The notes under the pieces: model-generated
What the model was told of the DNA's origin: nothing
Databases searched by the model: none
What the model saw: only the letters and a program-made list of their open reading frames with translations
Made by a program: the position numbers and the translations under genes
Assembly: GCA_024104275.1 (NCBI GenBank)
Contig: JAGGHK010000008.1
Coordinates: forward strand, 1 to 64,000
Direction: 5' to 3'
From: Bifidobacterium sp.
Lineage (GTDB): Bacteria; Actinomycetota; Actinomycetes; Actinomycetales; Bifidobacteriaceae
DNA length: 64,000 nt
In this document: in pieces, positions 1 through 64,000 of the stretch
How positions within the stretch are numbered: the stretch's first letter is position 1
Layout of the letters: each line of letters starts with the position of its first letter

Positions 1-305
1 CTGACAGGTGTCTGACAGTGGCACGTTCAGGAACAGCGGGATGCATCCACTATTTCGATAAAGGTTGCGTAGTCGGTGACAGCGCGAAAATCCTACGTTT
101 GAAAAAACCGCAGAGCAAATACGTCTATCTTTTCCTCGCCACTATACTGTCCGCGTTACGCTACAAGTATTCCTACGGGCGGAAAGTGACCGAAGAGAAA
201 TACGCGCAGGAAATCATCAGGCTTCCGCAAACCTCTAACCATATCCCTGACTGGGAGTGGATGGAGAATTACATGAAGAGTTTGCCTTACGCGGATAGAA
301 TCTGA
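1..305 (+). CDS. Restriction-modification specificity (S) subunit, C-terminal fragment
   Basis: The reading frame is open from the window edge to a TGA ending at 305, so only the C-terminal ~100 residues are visible. The fragment has the end of a target-recognition domain: an ARSGTAG segment, then YFDKGCVVGDSAKIL, a helical stretch, and the ending DWEWMENYMKSLPYADRI. That ending is typical of S subunits of type I or BcgI/type IIG-like systems, which choose the DNA site that is methylated or cut. A GTG at 18 could be read as a start but lies inside the domain, so the true start is upstream of the window. The methylase and nuclease partners are also presumably upstream. A strong hairpin follows 20 bp after the stop. 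The family call is by residue pattern; the R-M type cannot be decided from this piece. Confidence 0.75.
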   Translation, partial: DRCLTVARSGTAGCIHYFDKGCVVGDSAKILRLKKPQSKYVYLFLATILSALRYKYSYGRKVTEEKYAQEIIRLPQTSNHIPDWEWMENYMKSLPYADRI

Positions 306-324
306 TCCGGGAAAGCAGTGCCTT

Positions 325-360
325 AGGGTCTTGGTAAAAGCAGGCTTTTACCAAGACCCT
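325..360 (+). terminator. Perfect 16-bp hairpin after the S-subunit gene
   Basis: A perfect 16-bp inverted repeat (325-340 against 345-360) encloses the 4-base loop CAGG. It lies 20 bp past the stop codon. There is no long U tract on the plus strand, only CTCATTTCC, so it may act as an atypical or bidirectional terminator. Between it and 611 I see no gene or clear site. Confidence 0.6.
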
Positions 361-611
361 CTCATTTCCCGCTCCTCAGGTCAATTCTGGTTTAACAGAG
401 CCTATCATTATCAGGTGCCATCTCTGGCTCCTATTCTCTAAATTTCAGCCGGCCTTATGGTCCCGACCGGTCGCCCGCACGTTTTCTGGTTTCCACGTCC
501 GAGTGGAACTTCCTGCCGCGTGCGTGCGGCTTTGTCAACATCTCATATTGAGAGGTGAAAGTCAATCTTAAACGACGAAATTAAAGAAAATTCAAGGTTT
601 CTTGATTGAGC

Positions 612-639
612 TTGCGGTTTTACCGGGAAATGTGATACT
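612..639 (+). promoter_or_regulatory. Predicted promoter, TTGCGG-16-GATACT with extended -10
   Basis: TTGCGG at 612-617 and GATACT at 634-639 are separated by 16 bp, with a TGT just upstream of the -10 hexamer (an extended -10). Transcription would start near 645-647, at the first base of the long stem of the candidate RNA that follows. This agreement supports both calls. Confidence 0.5.
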
Positions 640-644
640 CTCGT

Positions 645-792
645 CTTATCAGTCGGAATCGTCCGCTTCGGGGAATAAGTCTGGGGCTGTAAAACTTTAA
701 CCCGTTGGATTCCGCTGATAAGGCGTTGCTATCATTTCGTCTTCATCTCTAAATTGTTTGTGTGGGTCGCTGGCTTAGGCTGGCGGCCCACA
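645..792 (+). ncRNA. Candidate structured RNA or 5' leader upstream of the metal ATPase
   Basis: The segment starts where a predicted promoter would begin transcription. Its first 16 bases (645-660) pair with 708-722, giving a ~15-bp stem with one bulge and about 47 bases inside. A small stem follows (TGATA/TATCA around 716-735). An 11-bp stem, 760-770 against 782-792 with one G.U pair, closes the segment and is followed by GAGTTTTC, terminator-like but with few Us. No convincing ORF fits. It could be a stand-alone small RNA or a long leader controlling the ATPase gene at 978. I compared it by eye with Mn (yybP-ykoY), NiCo, SRP, 6S, RNase P and tmRNA patterns and found no match. A GATAAGGC near the middle recalls tracrRNA nexus hairpins, but no cas gene or CRISPR repeat is present. 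Confidence 0.4.
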
Positions 793-977
793 CGAGTTTT
801 CGGGCAGGTTCTCAATCCGGTTTGCGACGGGTTGTCGGTACCGTTTCGATATACTGTATTTCATTATCTTTACGCCGTGTATCGGTGGCCTCGCGCCGTC
901 GGTGGGTTAACAAGGCGTGACCAACTTGCTTGGTTGCGCGACTTGTGCGGCCTGGCAGTACACGTGCAAGGAGAATC

Positions 978-3527
978 ATGCAGGTCATTCGCAAAGTTGG
1001 CGACATCTGCCGGCAAGTACCAATGCTTCCCATCACCATCGTGGCTGCGGTTTTCGTGGCATTGTTTTGGAGTTATCGTCCGTGGCTCAACGACATCGGG
1101 GCGCTTGATATCGGCAATTTCGTGGTCGCTCCGCCGGACGCCGGGGCATGGCATATCGGACCGTTCGCGTTCAATCCGTCTGTCGGCCAGCTCATCGTGG
1201 TGCTGCTCGTCGCGTATTCCGTTTTCGATTCGGTTCGCGGCATGATCGCCTCGCTTAAGGCCGGGCATGTGGGCATCGATGTGCTTGCGATTCTGGCGCT
1301 GCTTTCCACGCTGGGCGTGCAGGAATACTGGGCCAGCTGGGCTGTCGTGCTGATGATCTGGTCGGGGGAGGCCATCGAATCGTATGCGCAGACCCGGGCC
1401 GAAAGCAACTTGAGCGCGCTGATCGCCGCCGCTCCACAGATGGCGCATATCTCTGATTTGCCGGGCGTTCATACGGCCGCGGGAAGCAAGGATTCTGCGG
1501 TGCGTAATGAAACTTCAAAATCGAACGAGAACATTGAAAAAACTCATCTTGCAGCGTTGTTTGCCAATAGCGACAAGCGCTTGGCCGATGGGTTCCGGGC
1601 GACGTTGGCAACGACTTTGCCCCGCGGGGACGCGCATGAGCTTGGGAATAATCTGTGCATGGTCGATCCCGACGATTGCAACTGTGAACTTTCTTCCGTA
1701 GCCAAGGATAACGCCGCAAACGTCCGGAACGATTCGGGCCGCAAACGTGCGCAGTCTGCCGGTTCGATGGCACGTCATACGTTCATCGGCGGGTCGTTGG
1801 CAAGGAGTTCGCAGGCCGCGCAGGATTCGCATTTCCATACTGTTCCGGTCGATCAGGTTGCGCTGGGTGATGTGCTGGTGGTCCTGCCCGGCGAAACGAT
1901 TCCGGTGGATGGCAAGTTGCTCAGCGGAACGGCCACGCTCGACCTGAGCGCCATCAACGGCGAACCGTTGCCCCGCACCGTGTTCGCGGGTGCTCGCGTG
2001 ATGTCGGGGGCCATCAACGGCTCGACGATGATCGTGATTCGGGCGATGCAACTGGCGAAGGATTCGCAGTACCAGCAGACGATGCAGCTGGTCGATTCCG
2101 CACGTTCGTCGCGCGCTCCCGTGGTCAAAACCGCTGACGTGCTCGCGGTGCCGTTCACCATTATTTCGTTGGCAATCGGTATCGTCGCGTGGATTGCTTC
2201 CGGCACGCCGGAACGCTTCGCGCAGGTGCTGGTGCTGGCTACGCCCTGCCCGCTGCTCATCGCCGCGCCCGTGGCGTATATGGCCGGAACCGGACGGCTT
2301 GCGAAGGCCGGAATCCTGACGAAAACGCAGGAGGTCCTGGAGGACCTCGGCAAAGTCTCGCATATCTTTTTCGATAAAACGGGTACGCTGACGGTCACCA
2401 GACCCCAGGTCGTACGGGTCGACGTGCCGGAAGGCGCGCGTAAGCGGTTGCCTATACTGTTTAAATTCTACGAGGATAAGCCGGAATCGGATTCCTTGCA
2501 ATATATTGAGGATGTTATCGTTGAGCTGGCAGCAGTGGTGGAAACCTATTCGGTGCATATCTTGGCTCAAGGTATCGTAGCGGCTGGAGCTGCCGCGTCG
2601 AAGAAGTTGCACAATGGCCGAACGGCTTTCCCCGTGGTCAATGGCGTGCACGAAGATGCCGGCAACGGCGTGCAGGGCAAGGTCGAAGGCCGCACGGTCC
2701 GCGTCGGCCGGCTGAATTTTGTAATGAGCGCGAGCGGTGATAACGGCGGCGATCGGTCTGAAACCAAGATCGCAATGGACTCTTCGGTTTCGTATGATTC
2801 AAATTCTGTTCTACAAGCAGATGAAACGTTCCCGGTTTCGCAATTCAAGCCGCGTGCGGCCGACGAAATGGTGGCGTACGTTTCGATTGACGGGATTTTG
2901 GCGGCACGTATCGTATTGCGCGATGTGCCTCGTGATAATGCCCGTGAATCGTTGCGGCGCTTGCGCTCCATGGGTATCAGCAAGGTGACCATGCTGACCG
3001 GAGATTCCCGCAGTTCGGCCGACGTGATTGCCGGCGAAGTGGGGATTACGGACGTTCGCGCCGATCTGCTTCCGCAGGATAAGGTATCTGCGGTCAGGGC
3101 GGCTTCGCACGAAGCCTTGCAGCATCCGTCGAAAATCGAGACATTCCTCGACCGGCTTTCCGGCCAGCCCAAGCCGCGTCCGATTTCGGTGATGGTCGGC
3201 GACGGCATCAATGACGCCCCGGTGTTGGCCGCGGCCGATATCGGCATCGCCATGACGGATGGCACCTCTACTGCCGCCTCGCAAACGGCGCAGGTCGTCA
3301 TCATGAACGACGACATCGCCGACGTGCCCAAGGCCGTCGCCATCGCCCGTCAGACCAAGCGTACGATGCTGCAGGCCGTGGTCACCGGCCTCGGCCTCGC
3401 GCTGGTCTGCATGGTCGCTGCCGCGTTTGACCTCATTCCCGTGGTCGTCGGCGCATTCATTCAGGAGGCGATCGACGTCGTCTCGATTCTCTGGGCGCTT
3501 ACTGCTCTGCGCGATCGCAAAGCGTGA
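978..3527 (+). CDS. Heavy-metal translocating P-type (P1B) ATPase
   Basis: An 849-residue membrane pump that would couple ATP hydrolysis to metal-ion transport. The ATG at 978 is chosen because AAGGAG lies a few bases upstream; the frame is open further up without a better start. Visible parts: N-terminal membrane helices (from about residue 16, then 70-125), an actuator segment reading AINGEPLP (325-332), the metal-site helix TPCPLLIAAP (422-431), the phosphorylation site DKTGTLT (466-472), MLTGDS, and the hinge VGDGINDAP near 740. Oddities: the actuator TGE is NGE; the P1B HP dipeptide is HI (SVHI, 525-528); and an extra ~130-residue hydrophilic stretch (about 155-285) with a CNC pair sits before the actuator. 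There is no N-terminal CxxC metal domain. The TPC site does not match the well-studied CPC (Cu) or SPC (Co) types, so the metal is undetermined. Confidence 0.85.
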   Translation: MQVIRKVGDICRQVPMLPITIVAAVFVALFWSYRPWLNDIGALDIGNFVVAPPDAGAWHIGPFAFNPSVGQLIVVLLVAYSVFDSVRGMIASLKAGHVGIDVLAILALLSTLGVQEYWASWAVVLMIWSGEAIESYAQTRAESNLSALIAAAPQMAHISDLPGVHTAAGSKDSAVRNETSKSNENIEKTHLAALFANSDKRLADGFRATLATTLPRGDAHELGNNLCMVDPDDCNCELSSVAKDNAANVRNDSGRKRAQSAGSMARHTFIGGSLARSSQAAQDSHFHTVPVDQVALGDVLVVLPGETIPVDGKLLSGTATLDLSAINGEPLPRTVFAGARVMSGAINGSTMIVIRAMQLAKDSQYQQTMQLVDSARSSRAPVVKTADVLAVPFTIISLAIGIVAWIASGTPERFAQVLVLATPCPLLIAAPVAYMAGTGRLAKAGILTKTQEVLEDLGKVSHIFFDKTGTLTVTRPQVVRVDVPEGARKRLPILFKFYEDKPESDSLQYIEDVIVELAAVVETYSVHILAQGIVAAGAAASKKLHNGRTAFPVVNGVHEDAGNGVQGKVEGRTVRVGRLNFVMSASGDNGGDRSETKIAMDSSVSYDSNSVLQADETFPVSQFKPRAADEMVAYVSIDGILAARIVLRDVPRDNARESLRRLRSMGISKVTMLTGDSRSSADVIAGEVGITDVRADLLPQDKVSAVRAASHEALQHPSKIETFLDRLSGQPKPRPISVMVGDGINDAPVLAAADIGIAMTDGTSTAASQTAQVVIMNDDIADVPKAVAIARQTKRTMLQAVVTGLGLALVCMVAAAFDLIPVVVGAFIQEAIDVVSILWALTALRDRKA

Positions 3528-3557
3528 AATATTTCCTGGCCTGCTCCGCGCAATTCT

Positions 3558-3656
3558 CAATTCATCAAATTTAAGAGCTGTTGGCGCGTCAAGTTGCCGA
3601 TTTTTTGATGAATTGGGTGCAAATCTTCATATTTTGGGGTACTTGGCGCGCCAACA
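3558..3656. repeat. Two interleaved inverted repeats between the ATPase and purA
   Basis: One perfect 12-bp inverted repeat pairs 3558-3569 with 3604-3615 (CAATTCATCAAA). A second, nearly perfect 15-bp repeat pairs 3579-3593 with 3642-3656 around TTGGCGCG. The left arm of the second lies in the loop of the first, so as RNA they would form a pseudoknot or exclude each other. No gene fits here. A related TTGGCGCGCCAA palindrome lies after menB at 14859. Confidence 0.5.
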
Positions 3657-3738
3657 GGTGGTCAAATGAGAGGGTTGGCGGTATAGGCGTGACGGTAGGC
3701 TGTTAACGGCGGAATAACGCGTATCTCGGGAGGTTCGT

Positions 3739-5040
3739 ATGCCTGGAATTGTTCTGATTGGTGCCCAATGGGGAGACGAAGGCAAAGGTAAGGCCACCGA
3801 CCTCATCGGTACGAAGGTCGATTATGTCGCACGCTTCAACGGCGGCAACAACGCGGGCCACACGGTGGTGGTCGGCGACGAAACGTATGCGCTGCACCTG
3901 CTGCCCAGCGGCGTCGTGAACCCTCACGTCACGCCGGTCATCGGCAACGGCGTGGTGGTCGACCCCGAAGTGCTTTTCGAGGAGATCGACGGGCTGGAGT
4001 CCCGTGGTGTGGATTGCTCGCGCCTGAAAGTCAGCGAGTCGGCACAGGTCATTGCGCCGTACCATCGCGTCATCGACAAAGTGACCGAGCGCTTCCTCGG
4101 CAAGCACAAGATCGGCACCACCGGCCGCGGCATCGGCCCGGCCTACGCCGACAAGATTAACCGTGTCGGCATCCGCGTGCATGACCTCTTCGACGCCGAG
4201 CGCCTGCGCGACAAGGTCGAGGCGAGCCTGCACCAGAAGAACCAGATGCTCGTCAAGCTTTACAATCGCCGCCCGATTGACGTCGACGAGACCACCGACG
4301 AGCTGCTGAAGCTTGGTGAACGCCTGAAGCCCTATGTCGCCAACACTTCATTACTTTTGAATAACGCCCTCGACGAAGGCAAGACCGTGCTCTTCGAAGG
4401 TGGCCAGGCCACGATGCTCGACGTGGACCACGGCACCTATCCGTTCGTCACCTCCTCCAACCCGACCGCCGGCGGCGCGTGCACCGGCACGGGCGTAGGC
4501 CCCACCAAAATTGACCGCGTCATCGGCGTGGCCAAGGCCTACGTCACCCGCGTGGGCGAGGGCCCGTTCCCGACTGAGCTCAACGACGATTCCGGCGAAT
4601 GGCTGCGCACGCAGGGCCACGAGTTCGGCGTGACCACCGGCCGCCCGCGTCGTTGCGGCTGGTTCGACGCCGTCGTCACCCGTTACGCCACGCAGGTCAA
4701 CGGCCTGACTGACATCGTGCTCACCAAGCTCGATGTGCTGACCGGCCTCAACGAGATTCCGATCTGCGTCGCCTACGACGTCGACAACGGCGACGGCACA
4801 CACACCCGTTACGAGGACATGCCCGTCGACCAGGCCGCGTTCGCCAAGGCCACGCCCGTTTACGAGACCATGCCCGGCTGGACCGAGGACATTTCGACGG
4901 TGCACAAGTTCGAGGATCTGCCGGCTAACACTCAAGCCTACGTCAAGCGCCTCGAGGAGATCTCCAACTGCCGCATCTCCGCCATTGGCACTGGCCCGCA
5001 GCGCGACCACATCATCGAGGTGCGTTCGCTCGTCGACTGA
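3739..5040 (+). CDS. purA: Adenylosuccinate synthetase
   Basis: Makes adenylosuccinate from IMP and aspartate with GTP, the first committed step from IMP to AMP, in the cytosol. The 433-residue length is normal for the family. The GTP-binding loop QWGDEGKGK is at 10-18, with catalytic Asp13 and His41 (NNAGHTV) in place. Other family signatures are [37 protein letters not shown] and the C-terminal [10 protein letters not shown]. The ATG at 3739 has GGGAGG 7-8 bp upstream. It is apparently transcribed alone, with repeat-filled spacers on both sides. The identification is firm. Confidence 0.98.
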
Positions 5041-5085
5041 GAGCTACTTATATGGCTCGTGGCCGCTAATCCTGGATTTGCAGGA

Positions 5086-5281
5086 GGGTTAGAGGCAGGA
5101 AATTGGCTTGCTGCCCCTAACCCGTGAAAATATGGCTCAGATTCTTGGGTTAGGGGCATGTTCGTATCTTTGTTGCCTCTAAGCCTAGGGGAACGCCGGT
5201 ATGTTCGTGGGTTAGGGGCAGAAAGTCGCTTTGCTGCCTCTAAGCCAACAGAGACTGGCAATATTCATTGGGTTAGAGGCA
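5086..5281. repeat. Repeat family A, array 1: four units at a 61-62 bp period
   Basis: The motif GGGTTAGRGGCA starts at 5086, 5147, 5209 and 5270 (spacings 61, 62, 61). The first three copies are followed 14-15 bases on by the inverted counterpart TGCCYCTAAGCC or TGCCCCTAACCC, making imperfect palindromes; the fourth is a left arm only. The same family recurs at 39581-39776. It fills the purA-clc spacer, where no gene is seen. Confidence 0.85.
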
Positions 5282-5432
5282 GTTTGCGGATGCTTTTCAC
5301 GGGCGCCACATCCAGGCAGGTCGGTTGTCGAGCGGTTGTAGGGCGGTCGTGGCGATGATCTGGCTGATGGAGCCTGATAATCGCCGCTAGATATGTGGAC
5401 GGCAGAGTCGGTAAGTGGATAGAAGGCAGCAA

Positions 5433-6869
5433 ATGGCAACGGTAGGCATATCGCGGCGCAGCCAGTGGGTGGTGGCGGCGCGTGCAGTGGTCTGCGGCCT
5501 GATTGCCGGGGTGCTGGTCACCTGTTATCGCCAGGGCATCGAATGGGGCACTCAGTTTGCGCGCTGGATGTACCCGCAAATCCGCGTCAATCCGTGGTTT
5601 CTTGCGCCTTGGGCGCTCGCGGTGGTGGCGGTCGGCTTCTTCGTTGCATGGCTGGTCAAGTTAGAACCGATGGCGTCCGGCAGCGGCATTCCGCAGGTCG
5701 AAGGCGTGGTGCGGCTCGGCCTCAAGATGCGGGCGGGAATCGTTCTGCTTGTTCGCTTTGCGGGTGGTCTGCTCTGCAGTATGTTTGGCCTTTCGCTTGG
5801 CCGCGAAGGCCCTTCAATTCAGATCGGTGCTGCCGCCAGCCAAGGCGTGGCGCAAAGTATGCGACGATTGGGGCATCATAACAGCGCCGGCGGCAAATTA
5901 AAGAGTGTATCCGATTCTGATAACGTAAGTGGTTCCAGTCCGGCGAACGGCTTCAGCCAAACAGACGGCCACGAAGGCGCGGGCGGCAACAAAACCGCAG
6001 AAACCAACATTCTCATCACCGCCGGTGCGGCCGCGGGACTTTCCTCCGCGTTCAACGCCCCGCTTTCCGGCATGATGTTCGCGCTCGAAGAGGTGCATCA
6101 CAATTTTTCGCCGGCCATCCTGCTTTCGGCGGCCGCGGCCTCGATAAGCGCCGATTTCGTCTCGAAATACTGGTTCGGCCTCAAGCCGGTACTCGATTTC
6201 GCACGACTTTCGCAGCTGAGTCTGCCGCAATATTGGTGGATGATTCCGCTGGGACTTATCGCAGGTCTGATTGGCGTGGCAATGAACAAGCTGCTGCTTG
6301 GTTTCCAGACGCTATACAACAAATTGCCGTGGCGGATCCGCCCGATGATTTCCTTGGCCATCGCGCTTCCGGTCGGCATCTTCCTGCCGCAAGTCTTGGG
6401 TGGCGGTGAAAGCCTGATCGGTTTCGCGGAACGTGCGACCGACGGCATCGCATTGCTGGCAATTTTGCTGGTCGCCAAAATGCTCTTCACTTCCACGAGT
6501 TTCGGCAGCGGCGTCCCCGGCGGTATTTTCATGCCGATTCTCGCGGTCGGCACGCTGACCGGTTCCATTTTCGGGGTCGCACTTCACGCCGTGACCATCA
6601 ATGGAAACCCACTCGTTTCAGCGAAAATCATTCCGCTTTTCGCCGTCTGCGCGATGGCCGGAGCGTTGACCGCCTCCGTCAAGGCCCCGATGACTTCCAT
6701 CCTGCTCACCGTCGAGATGAGCGGCACCTTGATGCATATGCTTCCGGTCGCCGCCTGCAGCTTCATCGCCCTGCTGGTTTCCGACCTCACCAATACCGAG
6801 CCCATCTACGACGCGCTGCTCGACCGTTATATCAAATCTCGTTCCACCGAAGCCGCCGAAGCCTTGTAG
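5433..6869 (+). CDS. ClC-family chloride channel or Cl-/H+ exchanger
   Basis: A 478-residue multi-helix membrane protein that moves chloride, probably in exchange for protons. The three ClC selectivity motifs are present: GSGIP (83-87), GREGP (123-127) with the gating glutamate at 125, and GGIFMP near 363-368. There is a hydrophilic insert of about 45 residues (roughly 145-190, rich in Ser, Gly and Asp) between GREGP and the next helix. No C-terminal CBS domains are present. I chose the ATG at 5433, with AGAAGG six bases upstream, over an in-frame GTG at 5415. Channel versus exchanger cannot be decided from sequence. It is expressed singly, flanked by repeat array A upstream and a surface-protein relic downstream. 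Confidence 0.9.
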   Translation: MATVGISRRSQWVVAARAVVCGLIAGVLVTCYRQGIEWGTQFARWMYPQIRVNPWFLAPWALAVVAVGFFVAWLVKLEPMASGSGIPQVEGVVRLGLKMRAGIVLLVRFAGGLLCSMFGLSLGREGPSIQIGAAASQGVAQSMRRLGHHNSAGGKLKSVSDSDNVSGSSPANGFSQTDGHEGAGGNKTAETNILITAGAAAGLSSAFNAPLSGMMFALEEVHHNFSPAILLSAAAASISADFVSKYWFGLKPVLDFARLSQLSLPQYWWMIPLGLIAGLIGVAMNKLLLGFQTLYNKLPWRIRPMISLAIALPVGIFLPQVLGGGESLIGFAERATDGIALLAILLVAKMLFTSTSFGSGVPGGIFMPILAVGTLTGSIFGVALHAVTINGNPLVSAKIIPLFAVCAMAGALTASVKAPMTSILLTVEMSGTLMHMLPVAACSFIALLVSDLTNTEPIYDALLDRYIKSRSTEAAEAL

Positions 6870-6988
6870 AACAGTTCCATTGAGAATCGGAAGAGGCCTG
6901 GAAATCGGTTGTGAACGTTGAAGTGGTATCCGCGTTTTTCCGGCCGCTCGCCTGTCCTCTTTGTACTTTGGCTAACCGATTACGTGGC

Positions 6989-7467
6989 TCACCTGTGCAA
7001 AATGCGTCTACGGAAGATTGCGAACGCAGCGAGCAGAACGGTGACAGCGCCGATAAGCACGATGAGCAATGCCTTGAGGCGCCGCCATTGACCGCCGGTG
7101 AACGCCAGGCTGGTCAGAGGTGGAGGGGCACCGGCCAGGAACGCCTCAGGTGAGATGACGCTGAGCCGGCTGCCCCCGCCGCCTTGACGCAGGTCTTGAC
7201 CGAATTGTCGCTGCCTTGGACGGTCGGGGTGACCGTAAGCGGCCCTTCGATGGGCCCGTGTTGCGTTTGTGCGTAAACCCAGATGTACGGTTTGCCGGTG
7301 ATATTGAGGCTGGCCGACCATTCAGTATTGAGACCGCCGACCCAGGTGGGGAATCTGGGAACTTGGATAAAGGAGGACGGCATCCCGAAGACCTGGGTGC
7401 AGCCCGCGGGAATGTTGTCGTGAACCATCGGAATAGTTTTGGCCAAAGCTTTTTCATCGGAAGTCAC
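6989..7467 (-). pseudogene. Relic of a sortase-anchored surface protein (frameshifted)
   Basis: Reading leftwards from 7467, one frame gives a coherent extracellular segment (for example AGCTQVFGMPSS and LNITGKPYIWVYAQTQHG) down to about 7180. Another frame then supplies a classical cell-wall sorting end: LAFTGGQ, a hydrophobic helix (LKALLIVLIGAVTVLLAAFA) and a basic tail FRRRILHR. The two join if one base is gained or lost in the run of five C (G on the coding strand) at 7173-7177. No signal peptide is found upstream, so the N-terminus is probably gone. It was probably a wall-anchored protein (LAxTG-type signal) that has decayed. A sequencing error at the homopolymer could explain the frameshift but not the missing N-terminus. 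Confidence 0.6.
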
Positions 7468-8216
7468 CCGACCGATACCGCCCTGTCGGTGCTTTTAAAG
7501 CCCACAAAGCCCCCGAGCCGTTTTGGCGGACGGAGGTTTGCAGTGGGGGAAGTAATACGAATTGACGATCTAACATAGGCCGCGTAACTTCCACCAGTGC
7601 GTGCCGGCCAAGGCGTAGATAATGCGATTGACGGGGCCCGTGCGGTAAAAAGACGAAGGGATTGGAGGCAGTTTTCTCGTGGGGAGAGATGTCATCGCTG
7701 CTCAGGTCCTTTCAGGTGATGGCGCTGTGTCTGCCTGCCCGAGTTTTGGTACGTTGGCCATACGGCGTGCAGGGGAGTGGAAGACCCGCTTGGCGCCAAG
7801 CGGGATGGTTGGAATTTCTATCGTAATAGATGGCGAAAGTCATTCCGCCTAAAGGATTCGATTGATTGACCGCATCAGTGGGGAAGCGCCGGGAAACCGT
7901 GGTTTCCTCTATTTTTCGGGGCCGTTCTTTCAAAGTCATCATGGAATAACGCCGGTGTGGTTCGTTGTGGATGAGAATCGTTTGATTCGCGGTTTCTCGG
8001 TGTGGGCGGCAAGGGACGAAGAAAGGCGGGTGAAAAGGTGGAGGGCGGTTTTGGAGGGCGGTTTTGTGGTTCTTCGTGTTAGCAAGTTGGTTTTGTGTAT
8101 CGGTATTCAGGAAGTCTGTTTTAACATGCAGGTATTCGTATTCTGTCTATCTAGTGGCGTAATTTTGAATTACTCATTTCTAGCCAGGGGGGCTGAAAGA
8201 GAAAGTGAGGAGAAAG
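7468..8216. other. 749-bp spacer, no convincing gene
   Basis: Only low-quality overlapping ORFs occur here. The one visible structure is a perfect 20-bp palindrome at 7785-7804 centred on TTGGCGCCAA. The last ~150 bp are AT-richer and presumably hold the promoter of the surface-protein gene at 8217; no clear hexamer pair was found. Confidence 0.4.
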
Positions 8217-9875
8217 ATGGCAAAGAAACGCTATGCCATGGTCGCATCGTTCGCGGCCGCGTGTATGATGCTCGCCGGCTTCGGTGCCGGTACCGCGAAC
8301 GCCGCGGAGACCGTGCCGGCCGCCAAGGACGCACCTGCTACACAGCAGACATCGTCCAACGACGCCACTTCGACGAAGCAGCAGGCACCGTCGACCGACA
8401 AGACGGATGCAGCACAGGGCGAAGGCACCAAGGTTGACGTACGTCCGGCGACCGGCGATCAGTCGAAGAAGGCGGATGTCAAGGTTCAGCCTCAGACCCA
8501 GTCCGTGAAGCCTCAGCAGGGCGCTCCTAAGGCCATCCCACTGTCCAATCCGGTGCCTTCGACGCAGAGTGTTACTTTGCCGGATTCCGTCAGCATCTCC
8601 AATGTGCGTGTCAGCGATGTAGGGGCGCATACGGCCAATATCGCTTTCGATTACAACATCAAGCATACGGTAGAGCAGACTGACTCTAGCACAGGTGAAA
8701 CGCAAAGTAGGTACGTCGATTCGTATATGCCAGTGATTGACTTCCTTTATGTCTCAAACATGACGCCTGAGGCTACGGCGACCCAGGCTAGTGCCGAAAA
8801 TGATCCGGGCTACTATGAGGGTGATGACAGTTCGAATTCGGTGTCTGATGATAAGTTGGACGCCTCCAGTTATCAGCGTATCTACGGGTGGCATTCTGAT
8901 GATTGGTATCAGTTCACTACGGATTACAGCAAGAGCGTCAAAGTGGCATCAAACGTCCGATATAAGAACTTCTATCGTTATTATGATACCCAAAAAGTTA
9001 CCGAGGATATCAGTGGTACGCAGCAGATGACACTGCTTGGTCTGGACTCGTCCACCTCGTATGGCAACCGTAACGTTAATGCTAATGGTAAGGTACTGGA
9101 CAAGGCGAGCAATAGAAATATTGTTGCTGCGCATGCTCAGGAATTGGTTGCTCAGGGCAAGGCCGGTCAGCAAGTTAATACTGACATCATGATGCTGCGT
9201 GTCGGCATGCAAACCTCTGAATCGTCATGCACTGCTTTTGACGGTGGTGCCGGCTGTGGTAGTGGTTCAGGTGAGCATTTCGTCGATATTCCGGCTTTTG
9301 CTACGAAAGCCGAACCTCAGGCTCCTGCGAGTGGCGATTTGAATAACGGCAATAAGGGCGATGTGACCGCTCCTTCCAATCCCGTTGCTGGCTCTCCTTC
9401 GCGTATTTACATCAACAACCTTAGTGCGCAGTGCAAGGCAGATGTTGATGGTGAAAATACTCCGTCCTGCTTCTGGTCCGGCTATATCTATTCCAATCCG
9501 ACGCAGCTGACCGACCGGTCTGGCGCCCCGTATCTTGAAGTTCAGAAGGACGAGAAGGGCTATTACGTAGAGCCGTTGCTGCCGCGTGATAAGACCGGCG
9601 CGCACAAGATCGCGTTGTTTGATGAGAACGGTAATCTCGCGGCTTGGACGAAAGTGATGATTGCTGCTCCTCCTGCACCTGCACCTGCACCCACGCCAGC
9701 TCCTGCTCCTGCTCCCGGCAGCGGCAATACCGGCGACAACGGCAAGAAGAAGGCTGCGGATCCGAAGGGACAGCTGGCTGAGACCGGTTCCTCGGTGGCT
9801 GTGGTTGCGGCTGTGGCTGCTGTCTCGCTGATGGCTGCGGTTGGTGTCTCGCTGGCCCGTCGTCGTCAGAGGTAA
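8217..9875 (+). CDS. LAETG-anchored secreted surface protein
   Basis: A 552-residue cell-wall protein of unknown ligand. It has a signal peptide (basic MAKKR start, hydrophobic core, likely cut after TANAA near residue 30), a Gln/Thr/Ala-rich linker to about 110, and a globular region of about 120-480 without recognised motif. A proline-alanine wall-spanning stretch (PAPAPAPTPAPAPAP) is followed by the sorting signal LAETG (520-524), a hydrophobic helix and the tail RRRQR. A sortase would cut in LAETG and link the protein to peptidoglycan. The ATG at 8217 was chosen over an in-frame GTG at 8205 because GAGGAG sits just before it. A terminator follows at 9940. It may be an adhesin or a structural surface protein; nothing specific supports an enzyme. 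Confidence 0.85.
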   Translation: MAKKRYAMVASFAAACMMLAGFGAGTANAAETVPAAKDAPATQQTSSNDATSTKQQAPSTDKTDAAQGEGTKVDVRPATGDQSKKADVKVQPQTQSVKPQQGAPKAIPLSNPVPSTQSVTLPDSVSISNVRVSDVGAHTANIAFDYNIKHTVEQTDSSTGETQSRYVDSYMPVIDFLYVSNMTPEATATQASAENDPGYYEGDDSSNSVSDDKLDASSYQRIYGWHSDDWYQFTTDYSKSVKVASNVRYKNFYRYYDTQKVTEDISGTQQMTLLGLDSSTSYGNRNVNANGKVLDKASNRNIVAAHAQELVAQGKAGQQVNTDIMMLRVGMQTSESSCTAFDGGAGCGSGSGEHFVDIPAFATKAEPQAPASGDLNNGNKGDVTAPSNPVAGSPSRIYINNLSAQCKADVDGENTPSCFWSGYIYSNPTQLTDRSGAPYLEVQKDEKGYYVEPLLPRDKTGAHKIALFDENGNLAAWTKVMIAAPPAPAPAPTPAPAPAPGSGNTGDNGKKKAADPKGQLAETGSSVAVVAAVAAVSLMAAVGVSLARRRQR

Positions 9876-9939
9876 TCGTTGTGTTCGTTATGTCAATCGT
9901 CTTGTGACGGTGGCTGACGGCTGATGATTGATTGAATCA

Positions 9940-9987
9940 GTTCCCGGTAATTGCTCGTAAAAAACGAGTGGTTGCCGGGAACTTTTT
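9940..9987 (+). terminator. Intrinsic terminator after the LAETG surface protein
   Basis: GTTCCCGG at 9940 pairs with CCGGGAAC ending at 9982. The stem extends inward through TTGCTCG/CGAGTGG, and TTTTT follows. It lies about 65 bp past the stop. Confidence 0.8.
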
Positions 9988-10167
9988 ATATGCAAACGGC
10001 TTGATGCTGCGTTGGCTGGTTTGCGTTCCGTGAAGCTGGAAGCCTGACGAAAAGCGTGTGAGGATGAGGCGGAAGAGCTTCCGAAGCGGATGACAGGGGA
10101 GTTTTCGAGGAAGATGGCTGAGAGCGTTTGAAACGGACGGCTGTCTGGACTGTTGTTTACGGCTGGA

Positions 10168-11475
10168 TTACAGGCAGAAGGCGGCGTAGAGCGGCACGCT
10201 TTCGATGCTGTTTTCGTTTCCGAAGTTCTTGGTGGAGAGTCGGATGGCTCGTTGCGGCCGGTACTTGGACTTATAGACGTTGAGGCTGCGCGAGCGGACG
10301 TTGTCGGATGACTTGACTTCAAGCGGCGTGGCGGTGCGCAGTGACGCCGGGTCTCCGAGCGCGGCGACGAAATCCACTTCCGCATCGCTGTTGCTTCTCC
10401 AGTAGCGCAGGGTGTGGCCGCTTGTCGTGAGCGCTTGCGCCACATAGTTTTCAGTGAATGCGCCGAGGTTGAGCGAGCCGCGTAGCCGCGGGTTGAGCAA
10501 CGTTTCGACGGGCAGTTCGCTCATCGCGCCAAGCAGGCCGGTGTCGGCCATGTAGATTTTGAACGCCGAACGGTTCTCGTGCAGAGCGAGCGGAAGCTGG
10601 CCGGAAGTGATTTGTATGCAACGGTTCACCAGACCCGCGGTTTCCAGCCAGTCGAGCGCAAACGCGTATTGGCTTGCGCGTCCGCCGCTGTGGACGGTTT
10701 TGTATTGGAATTTGCGGTTTTCCTTGGCCAGTTGGGCGGGGGTGCTGTTGAACGCCTCGCGTATGCGGGCGGTTTCGGTGGGCGTGGCATATTTGGCCAT
10801 GTCGGCGACGTAAAGGTCGAGAATGTTGCGCTGTATGGTACGGATGCCGGGCCAATCGTGGCTGTCGGCGACGTAGGCGGCCACGGCTTCGGGCATGCCG
10901 CCGCAAAGCAGGTAGGCCCAGTAGCGGTCGAGCGCGTCGTCGTGGCGCACGTATTGTTCGGACAATTTGTATTGCGTTCGTATGCCGTCGCACATGGCCT
11001 CGTCGCCGAGCGCGAGCAAGAATTCATCGAAGCTCATCGGCCGCAACGTCATGGTTTCGACCTTGCCCACGGGCGCTGAGAACCCTTCGCGCTTGACAGC
11101 GACACCGAGCAGGCTTCCAGCGGCGATGACGAACGAGCCCGGCAGACTTTCATTGAAATATTTGAGGCTCGCCAGCGCACGGTTCGAGGCCTGGATCTCG
11201 TCGAGAATCACGAGCGTCTGGCTCGCGTCGATCGGCTTGCCTTGCACCTGGCCGAGTTTGCGCAGGACGGTTTTGGGATTGAGGTCACCGTCGAAGGCGC
11301 TGCGGGCGGCGGCATTGGCTTCGAGGTCGAAGTAGGCCATATCGGTGAACTCGTCGCGCCCGAAATGCCGGATGAGGTAGCTTTTGCCGGTCTGGCGGGC
11401 GCCGTAGACGAGCAGCGGCTTGCGCTCGCGGTTCCGCTTCCATGTGAGAAGCTGCTTGGTCGCGTTGCGATACAT
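10168..11475 (-). CDS. AAA-family ATPase with DUF4143 C-terminal domain (copy 1)
   Basis: A 435-residue cytosolic ATPase. The Walker A loop GARQTGKS is at 25-32, and Walker B is LVILDEIQ with the acidic pair at 92-93. A sensor-like AAGSLLGV follows. The C-terminal half is the DUF4143 region, ending with a restriction-nuclease-like fold pattern (SDAEVDFVAALGD followed by LEVKSSDNVRS). The family is widespread and its cellular role is unsettled. It is one of three paralogues here (also 12081 and 30885), which differ strongly in sequence. It has no partner gene in an operon. Its upstream region (11547-11620) holds a 32-bp-period repeat array unlike those before the other two copies. The ATG at 11475 precedes RNATKQLL, a usual family start. 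Confidence 0.85.
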   Translation of the reverse strand: MYRNATKQLLTWKRNRERKPLLVYGARQTGKSYLIRHFGRDEFTDMAYFDLEANAAARSAFDGDLNPKTVLRKLGQVQGKPIDASQTLVILDEIQASNRALASLKYFNESLPGSFVIAAGSLLGVAVKREGFSAPVGKVETMTLRPMSFDEFLLALGDEAMCDGIRTQYKLSEQYVRHDDALDRYWAYLLCGGMPEAVAAYVADSHDWPGIRTIQRNILDLYVADMAKYATPTETARIREAFNSTPAQLAKENRKFQYKTVHSGGRASQYAFALDWLETAGLVNRCIQITSGQLPLALHENRSAFKIYMADTGLLGAMSELPVETLLNPRLRGSLNLGAFTENYVAQALTTSGHTLRYWRSNSDAEVDFVAALGDPASLRTATPLEVKSSDNVRSRSLNVYKSKYRPQRAIRLSTKNFGNENSIESVPLYAAFCL

Positions 11476-11546
11476 ACTTTGCCCCCTGCTGCCGTAAGCC
11501 CGATTTACTTGTTCGTTTCGTATGTATTATAGCCGTTTACCGAAGT

Positions 11547-11620
11547 TATCTCCAAAAAAATGTAAGAAAATACATTTTTATCTCCAAAAAAATGTAAACT
11601 TCCACACTTTTCTGGAGATA
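11547..11620. repeat. Array upstream of DUF4143 copy 1: three elements at a 32-bp period
   Basis: TATCTCC begins at 11547 and 11579 (spacing 32). A third, inverted copy, GGAGATA, ends at 11620, where the next period would fall. The intervening AAAAATGTA/TACATTTTT forms a hairpin at about 11555-11578. The array is 70-145 bp upstream of the ATPase start, a position suited to operator sites. Confidence 0.6.
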
Positions 11621-11701
11621 AATAGAAAATAGGCACTGCGGCAAAGGCCGTTTGCAAGTCGACTGATTAAGTTTGATTTTCCGTTGCAATTACTGGGTTT
11701 T

Positions 11702-11790
11702 CACGTAATCAAAGGTATCGAAATGGCTCAGGATACACGGGATCAAGGGTATCGATACCGTTGAAAATACACGGAATCAAGGCGTGGGAT
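11702..11790. repeat. Three direct repeats at an exact 34-bp period
   Basis: The motif CACGGAATCAAGG (variants CACGTAATCAAAGG and CACGGGATCAAGGG) starts at 11702, 11736 and 11770. The first two also share GTATCGA downstream. The array sits in the 600-bp spacer between DUF4143 copies 1 and 2, where no gene is seen. Confidence 0.6.
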
Positions 11791-11839
11791 TTCCGGCACC
11801 GGTAAAGACGAGGTGGAATTGCGCATCTAAAAAACGTCA

Positions 11840-12077
11840 AGGTGCATAATTTTTACGCCAGCGTCGGAAATAGTATCGTTGCGACATTTTGGGCCGCTGG
11901 GCCTTGGTGAGTGGCTTAAAATGGCGGAAGTGCTGAGGTTGCGCCATTTTTGGGTCGCCAGCGTCGGAAAAGTGCATCTTGCGAGCGGCAAAGCGCACCT
12001 TTTTGACGGTGGAGTCAAAATAGTGCGCTTTGGGTGAGCTAACTTGCATATTTATGACGGTACCGTCAAAAACATGC
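11840..12077. repeat. Five palindromic units at a 50-51 bp period, 3' of DUF4143 copy 2
   Basis: The right halves of successive units (GTCGGAAA, GGCTTAAA, GTCGGAAA, GTCAAAAT, GTCAAAAA) start at about 11863, 11913, 11963, 12014 and 12065. The identical 14-mer GCCAGCGTCGGAAA is at 11857 and 11957, exactly 100 bp apart. Each unit is an imperfect palindrome; the clearest has TTTTGAC/GTCAAAA nested in GCGCAC/GTGCGC at about 11993-12027. The last unit ends at the stop codon of copy 2. Confidence 0.65.
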
Positions 12078-12080
12078 GCT

Positions 12081-13250
12081 CTAGTCGATGATCTGCTGCA
12101 GGTCGTGCAGGGAGAGCAGCCGGCCCCATTTGGTGTTGAACGATTGGTCGCCGCCGTAGACCACGATGCGGTGGTCCTTGTCGACGCCGAGGTCATCGCT
12201 CAGCTTGGTGATGTTGGCGAAGGCGTGTGAATCGTAGGTGGCTGAGGCCTTGATTTCTATGGCGTACTCGACTTCCCCGCTCTTTTCGATGATGAGGTCG
12301 ATTTCGGTGCGCGAATAGTCCCGCAAGTAATAGAGCGTCGGCGTGCGGCCGATTGCGTAGTAGCGCTTGATGATCTCGCTAACTACCGCGTTTTCGAACA
12401 GGGCTCCCCGCCGTTGGCTCAGCAGCAGCGCGCTAGGGCTGTCGATGTTGAGCAGATAGGCGGCCAGTCCGCTGTCGTAGAAGTAGAGTTTGGGTGTTTT
12501 GACAAGCCGCTTGCCGTAATTCTTGTAATACAGATAGAGGCGGAAGGCGATGAAGCTCGATTCCAGGATCGAAAGCCAGTCCTGCGCGGTCTTGTAATCG
12601 ATTCCCGAGTCCGTCGCAAGCGAGTTGACGCTAAGCATCTCGCCGGCACGCGAGGCGCACTGCGTGAGGAACCTGCGGAACGCGGAAAGTTTGCGCACCC
12701 CGAGTTCGTCGCGCACGTCGCGTTCGACGTAGGTGTCGATGTAGTTGGGGAAGTAGTCGGGCGGGTCGATGTGCTTGTCGTAAAGGCGCGGGTATCCGCC
12801 CTGCCATGTCCACGCGTCCATGGTCTTGGGGATGTCCTCGGCGGCGGTGAGTTCGGCGAAGGATAGTGGGAGCAGGTAAAGCACAGCGACTCGGCCGGCC
12901 AGCGATTGCGAGATGCTGTTGAGCAGGAGGAAATTCTGCGATCCGGAAAGGATGAATTGCCCGGGGCGTTGCCATCTATTGTCCACAATGCCCTGCAGAT
13001 AAGAGAAAAGTTCCGGGGTGTGTTGGGCTTCGTCGAAGATGACGTGGTCGTCATAGGTGTCGAGGAATCCTCGCATGTCCTGCTTGGCCAGCCGGTTGAC
13101 GTCCGGGTCTTCCATGGAAACGTAACGGAAGTCGGGGAACAGCTCGCGCAGCAGTGTCGTTTTCCCGCTCTGCCTCGTTCCGGTCAGCGAGATAATCGGG
13201 AATTTGGTGGCCATGTCGCGAATTTTATCGCTGATTGTCCGTGGTAACAT
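12081..13250 (-). CDS. AAA-family ATPase with DUF4143 C-terminal domain (copy 2)
   Basis: A 389-residue protein of the same family as the neighbour at 10168 but divergent. Walker A GTRQSGKT is at 24-31 and Walker B VIFDEAQH has its acidic pair at 73-74. The segment ILSGSQNFLL is sensor-like, and the C-terminal DUF4143 part ends with SRTEIDLIIEKSGE and YAIEIKAS, a nuclease-fold-like core. I chose the ATG at 13250 (MLPRTISDK), with GAGG about seven bases upstream; the frame runs 75 bp further up without a family-like sequence. It is bracketed by arrays: seven 23-bp repeats upstream and five 50-51-bp palindromes downstream. The role is unknown, and I see no toxin, nuclease or transposase partner. 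Confidence 0.85.
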   Translation of the reverse strand: MLPRTISDKIRDMATKFPIISLTGTRQSGKTTLLRELFPDFRYVSMEDPDVNRLAKQDMRGFLDTYDDHVIFDEAQHTPELFSYLQGIVDNRWQRPGQFILSGSQNFLLLNSISQSLAGRVAVLYLLPLSFAELTAAEDIPKTMDAWTWQGGYPRLYDKHIDPPDYFPNYIDTYVERDVRDELGVRKLSAFRRFLTQCASRAGEMLSVNSLATDSGIDYKTAQDWLSILESSFIAFRLYLYYKNYGKRLVKTPKLYFYDSGLAAYLLNIDSPSALLLSQRRGALFENAVVSEIIKRYYAIGRTPTLYYLRDYSRTEIDLIIEKSGEVEYAIEIKASATYDSHAFANITKLSDDLGVDKDHRIVVYGGDQSFNTKWGRLLSLHDLQQIID

Positions 13251-13285
13251 CGTTTGCCTCGTATTCTGCGGTTTTCTGCATGCTG

Positions 13286-13446
13286 CTCCATAAATTTTGA
13301 CATCTCTATTCCCGAACTTTAGCAAGCTCTACTCCAGAATTTTTGCAAGGCCTACTCCATAGATTTCGCTGGGGCTGCTTCCGAATTTTCCTTTGGTTCA
13401 CTCCATAGATTTTGCAGGATTTACTTTGGAATTTTCGCATGGCAAT
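13286..13446. repeat. Seven tandem repeats at an exact 23-bp period upstream of DUF4143 copy 2
   Basis: Consecutive 23-bp units start at 13286, 13309, 13332, 13355, 13378, 13401 and 13424 with no indel. The approximate consensus is CTCCATAGATTTTGCAAGG; units 2, 5 and 7 are more divergent (TTCCCGAAC, CTTCCGAAT, CTTTGGAAT). The array starts 36 bp before the ATPase start codon and fills most of the gap to the thioesterase gene. It is not coding in any frame I can support. Confidence 0.8.
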
Positions 13447-13488
13447 ACAGGAATTTCGAGAGAGGCGTTTGCGGAATCCGGCTCGTGG

Positions 13489-13854
13489 CTATTGGCGTTC
13501 GCGGACGGCTAATGTCACTGTCGAAACGCTCGTGAGCTTGCTGCCCATACGCACCTCCACGCGCCATGTTTGCAACGTTTTACCGACGTTTTCGGGGGTT
13601 GCGGTGGCGGTCAGCGTGCCGGACGTCACGGGGCGGAAATGATGCGTGCTGATGTCCACACCGACGGCGATATGAGAGGCGTCGAGCCGTGCCATGGCGC
13701 CCAAACTCGCGGCCTCCTCGGCCAAAACCGCGTTGACTCCGCCGTGCAGGATGCCAAACGGTTGTAGAACGTTTTCGGTAACCGGCAATGTTAAAATGAC
13801 TTTTGACCGCGAGATTTCCTGTTGTTTGATGCCCAGATAATTCGCAAGTGACAT
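13489..13854 (-). CDS. Hotdog-fold thioesterase, PaaI / DHNA-CoA hydrolase type
   Basis: A 121-residue single-domain hotdog protein that would hydrolyse an aromatic acyl-CoA. The family signature FGILHGGVNAVLAEEAAS (33-50) holds the HGG turn and the likely catalytic acid at 46 or 47. The ending TWRVEV...VSTVTLAV is typical. I favour the start MSLANYLGI at 13854, with GAGG nine bases upstream and the usual family beginning. An in-frame ATG seven codons earlier (13875) directly follows GAGGTGA and is possible. The gene is divergent from menB across a 138-bp spacer. This suggests it is the DHNA-CoA thioesterase that acts right after MenB in menaquinone synthesis, but a general aromatic thioesterase cannot be excluded. 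Confidence 0.8.
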   Translation of the reverse strand: MSLANYLGIKQQEISRSKVILTLPVTENVLQPFGILHGGVNAVLAEEAASLGAMARLDASHIAVGVDISTHHFRPVTSGTLTATATPENVGKTLQTWRVEVRMGSKLTSVSTVTLAVRERQ

Positions 13855-13992
13855 GATACCGAACCTCGCATTCACCTCGATAACTTCATATCTTTACGTC
13901 ATACGGCCAAACGTATCGCCGACGAGCGCGTGCTCGGTTGCGACGTGTCGGTCGTATGGAGCTGTGACATGACGTATCCATAAGGAGCCACC

Positions 13993-14850
13993 ATGACAGC
14001 GAGCCAGAACGTTGAGCACCGGTCAGACCGGCAGCAGCGCACGTTCGAGACCGTCAAAACGTATGACGAAATACTGTTTGAACGGCTCGAGCATATAGCC
14101 AAAATTACCATCAATCGGCCCGAGAAGCGAAACGCTTTCACGCCGAAAACCATCGAGAAGCTGATCGATGCCTTTACCATCTGCCGCGATGACGCGACGA
14201 TCGGCGTCATCATTTTCACCGGCGCGGGCGATCTCGCCTTTTCGTCGGGCGGCGACCAGGGCGTGCGCGGCAACGGCGGCTACGTCGGCAGCGACCACGT
14301 CGCGCGCCTGAACGTGCTTGATTTGCAGCACCTCATCCGCATCATCCCGAAGCCTGTCATCGCGATGGTCAAGGGCTGGTCGGTCGGCGGCGGCAACGTG
14401 TTGCAGCTGGTCTGCGACCTGACGATCGCGGCAGACAACGCCAAGTTCGGCCAGACCGGGCCCAAAGTCGGCAGCTTCGACGCGGGCTACGGCCCTGGCC
14501 TGCTCGCTGACGTGATCGGCCAGAAGCGCGCGAAGGAAGTCTGGTTCCTGGGCCACTTCTACACGGCCGAAGAGGCCCTGCAGATGGGCTGGATCAACAA
14601 GGTCGTGCCGCTCGCCGACATCGAAACCGAGACGCTCAAGTGGTGCGACGAGCTCTTGACCAAGTCGCCCATGGCCCTGCGTTTCATCAAGGCCTCCATG
14701 AACGCGGCGACCGACGGGCTCGCCGGCCTGCAGCAGCTCGGCGGCGACGCGACGATGCTCTTCTACACCACCGACGAGGCGAAGGAAGGCCGCGACGCCT
14801 TCAACCAGAAGCGCAAGCCCAATTTCGACCAGTTCCCGAAGTTCCCGTGA
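13993..14850 (+). CDS. menB: 1,4-dihydroxy-2-naphthoyl-CoA synthase
   Basis: A crotonase-fold enzyme that closes the second ring of the naphthoquinone nucleus from o-succinylbenzoyl-CoA. At 285 residues it has the normal length. MenB-specific sequence includes [10 protein letters not shown] (84-93), [12 protein letters not shown] (105-116), [15 protein letters not shown] (120-134), [17 protein letters not shown] (141-157), VGSFDAGYG (159-167) and the ending [13 protein letters not shown]. Gly156 in GQTGP matches the bicarbonate-dependent class. The ATG at 13993 has AAGGAG about eight bases upstream. Ordinary enoyl-CoA hydratases lack the SGGDQ and GQTGP blocks, so the call is firm. No other men gene is in the window. 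In bifidobacteria, usually thought not to make menaquinone, an isolated menB-thioesterase pair is notable. Confidence 0.93.
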
Positions 14851-14858
14851 TCGATACC

Positions 14859-14874
14859 TCTTGGCGCGCCAAGA
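14859..14874. repeat. 16-bp perfect palindrome after menB
   Basis: TCTTGGCGCGCCAAGA is a perfect palindrome nine bp past the menB stop. It lacks a T tract, so it is a weak terminator candidate. Its core TTGGCGCGCCAA also occurs at 3644-3655, suggesting a shared protein-binding site or repeat. From here to 15136 no gene is seen, apart from a doubtful 15-codon ORF at 15109. Confidence 0.4.
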
Positions 14875-15136
14875 AGCCCACATTCTGACATTTAACTCAG
14901 TATTTTCAACATTTTAGACATCAATATACAAACTGTTTAATTCATGAGCCGTCATGTGCTGAAAAGATAATAGTAAATGTTTTGAGCGAATGCGCTTTAC
15001 AAAGGGTTTATGCCAAAACGGCGTTTACGGAAAGAGAAGGGAAGGTCTTTTCGTGTCATAACGCACGTGCCGTGAGGTTCTAATTCGTAAGGCCAGGGGA
15101 GTGAAGATATGAAGTGGTTTGAGGGGACACGGAACG

Positions 15137-18100
15137 ATGAGGCATGCAGCTGGTAAGAAGCATAATGCAAGTGGGGAAACCAAGAAACAGCTGAAGTGGC
15201 TCGTGGCGATGGTGGCTGCGGTGGCGACATTGCTGAGCGGGGGGGGGGTGATTGTCTCGGCAAATCCCAGCGGCCCGAGTCCTTCCGGCAACTCGTCGCA
15301 ATCAGCCGCTGAACATAATAATAAGGTGGGCACTCAGGGTGACCCGGAGTACCAGTTCCTTAATTTCTCCCAGTCCGTTTACGGTGTCGACAGCGCGAAC
15401 CCGACGGCCCTCAAGCCCGGTGACAAATTCACCTATCAATTCAATCTCGGCTGCTCCGAGACCAACTGCGAAGACGCAAGCCTCGCCGATCGGCTCCCTG
15501 CGGCCCTGCAAGGTTTTGCGATCACCGATTTCACGGTCAGCCCGAGCCTGCAGGCGAACGTTCAATGGAAGGAAGGCGGGGTCGCCCAGCCTTCGATGCC
15601 TGCGATCGTTGGCGCCGGAACCTCCTTCACGCTGACCCCGGCCAGCAATTCGTTTCTGGCGGGACAAACAAAACTGGCTTGGTCGTCGGCGCCAACGCAT
15701 CGCAAGGATCGCAAACCGGCATACCTACGGCTTCGGCTCCGGCGGCGGTGACGCTTTCGCCCGCCCAGTTGAGTGTCACTGTGGGCGAGTCCTTCAGCCC
15801 GGCCCGCCATCTGGCCGGCAACAAATCGACCGGAACGGTTGCACTCACCAACGGCAACTCGTCGGTCGAAAAGATGGAAGCCACGGTCGGCAAAGGTTTC
15901 TTTAGCTCCGATATCCAGTTTGACGGGTTCAAAGACGCCATTGCATATCCGTCGGGCGCCGATAGCGGAACGGTCGTCTATCACATGCTTGATAACACCC
16001 AACCCAACCAGACGGTAACATTCGCGAACGGCGCGACCCCGGCTCCTCCCACCGGCGATATCGCTTCCTTCGACATCAAATTCGGTTCAACGCCGAGCAG
16101 GAGCGCCGACAATCCAATCGCCGCCAATGCGACCACTTCACTCACCTTCATCGTCAAATCGGCCAGTGCGCACACCTTCCCGTCCGGCCAGACCACGGAG
16201 GATTTCACGGACGCCGCTAAGGCCACAGTCACCGCGCACAACACGGCAACGGCCACCGGCAGTGCTCCCGCCGCGACCATGACATTGGTCAAGCCGCAGA
16301 TCAAGGTGACGGTCGGCAAGACGGTAAGCCCGAACGAGGCCGTCCCGATCGGGCATCCGGCCGTGGTTGGCTACTCCGAAACCATCGGCGCGAGCACCGA
16401 TTATCTGCAGCCCAATGTCGTCACCGTCGAGGATTCCTGGGTCGACAAGACCATCGACGCCTCCGGCACGATTCACCAAGGCATCCCCGAATCCGACGGC
16501 AATAATTTCTGGAACGTCTTCAACTTCAATGCCATCGAATCCACCCCGATTCCGGAGCATACCAAGCTCACGGTAAGCGTCAAGCTGCCCAGCGGCTGGG
16601 TCGATCTTGACGTCAGCCCCTCGCAAAATTCAAGCTATATCTATAGTCTTGACGCGGCCCATGTCAGAAGCAAACTCAGCGCCGCTCATTCCGGCGCAAC
16701 CCCGGACCAGGTGACGGGCATACGCTTCAAGCTCGAGTCGGACCCCGGCAGCACGGCTTTCTCCGGCAGCACCGCCATTGCGCAGTATGTCAGCTTCACC
16801 GCCCGCGCCAGCAAGCGCGACGGGTCTGGCGCAACCGACCTCGTCGATAACCCCGCCCCGCAGAAGCCGACGAAATACAACTCCGGCAACACCACCAGCC
16901 TTACCGCGTCCGGCACAACGGACGATGGCGATACAATCACCAGCAACGCGCTTGACGAGGATTCCATCAATCAGAATACGGTCGGCGTCCTTGCGTTCCG
17001 CGATCCGGCCTACAATTCCGGAGATGATTTCTACGCGGTCAATGACTGGATCAGCGCGACGTTCACCAATCCGGCCAAATCCGATGCGGATATGGCTTCC
17101 GTACCAGCTCTGTCCAGCAAGAACGTCACTTCTCACCTCAAATGGGGCATCGAAGGTGACATGAACTGGGTGACGCTCAAGCAGGCCGCCGATGTGACCG
17201 ATTACCCGGATGCGGGTGCACACAACGATATGTGGAACGACGTTTTCGATCTGGTTTCCATCAATCCCATCGCTACGTCCGACACGCCCTACACCAATGG
17301 CTGGTACCTCAAATACGACAAGATCACGCAGGTGCGGATTTACCAAGCGGGCAGTACCTGGAACACCGGTAGCTGGTCGGTAGTGCCGGCTCCTGGCGGA
17401 AGTTGGCAAAACGCCGACCATTCCTTCAAGGGCTATACGCCGTCGGCAGGCGCGATCACTGGCTTTGAGATCACCCTCGAACCTGATGATGCCGCTCGCA
17501 CCGCAGACATCACAGCAGTTAAACCCTACGTTCCAGAGCCAGGCACCGGCATCGTGGCAGCGGCCCAAACCCGTGATTTCGCGGCGAACTGGAAGCTGCG
17601 CGACAAGAAACGGAGTACGAACTCTTTCGTCACTGGAAGCGTTTCGGGCGTCGGCACGAGCCACGCTCAGCCGCAGAACGTCAGGTTGGATTCCCAAAGG
17701 GCAACGCCCGAAGATCCCGTCCATCACCCGAGCACGGTGGACTATAGGGCACTGAGCGGCGGAAAAATCAATATCGCGGACTACAAGGCGGGCGTCAAGG
17801 AACGCGACGAAGGAACGTATGACCTTCTGGTTCCGCCGCATGGCGTTTCCGCGCCTGCAAGTTCCTATCCGACGCAGACATATGACATCTCCGCGACCAA
17901 CTATTCGCCGAACCGCGCCTCGTACCTGCGCATCGTCACACCATCAGAATGTGATACAACTAACCAGACCGGCTGCTATACGGCCAATACCTCGCTGGGT
18001 GCTACGCAGAACCCGTTCACCGTGTCTCAGATTCCCGATATGCGTACCGGCAAACTCGATTCCGCCTCGACGATGCCCAATATGTTCAATCGACAGACGC

Positions 18101-21100
18101 TGACTCACATCGACATCAGCGCGGACGATTCGAGCCAGGTATCGCTCAATGACTCGCGCGTTTATATTTTGCGTTACACGCCTACGAACCATGCGACCGG
18201 TACCGGCATCTTCGCCGTCGATTCCACGATCACCACTGCGGCGCAGGCCAACGCCATGATGGAAGCCCAGCTTGCCGACGTCGTCGCGGTTGCGGTGACT
18301 TTCCAAGGTTCCTCCGACCCGGCAACTGTCGGCCCGACGCTGGTTCAGGGCAACTACGTGCACCTCAAGCTGACGACACGCGTGCGTGATACCCTGCGTT
18401 CCACCGATGAACCGTTCATACCAACGCGTGGAGGGCAGAGAGAAACGAACCGTGCCACGGCACAGATTTATGCGCCGATTACGGACAGTGACGCTAACGA
18501 CCAACCCACCAAGTTCGTCAAGAGCTCCATCAGTTACCGCACCGGAAGCCTGCAGGCCTCCATCGGCGAGACCATCGCTCCCAACGACCTGGTCGACGTC
18601 CATCCGCAAGTGCCGCAGACCGTCACGATGAATGCGAACAGCACCGACGGCGTGAGTGCGGATTCCACCCTTTCGCCTACCAAAGCGACGTTGACGAGCT
18701 GGCCTGACGGACAAGGCAAGGACGGCAGTTCCACCAAGACCGGCCACTTCTGGAAGAACTTCGACTTCACCGGCCTGACGATGCTCACCTTCCCGGAGAA
18801 CGCCACCAAGGTGAAAATAGGCGTCTACGGTCCGTTCGGGCCTGGCGGCTCGATGGGATGGAAAGACGGGGACGCGCAGGCGCAGCTCCCGGCTGGAAAC
18901 TATAACTATACGATGCCGGTAACACCGTCGCAATACAACGATATCCAAGGCCTGCGTTTCGTCTTCACCAACCCGGACTCTCTTGGCCATCCACAGCTAT
19001 TCACCAATTCCGGCAATGTCAGTTGGGCCTCGCAGATCCAGTATCAGGTCGTCCAGCGCGAGCACGTGCGCGGCGACGATTCGCGGAATGTCGCCTACCC
19101 GGGCACCGAACTCAACGCCGTCTCTTCCGAGGTGGAAAGCAAACTGAACGGCGGCGTCAACCCCGACCAGTCGACTTCGGCCGATACCAGTACTCCTATG
19201 ACTGGGGGACTTGGTACCTTCGGCTTCGGCGTCAGCGAGGTGGCCAACAACGGCACTCCCGGGGTCGCTGTTGGGCAGATGGTGCCGTGGGATGTCTACT
19301 TCTCCAACATCGGCACTGGGTACCTTGATATTGACAAGGTGACCGCTGACCTGCCCGCCGAGTTGCGCTATACCGGCCAAGGCGGCCCCGGCGACCCCGC
19401 TCATCCGATCGCCTTTACGCCGGGTGCCGTGGACGGCGCGCCCAATTCCGGCAAGCTCAATACCATGCCGACGCTCGATTCCGGCAACCCGAGCAAGCTG
19501 GTGTTCAGCTGGCCTGCAGGCAAGAGCCGTATGCTGCCGGGCGAAGTGGTGAAAATGACCATCTGGCTGGAAGTGCAGCCGGGCGCAGTGGCGGATGCGA
19601 ACGTTAACCTGCCTGTCACGGTTACTTCCAAGGAACATTTAACGAATTTGTGGTACGTCGACGGTCATTCCAACTCGGTTACGTCGGTTACGGATGGCAT
19701 CAGCCCCCTGAGCATTGGTGGTCAGGTGACGGCTTTCGTCACGCCATCCAGCGGTGAAAACGTCTATATCGTCGGCGGCGTGCAAGGCAGTAAGACGGGC
19801 GCGATCAATACGCTCGACCCGACCCAGACCTGTACCCCGACGCTGACCGCGCTTGACGGCCACAGCTATTACCGCGCGCCGTGCCGTGCCAATACCGCTG
19901 TCGGCGGCAAGGACAACTGGGTGCTGCACATGGTCAACGCCGGCACCGCCACGGAGAAGCAGGTCCAGTTCTTCGAGCAGCTTCCCGCCAAGCACGACAA
20001 GAGCGTGGTGGCCAGCAGCGATTACCGCGGTTCGGCCTATCGTCCCGAGCTCACCGGAGCCCCGAAGGTCGTAGGCGCGCCCGCGGGCACGACGGCGACC
20101 ATTGAGGCGTCTACCGATACCTCGCCTTGCGTGGGTACGTGGAGCACGTTGCCGGGCATTTCCAGCACGCCTGCGAACACATCCTGCTCGGCCTCGACCT
20201 GGATTCCGAGCGCCAGTGTGACGGATTGGTCGAAGGTCACCGGCCTTCGCGTCACCCTTGACTTCACGACCTCAACCGACGGCGGGCTTATACCCGGCAA
20301 GGGCGCGGACGTCACCTACACGTCCAAGAACGCTCCGGCAACGTCCCCGGGCTCGCTCGCGGACGATTCCGATCCGACGGTTCCGGTTTCGCTCGACCAG
20401 GCAGCCGGTGTGCAGGAGGCCTGGGCTCAGTTCGGCATCCTTTACACTTCGGCCGACAACACCATGCATCCGGCCGCGCCACAACGTTTCGGCACGCGCA
20501 TCGAAACCGGTTCCCTCAAGGTCGACAAGGCTGTGGGCGGTGCCGCGGCGAGCGCGTATACCCCGCAACAGGTCCGTGCCTCGATTACCTGCAAGGACGC
20601 CAACGGCGATCCGATGCTTTTCGGCGGTCAGAGCCACGGTTTGGTCACGCTCAACAAGCAGATTGACGGCACTTACGCGGCCGGCAGACTTGCGGGCATT
20701 CCTCTGAGCGTCGACGGAAGCGGCAATGGCAACACCGTCTGCACGGTTTCCGAGGATGGCCCGCTTGGCCAGTTCGGCGAAGCCGAGCGTACCGTGAGCG
20801 TGAATGGTGACAGCAATACCAGTGATTCTGATACGATGAATATCATCACTAACGACACGCTCGACGGTTCTGGCAACCCCACCAACGCAGTGGTCGCCGC
20901 CCAATCCGCGAAGATCACCAACACCTACCGTTTCTCGGGCTTGAGTGTCACCAAGAAGGTCGATACGAAGGCCGACAAAGGCAGCTTCGGTCCGTTCAAC
21001 TTCAAGGCGGCCTGCAGGACGAGCGATGGCCAGACGGTTCTGTTTGGGGGAGCTGAAAGCACGACGTTCACGTTGAGTGACGGCCAGACCTGGAACGCCC

Positions 21101-22338
21101 CGGCCGATACGATTCCGGCCAATGCCACCTGCACCATCACCGAAACCGACACTTCGGGCGCCGACAAGACGGTATTCACCGGCGACAATGTCACCGACAA
21201 CACCAACGGCAGCGCAAGCATTCGCGTCGGCAACGGCAGCGCGGGCGACATCGCCCATCTGGTGGCCAGCACCGTGACCAATCATTACGATGCCGGCACA
21301 TTGACCGTCAACCGCACGGTTTCCGGAGACGGCGCTTCCCGGTACGGCAACGTTCCGGTCACTTTCAAGGCAGTCTGCAATTATCGCGGCCACCAGGTGC
21401 TTAACGAGCAGTTCGACCTTTCGGGCACGTCCAACAAGAGCTTCGGCGTCTTGCCGGCGGGGACGCAATGCACCATCACCCAGGTGAACGATCCAGGTGC
21501 CACCAAGCACACGTTCCTGCCTGCCAACGGCAAGGTGACCATTGCCACGCTCGCGCAGGCCAGTGCGGCGGATGCGGCTGCCGTTGCAGGTTCCAGCGTT
21601 CCCGGAACCCCCACGCTGGTTAATGACCTGAGCAGTGTCACCGTCGCCGAAACCGACAAGTATGACGTAAGCCAGGTGCCGATTGTTTTGAAGCGCACCG
21701 GTGACGAAAGCGCAGTGCAGTCGCGCGGCAACGGCCCGTTCAAGGTCAAGGCCACCTGCACCTACCAGCGTGATGGAAAGCCCGTCGCGATTGATCTGGG
21801 TGGCGACGGCACGTTCATTCTGACCGGAGCGAACGGCTACAGCACAACGCTTAACGACATCCTGCTTGGCGCTCACTGCACGGTGGAGCAGACCGATTCT
21901 GCCGGCGCGGATTCCACGTCGGTTGACCCGGCGAACGGCGACGTGACGGTGGTCGAAGCAGCGGACAAGAATATGGTGACCATCACCGACGTCTTCCGCA
22001 ACAAGCCTTCGCTTGCCGGTCTCTTCGGTTCGTCGATGGCCAGGACGGGCGCTGCGGTCGCCGGCATCGCGGTGCTGATTGTCATCCTGCTTGCGGGTGG
22101 CGCGATAATCCTCTGCATGCGCCGTCGTTCGACAGGTGGCGATGAGAGTGACGTCGCTCTGGATAACCCAGACGGTTCCGACGGTTCGGACGATTCGGGT
22201 AATCAGGATGGTTCCGACGATTCGGGTAATTCGGGTAATCAGGATGGTTCCGATGACCCGGCGGATTCCGACGCTTCCGGTAATTTTGGTAATCCCGACG
22301 ATTCCAACGATTCCGTGAGCCCGAGTCACGCAAGCTGA
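15137..22338 (+). pseudogene. Giant DUF5979-type surface adhesin, frameshifted near 15661
   Basis: About 2,400 codons. The ATG at 15137 (weak GGAAC upstream) opens a signal peptide with core LKWLVAMVAAVATLL. The mature frame continues clearly to 15660, after which coherent sequence lies in another frame through 22338. One extra G in GGCGGGA at 15659-15664 would restore it (LAG-TNKTGLVV). The product has many beta-rich modules, a SPNEAVPIGH-type repeat, and about four C-terminal DUF5979-like domains (SLKVDKAV, GLSVTKKVDTK, TLTVNRTVSGDG and relatives). It ends with MARTG, a hydrophobic helix and RRR, then an unusual ~70-residue acidic tail of GSDDSGN repeats. Sortase-type anchoring (MARTG as the LPxTG variant) is plausible, but the long tail is atypical. 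As assembled the gene is off; this may be real, phase-variable or a base-call error. Confidence 0.75.
15239..15248 (+). repeat. G10 homopolymer inside the adhesin signal peptide
   Basis: Ten consecutive G encode Gly-Gly-Gly plus the G of a Val codon in the signal peptide. With ten bases the frame from the ATG at 15137 stays open; adding one base leads to a TGA about 60 bp on. Such tracts change length by slippage and are classical on/off switches for surface proteins. Confidence 0.75.
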
Positions 22339-22358
22339 CCCGATAGTCGATTGAAGTC

Positions 22359-22389
22359 GAAGGCCGGATATCAAACGTATCCGGCCTTC
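22359..22389 (+). terminator. Hairpin terminator after the adhesin
   Basis: GAAGGCCGGATA (22359-22370) pairs perfectly with TATCCGGCCTTC (22378-22389) around a 7-base loop. AACTTTTC follows. It lies 20 bp past the stop. Confidence 0.75.
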
Positions 22390-22550
22390 AACTTTTCAAC
22401 GAAGATTTACGTAAAAATAAATAATATTAACTTTTAGTAAGTCCGAATAGTGAGACGTATGAGGGTTTCGGCTTCTGGTCGCGCCTAAGATAGCTCACTA
22501 AACGGGTCACGAACCCGAAAGAACTTGGTAAATGTTGAAAGGAGGACGCC

Positions 22551-22622
22551 ATGAAGAACGGATTGATGAGTTTCAACGCGCAGTCTGCACGAATTATTAG
22601 CCCGTCTTCGTTGGCGGCCTGA
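22551..22622 (+). CDS. 23-codon leader peptide candidate
   Basis: The ORF reads MKNGLMSFNAQSARIISPSS then LAA and stop. It is preceded by AAAGGAGG seven bases before the ATG, one of the best ribosome binding sites in the window, so translation is likely. Five of 23 residues are serine and six are alanine or glycine, with no run of one amino acid as in classical amino-acid leaders. About 20 bp downstream begins a set of mutually exclusive RNA stems ending in a terminator, which suggests a regulatory role. The next gene is an MHS-family transporter at 23043. A stalling peptide, an uORF or a small functional protein are all possible. Confidence 0.5.
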   Translation: MKNGLMSFNAQSARIISPSSLAA

Positions 22623-22641
22623 TTTTTCACATTCAGCTTGA

Positions 22642-22761
22642 GCCCCGCCAATGAAGGCAGGGCAAGCAAGCAAATCGTTCAGTCGAACGAGTAACGATAT
22701 TCAAACAAATATCTAGCGTATAGCTTTCTTCAGCCCTGCATTCAAACGCAGGGCTCTTTTT
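22642..22761 (+). promoter_or_regulatory. Attenuator-like alternative RNA stems and terminator
   Basis: Four segments can pair in two ways. Segment 1 (22642-22649, GCCCCGCC) pairs with segment 2 (22656-22663, GGCAGGGC). Segment 2 (22657-22663) is also perfectly complementary to segment 3 (22733-22739, GCCCTGC). Segment 3 with segment 4 (22748-22755) forms an 8-bp terminator followed by TTTTTG. So 1:2 with 3:4 would stop transcription, while 2:3 would let it continue toward 23043. This is the logic of translation-coupled attenuation, with the leader peptide ending 20 bp before segment 1. The remaining spacer to 23042 shows no other feature. Confidence 0.5.
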
Positions 22762-23042
22762 GTTATTACGCCCCAAAAGGTCACCGTGGTAATGCCGCAA
22801 GTTCGTGCACGAACATAACTGAAATACTCGATAACTCAACAAAGCAAAACTCAAAACCGACTACACGGCCAGGATCCACCGCATACCGCAAGGATTCCGG
22901 GTCGGCTAGCCCGCGAAACGCAAGACGCAAGAAGTGCCAGACGCAACGCAGGCCGCGGGCGGGGAGAGCGGCGAAGAGCGACGAGAGAACGAATGAAGCA
23001 GTAATCGGTACGGAAAAGACAGACGTACCAGAGGAGAACATC

Positions 23043-24440
23043 ATGACATCAGTCGACACAGCGACTGTGAACGGCAGTAGCAGCGCCAACGGCGCTAACG
23101 GCAACGTTGGGGCCGCCGCACGCAAGGCAAAACTTCAGGAGATGGCGCACGATTCGGTCGGCACCGTCATCGCCGCCTCGATGGTAGGCACGGCCATTGA
23201 ATTCTACGATTTCTACGCCTACGGCACCGCCTCGGCCAACTATTTCCCGAAGATTTTCTTCTCAGACAAGACCAACCCGACGGTAGCGTTGCTCGTGAGC
23301 CTTCTGACCTTCGCCATTGCCTTTATCGCCCGCCCGCTCGGTTCGCTGATCTTCGGCCATTATGGCGACAAGATGGGCCGCAAGACCACGCTGGTCGTCA
23401 GCCTGATGACCATGGGCCTCTCCACCTTCCTCATCGGCTGCCTGCCGACGTATAGCCAGTGGGGCCTGCTCGCGGTCGTCGTGCTCTGCCTCTGCCGCTT
23501 CATTCAGGGCATCGGACTGGGCGGCGAATGGTCCGGCGCGGCTCTGGTCGCCACGGAAAACGCCCCGGCCAACAGGCGCGCGCTTTACGGCTCCTTCCCA
23601 GAGCTCGGCGCACCGATCGGCTTCTTCCTCTCCAACGGCACCTACTTCCTGCTCGAATCCTTCTGCACCCCGGCGCAGATGCTCGCTTGGGGCTGGCGTG
23701 TGCCGTTCCTGCTTTCCATCGTGCTCGTCGTGGTCGGCCTCGTCGTGCGCGTCCACATGGAGGAGACCCCGATCTTCCGCCTTGCCCAGGAGCAGAAGAA
23801 GACTGTCAAGTCGCCGCTGAAAGAAGTCTTCCGCACCAGCTGGCGCCAGGTTCTGCAGGCCACGTTCATCGTCGCGGTTACCTACACGCTCTTCTACACG
23901 CTGGCCACATGGTCGCTCGCTTGGGGCACCAAGACCAAACGCGAGGGCGGCGGCGGCCTCGGCTTCACCAACCGCGAGTACTTGCTCATGCTCATGGCCG
24001 GCATCTGCGTCTTCGCCCTGTTCATCGTGCTCTCCTGCGTCTACGCCGACAAGCTCGGCCGTCGCCGCGTGCTGATGTTCTCGGCGGTCGCGCTGGTCGT
24101 CTTCTCGTTCGTCTTCCCGTACCTCTTGATGGGTCACCGCAACTTCGTGGAGATCATGGTCTTCCTGTGCGTCGGCTTCGCCCTGATGGGCATCGCGTTC
24201 GGCCCCGTCGGCGCAATCCTCCCCGAGCTCTTCAGCGCCAACGTCCGCTACTCCGGCTCCGGCCTGGGCTATAACCTCGCCGCCATCGTCGGTGCGGCCT
24301 TCGTCCCGACCGTCGCCACCTGGCTCTCCTCGCATTGGGGTGTCAAGTCCGTTGGCCTCTACATGGCCGTGATGGCGCTGTGCTGTCTGGTCGCCCTGCT
24401 CACCTGCAAGGAGACCAAGGACACCGACTTCACGGCGTGA
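23043..24440 (+). CDS. MFS transporter, metabolite:H+ symporter (MHS) family
   Basis: A 465-residue, 12-helix proton-coupled importer. The N-terminus is a ~25-residue Ser/Asn/Gly-rich cytosolic stretch. Family marks include GTAIEFYDFYAYGTA (about residues 55-69), the MFS loop GHYGDKMGRKTTL, and RFIQGIGLGGEWSGAALVATE, the MHS version of the helix-5 region. The ATG at 23043 has AGAGGAG eight to nine bases upstream. MHS members carry shikimate, alpha-ketoglutarate, citrate, proline or betaine; the substrate cannot be assigned. It is preceded by the leader-peptide/attenuator region and followed by ilvC after 280 bp. A second MHS gene lies at 41793. Confidence 0.88.
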   Translation: MTSVDTATVNGSSSANGANGNVGAAARKAKLQEMAHDSVGTVIAASMVGTAIEFYDFYAYGTASANYFPKIFFSDKTNPTVALLVSLLTFAIAFIARPLGSLIFGHYGDKMGRKTTLVVSLMTMGLSTFLIGCLPTYSQWGLLAVVVLCLCRFIQGIGLGGEWSGAALVATENAPANRRALYGSFPELGAPIGFFLSNGTYFLLESFCTPAQMLAWGWRVPFLLSIVLVVVGLVVRVHMEETPIFRLAQEQKKTVKSPLKEVFRTSWRQVLQATFIVAVTYTLFYTLATWSLAWGTKTKREGGGGLGFTNREYLLMLMAGICVFALFIVLSCVYADKLGRRRVLMFSAVALVVFSFVFPYLLMGHRNFVEIMVFLCVGFALMGIAFGPVGAILPELFSANVRYSGSGLGYNLAAIVGAAFVPTVATWLSSHWGVKSVGLYMAVMALCCLVALLTCKETKDTDFTA

Positions 24441-24721
24441 GGTCAGGTTCAGTAGCAATCTGAATTTATAACTGAATATTCATAATTAAAAAGCAAAATA
24501 AAGATTTGAAAGCGGCTTATGATTTGGGATTTTCGTCTCAATTCTTAAAAATTATCTGTTCGATAATTGGACGGTGACACGGCTTGCGCTGTGACCGGCG
24601 TTACAATGGACGAACTACGGGACAAAATCCCTTTTCGATCAAGAGCCAATTTCTAGGCCGTGGCAGGCAGATTGCCTTTGCCCGGCACAATCAATAATAA
24701 ATTATGCAAGGAGTGCATATT

Positions 24722-25777
<1,056 letters not shown>

Positions 25778-25835
25778 GCTTGCTGAAGGTTCTTGCCAGC
25801 TAGTCTGAGAATTTCGATTAGTTTTCAGGGTTTAA

Positions 25836-25873
25836 AGGTTGTCATCGGGTTTCGCCCGGTGGCAGCCTTTTTT
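25836..25873 (+). terminator. Intrinsic terminator after ilvC
   Basis: GGTTGTCATCGGG pairs with CCCGGTGGCAGCC (two G.U pairs) around TTTCG, followed by TTTTTT. It lies about 60 bp past the ilvC stop. Confidence 0.9.
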
Positions 25874-25983
25874 GATGTGTGGATTGCGACAGTTAATGCA
25901 TTTTTCGCGGCTTAATTGTTCTGAGCAAAGAGAATCTACTTAACTTCGAAGAGAAACACCAATAAAGTAGAAATAATTTCTTG

Positions 25984-26007
25984 CTAGTGATAATATATTT
26001 TTACTAG
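25984..26007 (+). promoter_or_regulatory. Possible -10 region and operator before the GntP permease
   Basis: CTAGTGATAATATATTTTTACTAG is AT-rich with inverted ends (CTAGT and ACTAG) around a TAATAT box, 28 bp before the permease start codon. It could be the -10 region overlapped by an operator for the DauR-like regulator encoded downstream. That link is inferred from position only. Confidence 0.35.
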
Positions 26008-26034
26008 GAACTGTTTCACTACAAAGGAGTTGAG

Positions 26035-27381
26035 ATGAGCACAGGTCCATTATTGGTTGTTCTGCTTATCGCCATCGCCGTGATAGTGCTGTTGATCGTC
26101 AAAGTCAAGATGCATCCGTCTCTGGCTTTGCTGATTGCCGCATTCTTCGTGGCGTTTGTGACGAAGGTGCCATTGGGCAAGATCACCGATACGATTCAAA
26201 ACGGTGTGGGGGATACCCTCGGATTCCTCACGCTGATTATCGGCTTCGGCGCCGTCCTGGGCAAACTGCTTGAGGTATCTGGCGGGGCCCAGCGTCTTGC
26301 GTCGACGATGCTGCGGGTTTTCGGCAAAAAGCACGCCACCATCATCATGGCTTTGCTGGGATTGATTTGCGGCATTCCGGTATTCGTCGAGGTAGGTTTC
26401 GTGCTCTTGGTCCCGCTGGTGTTTGTGGTGGCCAAGGAAGCGAGAATTTCCCGTTTGAAGGTCGGCATCCCGCTGGCCACCTCACTGATGGTGGTCCATT
26501 GCATTCTGCCTCCGCACCCCGCCGCGACGGCCATCGCCGGTACCTTGCACGCCGATATCGGCACCGTTATCCTGCTCGGTCTGTGCGTCGCCATCCCGTC
26601 GGTATTGATCGGAGCCGTTCTTTTCGCGCATTTTGCGATTCCCGAGAAGGATGACCCGAACGAGAAACTCGAAGAGGATCCGTCCGCCAATTTCGTGGAG
26701 AAGGATGAGAAGGATCTTCCCGGCTTCGGCATTACGCTCTTCACCATTCTTCTGCCGCTGCTCATCATGGTGGCACGCACGATCTGCGAGCGTGTGCTCC
26801 CCGCGGACATGTTGGCCATGAAGTGGATCAACGTCATCGGCAATCCGATCACGGCGTTGATGCTTTCGTTGCTGTTCGCCTATTTCTCGCTCGGCCTTCA
26901 CCGTGGCATGAATATCGAAAAACTGCAGACCCTTACGGACAGCTCGTTCGGCCCCATCGGCGGCATTCTGCTGATTATTGGCGCCGGCGGTGCGTTTAAC
27001 GCGGTCCTCACCGCTTCCGGCGTGGCCCCGAGCCTGGCGAAGGTTCTTTCCGGACTGCCCGTCAGCCCGATTATCCTGGCTTGGCTTATCGCGCTGATCC
27101 TGCATTTCGCCGTGGGTTCCGCCACGGTCGCGATGATGAGCGCTGCGGGAATCGTGCTGCCTATGCTGACCGCTACGCCGGGATTGTCTCCGGCAATCAT
27201 GGCACTCGCCATCGGAGCCGGTGCCATCGGCCTCACCCACGTTACGGACTCGCTGTTCTGGATGGTCAAGGAATATCTGCATATCACTGTTCCGCAGGCT
27301 TATAAGACATTGACAGTCGGCACCACCATCACATCCGTTGTGGCGCTGTGCATGACTCTGCTGCTGAGCCTGTTCGTCTAA
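26035..27381 (+). CDS. GntP-family permease, probable D-serine transporter (DsdX-like)
   Basis: A 448-residue multi-helix importer of the gluconate/D-serine GntP family. It shows LGKLLEVSGGAQRLA, CGIPVFVEVGFVLLVPL, the conserved HCILPPHPAATAIAG and, near the end, AVGSATVAMMSAAGI and GLTHVTDSLFWMVKEYL. The AAAGGAG site lies four to five bases before the ATG. It is followed 100 bp downstream by D-serine dehydratase and then by a D-amino-acid-type regulator. The family pattern fits gluconate as well as D-serine; the neighbours make D-serine by far the better guess. Confidence 0.88.
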   Translation: MSTGPLLVVLLIAIAVIVLLIVKVKMHPSLALLIAAFFVAFVTKVPLGKITDTIQNGVGDTLGFLTLIIGFGAVLGKLLEVSGGAQRLASTMLRVFGKKHATIIMALLGLICGIPVFVEVGFVLLVPLVFVVAKEARISRLKVGIPLATSLMVVHCILPPHPAATAIAGTLHADIGTVILLGLCVAIPSVLIGAVLFAHFAIPEKDDPNEKLEEDPSANFVEKDEKDLPGFGITLFTILLPLLIMVARTICERVLPADMLAMKWINVIGNPITALMLSLLFAYFSLGLHRGMNIEKLQTLTDSSFGPIGGILLIIGAGGAFNAVLTASGVAPSLAKVLSGLPVSPIILAWLIALILHFAVGSATVAMMSAAGIVLPMLTATPGLSPAIMALAIGAGAIGLTHVTDSLFWMVKEYLHITVPQAYKTLTVGTTITSVVALCMTLLLSLFV

Positions 27382-27481
27382 CTGCGCAAAGCAACACCTA
27401 TATATCTATATTCCGAACGTTCATTAATCCGTTGCGTATCGATGGATATTCGGCGGAAGTAAAGGAAACAAAGGAGTCGAA

Positions 27482-28831
27482 ATGACAAAAGAAGTATTGG
27501 GAAAGCCGATCAGCCAGTGGGTTGACGAATTTCCGTTGATTGATACGCTGATGAAGGAAGAGGAGACGACGTGGTTCAACGACCGTCTGCAGTCCACCGA
27601 GCAAGGCATGAAGCAGGTCGGGTTGAGCATCAAGGACGTCGATGACGCCGCCGCGAGGCTCAAGCGTTTCGCGCCTCTGATCGAAGAGCTGTTCCCATCT
27701 ACCAAGCCGACGGAAGGAATCATCGAATCCCCGCTGGTCGCCGTTCCCGATCAGCGCCACGCACTTTCGAAGCGTTATGGGCAGGAGCTGCCGGGGCAGC
27801 TGTGGGCCAAGCTGGACAGCGAGCTTCCCATCAGCGGTTCGATCAAGGCCCGTGGCGGCATCTACGAGGTGTTGAAGCACGCCGAGGATTTGGCGATGGA
27901 AGCTGGGCTCCTTACTTATGATGATGACTATCGCAAGCTGGGAACCCCCGAAATGCGTAAGTTCTTCGGCCAGTACAAGATCGCCGTAGGTTCGACGGGC
28001 AATCTCGGCCTGTCCATCGGCATCATGAGTGCGGCGCTTGGCTTCGATGCCAGCGTGCACATGTCTGCGGACGCCCGCCAATGGAAAAAGGACAAGCTTC
28101 GCGCCAACGGCGTGCACGTTTTCGAGTATGAGCAGGATTATTCGGTGGCTGTGGCGGCTGGCAGAAAAGAAGCGGAAGCCGATCCGATGGCCTACTTCAT
28201 CGACGATGAGAATTCCTCCACACTCTTCCTGGGCTATGCGGCGGCGGGCCGTCGTCTCGCCGGCCAATTGCAGGCTTGCGGCGTCGAGGTCGACGAGGAC
28301 AACCCGCTGTTCGTTTACCTGCCTTGCGGCGTCGGCGGCAGCCCGGGCGGTGTCGCGTTCGGTATGAAGACGGTGTTCGGCGACAATGTTCATTGCATCC
28401 TTGCAGAACCGACGCATTGCCCGTCAATGCTCATCGGCACCTACACCAAGGAATACAACAACGTCTGCGTACAGGACTTCGGCATCGACAACGTCACGGC
28501 GGCCGACGGGCTGGCTTGCGGCCGTCCCTCGCAGTTCGTCTGCAAGGCCATGGAGCATCTTATCGACGGATTCCTGACCATCGACGATGACGAGCTCTAC
28601 CGCATTGAAGCCCAGCTTCATAATGCGTGCGATATTGATATCGAGCCTTCTGCGGCCGCTGGTTTCGTGGGCCCGTGGCGCGTGCTTGCCGGCAAGGAAT
28701 ACCGTGATCGCATAGGCCTTGACGACACCAAGATGGCGCACGCCACCCACGTCTCGTGGTGCACGGGCGGCTCGATGGTTCCTCGCGACGAGATGGCATC
28801 GTATATCGAGAAGGGGAATGGCCTGCTGTAA
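27482..28831 (+). CDS. dsdA: D-serine dehydratase (D-serine ammonia-lyase)
   Basis: A PLP enzyme that splits D-serine to pyruvate and ammonia, both feeding catabolism and relieving D-serine toxicity. It has 449 residues, close to the E. coli enzyme. The PLP lysine is Lys122 in [44 protein letters not shown], the phosphate-binding CGVGGSPGG and the ending [13 protein letters not shown] are family-specific. AAAGGAG lies before the ATG. It forms a likely operon with the GntP permease (100-bp gap) and perhaps the regulator at 28954 (122-bp gap). dsdA is not a standard bifidobacterial gene, so this module may be acquired or niche-specific. Confidence 0.96.
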
Positions 28832-28953
28832 AGCCGGAATTTTGAAGTGATGTTTTCGTCAGGCGTGTGTGATGTTTGCCGTGCTGCGCCTGGCGATTTT
28901 TATATCCCTTTCCTTGAAACGGGATACGGCTGCTGTATATAGGAGGAAGTCCG

Positions 28954-29724
28954 ATGGATGAGCAGGATCCTTTGCAATCAGATGCATACCATGGCTACGA
29001 ATATGATGGGGGTATGGCAACAAAACGATTTTCTCGCGCTCGCAATGCGGAAGAGGAAAAACTCGATACGGAATTGCTCCAGCAATTCGTTCCGCTGGTC
29101 GAGTTCCTCGGCAAAGTGCTCGGACCGAGAAGTGAGGTAGTGCTTCACGATGCTTCCAAGGCCGACAAATCCGTTATCGCGATTGCCAACAATCAAGTTT
29201 CCGGGCGTCAGGTGGGCGCGCCCGCGACCGATTTTATGCTCAGGCTATTGCAGGAAGGCAATGCGAACGGCAAGGATTATGTCGTCGGTTACCAAGGAAG
29301 AACGGCACTGAGCAAAAATGCCTTGATATCGTCCACGTATCTGATTCGGCGAAAGAAGCGGATTATTGGTGCGTTATGCATCAACACCGATCAGACACCA
29401 TTCCTCAGGCTGGAACGAGCGCTGGAAGAGGTGGGCGCTTCCTACTCGTTTGCAGCCCAAGACGAGACGCCTCAGTCGCATGAGGAGGAAAATCTCATCA
29501 CCTCGATTGAGGATGTCGCCTCCGGGGTGATTGCCGATGCCAGCGCCAAGGCCGGTACGGACGTCGAATCCTTCGGTTTGGACCAGCGTCTTGCCGTGAT
29601 TTCGCAGTTGAACGATCAGGGTTATTTCAATTTCAAGGGTTCGGTCGCCAAAGTCGCCAAGCAGCTGGGTATCTCGGTATCGACGACATACCGTTATCTG
29701 CATATGATCGACGATCAGCAATGA
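28954..29724 (+). CDS. YheO/DauR-like transcriptional regulator
   Basis: A 256-residue DNA-binding protein. Residues ~40-150 form a YheO-type PAS-like sensor domain (FLGKVLGPRSEVVLHDAS, KNALISSTYLIRRKKRIIGALCINTD). After a ~50-residue acidic linker comes a C-terminal helix-turn-helix (about 205-250) ending AKQLGISVSTTYRYLHMID. The same two-domain plan occurs in DauR, a repressor of D-arginine use, so a D-amino-acid ligand is plausible. The AGGAGG site is six bases before the ATG. It sits directly after dsdA and probably controls this module, in place of the LysR-type DsdC known from enterobacteria. The regulatory link is inferred from context. Confidence 0.85.
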   Translation: MDEQDPLQSDAYHGYEYDGGMATKRFSRARNAEEEKLDTELLQQFVPLVEFLGKVLGPRSEVVLHDASKADKSVIAIANNQVSGRQVGAPATDFMLRLLQEGNANGKDYVVGYQGRTALSKNALISSTYLIRRKKRIIGALCINTDQTPFLRLERALEEVGASYSFAAQDETPQSHEEENLITSIEDVASGVIADASAKAGTDVESFGLDQRLAVISQLNDQGYFNFKGSVAKVAKQLGISVSTTYRYLHMIDDQQ

Positions 29725-29764
29725 GTTTTCCTGTACGGGAAGGCCGGTATTTGTTCGTCGCTTG

Positions 29765-29819
29765 GAGGGTTCGGCAAGGGGCGTCATTGGGTTTTGATTC
29801 GTTGCCGGCCCCTCTTTTA
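29765..29819 (+). terminator. Terminator of the D-serine module
   Basis: GAGGGTTCGGCAA (29765-29777) pairs with TTGCCGGCCCCTC (29802-29814) with one mismatch and one G.U pair, followed by TTTT. From here to 30266 (about 450 bp, AT-rich) I see no gene; it presumably holds the promoter for 30267. Confidence 0.6.
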
Positions 29820-30266
29820 TGGTCGAGCATGCTCAACATATTTTATTTATAAAGCTACGGTGAGCAGTGGGATGATTGCGGAATGTACTCCTGAATAATC
29901 GTAGAATAACTGTTCAGCGGTTGCCGAATAACCAGACAGTTTCGTTGTGTGGAGCTTGCGTTGCATTGTATGGTGTCATCGTTATGTGACGTACTTAACA
30001 ACGAATCAAAAACATTAAAACGAAATAATGGCCTTGGCGTGACGCTGAAGCGTTCTCCCGTATGTTCTAGGTCATAATTAGACAAATATGCATCAAACGC
30101 CATATGCGAACGTGGACGTCATCTCGCGCAATACTAGGCAAAACGCGAAGACGATAATGCGATACGCTTCTTAGACATTACAAAAACAAAGAAATTTGTA
30201 CCAGCGCAGAAATGGCACCACAAGTGCCGACAAGAGGTAACGCGCAATGTTCTAAGGATGACAGCC

Positions 30267-30746
30267 ATGACCACACGTAACGAATTCAACAAGCAGACCG
30301 ATTTTGCAAGCGGGCAGGCCAACTTTACGGCTCAGCGCGGCAACGCTGAAAGCAAGCAGGCCGACTTCGCGCAGAAGCAAGGTTCCGCGATCATGCATAG
30401 CGACCTTGCCAGGAAGCGCAACTTTGCAAGTGGTTATGGCTTCGCAGGCAATGAAGAGAATATTGCAGGAAAACAGCGCAACTTCGCCGGAGAAAAGGCC
30501 AACGCTGTCGGCAAGCAAGGCATCCTCTCCCGTTTCGGTTCATGGAAGCACGCCATCATGATGGCGGTCGTCTTCATCTGGGTCGCGGTCGTCTGCTTTG
30601 CCGCGTTCAAGGCGCTGGATACCGAAACCATAGTGACAGAGGGCCCTCAGACGGTCTCCGCGACCTATGAGCAGAAGCAGGCCGATGCCGACAAGTCCGC
30701 CGCCCCGGTTCCTTCCGTTTGGTTGGACGTGCAACAAACTTCATGA
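30267..30746 (+). CDS. Small single-pass membrane protein with repetitive N-terminus
   Basis: A 159-residue protein I do not recognise. Residues 1-88 are built from degenerate ~10-residue steps around (K/R)Q-x-(D/N)F-A (NKQTDFASGQANF, SKQADFAQKQG, ARKRNFASGYGF, GKQRNFAGEKANA). One hydrophobic helix (about 95-117, AIMMAVVFIWVAVVCFAAF) is followed by a ~40-residue tail. The ATG at 30267 has AAGGA upstream at usual spacing, better than the ATG at 30258. The repeats are polar and Ala/Gly-rich and probably not a folded enzyme. The basic residues just before the helix suggest the N-terminus is cytosolic. A terminator follows at 30797. Function unknown. Confidence 0.65.
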   Translation: MTTRNEFNKQTDFASGQANFTAQRGNAESKQADFAQKQGSAIMHSDLARKRNFASGYGFAGNEENIAGKQRNFAGEKANAVGKQGILSRFGSWKHAIMMAVVFIWVAVVCFAAFKALDTETIVTEGPQTVSATYEQKQADADKSAAPVPSVWLDVQQTS

Positions 30747-30796
30747 TGTTCGAGCTCTTGGCTGATACTCAATTTTGTAATTTAGGCGTTCTTGAC

Positions 30797-30840
30797 GGCC
30801 GGTTTCCAACATGGCGCAGATTCCATGTCGGAAACCGGCC
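30797..30840 (+). terminator. Long hairpin between the small membrane protein and DUF4143 copy 3
   Basis: An 18-bp nearly perfect inverted repeat (30797-30814 against 30823-30840, GGCCGGTTTCC...) is followed by ATTTTC. It lies between convergent genes and could terminate both. Its GGCCGGTTTC arm resembles an arm of repeat family B. Confidence 0.65.
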
Positions 30841-30884
30841 ATTTTCATTTGCGACTCTGCGGCTTGGGGATTGCGGCAGCGACA

Positions 30885-32078
30885 CTACTGATTTTCCAAC
30901 AGCCAATCGAGCAGATTCTCCTGCTTGATGCCGGCGTGGTCGCCGTTGCCGATATGGTCCAGAGTCAGTAGGGTTTTAGGATGATTGTCTTCGATGCTTT
31001 GCAGTGGTGCGAGTTCGCGGGCAAGCGTCGCGTTGTCGAGCACGGTCTGCGAGACTTGGAAGTAATGGACTCCATCGGCATTGGTTGCGCAAAAGTCGAT
31101 TTCTTTGCTACCGATTTTGCCAATAGAAACGGTGCGATAACGCCGCAAGAGTTCAAGGTAGACCACATTTTCGATGCGGTGGCCGGTGTCGCCGCCTGAT
31201 TTGCCGAGAAACCAGAACCTGAAGCCGGTGTCTCCCAAGTAATATTTTTCCGTCGTTTGCAGGTAGGATTTGCCTTTGATGTCATAACGATCGGCGCGGA
31301 ACAGCAAATAGTTTTCGCACAGCGCCGATATATATTCGCGGACCGTATTCCGGGAAACGGAGGCGTGCTCCTGTTTCATCGTGTTGGCAATGCCGGTTAG
31401 CGAGGTGAGATTGCCGACGTTATCAGCTAGGAACGCAGCTACTTCGCTAAATGCCGTCATATCTATTTTGGGACGTCTCGTGGCGATGTTTTTCACCAAG
31501 ATGGTGTTGAACACGCCGCCGAGATAGTCGGCGATGCTCTGTTCGTCGTCAAGATAGGTGGTATAGGGCAGGCCCCCGTAAGTGAGATAACGTTCGAACG
31601 ATTGGTCCGAGGTCTCCGATTCAGGCCGAGTGGTTTGATATTCGGCAAACGAAAGCGGGAACATGTTGAGTTCGACGTAACGGCCGGTCAGCAGTGTCGC
31701 GAGTTCGCTGGAAAGTAGCTTCGCGTTCGAGCCGGTGATGTAGATATCTGTATCTTTGCGGATGTATAGCGCATCGACTGTTTTTTCGAAATGCTCGACA
31801 TGCTGGATTTCATCGAGAAAGATATAGTTTTGGCCGGGCTGCAGACGTTTGAGTATGTAATCGTATAGCGGTTTGGCTTCGGTTGGGTAGTCGTCGTCCA
31901 AGCTTTCGAAGTTGATGGCGATGATGTTCTTGGGATTGACGCCTTCTTCGGCGAGGTGATTACGGAAGATTTCGAGTATCTTTGATTTGCCGCTGCGGCG
32001 CATGCCCGTCACTACTTTGATGGGTTCCTTGTCGCGCCAGCGTTCCAGCCAATCCAAATAATAAGGACGATTAATCAT
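30885..32078 (-). CDS. AAA-family ATPase with DUF4143 C-terminal domain (copy 3)
   Basis: A 397-residue member of the same broad family as 10168 and 12081. Walker A GMRRSGKS is at 25-32, Walker B IFLDEIQH has its acidic pair at 89-90, and YITGSNAKLLSSELATLLTGRYVEL is the sensor and linker. The C-terminal DUF4143 part contains ATRRPKIDM...LADNVGNLTSL and the nuclease-fold-like GSKEIDFCATNAD. The ATG at 32078 has GGAG seven bases upstream; a TTG two codons earlier is less likely. Just upstream lie four 14-bp palindromes at an exact 40-bp period, the first 17 bp from the start codon. No partner gene is linked, and the function is unknown. Confidence 0.85.
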   Translation of the reverse strand: MINRPYYLDWLERWRDKEPIKVVTGMRRSGKSKILEIFRNHLAEEGVNPKNIIAINFESLDDDYPTEAKPLYDYILKRLQPGQNYIFLDEIQHVEHFEKTVDALYIRKDTDIYITGSNAKLLSSELATLLTGRYVELNMFPLSFAEYQTTRPESETSDQSFERYLTYGGLPYTTYLDDEQSIADYLGGVFNTILVKNIATRRPKIDMTAFSEVAAFLADNVGNLTSLTGIANTMKQEHASVSRNTVREYISALCENYLLFRADRYDIKGKSYLQTTEKYYLGDTGFRFWFLGKSGGDTGHRIENVVYLELLRRYRTVSIGKIGSKEIDFCATNADGVHYFQVSQTVLDNATLARELAPLQSIEDNHPKTLLTLDHIGNGDHAGIKQENLLDWLLENQ

Positions 32079-32095
32079 TTTCAAGCTCCAAACCC

Positions 32096-32229
32096 GTCAA
32101 TATATTGACCAGTTTAACATAAAAATTAAAAAACGGTCAGTCTGTTGACTGATTTTATATGAAAGTTAAAAAACCGTCAGTCTATTGACAGGACTTTCTA
32201 TTTTGGATGAAAGATGTCAATAGACTGAC
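32096..32229. repeat. Four 14-bp palindromes at an exact 40-bp period upstream of DUF4143 copy 3
   Basis: GTCAATATATTGAC (32096), GTCAGTCTGTTGAC (32136), GTCAGTCTATTGAC (32176) and GTCAATAGACTGAC (32216) are spaced exactly 40 bp. All keep the ends GTCA and TGAC; the fourth is the inverted form of the third. AT-rich spacers include AAAGTTAAAAAAC-like repeats. The first element begins 17 bp before the ATPase start codon, so binding there could block its transcription or translation. Confidence 0.85.
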
Positions 32230-32319
32230 AGAACTTTTGGCTGTCGTGAGTGCCAAGTCGACGAATGATGGTCGCGTATAGCCAAATGGGCTGTTATTTG
32301 TGTAACCACATGGGCCTTG

Positions 32320-33867
32320 TTATTCGGCAGTATTCGTGGTTTCCGGTTGATTCTGTTCTTTTTGCTCTGTCTGCTCCTTCAGCGCTTCGGAACGAGCCGA
32401 GGAGACGTCCATATCGGCAAGCTTGACGATATGGGTGTGGTGCGTGAACTTAAAGCCGAAGTAGAGGATGGCGACGAGGATGACGCTGAAATAGGTCATC
32501 AGCAGCTCGCCCACATTGCCGGAGGCGAAGGCCGGAAGGTCCTGCCCGCAGATCACGACCAGGCAGATCACGATGGCGAGGATCGGGCCGAGCGGGAAGA
32601 GTTTTGCATGGTACTTCAGTTCCGAGAGCTTGTGGCCCTGCAGCTTGAACGCGCGGCGGAAGCGGAAGTGGCTCAGCGCGATGCCGATCCACGAGATGAA
32701 GCCGGTCAGGCCGGTCGCGGTGACGAGCCACATATAGAATTTTGGCCCGAAAATGCTGGACGAGAAGGCCAGCGCTTCGATGCATAGCGTGGTGATCAGC
32801 GCAGCCAGTGGCACGCCGCGCTTGGTGGTGGTCCCCAGGAACTTCGGCGCGTAGCCGTCCTTTGCCATGCCGTAGAGCATGCGGCTTGAGGCGTAGGCGC
32901 CGGTGTTGACGGCGGAAAGAATCGAGGTCAGCACCACTGCGTTCATAATGCTTGCGGCCCCGGCCAGGCCGGCCTTTTCGAAGACGATGGTGAACGGCGA
33001 CATCGCAATGTTGCTGTCCGAAGCGCCGAGCAGGTTCCTGTCGGTATACGGGATGATGGCGGCGATGACGAAAATGGACAAGAGATAGAAGAGCACAATG
33101 CGCCAGAAGACGTTGTTGATGGCCTTCGGCACCGCCTGGCTTGGGTTTTCGGATTCGCCGGCGGTCACGCCTACGACTTCCGTGCCTTGGAACGAGTAGC
33201 CGGCGATGAGGAAGACGCCCATAATCGCTGGAAGTCCGCCGATGAACGGCCCGCCTTTATACGTAAAGTTCTTGAAGCCGACGGCCGGCTGGAACATGAT
33301 GCCGCAGATCATCATCAGGCCGACGACGATGAAGATGATGATGGTGACCACTTTGATCAGCGCCAGCCAGAATTCGGTCTCGCCGAACGCGGAGACCACG
33401 AAGGCGTTGAGACAGAAGATGATGACGAGCATCGTCAGGCTCCACACCCAGCCCGGTGATTTCGGGAACCAGTACTGCATCAGAAGCGCGGCGGTCGAGA
33501 TGTCGGTGGCGCCGGAAATCGCCCAGTTGAGCCAGTAGTCCCAGCCCATCGCGAAGCCCAGTGCGGGGTCGACGTATTTGGAGCTATACACCGAGAACGA
33601 ACCGGAAACCGGCATGTTGGTGGCGAGTTCGCCGAGGCTGGTCATCAAAAAGTAGACCATCACACCCATGGCCGCGTAGGCCACGAGCCCGCCGCCGGGG
33701 CCGGCCTGCGCGATGGTGCCTCCGGAGGTCATGAACAGGCCGGTGCCGATGCACCCGCCGAGGGCGATCATCGAGATGTGACGGGTTTTGAGCTTGCGGA
33801 TGACGTGGTTGCCGCTGCCTCTGCTGCTCGTAACGTTACGTATTGCTGTGCCCGACTCGCTGGTCAT
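32320..33867 (-). CDS. Amino-acid permease (APC superfamily, LysP-like)
   Basis: A 515-residue, 12-helix importer. The first helix region reads KTRHISMIALGGCIGTGLFMTSG, the APC hallmark, followed by GPGGGLVAYAAMGVMVYFLMTSLGELA and, mid-protein, FQGTEVVGVTAGESENP. This series resembles lysine-specific (LysP) and related basic amino-acid permeases more than the divergent neighbour does. The ATG at 33867 is supported by GAGGAG eight bases upstream. The frame is open ~340 bp further but that part is not family-like. A ~35-residue charged tail rich in Gln/Glu ends the protein. It is divergent from the permease at 34413 across a 545-bp AT-rich spacer. Substrate lysine is a guess. Confidence 0.87.
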   Translation of the reverse strand: MTSESGTAIRNVTSSRGSGNHVIRKLKTRHISMIALGGCIGTGLFMTSGGTIAQAGPGGGLVAYAAMGVMVYFLMTSLGELATNMPVSGSFSVYSSKYVDPALGFAMGWDYWLNWAISGATDISTAALLMQYWFPKSPGWVWSLTMLVIIFCLNAFVVSAFGETEFWLALIKVVTIIIFIVVGLMMICGIMFQPAVGFKNFTYKGGPFIGGLPAIMGVFLIAGYSFQGTEVVGVTAGESENPSQAVPKAINNVFWRIVLFYLLSIFVIAAIIPYTDRNLLGASDSNIAMSPFTIVFEKAGLAGAASIMNAVVLTSILSAVNTGAYASSRMLYGMAKDGYAPKFLGTTTKRGVPLAALITTLCIEALAFSSSIFGPKFYMWLVTATGLTGFISWIGIALSHFRFRRAFKLQGHKLSELKYHAKLFPLGPILAIVICLVVICGQDLPAFASGNVGELLMTYFSVILVAILYFGFKFTHHTHIVKLADMDVSSARSEALKEQTEQKEQNQPETTNTAE

Positions 33868-34412
33868 GTGGCGCTCCTCTTTCACGGGATTCCCTGCTCG
33901 TGTATTTTCCATCGCGTCTTTCGGCGCGACGGATCGATGGGAATAAACCTCATGGGCCGTTCGACCGTGATTGGCGGCTGGAATTTGCGGCTCGTTTGAA
34001 AATTCCCCCAACACGTCGAAAGTGTAAGAGGGTAAAAGGATATTTGTGTTAAGAAGTTCAGAATTCGGTGGGAGCTTTCTCACGTTTTGAGAGTGGGTAT
34101 GTTCCTGCGGTTTCCCGAACAAGTAGATTTCGATCAATATGTGATATAAAAATTTCATTTTCGCGTCGAAGTGGTCCACTTTATGAGACGCTGACCAAAA
34201 CTTTTGCAATTCGGTGAGATATAAGCGATAAACGTTGAAATGTCGAGTGGCTTACAGGGAATTGTCTAATTATTTATATGGATTTTAATTATAATCTAGC
34301 ATTTTGTTGACGATAAAGTCCGCAAAACCGGCCTATGAAACCTTGATGTCATCTCTCGGGGCGTACCCTATTCACTATTGCGCGCGTAAGCAGCAAAAGC
34401 GAAGGGAAGACT

Positions 34413-35960
34413 ATGACACAAATGGATGAAAGCAGAAATGCCGCAACCAATGCTGACACCAACGCCAAAGCTGCAAACGATTCGTCGGCGAACGCAGGGA
34501 ACGTCAGCGGCGGCAGCGCCGGTGAAACGACCAACCAGCTCGAGCGAGGCCTGAGCAACCGTCACGTTCAGTTCATCGCCATCGGCGGCACCATCGGCAC
34601 CGGCCTTTTCCTTGGCTCCGGCAAGTCGATCGCACTGACGGGCCCGAGCATCATCCTGGTCTACATCTTCGTGGGTGTGATGATGTTCCTGCTGATGCGG
34701 GCCATCGGCGAGCTGATGTATTACGACCCCGACCAGCACACGTTCATCAACTTCATCGGGCGTTACCTCGGCTCTGGCTGGGGCCATTTCGCGGGTTGGA
34801 CCTACTGGATCGTCCTTATTTTGATGGGTCTTTCCGAAATCACCGCCGTCGGCACATACTTTGTCACGTTCTTTGACACTTTTGGCTACGACCTGCGCAA
34901 ATGGCAGCCGCTCATCGAAGTCTGCTTCCTCGCGGTGCTTGCGATTATCAATCTTGTGGCTGTCAAGGCGTTCGGCGAGACGGAATTCTGGTTCTCGATG
35001 ATCAAGATCACGCTGATCGTCGGCCTGATCGTCACCGCCATCGTGATGGTTATTATCGGCTACCACTATCCGGCCGTCCATATTCACGGTGTCGACCACA
35101 TCAGTCCTGCCGGACATGCCGGTTTCGACAACATCTTCAGCGGCCTTTCGCTGGCTCCGAACGGCTGGCTGGCGCTTCTGATGAGCTTCCAGATGGTCTT
35201 CTTTGCCTACGAGATGATTGAATTCGTCGGCGTCACCGTCTCCGAAACCAAGAACCCGCGCAAGGTGCTGCCGAAAGCCATCAACGAGATCATCATGCGA
35301 ATCCTGATCTTCTACGTCGGCGCGCTCATCGCCATCATGTTGATCGTCCCGTGGTGCACGTTCAAGCCGAACAAGGACGGCTCCTTCGCCTCCCCGTTCA
35401 TCATGGTCTTCCAATATGCGGGCCTCAACTGGGCTTCGGCGCTGGTCTTCTTCGTGGTCATCACCGCCGCGTCCTCGGCGCTCAACTCCCTGCTCTATTC
35501 CGCGGGCCGCCACCTCTTCCAGCTGGCTGAGGTCTCCACTTCGCCCGCGCTGCGCAAGCTCGGCGTCGTTTCCAAGCGCAAAGTTCCGGCGCGCGCCATC
35601 GTGGTCTCCGCCTGCTTCATCCTCCTCTCGCCGATCATCAACGCGATTCCGAAGGTCTCCAACGTCTTCGTCCTCTTCTCTTCGGCTTCCAGCGCCGTGA
35701 TCATCTTCGTCTATGTACTGACGATGGTCGCCCACCAGCGCTATCGCCAGTCCGCCGATTTCATGGCTGACGGTTTTGTGATGCCGGCCTACAAGGTCAC
35801 CAATACATTGACGATCATCTTCTTCGTGTTCATTTACGTGACGCTCTTCCTTTCCGCAGACACGCGCGGTTCGGCCATCGCCGGGCTGGTCTGGCTGGTG
35901 CTTTTCGGTGGCTACAGTCTGATTCGTTACCGTGGAAAAGAAGCCGAGATTTTAGCCTGA
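34413..35960 (+). CDS. Amino-acid permease (APC superfamily, AAT family)
   Basis: A 515-residue, 12-helix importer. A ~45-residue Ala/Asn-rich cytosolic start precedes LERGLSNRHVQFIAIGGTIGTGLFLGSGK, the usual AAT entry. Later marks are MRAIGELMYYDP, VKAFGETEFWFSMIKI, MVFFAYEMIEFVGVTVSETKNP and LYSAGRHLFQLAE. AAT members carry D-alanine/D-serine/glycine, aromatic amino acids, asparagine, proline or GABA. The motif set is nearest CycA/AnsP-type proteins, so a small neutral substrate is likely but unproven. GAAGGGA precedes the ATG. In the 398-bp spacer after it there is no terminator I can support. Confidence 0.87.
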   Translation: MTQMDESRNAATNADTNAKAANDSSANAGNVSGGSAGETTNQLERGLSNRHVQFIAIGGTIGTGLFLGSGKSIALTGPSIILVYIFVGVMMFLLMRAIGELMYYDPDQHTFINFIGRYLGSGWGHFAGWTYWIVLILMGLSEITAVGTYFVTFFDTFGYDLRKWQPLIEVCFLAVLAIINLVAVKAFGETEFWFSMIKITLIVGLIVTAIVMVIIGYHYPAVHIHGVDHISPAGHAGFDNIFSGLSLAPNGWLALLMSFQMVFFAYEMIEFVGVTVSETKNPRKVLPKAINEIIMRILIFYVGALIAIMLIVPWCTFKPNKDGSFASPFIMVFQYAGLNWASALVFFVVITAASSALNSLLYSAGRHLFQLAEVSTSPALRKLGVVSKRKVPARAIVVSACFILLSPIINAIPKVSNVFVLFSSASSAVIIFVYVLTMVAHQRYRQSADFMADGFVMPAYKVTNTLTIIFFVFIYVTLFLSADTRGSAIAGLVWLVLFGGYSLIRYRGKEAEILA

Positions 35961-36282
35961 GAGAGAAATTGCTGGTGGATTTAAATAAATTGTTTATTGG
36001 AACGTTTGATGGTCACGGGAGCTTTAGTCTCAAGCTGATTACGCTGTGAGCGTGAACAATCTTAAAAAGGTTTTTAGGAACGTCAACGGCCTCGAAAGTA
36101 TTGCAATTATTGGTTTTTTGATATTTGCTATCAGAAATTAATTGTGAAAATCGGCGCGAAATGCGGCAATCGGAATTGACAAATAAAAATGCTGTAATAC
36201 CTTTAATGGTATTGGTGTTAAGAATTCTTACACCAATGTAGTTTGTGCAATGATAGTTGATCCACAATTGGGTCAGAAGCTA

Positions 36283-36332
36283 TTCCGGTTTTCCGGAAAA
36301 GTGATACAATGTAACTATCTGTAACACAGATA
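36283..36332 (+). promoter_or_regulatory. Promoter with two palindromes before the ribbon-helix-helix gene
   Basis: TACAAT at 36305-36310 is a good -10. Upstream lies a perfect 16-bp palindrome TTCCGGTTTTCCGGAA (36283-36298), over the -35 zone. Just downstream is another, TATCTGTAACACAGATA (36316-36332), across the likely start site. Two operators flanking a -10 suggest autoregulation by the small DNA-binding protein. Confidence 0.5.
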
Positions 36333-36358
36333 TTCACGGATATTAACGGAGGTAGGAA

Positions 36359-36562
36359 ATGGTTAAGGCGGCTAAGGCACAGCATGGAGTTCGTCAGCTT
36401 CAGGAGCGCACCTGGTGCGTTCGTGCGACTTCGGAACTGGCTGATTGGGTTCTTTCGGGCGCGGCGGACGAAGAGATTCGTCCTTCTGCACTCATTCGCG
36501 AGGCGGTTGGCGAGTATCTGAAGCGCCATCACGCTGATCTTCGTCCGGTCGCCGAGGCCTGA
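36359..36562 (+). CDS. Small ribbon-helix-helix-like protein
   Basis: A 67-residue basic protein. The C-terminal half, IRPSALIREAVGEYLKRH, matches the two helices of CopG/Arc-type ribbon-helix-helix DNA-binding proteins. The preceding RTWCVRATSELADWV could supply the strand. GGAGG eight bases before the ATG is strong. The gene stands alone, with its own promoter and terminator, and no toxin gene is adjacent, so it is not an obvious antitoxin. A global or autogenous regulator is the best guess. Confidence 0.65.
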   Translation: MVKAAKAQHGVRQLQERTWCVRATSELADWVLSGAADEEIRPSALIREAVGEYLKRHHADLRPVAEA

Positions 36563-36614
36563 TTCAAGGTTTTATAACACTTTTCACGTCTGCGTTTGAA
36601 GAATGTAGACGTCT

Positions 36615-36648
36615 ACCACTTGTCGTTTGATGCGGCAAGTGGTTTTTT
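36615..36648 (+). terminator. Intrinsic terminator after the ribbon-helix-helix gene
   Basis: ACCACTTG (36615-36622) pairs with CAAGTGGT (36636-36643) and runs straight into TTTTTT. Confidence 0.88.
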
Positions 36649-36729
36649 GTTGTCTGAAGTCGGCTATCGCTTAATCGGTTTCGAGAATCATGCAAGATAT
36701 GATGTTCTTCACATTTGGCAAAATGCTGA

Positions 36730-36760
36730 TAGTGTTAACTATTCGATGGTGTTAACATTG
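36730..36760. promoter_or_regulatory. Paired GTTAAC sites before marR
   Basis: GTTAAC occurs at 36734-36739 and 36751-36756, each within TGTTAACWWT, about 40-60 bp before the marR start. MarR proteins usually bind such AT-rich inverted repeats near their own promoters. A related TTAACATCGTTAA lies at about 37630-37650, before the ABC exporter. Confidence 0.4.
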
Positions 36761-36793
36761 CATACGCATTAATCTTCAGGAAACGGAACAGTC

Positions 36794-37321
36794 ATGGGAT
36801 TCGAACAGGAAGCGCTTCAGGCGCTGCGCGACACCGTGCACGGCAGCAAATCGGCCATGTGGCATCAGGTCGAGGGTGCCGGCAAGGGCGAGCCCTTCGT
36901 GTTGCGGCATTTGCTCAAACACGGCACCCAAACTCCCTCGCGTCTGGCCGAGGCCTTGCACGCCAGCTCCGGCAGGATTTCCGCGCTGCTCGGTTCCATG
37001 GAGAAAAAGGGTTATGTCACGCGGAAAATCGACGATCACGACCGGCGCAATATCCTGGTCTCTCTGACACCGAAAGGCACCGAGCAGGCCAAACGTGACC
37101 GCGATGACATCGATTCGGTCGTGCGCTGGATCTTCTCGCAGATGGGGGAGCGCCGCACCCGCGAGTTCGTCGAGCTTTCGCAGGAATTCATGACCTACAT
37201 GTCCGTGTGCAAGCCTGGCGCTCCCAGGCCCACCGCCGAAGAGGTCAACGCCGCGTTCGCCGCCAAGCGTGAGCAGCGCGAAAAGAATGCCGAGGCCTCT
37301 TCGGCTCGGGTCGATGGGTGA
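36794..37321 (+). CDS. MarR-family transcriptional regulator
   Basis: A 175-residue winged-helix repressor. FVLRHLLKHGTQTPSRLAEAL and SSGRISALLGSMEKKGYVTR form the helix-turn-helix (about residues 35-75), and KIDDHDRRNILVSLTPKG is the wing. A longer-than-usual charged C-terminal tail of ~30 residues follows. It lies 390 bp upstream of a two-gene ABC exporter in the same direction, separated by repeat array B1. A MarR-exporter pair like this typically senses toxic compounds such as drugs or bile; it recalls the bile-linked MarR/ABC cluster I remember from B. breve. That parallel is from memory and untested. Confidence 0.88.
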   Translation: MGFEQEALQALRDTVHGSKSAMWHQVEGAGKGEPFVLRHLLKHGTQTPSRLAEALHASSGRISALLGSMEKKGYVTRKIDDHDRRNILVSLTPKGTEQAKRDRDDIDSVVRWIFSQMGERRTREFVELSQEFMTYMSVCKPGAPRPTAEEVNAAFAAKREQREKNAEASSARVDG

Positions 37322-37379
37322 TGAACGGTTTCTCGCATAACTGAATAGGAATGTTGGGGGCCGCTCGTTTGAAGGTCGT

Positions 37380-37557
37380 CAGTGGCCGTTTTCTTGCTTG
37401 ACGTGACATGGATGCAAGAAAGTGGTCGATTGGAAGTCGTCAGTGGGCGTTTTCTTGCTTAACGTGACGTGGATGCTAGAAACTGGCCACTTAGACGCTG
37501 TCAGTGGCCGATTTCTTGCATAAGGCGGGCTGGATGCTAGAAAGTAGTCGCTTGTAT
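37380..37557. repeat. Repeat family B, array 1: three units at a 61-bp period
   Basis: CAGTGGCCG (or CAGTGGGCG) starts at 37380, 37441 and 37502, exactly 61 bp apart. Each unit is palindromic: TTTCTTGC, about 18 variable bases, then GATGCNAGAAA. The array fills the marR-to-ABC spacer, where no gene is seen. Related arrays lie at 43786 and 48990. Confidence 0.85.
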
Positions 37558-37710
37558 GCTGCGGACTTCCTACGCGTTGGGTGAAAAGCAGGCATCATCC
37601 AGAAGTCGCGAGTATTGTACTTTCAGTCAACAAAATATTTAACATCGTTAATCATTATGGGTGTTCGGTAATTACGATTCCGAGACCAGGAACAATACGG
37701 AAGGGGATTC

Positions 37711-39570
37711 ATGCTTCGCATCAGCAAATATCTCTCCAAAACGGAGATCGGACAGCTGCTGCTGAGCCTTGCGTTCATCGCAGGGCAGGTCTTTTTCGAC
37801 CTGAAGCTGCCGGACTATATGTCCAAGGTGACGGCGCTGGTCGAGACGCCGGGCAGCAAGATGATCGATATATGGAAAGAGGGCGGCAAGATGCTGCTCG
37901 TTTCCTTGGGGTCGGTCATCTGCGCCATCGCCGTCGGCTATTTCATGGCCCGCGTCGGCGCCTCGTTCAGCCAGCGTCTGCGCTCGCTTGAGTTCCGCAA
38001 GGTCGAGTCCTTCGGCCCGGCTGAGATGGGCAAGTTCTCCACGTCCTCGCTGATCACGCGCTCCACCAACGACATCACCCAGATCCAGATGTTCATCACC
38101 ATGGGTCTGCTGCTGGTCTTCCGTGCGCCGATCATGGCCGTCTGGGCCATCTTCAAGATCGCGGGCAAAGGCTTCGAGTGGACGGTCGCCACGGCCATCG
38201 CCACCGCAGTCATGTTGGTCTTCGTCATTATCATCATGATCATGGTAATGCCGAAGTTCCGCTCGATGCAGCGCCTGACCGATAACATCAACGCCGTCGC
38301 CCGCGAGAACCTGACCGGCCTGCGCGTCGTCCGCGCCTACAACGCCGAGGATTATCAGGAAAACAAGTTCGCTCGTGTCAACGACGATTTGACCAATACC
38401 CAGCTCTTCACCACCCGCGCGATGGCCGCGATGAACCCCGTCATGTCCAGCGTCATGAACGGCCTGGGGCTGGCGATCTACTGGATCGGCGCCTATCTCA
38501 TCAAGGACGCGGCGCTGCCGGCCACCAAGCTCACCGACTTCTCGAACATGGTCGTCTTCTCCAGTTACGCGATGCAGGTCATCATGGCTTTCCTCCTCTT
38601 AAGCATGGTCTTCGTGCTCTGGCCGCGCGCCGACGTCTCTGCCCAGCGCGTGTTGGAAGTGCTCGATACCGAACCCAGCGTCAAGAACGGAACGCTCACC
38701 GAGGGCAAGCCCGGCGAGACCGGTACCGTCGAGTTTCGCAATGTAGGTTTCGCCTATCCCGATACCCGCGACGAAATGCTCAAAAACATCAGTTTCACGG
38801 CCAAGAAAGGCCAGACCGTCGCCTTCATCGGCTCCACCGGTTCCGGAAAATCCACACTGGTCAACCTGGTGCCGCGCTTCTATGACGCCACCGAGGGCGA
38901 GGTCTTAATTGACGGCGTGAATGTAAAGGACTACGACATCAAGGATCTGCGCGACAAGATCGGTTACGTGCCGCAGCAGTCGGTGATGTTCAAGGGCACC
39001 GTCGCGTCCAACGTGAGCTATGGCGACCGGCCCGGTGACGCGGAAACCGTCGAAGTGGCCGATACCTCAACCGCCAAGGGGCGCAAGCGCGAACTGGCGC
39101 TGATTGCCGGCGAAGACAAGCGCGACGAACTCACCCCCGAGCAGATGGCCAACGTCCGCGAATCCAGCGAGGTCGCGCAGGCCGACGAGTTCGTGGAACG
39201 CATGGACGGCGAGTACGAGGCGCCCATCGCGCAGAGCGGCTCCAACGTTTCCGGCGGCCAGAAGCAGCGGCTTTCCATCGCCCGCGCCGTCTACCGTCGC
39301 CCGGAAATCATGGTCTTCGACGACTCGTTCAGCGCCCTCGATTTCAAGACCGACCGCGCGGTGCGTGACGCCCTCAAGAAAGACGCCGCCGAGTCCACCA
39401 AGCTCATCGTCGCCCAGCGCGTCGGCACGATTATGGACGCCGACACCATCGTCGTGCTCGACGACGGCAAGGTCGTGGGCGAGGGGACGCACAAGGAACT
39501 GCTCAAGAATTGTGACGTGTACCGCGAGATTGCCGAGTCCCAGCTGAGCCCCGACGAGCTGGCTGTGTAA
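37711..39570 (+). CDS. ABC exporter half with degenerate ATP site
   Basis: A 619-residue fused membrane-ATPase half transporter. Six helices and coupling loops span residues 1-320 (RSTNDITQIQMF, MPKFRSMQRLTDNIN). The nucleotide domain has Walker A GSTGSGKST (~374-382), signature VSGGQKQR (~513-520) and Walker B IMVFDDSFSALD (~530-541). The catalytic Glu is replaced by Asp (FDDS) and the H-loop His by Gln (IVAQRVGTI). A ~40-residue insert (about 450-490) precedes the signature. These substitutions are typical of the inactive-site partner of heterodimeric exporters. The active partner is the next gene at 39822, separated by repeat array A2. GAAGGGG precedes the ATG. Substrate is probably a drug or lipid-like molecule, controlled by the upstream MarR. 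Confidence 0.9.
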   Translation: MLRISKYLSKTEIGQLLLSLAFIAGQVFFDLKLPDYMSKVTALVETPGSKMIDIWKEGGKMLLVSLGSVICAIAVGYFMARVGASFSQRLRSLEFRKVESFGPAEMGKFSTSSLITRSTNDITQIQMFITMGLLLVFRAPIMAVWAIFKIAGKGFEWTVATAIATAVMLVFVIIIMIMVMPKFRSMQRLTDNINAVARENLTGLRVVRAYNAEDYQENKFARVNDDLTNTQLFTTRAMAAMNPVMSSVMNGLGLAIYWIGAYLIKDAALPATKLTDFSNMVVFSSYAMQVIMAFLLLSMVFVLWPRADVSAQRVLEVLDTEPSVKNGTLTEGKPGETGTVEFRNVGFAYPDTRDEMLKNISFTAKKGQTVAFIGSTGSGKSTLVNLVPRFYDATEGEVLIDGVNVKDYDIKDLRDKIGYVPQQSVMFKGTVASNVSYGDRPGDAETVEVADTSTAKGRKRELALIAGEDKRDELTPEQMANVRESSEVAQADEFVERMDGEYEAPIAQSGSNVSGGQKQRLSIARAVYRRPEIMVFDDSFSALDFKTDRAVRDALKKDAAESTKLIVAQRVGTIMDADTIVVLDDGKVVGEGTHKELLKNCDVYREIAESQLSPDELAV

Positions 39571-39580
39571 ACGCCGAAAC

Positions 39581-39776
39581 TGCCTCTATCCAACGTGAAA
39601 CTGAGCGTTGCTGTTGGGTTAGAGGCAGGAAGCCGGGTTTGTGCCCTCAACCCAACAGGAACGGATTGTTCGGCAAGGGTTAGGGGCAGGAAGCTTACAG
39701 ATGTGCCTCCAACCCTATAACAACTGGATGTTGCCGTTGGGTTGGGGGCAGGAAGCGCGAATGAGTGCCTCGAACC
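39581..39776. repeat. Repeat family A, array 2: three full units at a 61-62 bp period
   Basis: GGGTTAGAGGCA, GGGTTAGGGGCA and GGGTTGGGGGCA begin at 39616, 39677 and 39739 (spacings 61, 62). Each is followed by an inverted TGCCYYNAACC arm at 39642, 39703 and 39766. A further right arm, TGCCTCTATCC, at 39581 looks like the end of a fourth unit. It is the same family as 5086-5281 and fills the gap inside the exporter gene pair. Confidence 0.85.
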
Positions 39777-39821
39777 TGCTGCAAAAGTTAAACGTTAAGA
39801 ATCAATAGGAAAGTAGCTAAA

Positions 39822-41657
39822 ATGCCAAGAATGAGGGGACCGGTCGAGAAGCCGGCCGATTTCGGCGGAGTGATGCTCAAACTGGTGCGTTACTGCCGCA
39901 AATACCTGCCCGTCATCATCATCGCGCTCGTGCTGGGCGCGGCCGGCACCATCTGCCAGATCATCGGGCCGGACCAACTGAAGAACATGACCAACGCCAT
40001 CGCCAAAGGCCTGCCCGCCCTGGTGCACGGCAAGCCGGTGATGGGCGCGGTCGATATGAGTGAGGTCACGCGCATCGCCTGGCTGCTGGTCGGCCTGTAC
40101 GTCAGTTACGCGGTGCTGAACTACGCGCAGCACTGGATGATGGCCACCGTCACCCAGCGCATCGGCCAAAGCCTGCGCCGCTCGATCAGCGACAAGATCA
40201 ACAAGCTGCCGCTCAAATACTTCGACCACACCAGCTATGGCGACGTACTCTCGCGTATTACAAATGACGTCGACGCCATCGGCCAGACCTTGGGCCAGTC
40301 GCTGGGCATGCTGATCACCTCGATCACGCTGTTCGTCGGCTCGCTGATCATGATGTTCTACAACAACGTGCTCATGACGCTGTGCGCCATCGGGGTCTCG
40401 ATCCTGGGCGTGGTCATCATGATGCTCATCATGCACTTCTCGCAGAAATACTTCGCCCGCCAGCAGATTGCGCTGGGCGACGTCAACGGCCACGTCGAGG
40501 AGATGTACTCCGGCCACATCGTCGTCAAGGCGTACAACGGCGAGGCCGACTCCATCCGCCGCTTCGAGAAGTACAACAACGACCTCTACGATTCCGCGTG
40601 GAAGAGCCAGTTCCTCTCCGGCCTGATGGGCCCGATGATGAACATGATCGGCAATCTGAGCTTCGTCGCGGTCTGCATCGTGGGCGGGGCGCTCGCCATC
40701 AACGGCAAGATCGAGTTCGGCGTCATCGTGGCGTTCATGATGTACGTCCGCCTCTTCACCCAGCCGCTTTCCCAGTTCGCGCAGGCCTTCCAGAACCTGC
40801 AGCGTTGTGCCGCCGCCTCCGAGCGTGTCTTCGGCTTCCTCGAGGAGCCCGAGATGAGCGATGAGAGCGCCAAGCCCGCGCTGCTCGGCCGCGACCCGAA
40901 GACCGACAAGCCCACCCGCGTTCGCGGCGACGTCGAGTTCAAGGACGTCAGCTTCGGCTACGAGCCCGGCAAGCCGATTATCCACGACTTCTCGGCGGAT
41001 GTGAAGGCCGGTCAAAAGGTCGCCATCGTCGGCCCGACCGGCGCCGGCAAGTCCACCATGGTGAACCTCCTGATGCGTTTCTACGACATCGACGGCGGTG
41101 CCATGTATATCGACGGCATCGATACCTCGACGGTTCCGCGCTCCAACGTGCACCAGCAGTTCTCGATGGTCCTGCAGGACACGTGGGTCTTCCGCGGCAC
41201 GGTCAAGGAGAACGTCGCCTACGCGAAAGAAGGCGTCACCGACCAGCAGATCGAAGGCGCGTGCAAGGCCGTCGGCCTTGACCATTACGTGCGCTCGCTG
41301 CCGCAGGGCTACGACACCGTGCTCGACGACAATTCCACGCTTTCGCAGGGCCAGCGTCAGTTGCTGACGATCGCCCGCGCGATGGTGCAGGATGCGCCGA
41401 TCTTGATCCTGGACGAGGCCACCTCGTCGGTCGATACCCGCACCGAGGAGCTGATCCAGAAGGCGATGGACGAGCTGACCGTGGGCCGCACGAGCTTCGT
41501 GATCGCGCACCGCCTGTCGACCATCAAGGACGCGGACATGATCCTGGTGATGAACCACGGCGACATCGTCGAGCGCGGCACCCACGACGAGCTGCTGAAG
41601 AAGGGCGGCTTCTACGCCGATCTCTACAACAGTCAGTTCTCCACGTTGGTCGCGTGA
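39822..41657 (+). CDS. ABC exporter half with intact ATP site
   Basis: A 611-residue half transporter and probable heterodimer partner of 37711. Membrane domain to ~340, including RSISDKINKLPLKYFDHTSYGDVLSRITNDVD. The nucleotide domain has Walker A GPTGAGKST (~404-412), signature LSQGQRQ (~507), Walker B LILDEATSSVD (~528-538) with catalytic Glu, and the H-loop AHRLST. All catalytic residues are present, complementing the degenerate site of the other half. The AGGAAAG site is nine bases before the ATG. A bidirectional terminator follows at 41693. Together with marR this is a stress-inducible efflux system by context; the cargo is unknown. Confidence 0.92.
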   Translation: MPRMRGPVEKPADFGGVMLKLVRYCRKYLPVIIIALVLGAAGTICQIIGPDQLKNMTNAIAKGLPALVHGKPVMGAVDMSEVTRIAWLLVGLYVSYAVLNYAQHWMMATVTQRIGQSLRRSISDKINKLPLKYFDHTSYGDVLSRITNDVDAIGQTLGQSLGMLITSITLFVGSLIMMFYNNVLMTLCAIGVSILGVVIMMLIMHFSQKYFARQQIALGDVNGHVEEMYSGHIVVKAYNGEADSIRRFEKYNNDLYDSAWKSQFLSGLMGPMMNMIGNLSFVAVCIVGGALAINGKIEFGVIVAFMMYVRLFTQPLSQFAQAFQNLQRCAAASERVFGFLEEPEMSDESAKPALLGRDPKTDKPTRVRGDVEFKDVSFGYEPGKPIIHDFSADVKAGQKVAIVGPTGAGKSTMVNLLMRFYDIDGGAMYIDGIDTSTVPRSNVHQQFSMVLQDTWVFRGTVKENVAYAKEGVTDQQIEGACKAVGLDHYVRSLPQGYDTVLDDNSTLSQGQRQLLTIARAMVQDAPILILDEATSSVDTRTEELIQKAMDELTVGRTSFVIAHRLSTIKDADMILVMNHGDIVERGTHDELLKKGGFYADLYNSQFSTLVA

Positions 41658-41692
41658 GGCCGGTAGCCGGAGTCTGCATTTGATGCATAACG

Positions 41693-41738
41693 AAAGAGCC
41701 ATTCATTGCATGATGTGCGTGCAGTGAATGGCTCTTTT
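41693..41738. terminator. Bidirectional terminator between the ABC exporter and MHS transporter
   Basis: AAAGAGCCATTCATTGC (41693-41709) pairs with GCAGTGAATGGCTCTTTT (41721-41738), with one G.T pair. It gives T runs on both strands between convergent genes. Confidence 0.88.
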
Positions 41739-41792
41739 ATGTGTCAATAAATTCGGGATGATGTTGTAATTATTTTGTTATTCCGGGAACCA

Positions 41793-43631
41793 TCATCCTT
41801 CATCGGTAGATTCGTTAGGCTTGGATTCGGATGTTTTTACGGGCTTGTCTGAGCCTGATTTCGAATCCGACGTCTTGGTTTTCTTGTCATCGTCGTGGGT
41901 GACCGGCTTGATGTTTTCCGGGCGTTGGGGAAGGGTTTGGCCCACCGGGATTTCCACCGTAATCATCGGCATTGGCATCGTGCTGGTGTCGAGGTTCGGG
42001 TTCCGTTCCTGGGTCAGCACAAGCTCGCGCGCTTCCTCTTCGCTGCCCACCGTGGGCATGGAGCCGGGAAGCGGCGACTTGGAGGATTCGCACATCACGA
42101 TGGCGGCGATGCCGCTGAAAATGGCGAAGAACATGATATAGAAGCCGGGGGCGTCGTGGTTGCCGGTGAAGGTGATCAGCGCCTGCGAGACCAGCGGCGT
42201 GGTGCCGCCGAACAGGGAAACCGCGAAGTTATAGGAAAGGCCCATGCCCGAGAAGCGCGATTCGGTCGGGAAGAGCGCCGGCAGCGTGCTTGCGGAGACG
42301 CCTGCATAGAAGGCCACGGGAATGGCGATCATCGCCAGCGCGGCCTGAATCGACCAGAATGTGCCATGGTGCAGGAGTTGGAACGCAGGGTAGACCAGAA
42401 TAAACGTCGAAATCACTGCAATGCCGTAGATGGGCTTGCGGCCGATGATGTCGGAAAGATGGCCAATCAGAGGTAGGCAAAGCGCCATGATGATCAGCAC
42501 CGGCACGGTCGCGGCGGCGGCCATGGTCGGGGTCGTGCCGACTTCCTCGCGCAGATAGGTTGGCATATAGCTGGTGAGCACGTAACCGGCGGTGTTGGTG
42601 GCCGCGACGATGGCGACGGCGATCAGCAGACGACGCCAGTGGCGTTTGATGACGTAAAGCATGGTACCGGGGCGGTCCCAAGGGGATTCCTGCCTCCACG
42701 CGGCCTCTTGCGCCTCGTGCGACCAATGTTCCTGCTCTTTCTCCTGACGTTCCTGGTGTGCCGCGAACTGCGGGGTTTCGGGAATATGTGTACGCAGCGC
42801 CATGGCGACGATGCCGAGCGGAATGGTCAGCAGGTAAGGAATACGCCAGCCGCCGTTGACCATGGCGTTCGCGCCCCAGCCGTTTTCGGCGATGGTCGTG
42901 GTGATGGCCACCATTGCGGCGCCGAACGCCGAGCCGATGTAGGAGCCCAGGTCAAGCCAGGCGCTGTAGAAGCCGCGCTTGCGGTCAGGCGAGAACTCGG
43001 AGATGTAGGTGGTCGCGCCGGAGTATTCGCCGCCGGTCGAGAAGCCTTGCACCATCTGCAGCGCATAAAGCGGCACGATGGCCCATACGCCGATTTGCTT
43101 GCTAGTTGGCAGGATGCCGATAAGCGCGGTGGAGACCACCATCATGCCCATCGTCAGGAACAGCACCTTCTGCCGGCCCACGCGGTCGCCGAGCGGGCCC
43201 AGAACGATGCCGCCCAAAGGTCGGACGAGGAAGCTCACCGCGAAGCCGAGCAGCATTACGATCAGGCTCATGCTCTTCGGCAGCCCGCTGGTGAAGACGC
43301 TGGCCATGGTCACGGCCAAATAGCCGTAAATTCCGAAATCGTACCATTCCATGAAGTTGCCGACCACGGTGCCGGCGATGGCCTGTTTCAGCGTCTTTTC
43401 CTCGACGACGGTGACGTCTTTTTCGCGCAGGAACTGGCGGCGGATATGGACCTTCTGCATTTGCTGTTCCGCGGCCTTGCCTGCGGAGCCGTTCTGACCG
43501 GATTTCCCGTGTTCCGAGCCGGTCCCAATATGCATTACGTTCTTGACGCTTTGAATCGGGTGCACCCCATGCTGGCTTTGTCCGGAGCCCTCAGAATCAC
43601 GGTTCTGCCCCTGACTGGCTGGTGATGACAT
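41793..43631 (-). CDS. MFS transporter, MHS family (ProP-like), with long charged termini
   Basis: A 612-residue proton-coupled importer. The ~85-residue N-terminal extension (Ser/Gln/Gly-rich, then basic) precedes AGTVVGNFMEWYDFGIYGYLA. The MFS loop reads GPLGDRVGRQKVLFL, and GFSTGGEYSGATTYISEFSP is the MHS helix-5 block. A ~45-residue hydrophilic insert (EKEQEHWSHEAQEAAWRQE) interrupts the central loop, and a ~100-residue Pro/Lys/Ser-rich tail ends the protein. The C-terminal tail and motifs resemble the ProP proline/betaine osmoprotectant carriers, so compatible-solute uptake is plausible. AAAGGAC lies about ten bases before the ATG. It is convergent with the ABC exporter. Confidence 0.87.
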   Translation of the reverse strand: MSSPASQGQNRDSEGSGQSQHGVHPIQSVKNVMHIGTGSEHGKSGQNGSAGKAAEQQMQKVHIRRQFLREKDVTVVEEKTLKQAIAGTVVGNFMEWYDFGIYGYLAVTMASVFTSGLPKSMSLIVMLLGFAVSFLVRPLGGIVLGPLGDRVGRQKVLFLTMGMMVVSTALIGILPTSKQIGVWAIVPLYALQMVQGFSTGGEYSGATTYISEFSPDRKRGFYSAWLDLGSYIGSAFGAAMVAITTTIAENGWGANAMVNGGWRIPYLLTIPLGIVAMALRTHIPETPQFAAHQERQEKEQEHWSHEAQEAAWRQESPWDRPGTMLYVIKRHWRRLLIAVAIVAATNTAGYVLTSYMPTYLREEVGTTPTMAAAATVPVLIIMALCLPLIGHLSDIIGRKPIYGIAVISTFILVYPAFQLLHHGTFWSIQAALAMIAIPVAFYAGVSASTLPALFPTESRFSGMGLSYNFAVSLFGGTTPLVSQALITFTGNHDAPGFYIMFFAIFSGIAAIVMCESSKSPLPGSMPTVGSEEEARELVLTQERNPNLDTSTMPMPMITVEIPVGQTLPQRPENIKPVTHDDDKKTKTSDSKSGSDKPVKTSESKPNESTDEG

Positions 43632-43785
43632 GACGAATTTGTCCTTTCAACGCGCGGTTTTGCTCGTCTTATGGGCATTGGCGCAATTACACCATAATAG
43701 CTCTTTGCCGTCCGGGTTTTATTGGTGGGCTTAATTTGTCGAGTTTTTCATTGCTGCCGTTCGTTCATTCGCACCTGCTTGGCGA

Positions 43786-44010
43786 CCGTTTTCTGGCATC
43801 CCGACCGGCTCATGCCAGAAACCGGCCGTTTGGGGCTGCTCGGTGACCGTTTTCTTGCATATTTGTGAGATGATGCCAGAAAGTGCTTGCTTGGAACGCG
43901 TCAGTGGCCGTTTTCTTGTATATGGTGACGTAGGTGCTAGAAACCGGCCATTTAGACGTTCTTAGTGTCCACTTTCTTGCCTAACGCAAACCGAATGCAA
44001 GAGAGTGGCC
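43786..44010. repeat. Repeat family B, array 2: four units at an exact 61-bp period
   Basis: The TTTC of the left arm (TTTCTTGC or TTTCTGGC) is at 43790, 43851, 43912 and 43973, each 61 bp apart. Each is followed by an inverted arm (ATGCCAGAAA, ATGCCAGAAA, GTGCTAGAAA, ATGCAAGAGA). Flanks read GTGGCCG or CCGGCCNTTT as in the other family B arrays. The 411-bp spacer holds no gene. Confidence 0.87.
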
Positions 44011-44042
44011 GCGTTTTTCCCGTTGCATCGTGTGCATGACGT

Positions 44043-44912
44043 TCAGAAGCAGTATTGCACCGCCTTGAAGAATTGACGCGCCTGCGGCACATTCGGCCAG
44101 AAATGGTTCTTTTCAAGTATTTCGAGGCAAACGGCCGGGTCGATATGGTATTCCTGCACGATGGCGCAGGTCAGCTCTGCGCGGCGTTTGTCAGGTATGG
44201 TGGCAGGGCTCATCAGTGCGATATCGCAGGCCGTTCTCGTCGGAGAGGTGACTTTGAGACCGGCGATGGAGCTCATCTGCCCTTCGGGCACGTTGCGGTC
44301 GTAGGTTTTGATCGGCCGCCCGTAGGCCATCGAACGAAAGTGCGAGGCCGAGATGATGTCGATGGCGTCGGGAAATGCGCCGCCCATCCAGACCCACAGC
44401 GCGCTGCGGCCGCAGGCGATCGATCGCCTTGGCACGACTTTGGTCATGATGACGCCCCTGCCAAAAAGTGTGTTGGAATATTCGGTGAGATAGGCGTTGA
44501 TATCGTCCAGGCGATGCACCGCGCCGAAGTCGTCGAGCCGGTTCATGCTCAAAGGCCCGGGCAGGTCGCGGTTGCTCATCAGCATTGGCATGGTGCGGTT
44601 TACGGGCGTCGGTATCACGGTTGTACTGACGTTGCCGACGTCGGTGTTTGCCGAGGTGTTCGATTTCGGGAAGTCCGGGACGTTTTGTTCGAAACGCTGA
44701 CTGCCACTGTCCTCGTCCTTGCGGATTTTCGGTTTGCGATTGCGTTGTTTTCGCCCGAGAACGCCGGGGCGGCCGTTGCTTTTGCCTTTTTGCGTGGCCG
44801 GCTTTGGGGTACTTGGCGGCGGCTGGCCGGTGCCAAGGTGTTCGCTTTGGCTTGTGGCCTCGCCGGTAGCGGAGTGGCTGATGTGCTGTGTGATTGTAGT
44901 TGTAGTGTTCAT
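44043..44912 (-). CDS. AbiEi-like protein (orphan antitoxin-type regulator)
   Basis: A 289-residue protein. The first ~105 residues are disordered and low-complexity (Thr, Ser, Pro, then basic KQRNRKPKIRKDED). The rest resembles the actinobacterial AbiEi/DUF559-associated domain: RSIACGRSALWVWMG, AIDIISASHF, YGRPIKTYDRNVPEG, then GLKVTSPTRTACDIAL, the nucleus of that family. It lacks the C-terminal DUF559 nuclease core and there is no AbiEii toxin gene next to it. The start at 44912 has no convincing binding site, and a later start is possible. It is divergent from metG. The assignment rests on motif resemblance; hypothetical protein is the safe reading. Confidence 0.55.
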   Translation of the reverse strand: MNTTTTITQHISHSATGEATSQSEHLGTGQPPPSTPKPATQKGKSNGRPGVLGRKQRNRKPKIRKDEDSGSQRFEQNVPDFPKSNTSANTDVGNVSTTVIPTPVNRTMPMLMSNRDLPGPLSMNRLDDFGAVHRLDDINAYLTEYSNTLFGRGVIMTKVVPRRSIACGRSALWVWMGGAFPDAIDIISASHFRSMAYGRPIKTYDRNVPEGQMSSIAGLKVTSPTRTACDIALMSPATIPDKRRAELTCAIVQEYHIDPAVCLEILEKNHFWPNVPQARQFFKAVQYCF

Positions 44913-45116
44913 GCTCCGTAATATAGATAGGCCACGATGTTATTGCCAAATCGAAAAGTTCTAAAAGTGGATATGTGTATAACTCGCGGGTCGGTTTCGA
45001 AAATTGTGGACGACACGGTCAACAAGTGGTCTTGTTCCGCTCTTTGTCTCAATTCTGTCGGCCGCCTTTATATAAAGCTCGCGAACTGTCCCCGCTGGGC
45101 CCAATAATCGGTAGTT

Positions 45117-46994
45117 ATGACACATATTTTGGTGAACGTTGCATGGCCGTACGCGAACGGCCCTCGCCATATCGGGCACGTGGCCGGTTTCGGCGTGCCT
45201 TCCGACGTATACGCACGTTATGAACGTATGAAGGGCAACGATGTCCTGATGGTTTCAGGCACCGATGAGCACGGCACCCCGATTCTGGTGGAGGCTGACA
45301 AGGAAGGTGTAAACCCGCAGGAGCTGGCCAACCGCTACAACCGCGTCATCGCCAAGGATCTCTGCGATCTCGGCCTGAGCTACGACCTCTTCACCCGCAC
45401 GACGACGGGCAACCATGAGCATGTCGTGCAGGAGCTGTTCAAGCAGTGCCTGAAGAACGGATACATATATAAAGGTACGCAGAAAGTCGCGATTTCGCCT
45501 TCCACCGGCCGCACCCTGCCCGACCGCTATATCGAGGGTACCTGCCCGATTTGCGGGGCGGACGGCGCTCGCGGCGACCAGTGCGACAACTGCGGCAACG
45601 AGCTCGACCCGGACGAGCTGATCAACCCCGTCTCCAAGATCAACGGCGAGAAGCCGGAATTCAAGGAGACCGAGCACTTCTTCCTCGACCTGCCGGCGCT
45701 CGCCGAGGCCAATCTCGCTTGGCTCAAGACCCGCAAGGGCTGGCGCACCAACGTCATCAACTTCTCGCTTGGCCTCTTCAAGGAAGTCAAGCCCCGCGCC
45801 ATCACGCGCGACATCGACTGGGGCATTCCTGTGCCGGTCGACGGCTGGGTTGACAACCCCAACAAGAAGCTTTACGTCTGGTTCGACGCGGTCATCGGGT
45901 ACTTGTCCGCCTCCATCGAGTGGGCCCGCCGCAAGGGCGACCCGGACGCGTGGAAGAAGTGGTGGAACGATCCGCAGTCCCCGGCCTATTACTTCATGGG
46001 CAAAGACAACATCACGTTCCATTCCCAGATTTGGCCCTCCGAGATCCTTGCGTACAACGGTGAGGGTTCCAAGGGCGGCGAACCCGGCGAATATGGCAAG
46101 CTTAACCTGCCCGAGCAGGTGGTGGCCAGCGAGTTCATGACGATGGAGGGCAAGAAGTTCAGCTCCTCGCGCGGCATCGTCATCTACGTCAAGGACATCC
46201 TCGCACGTTACCCCGTTGACGCCGTTCGGTATTACATTTCCGTGGCCGGCCCGGAGACCTCCGACGCCGACTTCACCTGGTCCGAGTTCGTGCGCCACAA
46301 CAACGAGGAGCTCGCCGCCAGCTGGGGCAACCTGGTCAATCGCGTCGCCAATCTCATGTATAAGAACTTCGGCGAGATCCCGCAGCTTGACGAGGATTCC
46401 ATGACCGCCGAAGACCGTGCGCTGCTTGAAGAGACGGCCACCGCCTTCGACACGGTCGGCGGGCTCATCGAGCACCATCATCAGAAGAACGCGCTGAACG
46501 AGGCCATGAAGGTCGTCGGCGACATCAACAAGTACATCTCCGCGGTCGAGCCGTGGAAGATCAAGGACGACCAGAAGCGTCTCGGCACCGTGCTGCATAT
46601 CTGTGCACAGGCCGTCAGCGATGCGAACCATCTGCTCGCCCCGTTCCTGCCGCAGTCCGCTCAAAAGGTGTGGGAGGCGCTCGGCGGCGTCGGCACGTTC
46701 TCACCGCTGCCGCATATCGAAGAAGTCGAGGACCTCGACAAGCCAGGCTTCAAGTATCCGATCATCACCGGCGACTACGAACTCGGCCGGACGGTCCATC
46801 CGTGGCAGAGCGAGCCACTTATCGCCGGAACGCCGATTCCCAAGCCTTCGCCCATCTTCCAGAAGATTCCGAAGGAAGCCGTCACCGAAGAGCTTGAGCG
46901 CTTCGAGGCGGACCTGGAGGCCCGCAAGGAGGCCGAGGCCAAGCGCTTGGAAGAAGCCAAGGAAAAGCTTGCCAAAGAGGAACAAGAGAAGTAG
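45117..46994 (+). CDS. metG: Methionyl-tRNA synthetase
   Basis: Charges tRNA-Met with methionine in the cytosol. At 625 residues it lacks the C-terminal tRNA-binding domain of longer forms and ends in a charged coiled-coil-like tail ([20 protein letters not shown]). The HIGH motif is exact (18-21), the zinc knuckle has Cys143, Cys146, Cys156 and Cys159, and the second signature is KFSSS (347-351) in place of KMSKS, as in several bacterial Met[14 protein letters not shown] and [12 protein letters not shown] are typical. No good Shine-Dalgarno is seen before the ATG at 45117, and the next in-frame Met lies beyond the catalytic core start. The gene is single; the start is fixed by the conserved [14 protein letters not shown]. 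Confidence 0.97.
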
Positions 46995-47640
46995 TTTTCT
47001 CTTTTCTGGGTTTGTCGGTCGTGTCTTCTAGATGCACTTCTGAGGCGTGTCTCTTAGATAAGCCTTTCAGGTACATCTTCAGATCTTCAGATATCTTTCC
47101 TTCGTGTGTTTCTTCGATAAGCCTTATAAGTAACGTCTCTGAGGTGAGCAAGCCGAATCTGGATATATCGGTGTGACGCTTCTGTCCTTGCCGCAATCGT
47201 TGCTGCGACGAGGTCAGAAGCGTTTTATGTATGCAAGGCATGAGTGCAAGGTGAGGTATCTACTATCGCGTGTCGCGGTAAATGCCATCGAAGTAATTTG
47301 TGCTTTGAGCTGAGCTTTGAGAGCGCGGTTTTTGGCTGGGAACCGGGCGTTATGGCTCGTTTGCCGACTGTTTGCGGCCGATTTTTCGTTTAAAGACACA
47401 AAAATGCGCCCAAAACTATACATTCCGCTTTATTTTCGCAAAATCGTTACAATTTTCACAGGCATCTTTGAGTTGCACACATCGTTTCTCCAAGGAAGAT
47501 GCTGTTATATTAGAGATGTCAGCAGTTAAACCGCTGATGAGATTCTTCTCTGAATCCCATAATTGAACCTTCTTCTCTCTTCTCTCGCCCGGCGGCTTTC
47601 TCTCCGCCGGGCATCTCTCTTTCCTGGCTTATTAGCCCCT
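46995..47640. other. Spacer after metG with one strong hairpin, no gene
   Basis: No ORF here has coding character. The one clear element is a 9-bp GC-rich hairpin, GCCCGGCGG (47587-47595) with CCGCCGGGC (47604-47612), in a pyrimidine-rich TCTCTC context that is terminator-like but has no uninterrupted T run. Part of 47040-47130 is degenerate (TCTTCAGAT/TCTTAGAT motifs). Confidence 0.4.
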
Positions 47641-47667
47641 CTCGGAGCGCATGTTCGAATCTTACAA

Positions 47668-47746
47668 CGGTCAGAAAATTGCAAAAATCGGCGTGTGTTC
47701 GGTCAGAAAATTGCACAAACCCCTACCTCCAACGGTCAGAAAAATG
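47668..47746. repeat. Three direct repeats at 32-33 bp upstream of the aldo/keto reductase
   Basis: CGGTCAGAAAATTGCA occurs at 47668 and 47700, and CGGTCAGAAAAATG at 47733. Spacings are 32 and 33 bp, about three helical turns. The array is ~195 bp before the reductase start, a plausible place for cooperative operator sites. Confidence 0.6.
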
Positions 47747-47940
47747 TATTGGATTGCTACGGATGCAAGTCGGGAGTATGGATTAGCCGGTAACGTACCG
47801 GTTGTGGTCGGCCGGGGGAGCATTTCAGGGTGCCCCGGTGAACCAAGCGGTGTGGCAGAGCTCAGCGTTTTAGGTGATGACATTTCGCGGTCGGGCTCTA
47901 AACTGGAGTCATCGGCTACATACCAAGGAAGGTGCGAATA

Positions 47941-48879
47941 ATGAAATATAGCGAAATCGGAACGTCGGGCGTCAAAGCCTCGCGCGTGGCCCTCGGAGCC
48001 ATGCGTATTCGCGGCAAGAACGGGGACGAGGCGCAGGAAATCGTGCGCACGGCGCTGGATGGCGGCATCAATTTCTTCGATACCGCGGATTGCTACGGTG
48101 CTGGTGCCAGTAGCAGGCGGCTTGGCCAGGCGCTCAAGGATGTGGGCGTAGACCGTAGCAAGATTTTCGTGCAGACAAAGTTCGGTATCTACCGTGATCC
48201 GAAGGATGATAACATCACGCGTTACGATTTTTCCAAGGATCATCTGGTCGCGGCACTCGACAGTGAACTGAAGAACCTGCAGACCGACTATGTCGATTTC
48301 GTGCTTCTGCATCGCCCTGATACCCTCGTTGACCTCGATGACCTGGCGGGAGCCTTCAACGAGCTGCAATCGAGCGGCAAGGTGCGTCATTTCGGCGTGA
48401 GCAACATGAATCCGATGCAGGTCGAGATGCTGCAAAGTGCCCTCGATCAAAAGCTTGAGGTCAACCAGTTGCAATTCGGGCTGGGGCATACCGGCATGGT
48501 GCAGCAGGAGATGCACGTCAACATGGAGGATACGCCGAGCATCGACCATGACGGCGGGCTGATCAGCTACTCGCGGTTGAAGCGTATGACGATTCAGGCA
48601 TGGAGCCCGTTCCAGTTTGGCTTCTTTGAGGGAGTCTTCATCGATAACCCGAAGTTCCCCGAGCTCAACGAGGCGTTGCAGAGCGTCGCCGATGCCCACG
48701 GCGTGGCGAAGAACGCAATCGCCGTGGCATGGATTCTGCGCCACCCTGCCAGGATGCAGGTGCTGTTGGGTTCGATGACCCCGAGCCGCTTGCGGGAGAT
48801 GATGGCCGGCGCGGACATCGAAATCACCGCCCAGGAATGGTACGACCTCTACGTTGCCGCCGGCAACGACCTGCCGTAA
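47941..48879 (+). CDS. Aldo/keto reductase, YdhF-like
   Basis: A 312-residue NADPH-dependent barrel enzyme reducing aldehydes or ketones. The catalytic tetrad is present: Asp47 (FFDTADCYG), Tyr52, Lys80 (VQTKFG) and His124 (VLLHRPD). GVSNMNPMQVEMLQ and the late NAIAVAWILRHP...LLGSMTPSRL form the cofactor end. This series fits the YdhF group of E. coli and Firmicutes, whose physiological substrate is unclear. The ATG at 47941 has AAGGAAGG ten bases upstream; a GTG at 47932 overlaps that site and is unlikely. It is apparently monocistronic, preceded by three phased direct repeats and followed by repeat array B3. Confidence 0.9.
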   Translation: MKYSEIGTSGVKASRVALGAMRIRGKNGDEAQEIVRTALDGGINFFDTADCYGAGASSRRLGQALKDVGVDRSKIFVQTKFGIYRDPKDDNITRYDFSKDHLVAALDSELKNLQTDYVDFVLLHRPDTLVDLDDLAGAFNELQSSGKVRHFGVSNMNPMQVEMLQSALDQKLEVNQLQFGLGHTGMVQQEMHVNMEDTPSIDHDGGLISYSRLKRMTIQAWSPFQFGFFEGVFIDNPKFPELNEALQSVADAHGVAKNAIAVAWILRHPARMQVLLGSMTPSRLREMMAGADIEITAQEWYDLYVAAGNDLP

Positions 48880-48989
48880 ATCACTTCAACTGTCAACTTG
48901 CGAAACCGTTCATCCGCATCTGCTGGGTGAGCGGTTTTCTCATTCTTACGGCAACCTGACGAAAGCGTTCGTCTGCCGTCGCTTCTTAG

Positions 48990-49160
48990 TGGCTATTTTC
49001 TCGCATACTTCAGTCTGGATGCGAGAAAGTGGTCATTTAGGGTCGGCTCAGCGGCCACTTTCTTGCATGTGCGCGTCTGGATGCTAGAGACCACCCATTT
49101 AGAACTGTTCAGTGGCCGTTTTCTTGCATGCCGATTTCGAGATGCAAGAAAATGGCCGGC
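48990..49160. repeat. Repeat family B, array 3: three units at a 61-62 bp period
   Basis: The TTTC of the left arm is at 48997, 49059 and 49120 (spacings 62, 61). The matching right arms are ATGCGAGAAA, ATGCTAGAGA and ATGCAAGAAA. The last unit is almost a perfect palindrome, GGCCGTTTTCTTGCAT with ATGCAAGAAAATGGCC. It fills the gap between the reductase and the small Cys/His protein. Confidence 0.85.
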
Positions 49161-49192
49161 CCGCTGTAATCCCGCATTGCTAGGGTAGGGGC

Positions 49193-49459
49193 GTGCACTA
49201 TTTCACCCCGAAACGTTGCGCCAGCTCGCGCAAGATCATCTACCACGACAAGGTCCAGGCCGAGGCCGCCGCCCGGCAGGCCTTCATCGAGCGCGATGCC
49301 GAGCTGTGGGTGTATCGGTGTGAATATTGCGGCGGTTGGCATCTGACCCATCATGACCCGAAAGAGGAGCAGTTTTTGCATGGCATCAGCGCCCAAGCCG
49401 CTACCCAACGCAAAAGGCCCCGCTCGCGGAAGCGTGGTTTCAAGCCGAGGCGGCGTTGA
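49193..49459 (+). CDS. Small basic protein with a C2H2-like motif
   Basis: An 88-residue protein from a GTG at 49193; AGGGGC lies directly before it, so initiation there is plausible. CEYCGGWHLTH (Cys43, Cys46, His50, His53) is a compact metal-knuckle candidate. The flanking helix KVQAEAAARQAFIERDAELWVYR and the very basic tail (RKRPRSRKRGFKPRRR) suggest nucleic-acid contact. Proteins with a YRCxYCGGWHL core are common small hypotheticals in actinobacteria; the function is unknown to me. Repeat arrays lie on both sides. Confidence 0.7.
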   Translation: MHYFTPKRCASSRKIIYHDKVQAEAAARQAFIERDAELWVYRCEYCGGWHLTHHDPKEEQFLHGISAQAATQRKRPRSRKRGFKPRRR

Positions 49460-49508
49460 GGGTATGGACCATGAGTGCCATGGTTGTGCATCGCAAATGT
49501 CAATTTTG

Positions 49509-49776
49509 ATTGCAAATGTGACGCAAATAGGTCTGTGTGCGTCACATCTGCAAGTTTTTCGCGTTACGGATTGCAAATGTGACGCAGAGTCTTGATTAAG
49601 CGTCACATTTGCAAGATAAAGTCGCAATGGGTTGCATTTGGGACGCAACCGGGTCGATAGGCGTCGCATTTGCAAGATGGCGTGGCAATAGAGCTTCAAG
49701 CGTCACGATTGCAAGTTTTCCGTGTTATGAATTGCATTTGTGACGCAAATTCTTGGATGAGCGTCACAAATGCAAT
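49509..49776. repeat. Repeat family C: five palindromic units, 61-bp period
   Basis: Left arms ATTGCAAATGTGACGC begin at 49509 and 49570, with a variant (GTTGCATTTGGGACGC) at 49631. Right arms GCGTCACATTTGCAAG are at 49539, 49600 and 49661. A fourth unit keeps only its right arm (49700) and a fifth is complete (49731 and 49761), again 61 bp from the fourth. The sequence is unrelated to families A and B although the period is the same. It fills the spacer between convergent genes. Confidence 0.87.
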
Positions 49777-49813
49777 ATCAGACAGTTAGCTGCAAAATGC
49801 AGGTCAGCTCAGC

Positions 49814-50611
49814 TCAGCGGTCGAAGCGGAAGTGCTGGTCCTCGGCGACCGGCTTGACTGAGCGGCTGAAGACGTCACGGTCGACCGAGTTGTTCGCGAT
49901 TTGGTCGCTGAAGGCGTCGACGGGGCGGTCGGTGTTGCGCAAATCGTAATACTTGTGGACGGTGTCATCGAAGGCATCGAGGCCTTGGAGCAATTGTGCG
50001 TCGTCGTCAGGGTAGCGGTCGACGAAGAACTGGTCGTCGCGCTCCATACGAGGCTTCAGGGCCGGCGACTGGTCGGGCTTGCCGATGGCGAGGCCGAGCA
50101 CGGGGTAGGTGAATTCCGGCAGGTGCAGCAGCTCGATGAGCTTGCGCGGATTGTTCAGGACGGAACCGAGGATCACGCAGCCCAGGTCCAGCGAATAGGC
50201 GGCGGTCTCCATGGCGTGCAGCGCGAGAACCGCGTCGTTCTGCGCCTGAGTGAAGCGGTAGCTGGAGTTCAATGTGAATTCATCAGAGTGGACGTCGACG
50301 CCTTTGCGTGTGGCGATGGCGGCGTTGCGGTGCTCGTCGGCGACAAAGAGGTAGAGCAACGGGGCTTCGGCCACGTAGGTCTGGTGGGCGATTTCGGCGA
50401 TGGCGCCCTTGATGGCCGGGTCTTCGACGCGGATGGCCGACCAATCCTGCAAATACTGGCTGGAAGCGGCGTGCTGCGCCACGGTTTCAAGTGTGGCCAC
50501 GGTCTCAACGTCGATGGCATCCGGCTTGAACTTGCGGATGGAGCGGCGGCTGAGCAGCGTCTCGATGGTTTCGTTGGTGCGTAGATTATTTTGAGATTCA
50601 GTCATAGCCAT
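49814..50611 (-). CDS. NADPH-dependent nitroreductase-family flavoprotein
   Basis: A 265-residue FMN oxidoreductase of the NfrA/NfsA-like branch. ETLLSRRSIRKFKPDAID (about 18-35) is the FMN-binding start, followed by AAQHAASSQYLQDWSAIRV, ALHAMETAAYSLDLGCVILGSVLNNP, PVLGLAIGKPDQSPALKPRM and the end segment RDVFSRSVKPVAEDQ. Such enzymes reduce nitro compounds, quinones or flavins with NAD(P)H. The ATG at 50611 or the one two codons later (50605) could start; only GAGAGA is seen upstream. Regulation is unknown, but a 90-bp near-palindrome lies ~110 bp upstream (50721-50809). Confidence 0.87.
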   Translation of the reverse strand: MAMTESQNNLRTNETIETLLSRRSIRKFKPDAIDVETVATLETVAQHAASSQYLQDWSAIRVEDPAIKGAIAEIAHQTYVAEAPLLYLFVADEHRNAAIATRKGVDVHSDEFTLNSSYRFTQAQNDAVLALHAMETAAYSLDLGCVILGSVLNNPRKLIELLHLPEFTYPVLGLAIGKPDQSPALKPRMERDDQFFVDRYPDDDAQLLQGLDAFDDTVHKYYDLRNTDRPVDAFSDQIANNSVDRDVFSRSVKPVAEDQHFRFDR

Positions 50612-50720
50612 ATTCTCTCAAAACCGAGGTGGGATACGCCAGTGATTTTTCGCTCTGAGTAAGACGGCAATGGTGATTTAGGCCATTTCGCAACTATGGG
50701 TTGGCAAAATTGTTGCAAAT

Positions 50721-50809
50721 TACTTGCTTGATGGTACCTACTAAGTAAAAAGACACAAATAGCGGTCGTAATTGTGCCTTTTTACTTAGGTACCTCGAGC
50801 AAGCAAGTA
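50721..50809. repeat. 89-bp imperfect palindrome
   Basis: The left arm (from 50721, TACTTGCTTG...GGTACCT...AAGTAAAAAG-CACAA) and the right arm (ending 50809) match across about 40 bp with a few gaps, around a 9-bp centre AGCGGTCGT. A third copy of part of the arm (AAGTAAAAAGTAACAATTAGCGG) follows at 50805. It has no ORF. It could be a small MITE-like element, a cruciform or an operator complex. Confidence 0.6.
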
Positions 50810-50900
50810 AAAAGTAACAATTAGCGGATGCCGCGCAAACGCATCTGCAGGAATACCATTGGCACCGGGTAATGAGCGTGCGTCTGGTGTGCGACTATGT

Positions 50901-50976
50901 GTGCAGGAGGGTTGGCGTGGAGTGCAGGAGGGTTGAAGGTGTGCGGGAGGGTTGACTCGGATGTGCAGGTGGGTTG
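50901..50976. repeat. Four direct repeats at ~21-bp spacing
   Basis: GTGCAGGAGGGTTG is at 50901 and 50922, GTGCGGGAGGGTTG at 50941 and GTGCAGGTGGGTTG at 50963 (spacings 21, 19, 22, about two helical turns). It lies 40-115 bp beyond the DUF4235 gene stop, between same-strand genes, so it may be regulatory for the nitroreductase or a simple tandem repeat. Confidence 0.65.
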
Positions 50977-51015
50977 ACGTAGAAATGCGATGGTAAATTT
51001 CGCCTGATCGGTTGG

Positions 51016-51756
51016 TTATCTGCCGCTGCGACGATTCTGGCGACGGGTGATCAGCGCGTTCGACCCGCGCGTGCCCAGCGAGGAGACCACGGAACCGAAC
51101 GCAGCCGATGCTGCGGCGAAGATGACGCTGGCGATAAAGCCTTGCTGCTGGGCATCTTCGGCGGCGCTGCCCGCGCCCGCTGACCGGTGCCTGTTGGTGA
51201 CTTGGCTGTCCCAAACGGTTTTGAATACCTTGCCGGCCAATGCTCCCAGGACGGTGGGCACGACGATTTTGACGATTTTGTCGCTCAACGTGTCTGGGTC
51301 TTGCAAACGGTTCTGGCGCATGGTTTCTACTTTCTGGTCGACGCGGCGAAGGCTTTCGACGATGTGGTCGGCGGATGAAGATGTGGTTGCTGATGTTGAT
51401 GACGAAGATGAAGCCGAAGACGACGACGAAGCAGAAGATGGAGCCGACGAAGACGATGACGAAGCTGACGAAGGCGAAGCCGAGAATGGGCTCGCAGCGA
51501 ACGGCGCATGGCTCGCAGAAGACGAATCCTTGTCGGTATGCAATGTATTCCTGCCGGACTGAACACTGGTCTCGTCCGAATCGTCGGATTGTGCAGAACT
51601 ATCTAGGAAACCGGCATCTGTCGACGCAGAGGGCATGAAGGAATCCCATGCGGGCGAACTGTCCGATTCAGTGCGACCGCCGGAACGCTTGGCAAGTTCG
51701 GAGTTGGCTTCCTGCTCGGCTTCTTTCACTGCCGTTCTGCTGTGACGTGCATGCAT
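51016..51756 (-). CDS. DUF4235 domain membrane protein with long Ser-rich linker
   Basis: A 246-residue protein. Residues 1-75 are charged and Ser-rich. About 75-130 is an almost pure Ser/Ala/Thr/Pro linker, then a short amphipathic stretch ADHIVESLRRVDQKVETM. The C-terminal ~90 residues are DUF4235: DKIVKIVVPTVLGALAGKVFKTVWD, a gap, then GFIASVIFAAASAAFGSVVSSLGTRG and RRQNRR, i.e. two hydrophobic segments. Actinobacterial DUF4235 proteins are small membrane proteins of unknown role. The linker is unusually long for the family and its codon repetition at about 51370-51490 could expand or shrink. The ATG at 51756 has no strong binding site. Confidence 0.75.
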   Translation of the reverse strand: MHARHSRTAVKEAEQEANSELAKRSGGRTESDSSPAWDSFMPSASTDAGFLDSSAQSDDSDETSVQSGRNTLHTDKDSSSASHAPFAASPFSASPSSASSSSSSAPSSASSSSSASSSSSTSATTSSSADHIVESLRRVDQKVETMRQNRLQDPDTLSDKIVKIVVPTVLGALAGKVFKTVWDSQVTNRHRSAGAGSAAEDAQQQGFIASVIFAAASAAFGSVVSSLGTRGSNALITRRQNRRSGR

Positions 51757-51795
51757 GGTTCCATGATAGACGGCGCACTGTCCGTTGCCATTTTA

Positions 51796-51850
51796 CCGAT
51801 TGCGGGTTGCCGATTACCGATTGGGGGTTGCGGGTTGCCGATTGCGGCTT
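51796..51850. repeat. Three direct repeats at an exact 21-bp period
   Basis: CCGATTGCGGGTTGCC-like units start at 51796, 51817 and 51838. They lie between the divergent DUF4235 gene and the phosphatase gene, where promoters for both would be. Internally the unit is made of CGATT, GGGTTG and GCGG words. Confidence 0.6.
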
Positions 51851-52047
51851 GCGGCAGAAAAGATGTCGCACGTGACTTTTTGGAGAGAAAATGGCTTATT
51901 TGCGCATCTTTGCTGATTTCGGTTTTGCTAGCGTGTGAAAGTGATGGCGTGATCGAGGCGTCCATGAAAGATGCCTGGGCAATGCCTGGATAATGTCTCA
52001 GTCTCACTGTTTTGCCCGACGTGCGTAGTCCGCGTTAAAGTTGCACT

Positions 52048-52746
52048 ATGAGTGATTATCTTACTTCTGGCGAGGATGCCTCTCAACCTGGTTACTTGGT
52101 GTTGTTGCGTCACGGTCAAACTGCATGGAGCGTAAGCGGACAATATACGGGACGTACGGATGTCCCGCTCAACGCGGAAGGCCGGCGGCAGGCGATGGCT
52201 GGAGGGAAACGGCTGCGAGAGGCTTTTCCCGACGGTTTCGGGCGCGGGCATATTTTTGCCAGTCCGTTGCATCGCGCCAGCGAGACCGCACAATTGGCGG
52301 GTTATTCGGATTTCGAGACACTGGAAGACCTTGAGGAATGGGATTACGGCCCCGCCGAGGGGCGTCGGCGTGAGGAAGTCGGCTCGGCGATCGGACACGA
52401 TTGGTGCGTGTGGGACGAGGGCCCCGAAACGTTGCCTGCGCAATTGCAGGGTGATTGGGTCTGCACACTGCCTGACGGCGAGAAGATCGATGTCCACAGC
52501 GGCATCGGCGAGACGGTGGATGAGGGCGCGGCCCGCGCCCGGCGGGTGATTGAACGGGTGACGCCGCTGATTCTCGCCGGCCACAACGTCCTGTTCGTCG
52601 CGCACGCCCATATCCTGCGTATCATCACCACCCAGTGGCTGCGCGTCGACCCGAGTGCAGGTCGCCTCCTGCGTTTCGACACCGCCCACTACTCGCAGCT
52701 CGGCTACTACAAAAACGACCCCGTCATCGTCCGCTGGAACGTGTGA
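52048..52746 (+). CDS. Histidine-phosphatase-family protein (phosphoglycerate mutase-like)
   Basis: A 232-residue member of the branch-1 histidine phosphatases. LLRHGQTAWS has the catalytic RHG (21-23), followed by GRTDVPLNAEGRRQA, SPLHRASETAQLAG and the second-His motif FVAHAHILRI, with the acid in LEEWDYGPAEGR. The layout fits broad-specificity phosphatases (sugar phosphates or phosphoserine-like) rather than glycolytic mutase. No Shine-Dalgarno is obvious before the ATG at 52048; the start is set by the family. It stands alone between the DUF4235 gene and the sugar locus. Confidence 0.87.
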   Translation: MSDYLTSGEDASQPGYLVLLRHGQTAWSVSGQYTGRTDVPLNAEGRRQAMAGGKRLREAFPDGFGRGHIFASPLHRASETAQLAGYSDFETLEDLEEWDYGPAEGRRREEVGSAIGHDWCVWDEGPETLPAQLQGDWVCTLPDGEKIDVHSGIGETVDEGAARARRVIERVTPLILAGHNVLFVAHAHILRIITTQWLRVDPSAGRLLRFDTAHYSQLGYYKNDPVIVRWNV

Positions 52747-52875
52747 AACAAATGGATGGCTGGTTTTCGGAACCAGCAGTACTTCTTTATGAAAACGTAG
52801 GCATTGTTGCTGCAAAATTATGAATCGTTTTCATCGGAAATTCTTCGATTCCAAGTAAAAATAATGGTTTTTTTG

Positions 52876-52906
52876 TTGACAGCGTTTGCAAAAAAAGGGC
52901 TAAAGA
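52876..52906 (+). promoter_or_regulatory. Promoter with overlapping LacI-type operator, sugar binding protein 1
   Basis: TTGACA at 52876-52881 is a consensus -35; TAAAGA at 52901-52906 could be the -10 (19-bp spacer). AGCGTTTGCA at 52881-52890, typical of LacI-family half sites, overlaps the -35 edge. A repressor bound there would block RNA polymerase. Similar AGCGTTTGCT and AACGTTTACA sites lie near the permease genes. Confidence 0.55.
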
Positions 52907-53002
52907 TGCATAATGAAAGAGTAGATGATTTCGTGGTTATGGAATCGACGGCGCTAGTCCGTGAGCTGTTGATTGCACAACCGTAGAAGGAAAGGTTCAA
53001 GG

Positions 53003-54337
53003 ATGAATAAAAAGTTCAAATCGATTGTCGCGCTTGTAGCGACTGCTGTAATGGCGACGGGCGCTTTAGCCGGCTGCGGTTCCAACTCTTCAAGTGATAA
53101 CGGCAAGGGCAAGGTTTACTACCTGAATTTCAAGCCGGAAGCCGCCAAAGAATGGAAATCTCTGGCAAAGGAATATACTGCACAGACCAAGGTCCCGGTC
53201 ACAGTGGAGACCGCAGCTTCGGATACGTATGAACAACAGCTCAAAAGCGAGATGTCAAAGAGCGAGGCTCCCACGCTTTTCCAGGTCAATGGTCCTGTGG
53301 GCTATGCCAACTGGAAGGATTACACTGCCGATCTCAAAGACACCGTGCCATATAAGCAGCTGCAGAATCCCGACGTGGCGCTGAAGGACGGGTCCAAGGT
53401 CGTCGGTGTTCCATATGTGATGGAAACGTACGGTTTGATTTACAACAAGGCTATTCTTCAGAAGTATTTCGCACTTTCCGGTGCGAAAGCGAAGTCGATT
53501 GAGGATATCAATTCGTTTGCCAAGCTCAAGGCTGTTGCTGACGATATGCAGGCCCGCAAAGGTGACCTCGGCATCAAGGGCGCCTTTACATCCGCCGGTT
53601 TCGATTCCAGCTCTGACTGGCGCTACAAGACCCATCTGGCCAACATTCCGCTTTATTATGAGTTGAAGAAAGACAAGACCACCAAGCAGCCGACAACAAT
53701 CAAGGGTACGTATCTGCCGCAGTTCAAGAATATCTTTGACCTCTATCTCAAGGATTCCACCACTGATCCCTCGCAGCTCAGCTCGAAGACCGGTGACGAC
53801 GCCAATTCCGAGTTTGCGCTTGGAGAAGCCGCGTTCTATCAGAATGGTACCTGGGCTTGGGCCGATTTGCAGAAAGCCGGCATGAAGGCTGATCAGGTTG
53901 GTATGATGCCGATTTATATCGGTGCTCCCGGAGAGAAGAGCCAAGGTCTGGCGACCGGCTCTGAGAACTATTGGTGCGTCAATTCCAAGGCGTCTGCCGC
54001 TGACCAGAAGGCTACCAAGGACTTCCTGAAGTGGGTTATCACTTCCAAGGCTGGACAGAAGTCAATCAGCCAGGATATGGGCTTCACCACGCCGTTCAAG
54101 TCCTTCAGCTCCGTTAAGACGGACAATCCGCTAGTCCAAGCTGCTATGAACGACCAGAAGTCCGGCAAGCAGCAGGTCAGCTGGAACTTTACCATGATGC
54201 CTTCGGAGCAGTGGAAGAACGATTTGGGCAATGCAATGCTCGAGTATGCTCAAGGCACCGGTAACTGGGACAAGGTCAAGTCCGCTTACGTCGATGGCTG
54301 GGCCAAGGAGTATAAGACCGCGCATGCCAATGCGTGA
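53003..54337 (+). CDS. Sugar ABC transporter substrate-binding lipoprotein (copy 1)
   Basis: A 444-residue extracellular binding lipoprotein for an oligosaccharide importer. The lipobox is LAGC with the lipid cysteine at 25, after a hydrophobic signal. KVYYLNFKPEAAKEWKSL, TLFQVNGPVGY and YETYGLIYNKAIL are family-like. The C-terminal GNWDKVKSAYVDGWAKEY matches the alpha-glucoside/maltose-type group. AGAAGGAAAGG lies before the ATG at 53003; the frame extends ten codons upstream without a signal. The permeases it serves probably are 55859 and 56710, separated by the divergent lacI. A LacI-type operator overlaps its promoter. The sugar cannot be read from sequence; an alpha-glucoside is suggested by the GH31 and GH13 neighbours. 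Confidence 0.9.
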   Translation: MNKKFKSIVALVATAVMATGALAGCGSNSSSDNGKGKVYYLNFKPEAAKEWKSLAKEYTAQTKVPVTVETAASDTYEQQLKSEMSKSEAPTLFQVNGPVGYANWKDYTADLKDTVPYKQLQNPDVALKDGSKVVGVPYVMETYGLIYNKAILQKYFALSGAKAKSIEDINSFAKLKAVADDMQARKGDLGIKGAFTSAGFDSSSDWRYKTHLANIPLYYELKKDKTTKQPTTIKGTYLPQFKNIFDLYLKDSTTDPSQLSSKTGDDANSEFALGEAAFYQNGTWAWADLQKAGMKADQVGMMPIYIGAPGEKSQGLATGSENYWCVNSKASAADQKATKDFLKWVITSKAGQKSISQDMGFTTPFKSFSSVKTDNPLVQAAMNDQKSGKQQVSWNFTMMPSEQWKNDLGNAMLEYAQGTGNWDKVKSAYVDGWAKEYKTAHANA

Positions 54338-54403
54338 GTGAAACCCGCTTCGCTCCGGCTCGATTTTTCTCAAGTCTGAAGCGCATTAGCGGTGACACGT
54401 AGT

Positions 54404-54453
54404 AATTGGGTGGCAACGACTTGATATGGGCCGTTACCACCCAATTATTTTTT
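54404..54453 (+). terminator. Intrinsic terminator after binding protein 1
   Basis: AATTGGGTGGCAACG (54404-54418) pairs with CGTTACCACCCAATT (54432-54446), followed by ATTTTTT. It sits between convergent genes and may act on both strands. Confidence 0.88.
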
Positions 54454-54478
54454 ATCGGCGTAAGGATATATATGCGGT

Positions 54479-55531
54479 TTAACGTTTGCCGGTGGTCTGG
54501 GCTGTTCTGACGGGCTTTGCGCCGCCGGTCGCCTTTGCTGTGCTTGAACGGATGACAAGTCTGGCGTCTTGTGTTTCAAAAGGCTGTTCGCATTGCCCTG
54601 TCTCAATAAGAGCGAGGGTTTTTAGCGCGGCTTTTCGGGCCAAAGTGATGGGATTTTGATGAATGGTTGTCAGTCCGATGTCGTTGGCGATTGGAGTGTC
54701 GTCATATCCGATTATCGAGATGTCGTCGGGCACTGAAATCCCTGTGCGCTGTAGTTGAAAGATCAACGGTATGGCGATGCTGTCTTCCTGGCAGGCGATG
54801 GCGGTCGGCAATACCCTGAGGTTGAGAATTTGGGAGAGGATTCTGCTTACCAGGCCAGGGCCGTCCGAAGCAGTGATCGTCATGGGTGTAATACCGCGTT
54901 GCTGACAGAACGACATGAATGCGTCATACCGGTGCTGCACGGAAAATCTCAATGAAGTTGCACGTTGGTTACGGACATATGCAATTGACCTGTGCCCTAG
55001 GTTCAGAAGATGATGCGCTGCCAAAGTGCTTCCCTGTTCATCGTCGATGTTCACGGAAACTGCAAATCCGTTTTGTGATGTCGATGTGCAGTTTATGCCG
55101 ATAATGGGTATGCTGGTTTGCCGTAAACGTGCCAATTCCTGTGAATCCACATCCATTGATATGACGATGACAGCATCGGCGTTACGTCGTATCGGCAGCA
55201 TCGAGAAGAAGTTGTCGCGTTCCTCTGCGCTGGATATCTGGAAGATTGAAATGTCGTAGCCCTTGGCGTGGAAGACGTCGTTCAAGCCTTCGATGATCGA
55301 GGCGCTGAACCAGCGGTGGATATGGCCGCTGATCAATAGTGCGATACGTAGCGTTTTCCCTGACTTCAAAGCAGTCGCCGAGCGAGAAATCGAGAAATTG
55401 AGTTTCTCTGCTATCTCCAAAATCCTCATTCGTGTTTGATTCGACACGAGTTCGGGATGGGTGAAGGCACGAGAGACGGTCGATGCCGACACTCCAGCGG
55501 ATTTTGCTACGTCGGTGATGCTCGTTGCCAT
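54479..55531 (-). CDS. LacI-family transcriptional repressor of the sugar locus
   Basis: A 350-residue repressor. The N-terminal ITDVAKSAGVSASTVSRAF (5-23) is the LacI helix-turn-helix, followed by the hinge helix RSATALKSGKTLRIALLIS. The periplasmic-binding-protein core has IIGINCTS, HHLLNLGHRSIAYV and IIGYDDTPIANDIGLTTIHQNP, the ligand and dimer part. It is divergent from the permeases with a 327-bp spacer holding three operator-like sites (55603-55819), and faces binding protein 1. It likely senses the imported sugar and controls both directions. The C-terminal ~20 residues are low-complexity. The ATG at 55531 has AGGAGCGTT upstream on the minus strand. Confidence 0.92.
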   Translation of the reverse strand: MATSITDVAKSAGVSASTVSRAFTHPELVSNQTRMRILEIAEKLNFSISRSATALKSGKTLRIALLISGHIHRWFSASIIEGLNDVFHAKGYDISIFQISSAEERDNFFSMLPIRRNADAVIVISMDVDSQELARLRQTSIPIIGINCTSTSQNGFAVSVNIDDEQGSTLAAHHLLNLGHRSIAYVRNQRATSLRFSVQHRYDAFMSFCQQRGITPMTITASDGPGLVSRILSQILNLRVLPTAIACQEDSIAIPLIFQLQRTGISVPDDISIIGYDDTPIANDIGLTTIHQNPITLARKAALKTLALIETGQCEQPFETQDARLVIRSSTAKATGGAKPVRTAQTTGKR

Positions 55532-55602
55532 AACGCTCCTTCGCTTGCTTCTGGTTTATCAGAAGCTCAGGTCAATCTTTTGTTTGATTGTTGGAGAAAG
55601 AG

Positions 55603-55819
55603 AACGTTTACAGTCAAAAAGATAAACCTTGAGATCTATAGTGTACAGATAACGGCTACACTTATGAAAGTAATGTTCCTTGGGAAGGGTAATTTCTCGT
55701 TGAGCCCGTAGATTGACAAGTCGGGTATGTTGTGGTAATGTAAGCGTTTGCTGGATAAATATGTTATCACGGACGCACATATTGGATACAGCAATATCAA
55801 AAATTGAATCCGTTTGCAA
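55603..55819. promoter_or_regulatory. Three LacI-type operator candidates in the lacI-permease spacer
   Basis: AACGTTTACA (55603-55612), AGCGTTTGCT (55743-55752) and ATCCGTTTGCAA (55808-55819) share a CGTTTRC core with the site at 52881. The first is near the lacI start and could give autoregulation. The second and third lie 40-115 bp before the permease start. No other feature is seen in the spacer. Confidence 0.5.
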
Positions 55820-55858
55820 TTTTGCATGCGCACTCGAGGAGGAGAAAGTGGGCGTGAA

Positions 55859-56713
55859 ATGATTTCAATGGCAGGCAAAACGATTCGCAGATGGTGGGCG
55901 TTGTTTGCGCTGCCTACATTTGCGGCATTTGTTATTGGCTTTGTGGTCCCGTTCGTGATGGGTATCTATCTGAGCTTCTGCAAGTTCAGCACAGTGACCG
56001 ATTCGCAGTTCATCGGAATGGCGAATTATTCGGCGGCAATCAAAGATCCTGAATTCTGGCATGCACTCTGGTATACGGTGGCATTCACTATCGTAACCGT
56101 GATAATTATCAACATCTGTGCTTTTGCAGTGGCCTATATGCTGACGAAGAAGATCAAGGGATCTACGATTTTCCGTTCGGTGTTCTTCATGCCGAACCTT
56201 ATCGGCGGCATCATCTTGGGCTATATCTGGTTGCTGCTTTTGAACGGCATCCTGGCTCATTGGAGCAAGTCGATTACCTATTCGGGAACATATGGTTTCT
56301 GGGGTATGGTCGCTCTGTATTGCTGGCAGCAGATAGGTTATATGATGATCATCTATATTTCCGGTCTGCAGGCATTGCCTGGTGACGTCATCGAAGCCGC
56401 GGCGGTCGACGGGGCAAGTTCCCGTCAGACTCTGTTCCGCGTGACGATTCCGCTGATGATGCCGTCGATCACCGTCTGCACGTTCCTGACGATGACCAAT
56501 GGTTTCAAGATGTTCGATCAGAACTTGGCGTTGACTAATGGTGCACCTTCGAATACATCCGAAATGCTGGCGCTCAATATTTACCGTACGTTCTATGGAC
56601 GTGCAGGGTTTGAAGGCGTCGGCCAGGCCAAGGCGGTGGTGTTCTTCATCATCGTGGCGATTCTGGCGATCATTCAGAACAAGTTGACCACGAGCAAGGA
56701 GGTAGAGGCATGA
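55859..56713 (+). CDS. Sugar ABC transporter permease (MalF-type)
   Basis: A 284-residue inner-membrane permease with six helices. The cytosolic coupling loop EAAAVDGASSRQTLFRVTIP is the MalF/MalG EAA motif. I chose the ATG at 55859 (MISMAGKTIRR). The GAGGAGGAG run ends ~14 bases upstream, longer than usual, and nearer GTG codons are out of frame or lead to an immediate stop. Its stop overlaps the start of the next permease (ATGA at 56710), so they are co-translated. The importer lacks its own ATPase, as is usual in bifidobacteria, where one shared MsmK-like ATPase may serve several systems. Confidence 0.9.
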   Translation: MISMAGKTIRRWWALFALPTFAAFVIGFVVPFVMGIYLSFCKFSTVTDSQFIGMANYSAAIKDPEFWHALWYTVAFTIVTVIIINICAFAVAYMLTKKIKGSTIFRSVFFMPNLIGGIILGYIWLLLLNGILAHWSKSITYSGTYGFWGMVALYCWQQIGYMMIIYISGLQALPGDVIEAAAVDGASSRQTLFRVTIPLMMPSITVCTFLTMTNGFKMFDQNLALTNGAPSNTSEMLALNIYRTFYGRAGFEGVGQAKAVVFFIIVAILAIIQNKLTTSKEVEA

Positions 56714-57546
56714 GTGACAAAGTAAGGCATTCCGGTCTTTGGACCCTGTTCTTCACCGTAGTGAGCCTGATTTGGGTTTTCCCGATCGTGCTCGTCGTTA
56801 TCAACTCCTTCAAGCAGAAGGCGTACATCTCTCGTAATGCGTTCTCGATTCCTCGTGGCGCGGAGTTCGTAGGTCTTGACAACTACCGGAGGGGCGTTGA
56901 ACAGACCGATCTGTTCGCGAGCTTCTGGTGGACTGTGGTCGTGACCGTCGGCTCGGTCCTACTGATTCTGGTGTGCACTGCGATGTGCGCATGGTGGATC
57001 GTCCGAGTCAACAACTGGGCGGCGAAGACGCTGTATGCGCTCTTCCTCTTCAACATGATCGTACCTTTCCAGATGGTCATGTTCACGCTTTCCAAGTTGG
57101 CCGATATGTTGGGTCTCAATACTCCTTGGGGCTTGTGGATCATATATCTAGGATTCGGCGCGGGCTTGGCAGTGTTTATGTTTACAGGCGTTGTCAAGGG
57201 AATCCCGCAAGAGCTCGAAGAGTCTGCAATGATTGATGGTGCTTCGGTTCCTGGAATCTTCTTCCGTATTGTGGTGCCGATTATGCGGCCCTCGATTATT
57301 TCGGTTGCGATTCTTGAAGCCATGTGGATTTGGAACGACTTCCTGCTTCCGTATCTGACTTTGGATATGCGTAAGTACAAGACCATGTCGATCGCCATTC
57401 AGTACCTCAAGGGCGGCTATGGATCGGTTGATATGGGTGCTATGATGGGCTGCCTCGTGCTGGCCATCATCCCGATCATCATCTTCTACCTCTGCTGCCA
57501 GAAGTACATCATTAAAGGTGTAATGGCTGGCGCGGTAAAAGGCTAG
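56710..57546 (+). CDS. Sugar ABC transporter permease (MalG-type)
   Basis: A 278-residue second permease of the pair. The first helix region is SLIWVFPIVLVVINSFK, with the periplasmic stretch GLDNYRRGVEQTD and the coupling EAA loop EESAMIDGASVPGIFFRIVVP. The end segment QKYIIKGVMAGAVKG is typical. The ATG overlaps the upstream stop (ATGA), and GGAGG at 56698-56702 serves as binding site. With 55859 it forms the channel fed by binding protein 1 or 2. A hairpin and a terminator follow. Confidence 0.93.
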   Translation: MSDKVRHSGLWTLFFTVVSLIWVFPIVLVVINSFKQKAYISRNAFSIPRGAEFVGLDNYRRGVEQTDLFASFWWTVVVTVGSVLLILVCTAMCAWWIVRVNNWAAKTLYALFLFNMIVPFQMVMFTLSKLADMLGLNTPWGLWIIYLGFGAGLAVFMFTGVVKGIPQELEESAMIDGASVPGIFFRIVVPIMRPSIISVAILEAMWIWNDFLLPYLTLDMRKYKTMSIAIQYLKGGYGSVDMGAMMGCLVLAIIPIIIFYLCCQKYIIKGVMAGAVKG

Positions 57547-57556
57547 CGCCTTTTAC

Positions 57557-57583
57557 AAACGACAGTCCTGTGGACTGTCGTTT
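57557..57583 (+). terminator. Hairpin directly after the permease operon
   Basis: AAACGACAGTCC (57557-57568) pairs perfectly with GGACTGTCGTTT (57572-57583) around TGT. No long T tract follows, so it may act as an RNA-stabilising end or a weak terminator. Confidence 0.55.
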
Positions 57584-57648
57584 AGCGCCAGCCTGAGTGA
57601 GGCCGAAAGGCAAATAATTTAATGTCTAATAAGGTTTGAACCTTATAC

Positions 57649-57685
57649 AAAAGGGCCACCCGACACATAGCCGGGTGGCCCTTTT
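57649..57685. terminator. Bidirectional terminator between the permeases and GH31
   Basis: AAAAGGGCCACCCG (57649-57662) pairs perfectly with CGGGTGGCCCTTTT (57672-57685), giving T runs on both strands. A shorter hairpin, AAGGTTTGAACCTT, sits just before it. Confidence 0.88.
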
Positions 57686-57701
57686 GACGTAGTTGTCTCC
57701 T

Positions 57702-60182
57702 TTACATCGTCCTCAGCAATTGTTCGGCTACCGCCCTGATTACCGTATCTGGAAGCGGTGAGTCCACAGCCGAATCGTGTAATGCATAAAGTCTGCTCAG
57801 ACTGTCCTTGCCGTACCGTCGGATGGCATCATAGGCTTTTTCTTTGGCCTGATAGCTGATTTGCGCATCGTAAAGCACCTTGATAGAGTCTTCAATCGGG
57901 TCTTCCTGGCAATGGCGAAGCGGGCCGTTGAAGTCGATGCTCACAGCGGAATCCCGTGCGATATCGTGCAAGGTAATGAAGAGGCTTTGGCTTTCGTCGG
58001 AGTACTTGCACTCGGCCTGCACATCCTGCTTGTCGTCAACTGTTATCGTTGGCGCAACGTCGTTTTTGGCGATGCCGCGGAAGACCAGGGTCCAGTCCCT
58101 TGTCATCGGTAGGCAGGAGATATCGCCTTCCGGCTGGTTAATGGCGAAACGGGCGTTGTCCCCGTTGTTCTTGCCTGTATCGAGCAGCAGCGACGTGGTA
58201 ACGCGTGCACTGTCAAACGGGTGGGTTCCGTCATCCTCAATGAGGTCGAATCTCCCGTCAGCGCCCGGGAATACCACAACTTCCAGGTGCTTTGGATTCT
58301 CGACGCAATTGACTGGGCCGTTGGCTTCGTCCAAAGACTGCATCGGCACAATGGCTCCGGCTTTCGCAAAAACGGGGATATCGGCAAGATCGCGCCAGAG
58401 TTCGAAATTTCTTCCCGTTGACGCAGGTGCGTCGTAACGCTTGCCAGTGAAGAAGTCGAACCACTGACCTTGTGGCAACCAGGCTCTTGCGGAACCTTTT
58501 TGCACTTCATGCACTTGTGGAGTAACGATAGGAGCCACCACCAGTTGCGACCCGAATCTGAACTCGTCGGGAACGTGGTAGGCGTCCTCGATTTCGGGAG
58601 CCTGCCAATACATTGGCTCGACAAGAGGCCGGCCGTCAAGGTGGGTCCGCCAATTCATGCTATAGAGATAGGGGATGAGCTGCTGACGCAAACGCAGCGC
58701 TTCCGTCATCACCAGTCTTGTTTCGGTGTGGAAGTTCCACGGTTCCTTGCCGTTGAACGGAGAGTCTGTAGAGTGTAGCCGGTTGATCGGGCTGAACGTG
58801 CCGAGTTGGTACCAGCGTGCCTCCAGCTCTTCGTCGCGATAACCGAACATATGCCCGCCGATATCATGGCTCCACCAGCCATAGCCGATGTTGCTTGCGG
58901 TAGCGGTGAAATATGGCTGGAATTGTAACGATTTCCACGAGACAATCGTGTCGCCTGAGAAGCCGATGGGGTAGCGGTGCGAACCTGGACCCGCATACCT
59001 TGAGAAGGTAATCGGCCAGCGTCCGTCACGTCCGGAATCGAGATAGTGCAGATGATTGAGTATCCACAGGGGATCGAGGCCTTTTTGCCGGGTGACGCCT
59101 CCTTGCTGCCAGTCGATCCACCAGAAGTTGACGCCTTCATCCTCGAGGTGATGATGAAGATTGAAATAGGTCTGCATGAATTTCGGGCTTGAAGGGTCGA
59201 AAACAATCGGTTCCTCGCTCTTAGGGTCGATGCCCATTTCGGAAGCCGCCTGTGGGTAACACTCTTCGAAGGCTCTGATGCCGTCACGCGGATGGATGTT
59301 CAACGTCACTTTCATACCGAGCTTGTGAAGTTCGTCCATGAATTTTCTGGGTTCCGGGAAAAGCTTGCGGTTCCAGGTGTAGCCGGTCCACCCGGAGCCG
59401 TACTTGGGATCGATGTCGTCGACGCGGTGCCAGTCCATGTCGATGACCGCGGTATTGAATGGTATCCCTTCCTTGTCGAAACGACTCATGAGATTCAGAT
59501 ATTCGTCGCTGCTGTATTTATGGTAGCGGCTCCACTAGTTGCCGAAGGCGAAGCGGGGCAGCAGTGGGGTCTGTCCGGTGAGACGGTAGAAGTCCTGGAT
59601 CGCTTCGATATAGCGGTGACCGTATGCGAAGATATAAAGGTCGATACCCTTGTGTTCCCGAGGTTCGACCCACATGCCAAAGGGATTGGCTTGGTGCTGC
59701 ACCGAATCGGTTTCCACTAATTCGTTCGACGCGGAATCGTCGAGTACTGCCCATCCGTTTCTGGAGATGACGCCTAGCCCGAGTGGTATCTCGCCGTCCG
59801 CCCTATCGAGCGTACGAGCGGTCCCCTTCAGGTTTCTGACAGGTTCAGCACCGTAATTCCAAGTGTTTCTCTGGCTGTCTCGCAAGCCTTTGACGACGAC
59901 GTTCAGCCCCTCTTTGCTGAACGGTTGCCTGTCATAAGCCAGCCTCAAATACGGAGTTTCGACGATGAGCTCATCGTCTTGGATTTTCTTGGTGAATTTT
60001 GGTTTCGCGCCCCAGTTCCTGCACACCACGGTCTGGGTCGCGTTGTCCTCAAACAAGCCGTCATCCTGCCATTCGAGACGGATCAGCGACTCGGAGATGA
60101 TGCCGATGCGCCAATGGTCGCCGGTAATGGTGGTCGCTGGGTCTAGTGCAGGTTCTGTTGTCAATCTAGGGAAGGATGGCAT
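57702..60182 (-). pseudogene. GH31 alpha-glycosidase interrupted by one in-frame amber codon
   Basis: An ~826-codon GH31 glycoside hydrolase frame. The ATG at 60182 has AAAGGAG ten bases upstream. The N-terminal beta domain runs to ~215; the catalytic barrel has nucleophile Asp357 (WWIDWQQGG) and acid/base Asp411 (FSGD), both present. The beta C-domain and a ~150-residue end follow. Codon 216 is TAG (minus strand; plus positions 59535-59537) in FGN-stop-WSRYHKYSS. The same frame continues without shift, and GH31 proteins normally read NWWSRY there, so a TGG-to-TAG change is the simplest explanation. GH31 members cleave alpha-glucosides or alpha-xylosides; this one would act on imported sugars. 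As it stands only a truncated, inactive N-terminal domain would be made. Confidence 0.8.
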
Positions 60183-60425
60183 CGTTGATCTCCTTTGCGA
60201 TGAGATTTTTACACTCTTGCTATTCCAAGTCTAGTGAAAAGGTCTTCATTTATTTCGTCGTTCAAAACGGCAAAAGAACAGCCTTAAGCGGTGGAATAAA
60301 ACTTAAGGCTATTCTTGGTTTTTAGTTTTGTGAATGGTTTGTCGATTAGCAAATTCTGCGACTTCGAGCAAGTACGCCGTCTGTCTTCTGTTTATCCGAC
60401 ATTTGCCATTGCATTGCTATCTCGA

Positions 60426-61788
60426 TTACTCGAGGCCGTTTTCGGGCAAAGAGCCGATTTGCTGTTTCACAGTCTGCCATTCTGAGGCCCAACCGTTGAC
60501 GATGGCGTCATTGACCTTGCTCCATTTGCCTGTGCCTTGCGCGTATTCTGTGAGTGCGTCGGCGATGGTCTTGGAATATTGGGTCGACGGCACGATGGGT
60601 ACCGGAATGACGGGCTTGGTCTTGTTGAGCTTGAGCGCTTCGGTCATGATCGGATTGTTGGTAGGTTGGTCGTTTGCCCCAAAAGTGGTGAAGGGGACCG
60701 AGAAGCCCATGTCCTTGCTCATGATTTGCTTGCCCTCTTTGGAGGAGACACACCATTTGATGAAGGCCAGGGTGGCTTTCTGGTCCTGTTTCGGGGACTT
60801 GCTGTTGATGCCCCATTGCATTTCGTGTGACGCTCCGACGCCGTATTTCTCTTCGCCGGGGATGCCCATCCAATAAGGCATGACACCGATGTCGTTCTTG
60901 TTGATCGCCGAGGTGTCGATCTGGGTGTTGGTCCAGGTTCCCGACTGAACGAATGGCACCTCGCCCAGCGAAAACTCGCTCATGACATCATCGACGGTCT
61001 TACCGGCGATCTGCGCTGCGGGCGTGGGGTTGTTTTGCAGCTGGAGATCTACGAAATCTTTGTAGTTATTGACGTATTTGCCGGTAAGGGTGGGTGAGAA
61101 TTTCACGTTCTTAGCTCGGTATTCTCCGTCGATCATGATGCGGACCGCGTGTTCGCCGATGCGGTACGAGTCGGAGCTGTCCAATCCGGGAGTGGCCCAG
61201 CCGGCTTTGATGCCGAGATCGTCCTTGTGTTTTTGCATGTCTTTGACCACTTTGGACAACGTATCAAAGTTCTTGATGTCCTTGGTCGATTTGATGACCG
61301 CATACGACTTTGAGCAATAGTTTTTGAGGATTTTCTTGTTGTAAATGGTAGTGACGTATTCGGAAACGAACGGCAGCGAATAGGTCTTGCCGTCCTGTTG
61401 CATGGCTGCGGCCTTGCCTTCTTTGGTCAAAAGCTTGTATTCGGCGGTGCCTTGCAATGGTAACAGGTAATTCTTTACTTTCACGAATGTGGGATAGCTG
61501 GATACGTTGAACATGGTCGGAGCGTTGGATTTTGAAAGTTCGCTCGTCAATGTGCTTTCATAGTTGTCGGCCGTCGCGGAATCGATGTTGACCTTGACGC
61601 CTGTCGCCTTGCCGTATTCTTCGCCGAGCTTTTTGACTTGATCCACGATTTCGGGCTTGCTGTTGAGATAGTAAACCTGCCCTTTGCTGCTGTCGGAAGC
61701 AGAGCTTGATCCACAGGCACTCAGAGCGCTGAGGCATACATAGTATTCCGGCTGTTGCACCGGCAACGATCTTTGTTGCTGATTTCAT
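60426..61788 (-). pseudogene. Sugar ABC substrate-binding lipoprotein (copy 2) with frameshifted signal peptide
   Basis: About 450 residues, a paralogue of binding protein 1 (shared VYYLN-KPE start and ending YAQGTGKWSKVNDAIVNGWASEW). The ATG at 61788 has a perfect AAGGAGG ten bases upstream and opens MKSATKIVAGATAGIL. The frame then runs into unrelated sequence, while VCLSALSACGSSS, the rest of a lipoprotein signal with lipobox cysteine, lies in another frame. Removing one base near 61740 (CTATG to CTAG) joins them as GILVCLSALSACG. Downstream to 60426 the frame is intact. Translation from the real start would stop early, so the protein is likely missing unless the base is an assembly error. 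It lies between GH13 and GH31 in the same direction. Confidence 0.75.
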
Positions 61789-62114
61789 GATTGGGGTTCC
61801 TCCTTAAACCTGCTCATCTCCGTCTGGTATTCCTTTTTGGAATGTACAGATAACTATATTGTAAACATATTCATATTTAAATGTCAAATCCGTTTAAATA
61901 CCTTGGAATTGATCCAAAAACAACGTTTTCAGTGATAATTATTAGATAAATGGCCTTTAAATATGATGTTTTATTTGGTATTGAGGATTGAATGCTCCTA
62001 TCAGCCTGCTGATTTCTGTTTTCCTGGATAAACGCGCAGGCGAGGGTCAGTATAAAGCTTCAGCCATAAGGTAACCGAGTCTGAAGTGCATGCAGGTATT
62101 GATTGTCGGGCATA
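61789..62114. other. AT-rich spacer before binding protein 2
   Basis: This holds the expected promoter of the 61788 gene. A LacI-type candidate site, TTGTAAACATA (reverse TATGTTTACAA) at about 61858-61868, shares the GTTTAC core with sites near lacI. No gene is seen. Confidence 0.4.
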
Positions 62115-62148
62115 GAAAAGGCCACCCGAATCGTCGGATGGCCTTTTC
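62115..62148 (-). terminator. Terminator after the GH13 gene
   Basis: GAAAAGGCCACCCG (62115-62128) pairs with CGGATGGCCTTTTC (62135-62148), with one mismatch. On the minus strand the hairpin runs into TTTTC just past the GH13 stop. Confidence 0.8.
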
Positions 62149-62165
62149 TACGCTTTCGCGTCGGT

Positions 62166-63938
62166 TTACTTTGCTGCAAGCAGCCAGACGGAGGCGTCCT
62201 GAGGAAGTTTGCCGTCGGCATCGAGGTCGGCTGAAACGAACAGCTGCGTTGCGTTGGACGGCAATGCCACGGGCTCGGCCCCGAAATTGGTGATGCTGAC
62301 GAAGCGACGTCCGTCGACATCCTTGGCTGGGCGGGAATAGGCAATGACGTCATGACCCATATCGAGCAAGTCAATGGAATCGTGATCGCCGGTCGCGGTG
62401 AGCAGCTGTGCACGGTTCTTCAGTAGCTGGCTGTAGAAGTTCAACATGCTCTCTGGGTCGGTAGCTTCCTTGTCGGCCGCGAAGTTCTTGAACCAAAGCG
62501 GCTGCGGAAGGTGGGGGTCGGCGCTTACGGAACCATCCGGGCGGGCTTTCGGAGAGAAGCCATATGAGGCACCCTCGCCGAAGTCTTTATCCCAGCTGGC
62601 GGCCTTGGGTTCGTCGCCGGCGGTCCACGGCAGTGGCACGCGGCAACCGTCACGGCCCTTGTCGCTGAAGTTGCGTGCGGTGCGGAACGGAGTCGGATCC
62701 TCCAAACGATCCCACGGGATATTCGGTACCTCGAAGAGGCCCAGCTCTTCGCCCTGATAGATATAGACCGAGCCGGGAAGCCCGAATTCCATCATTGCGG
62801 CGGCACGGGCACGACGGGTGCCCAGCTCGCGGTTCTCGATATAGGTGGTGCCATCGCGCAACAGCCAGTCCTTGGCAATCTGATGTTGACCGTTGGCCTT
62901 GACTTGCGGCAGACCGTAACGCGAAGCGTTGCGAGGGATGTCGTGGTTGCTCATCACCCATGTCGAGGTGGAGCCGCCGCTTTCCTTGGCGCTTTGCAGG
63001 CCTTCGGTGATTGCGGTGCGCATTTCGTCGACGTCCCAGTTGGCCTTGGCGAATTCGAAGTTGAAGACCTGGCCGAGTTCGTCCGGGGAAGCATAGAGAT
63101 GCTGATGATCCGGCCTCACCCAAGCCTCGCCGACCGCGAAGCGCGGAGGGTTGTACCCGTTGAAGACCTGACGCCACTCTTTGTAGATGTCGTGGACTTC
63201 TGGGCGATCCCACATGGGGTTGAGCCCGTCATGGTTCGTCTGGTCCTGAACGCTGTATTCGCGGCCGAGCTCCTCCAGCGATTTGCTGTCGAAGTCTTTT
63301 GCCAAGCCGTGGGCCACGTCGATGCGGAAACCGTCGGTGCCATGGTCGCTCCAGAAGCGGAATGTCTTCTTGAACTCCTCGTGGATGTCCGGGTTTTTCC
63401 AGTTGACGTCTGGCTGCTCTGCGGCGAAGATGTGGAAATACCACTGACCGTCGTCGACCTGTTTCCAGGCCGGGCCGCCGAACAGGGACTGCCAGTCGTT
63501 GGGTGGCAGCTCGCCGTTCTTGCCGCGTCCTTCGCGGAAGATGTAGCGGTCGCGCGCAGCGGAGCCGCGTCCGGTCTTAAGCGCTTCCTTGAAGAAGCGG
63601 TGCTTGTCGGAAGTGTGGTTCGGCACGATGTCGACGATGACCTTGATGCCTGCCTTATGCGCCGCATCCACCATCTTGTCGAAATCATCCATGGTGCCCA
63701 GGCGCGGATCGACGTTGCGGTAGTCGATGACATCGTAACCGCCGTCGGCCAATTCGGAAGGATAGAACGGGGAAAGCCAGATCGCATCAATGCCAAGTGA
63801 GGTCAGATAATCCATCTTCTCGGTAACGCCGGCGATGTCGCCGATGCCGTCACCGTTGACGTCCTTGAAGCTGCGAGGATAGATCTGATAAACGACGGCT
63901 TGCTTCCACCAGTCGTCTCGTGTGTTGTTGAGAGTCAT
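62166..63938 (-). CDS. GH13 alpha-glucosidase
   Basis: A 590-residue cytosolic alpha-glucosidase of the bifidobacterial Agl type. Family regions are DIVPNHTS (103-110), GFRIDVAHG with nucleophile Asp207, GEAW with acid/base Glu271, and SNHD with Asp333. The residue after the nucleophile is Val208. In well-studied maltase/isomaltase pairs Val here goes with alpha-1,6 activity and Thr with alpha-1,4, so isomalto-oligosaccharides are a reasonable but unproven substrate. It has no signal peptide. The ATG at 63938 has AAGGAAGG upstream. It heads the leftward sugar genes (GH13, binding protein 2, GH31) and would hydrolyse the sugar brought in by the ABC permeases. Confidence 0.94.
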   Translation of the reverse strand: MTLNNTRDDWWKQAVVYQIYPRSFKDVNGDGIGDIAGVTEKMDYLTSLGIDAIWLSPFYPSELADGGYDVIDYRNVDPRLGTMDDFDKMVDAAHKAGIKVIVDIVPNHTSDKHRFFKEALKTGRGSAARDRYIFREGRGKNGELPPNDWQSLFGGPAWKQVDDGQWYFHIFAAEQPDVNWKNPDIHEEFKKTFRFWSDHGTDGFRIDVAHGLAKDFDSKSLEELGREYSVQDQTNHDGLNPMWDRPEVHDIYKEWRQVFNGYNPPRFAVGEAWVRPDHQHLYASPDELGQVFNFEFAKANWDVDEMRTAITEGLQSAKESGGSTSTWVMSNHDIPRNASRYGLPQVKANGQHQIAKDWLLRDGTTYIENRELGTRRARAAAMMEFGLPGSVYIYQGEELGLFEVPNIPWDRLEDPTPFRTARNFSDKGRDGCRVPLPWTAGDEPKAASWDKDFGEGASYGFSPKARPDGSVSADPHLPQPLWFKNFAADKEATDPESMLNFYSQLLKNRAQLLTATGDHDSIDLLDMGHDVIAYSRPAKDVDGRRFVSITNFGAEPVALPSNATQLFVSADLDADGKLPQDASVWLLAAK

Positions 63939-64000
63939 TGATGTCCTTCCTTGGAGGGTAAAGTACCGCGTTGATCCGTCAGTACCATGACAACGTTATC

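What the first reader, a model, noticed from the sequence alone, without database searches (positions are those of the whole stretch)
10168..32229. Each of three DUF4143 ATPase genes has its own upstream repeat array
Copy 1 (10168) is preceded by a 32-bp-period array, copy 2 (12081) by seven 23-bp repeats and copy 3 (30885) by four 14-bp palindromes at exactly 40 bp. Sequences and periods differ, but position (17-145 bp before the start codon) and regularity recur. A family-wide trait of ATPase plus private iterons would resemble partition, plasmid-replication or self-regulated mobile modules. The role of DUF4143 proteins is unsettled, so this is a lead to it.
Basis: partly seen in the sequence, partly recalled or inferred. 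Interest (0 to 1): 0.85.

Follow-up and report, generated by a model that had tools for sequence, protein, structure and literature searches.

The report
Private operator arrays guarding ATPase genes
A huge, little-understood family of bacterial and archaeal ATPase genes, suspected of fighting viruses, often carries just in front of each gene a private set of repeated DNA sites whose spacing goes with the protein subfamily, which suggests that each protein binds and controls its own gene and gives a direct way to test what the family does.

Summary
All three window genes encode AAA_14-DUF4143 proteins, each with its own upstream array (32-, 23- and 40-bp spacing). Across relatives the repeat sequence differs from gene to gene, but the spacing follows the protein subfamily: 22-23 bp (copy-2-like), 32-33 (copy-1-like), 39-41 (copy-3-like), 15 in homologous DUF234 ATPases of archaea and bacteria. 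Held-out loci in the class fixed beforehand: 31/33, 17/22 and 11/12 (control rates 16%, 7%, 5%). In other phyla copy-2 relatives often carry one palindrome of about 33 bp built from a similar half-site, cores again 22 bp apart. In the window genome strong motif hits lie only in these arrays and one gene-less relic. Arrays of copies 1 and 3 overlap promoter-like sequence; the proteins have a predicted winged-helix region. Best reading: each ATPase binds, and probably represses, its own promoter through a private operator lattice. PADLOC lists these families as antiphage candidates PDC-S01 and PDC-S27, unvalidated. A replication or partition role is not supported; modules come and go and leave orphan arrays. 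The papers I could search did not describe the arrays. Binding and expression are untested.

The parts
10168..11475 (-). copy 1: AAA_14 + DUF4143 ATPase (c1 subfamily, 435 aa)
   Evidence: Pfam E 1.5e-21 and 6.1e-30; PADLOC PDC-S01
11546..11622 (-). copy 1 proximal array: exact 20-bp units at 11546-11565 and 11578-11597 (32 bp apart), plus an inverted partner at 11603-11622
   Evidence: only two matches to the unit with up to 3 mismatches in the 2.16-Mb genome, both here
11526..11554 (-). promoter-like site TGGAGA-17-TATAAT; the -35-like hexamer lies in the last repeat
   Evidence: 10 of 12 matches; consensus match only, mean 0.9 found in shuffles
11677..11806 (-). orphan array (best period 34 at 11702-11782): relic of a module of the L009 type, without its gene
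   Evidence: aligned over about 131 bp with the upstream of paralog L009
12081..13250 (-). copy 2: AAA_14 + DUF4143 ATPase (c2 subfamily); likely ATG start at 13250
   Evidence: Pfam E 4.3e-28 and 6.3e-45
13283..13436 (-). copy 2 array of degenerate 23-bp direct repeats, about 6-7 units, 33-186 bp before ATG 13250
   Evidence: of 7 genome-wide motif hits 4 are here, 1 is an array relic near L009 and 2 have 2 mismatches (reversed-pattern control: 3 hits)
30885..32078 (-). copy 3: AAA_14 + DUF4143 ATPase (c3 subfamily); nuclease motif degenerate
32096..32229 (-). copy 3 array: four 14-bp palindromes at 40-bp spacing (32096, 32136, 32176, 32216)
   Evidence: genome-wide all 3 hits with at most 1 mismatch are here, the other 7 of 10 have 2 mismatches (reversed-pattern control: 4 hits)
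32152..32180 (-). promoter-like site CTGACG-17-TAAAAT whose -35-like hexamer lies in an operator
   Evidence: 9 of 12 matches; consensus match only, mean 0.8 found in shuffles

Best explanation
Each gene is a one-gene module: a protein with a P-loop ATPase, a winged helix-turn-helix region and a PD-(D/E)XK nuclease-like domain, preceded by its private operator. The protein binds several copies of the operator through the winged helix, oligomerises along the DNA with a register fixed by its subfamily (15, 22-23, 32-33 or 40 bp), covers its own promoter and keeps its own expression low until an unknown trigger. Shown here by sequence: family-wide occurrence, private sequence, subfamily-linked spacing, a similar half-site in tandem and inverted form (c2), overlap with promoter-like sequence (copies 1 and 3), and no strong copies elsewhere in the window genome except a relic. 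Inferred: binding by the protein itself, the sign of control (repression), and a link to antiphage defence.
For: Spacing tracks protein subfamily: c2 45/47, c1 26/32, c3 23/36 in the genus; held-out c2 31/33 (without one gene fetched twice), held-out c1 17/22 versus 1/46 neighbours, held-out DUF234 11/12, and 19/20 in all, versus 1/39 neighbours; control rates. Half-sites learned from 35 cross-phylum palindromes find same-strand pairs 22-23 bp apart in 16/47 c2-like loci of the genus versus 0/256 controls, 0/32 c1, 0/36 c3. Cross-phylum c2 relatives: palindrome z>=3 in 43/80 versus 33/256 neighbours, consensus with outer cores 22 bp apart and centre a median 38 bp before the start. Motifs essentially private genome-wide. 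Motif more conserved than the rest of the unit in c3 orthologs (mean 1.48 versus 0.55 bits, 38 units), with gain or loss of one 40-bp unit. Promoter-like overlap; in several c3 relatives two operators flank a TATAAT-like box (by eye). HTH: the c2 alignment matches DUF234 ATPases nearly full length (hhalign 99.3%), across the HTH that Pfam finds in a DUF234 protein; weak HTH_36 hits in 18/51 members at E up to 5, best 0.0012. The c3 group lost the nuclease Glu and Lys in 36/36, yet 19/36 scored c3-like genes have significant arrays, so DNA binding looks more central than cutting.
Against: No binding, expression or phage data exist. Of 80 cross-phylum c2 loci, 26 pass neither the tandem (p<=0.0025) nor the palindrome (z>=3) test (counted). 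Of 36 c3-like genes in the genus, 20 miss p<=0.005 or the spacing class. The window genome's own DUF234 gene has a 33-bp, not 15-bp, array, and only 7/23 same-phylum DUF234 loci show 15. Some in-class loci are not significant on their own (11/22 held-out c1, 8/12 held-out DUF234 reach p<=0.0025). Protein-operator co-variation points to the winged helix only weakly (partial rank correlation 0.08-0.28 in the genus; in the pooled set the nuclease region scores higher). Paralogs of one genome are not clearly more distinct than expected, so selected orthogonality is not shown. No promoter-like site was found at the copy 2 array. Orthologs are not independent, so p-values are too small.
Confidence: 0.65

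Rival explanations
1. The arrays are ends or target sites of a mobile element: gene plus array moves, and the array serves excision or insertion rather than expression.
For: Modules come and go: a relative (G002) keeps copy 1 and the flank beyond copy 2 but lacks copy 2 there; copy 2 orthologs in G057 and G054 lie in other contexts. Arrays of one type remain as orphans beside other paralogs.
Against: In the window genome strong hits to the copy 1 and copy 3 motifs occur only upstream, with no partner copy downstream. The one junction examined showed no clear target duplication. Promoter overlap and constant spacing are not needed for ends.
Confidence: 0.12
2. Iterons of a replication or partition system encoded by the ATPase.
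For: ATPase plus iteron-like repeats; relatives occur on plasmids (562 plasmid records with a match).
Against: Up to 22 matches per genome in the genus, in the window among transporter and enzyme genes; plasmids with a copy of this or the sister family carry separate rep, ParA or Orc1/Cdc6 genes; Pfam finds no ParA or Rep domain.
Confidence: 0.04
3. The element works in RNA: a 5' leader hairpin or attenuator that controls translation or transcript stability.
For: Single long palindromes lie close to, and sometimes touch, the start codon.
Against: Direct-repeat forms use a similar half-site to the inverted forms and need no hairpin; window arrays reach about 150-190 bp upstream and hold -35-like boxes.
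Confidence: 0.07
4. Other host regulators bind the arrays.
For: Promoter operators of defence islands can be bound by separate regulators, for example RptR (PMC12255303).
Against: Spacing follows the ATPase subfamily across phyla and both domains, while motifs differ from gene to gene; that would need a separate co-travelling regulator for each gene.
Confidence: 0.1
5. Neutral tandem-repeat slippage in AT-rich intergenic DNA.
For: Arrays are AT-rich and vary in unit number; 46 of 283 control genes also score.
Against: Dinucleotide-shuffle nulls and neighbour genes; motif conserved while the rest of the unit diverges; spacing shared across phyla.
Confidence: 0.02

Closest known systems
PDC-S01 and PDC-S27 (PADLOC phage-defence candidates; DUF4143 and DUF234 ATPases)
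   Same: The three window proteins hit PDC-S01 models and the DUF234 protein hits PDC-S27; ATPase fused to PD-(D/E)XK as described in PMC12988326 (passages read)
   Different: In the passages read they are described as genes only; the private upstream lattice is an added feature. Defence role unvalidated.
RptR, repressor of a type I restriction-modification island (PMC12255303; abstract and passages read)
   Different: RptR is a separate small regulator with a 6-bp site in 9-bp repeats; here the large ATPase itself is the proposed binder and sites are private and 15-40 bp apart
Archaeal ATPase of PDB 2fna (that this is SSO1545 is recalled)
   Same: Nearest solved relative of the c2 profile by sequence (E 4.2e-06)
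   Different: Match covers the ATPase part only (profile positions 11-139); I know of no operator
Autoregulated toxin-antitoxin operons and plasmid iterons (recalled)
   Same: Protein encoded beside its own repeated or palindromic sites
   Different: One gene, no antitoxin seen; no evidence for replication

Membership tests
PDC-S01 (PADLOC) | Match to PDC-S01 profiles | tested here: met
   E 6.7e-151, 7.2e-99 and 7.3e-150 for copies 1-3
PDC-S01 (PADLOC) | Embedded in a known defence system (how the candidates were found, PMC12988326 passages) | tested here: inconclusive
   10 nearby window proteins scanned with Pfam: seven with transporter, enzyme or regulator families, three with none; no defence family seen. 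PADLOC was not run on them
PDC-S01 (PADLOC) | Antiphage activity | not testable with these tools
   PMC12988326 (passages) says validation is pending for most of these candidates
PD-(D/E)XK nuclease (c1, c2) | E-x-D ... E-x-K residues | tested here: met
   Alignment A1 (51 rows, five of them c1-like): E, E and K 51/51, D 50/51; A3 (c1): E, E and K 31/31, D 22/31, 8 E, 1 N. Residues only; activity not tested
PD-(D/E)XK nuclease (c3, copy 3) | E-x-K residues | tested here: not met
   Glu position is Gln or Arg, Lys position Ser, Thr or Cys in 36/36
Winged-helix DNA-binding protein | HTH region in the protein | tested here: inconclusive
Autoregulatory operator | Sites overlap the gene's own promoter | tested here: inconclusive
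   Promoter-like sites overlap for copies 1 and 3, none found for copy 2; starts not mapped
Autoregulatory operator | Encoded protein binds the sites | not testable with these tools
   needs a binding assay
ParABS partition or iteron replicon | ParA/ParB or Rep initiator protein | tested here: not met
   Only AAA_14 and DUF4143 pass their Pfam cut-offs
Transposable element | Matching ends on both sides and target duplication | tested here: not met
   Copy 1 and 3 motifs: strong hits only upstream; no clear duplication at the one junction examined

The most novel reading that the evidence does not exclude
The array is more than an operator: it is a docking lattice on which the ATPase-nuclease is parked as an ordered oligomer whose register is a subfamily constant. 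Infection or another trigger releases it, which at once lifts repression and arms the protein, making a one-gene, self-contained immune circuit. Private motifs let up to about twenty such circuits run side by side in one genome, and the tens of thousands of PDC-S01 and PDC-S27 genes of bacteria and archaea share this design.
Probability: 0.18. Interest if true: 0.95.

Novelty: new variant of a known kind. Interest (0 to 1): 0.8.

Why it matters
DUF4143 ATPases (PDC-S01) were reported as the fourth most common defence system across prokaryotes (9,986 in archaea and 29,494 in bacteria; PMC12988326, passages read), yet their activity is unvalidated. A predictable, gene-private DNA site gives a concrete candidate ligand to test, helps to mark true starts, and sorts subfamilies by one number, the repeat spacing. 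If the protein is its own repressor, loss of repression would offer a readout for what triggers it.

Tried and rejected
Replication or partition, RNA leader, mobile-element ends, foreign regulator and neutral slippage were considered (see rivals). Selection for orthogonal motifs inside a genome: tested on 79 c2-like genes (53 within-genome pairs; one gene was in the set twice, as L032 and L350), no clear signal; one of the four identity bins with a test gave p 0.03. Mapping the DNA-reading region by co-variation gave only weak partial correlations. Profile searches of PDB found only an ATPase-part relative. Ten paper searches listed no paper that I saw to describe the arrays. This is weak evidence of absence: only open-licence papers are held, the source preprint of PDC-S01 (Payne 2024, bioRxiv, cited in PMC12988326) is not held, and several listings were capped (59 papers for the word start DUF234, 15 listed, mostly on type VI secretion; 2,403 and 6,783 papers listed; 96, 15 listed).

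Spacing classes were set on the first sets and then tested. The first c2-like set includes L007 and an L085 ORF, and the c3-like set L014 and L015, which are distant relatives.
Full report
What is there. The window lies on contig C18 of an unnamed 2.16-Mb genome; from recall its gene content suggests Bifidobacterium, but no call names it. It holds three genes whose products carry an AAA_14 ATPase domain and a DUF4143 domain. Each has a repeat array directly upstream. Copy 3 has four 14-bp palindromes starting at 32096, 32136, 32176 and 32216, exactly 40 bp apart. Copy 2 has a degenerate 23-bp array at 13283-13436. Copy 1 has two exact 20-bp units 32 bp apart with an inverted partner. A second array further upstream of copy 1 (11702-11782) is of another type and is discussed below.

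Is it family-wide? The genome has 17 DUF4143 rows, two of which look like pieces of one broken gene. Most paralogs show repeats upstream, different from one another, by eye. Over 115 distinct genes from this genome and relatives, 87 have self-periodicity at p<=0.005 against 200 dinucleotide shuffles, versus 46 of 283 control genes. The controls are not clean: the strongest include a dispersed 61/62-bp repeat of this genome, an array shared with a divergent DUF4143 gene, and orphan arrays.

The spacing rule. Sorting the 115 genes by which window protein they resemble best gave the main result: the best period goes with the protein subfamily. Copy-2-like genes have 22-24 bp or a multiple in 45/47, copy-1-like genes 32-34 or 66 in 26/32, copy-3-like genes 39-41 in 23/36; the same classes occur in 16.1%, 7.2% and 4.1% of 539 control genes. 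The classes were then tested on new loci. Thirty-three further copy-2-like genes of the genus: 32/33 significant (p<=0.0025), 31/33 at 23 or 46 bp (leaving out one gene fetched twice). Twenty-two copy-1-like genes from elsewhere in the phylum: 17/22 in class versus 1/46 neighbours, 11/22 significant versus 0/46. Copy-1-like genes in IMG/VR contigs: 13/20 in class, 10/20 significant tandem repeats versus 4/45 neighbours. Copy-3-like genes outside the genus: 7/13 at 40-41 bp; in IMG/VR contigs 11/37 have significant repeats versus 1/91 neighbours, 8 of the 11 at 40 or 75-82 bp, the other three at 32, 67 and 95; in several the far pair brackets a TATAAT-like box, by eye.

The sister family. ATPase_2-DUF234 proteins align with DUF4143 c2 proteins over most of their length (hhalign probability 99.3%, E 3e-20, 322 columns). 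On eight haloarchaeal plasmids their upstreams have best period 15 in 8/8; a held-out set of 12 (eight archaeal, four bacterial plasmids) gave 15 in 11/12, 8/12 significant at p<=0.0025, versus 1/39 and 0/39 neighbours. DUF234 genes of the window's phylum agree less well: 7/23 at 15 bp, though 12/23 carry a palindrome with z of 4.0 or more; the window genome's own example has 33 bp. These are exceptions to the rule.

Palindromes in place of arrays. More often a palindrome stands just before the start codon: z>=3 in 43/80 versus 33/256, score>=12 in 32/80 versus 10/256. Counted by hand from these two calls, 54/80 pass at least one test, against at most 51/256 neighbours. Centring the 35 with z>=4, odd centre and within 80 bp gives one consensus, aTTtTACAAATTgGaAATT.AATTtCcAATTTGTAaAAat, centre a median 38 bp before the start. 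Its outer cores lie 22 bp apart, the same as the tandem spacing. A half-site matrix trained only on these palindromes finds same-strand pairs 22-23 bp apart in 16/47 copy-2-like loci of the genus, 4/45 of the remaining cross-phylum loci, 0/256 neighbours, 0/32 copy-1-like and 0/36 copy-3-like. So tandem and inverted forms look like two layouts of one kind of site. The same change is seen at one orthologous gene: a relative's copy 1 has one palindrome where the window has the 32-bp array (by eye). Three plasmid-borne relatives also have a palindrome, perfect or imperfect, before the gene (by eye).

Private sites. In the window genome the copy 1 unit occurs only twice, both in its array; the copy 3 motif within one mismatch occurs only in its array (3 of 3; seven further hits have 2 mismatches, reversed-pattern control 4 hits); the copy 2 motif has four hits in its array, one in a relic beside paralog L009 and two with 2 mismatches (control 3 hits). 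There is no sign of a regulon. In nine copy 3 orthologs operators stay 39-40 bp apart with one exception of 37; the 16-bp motif carries 1.48 bits per position and the rest 0.55 (38 units). One ortholog differs from another by one 40-bp unit.

Modules and relics. Relative G002 has copy 1 and the flank beyond copy 2 but lacks copy 2 there; copy 2 orthologs in G057 and G054 (87-89% DNA identity) sit in other contexts. The distal array of copy 1 matches the upstream of paralog L009 over about 131 bp, and L009 in turn has a copy-2-type relic upstream. Other gene-less arrays are listed in Noticed in passing. Modules therefore come and go, and arrays can stay behind. No clear target duplication was seen at the one junction examined.

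How it most likely works. Domain order is ATPase, predicted winged helix, PD-(D/E)XK-like. The winged-helix assignment rests on alignment with the HTH of a DUF234 protein and weak HTH_36 hits in 18/51 proteins. Copy 1 has a promoter-like TGGAGA-17-TATAAT whose -35 lies in the last repeat; copy 3 has a promoter-like site with its -35 in an operator and a TG.TAAA.T stretch between the last two operators that is invariant in six sequences. Copy 2 shows no such site. I infer cooperative binding by the encoded protein along its array, blocking its own promoter. The c3 group lost the nuclease residues in 36/36 proteins, and 19/36 scored c3-like genes have significant arrays, so the DNA-binding part seems more basic than cutting. 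The paralog with a mutated Walker A lysine, L013, also has an in-frame stop and no significant array, a single case.

What is known. PADLOC assigns the proteins to PDC-S01 and, for DUF234, PDC-S27. PMC12988326 (passages) calls PDC-S01 the fourth most common defence across prokaryotes, found by guilt-by-embedding, with validation pending for most such candidates; PMC13356809 (passages) counts 10,358 in rumen genomes. The one paper in the library that names DUF4143 lists a Thermus gene downstream of a CRISPR locus (one passage). RptR (PMC12255303, abstract and passages) is the nearest known logic, with a separate regulator. I saw no description of the arrays in ten paper searches, several of them capped.

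Limits. Orthologs are related, so p-values are too small; the held-out sets are better but not phylogenetically corrected. Start positions in most sets were approximated from the Walker A position. Co-variation with the winged helix is weak, and orthogonality within genomes is not shown. Nothing here shows binding, repression or defence.

Noticed in passing
window 37375-37554 and upstream of several control genes: A 61/62-bp repeat, about three copies here; the same spacing recurs upstream of several unrelated control genes of this genome; looks like a dispersed intergenic element.
   Followed up: no
L053 about 13200-13370 (contig C17): A 23-bp array (motif CTAATGTAGGATTA) without a recognisable DUF4143 gene after it; the following 120-aa ORF has no Pfam match.
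   Followed up: partly
L058 about 14950-15150 (contig C14): A 33-bp array (CCTAGGGTAAAACTGGCA) upstream of a TatD-like gene; by eye the same motif precedes the DUF4143 gene of locus L120 in a relative.
   Followed up: partly
L013 (contig C14): DUF4143 paralog with Walker A lysine changed to glutamate, an in-frame TGA and no significant upstream array.
   Followed up: partly
L065 about 6600-7530 (contig C3): A copy-2-like gene in pieces; a faint 23-bp periodicity remains upstream of one piece.
   Followed up: no
L058:12202-13647: DUF234 ATPase of the window genome with a 33-bp rather than 15-bp upstream array, an exception to the spacing rule.
   Followed up: partly
window 50899-50977: Two-copy 40-bp tandem repeat (GTGTGCAGGAGGGTTGA core).
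   Followed up: no
copy-2-like loci of the genus, for example L346, L347, L348: In 7 of 34 newly scored loci the best period is 46, not 23, so units alternate in pairs; may reflect amplification of two-unit blocks.
   Followed up: no
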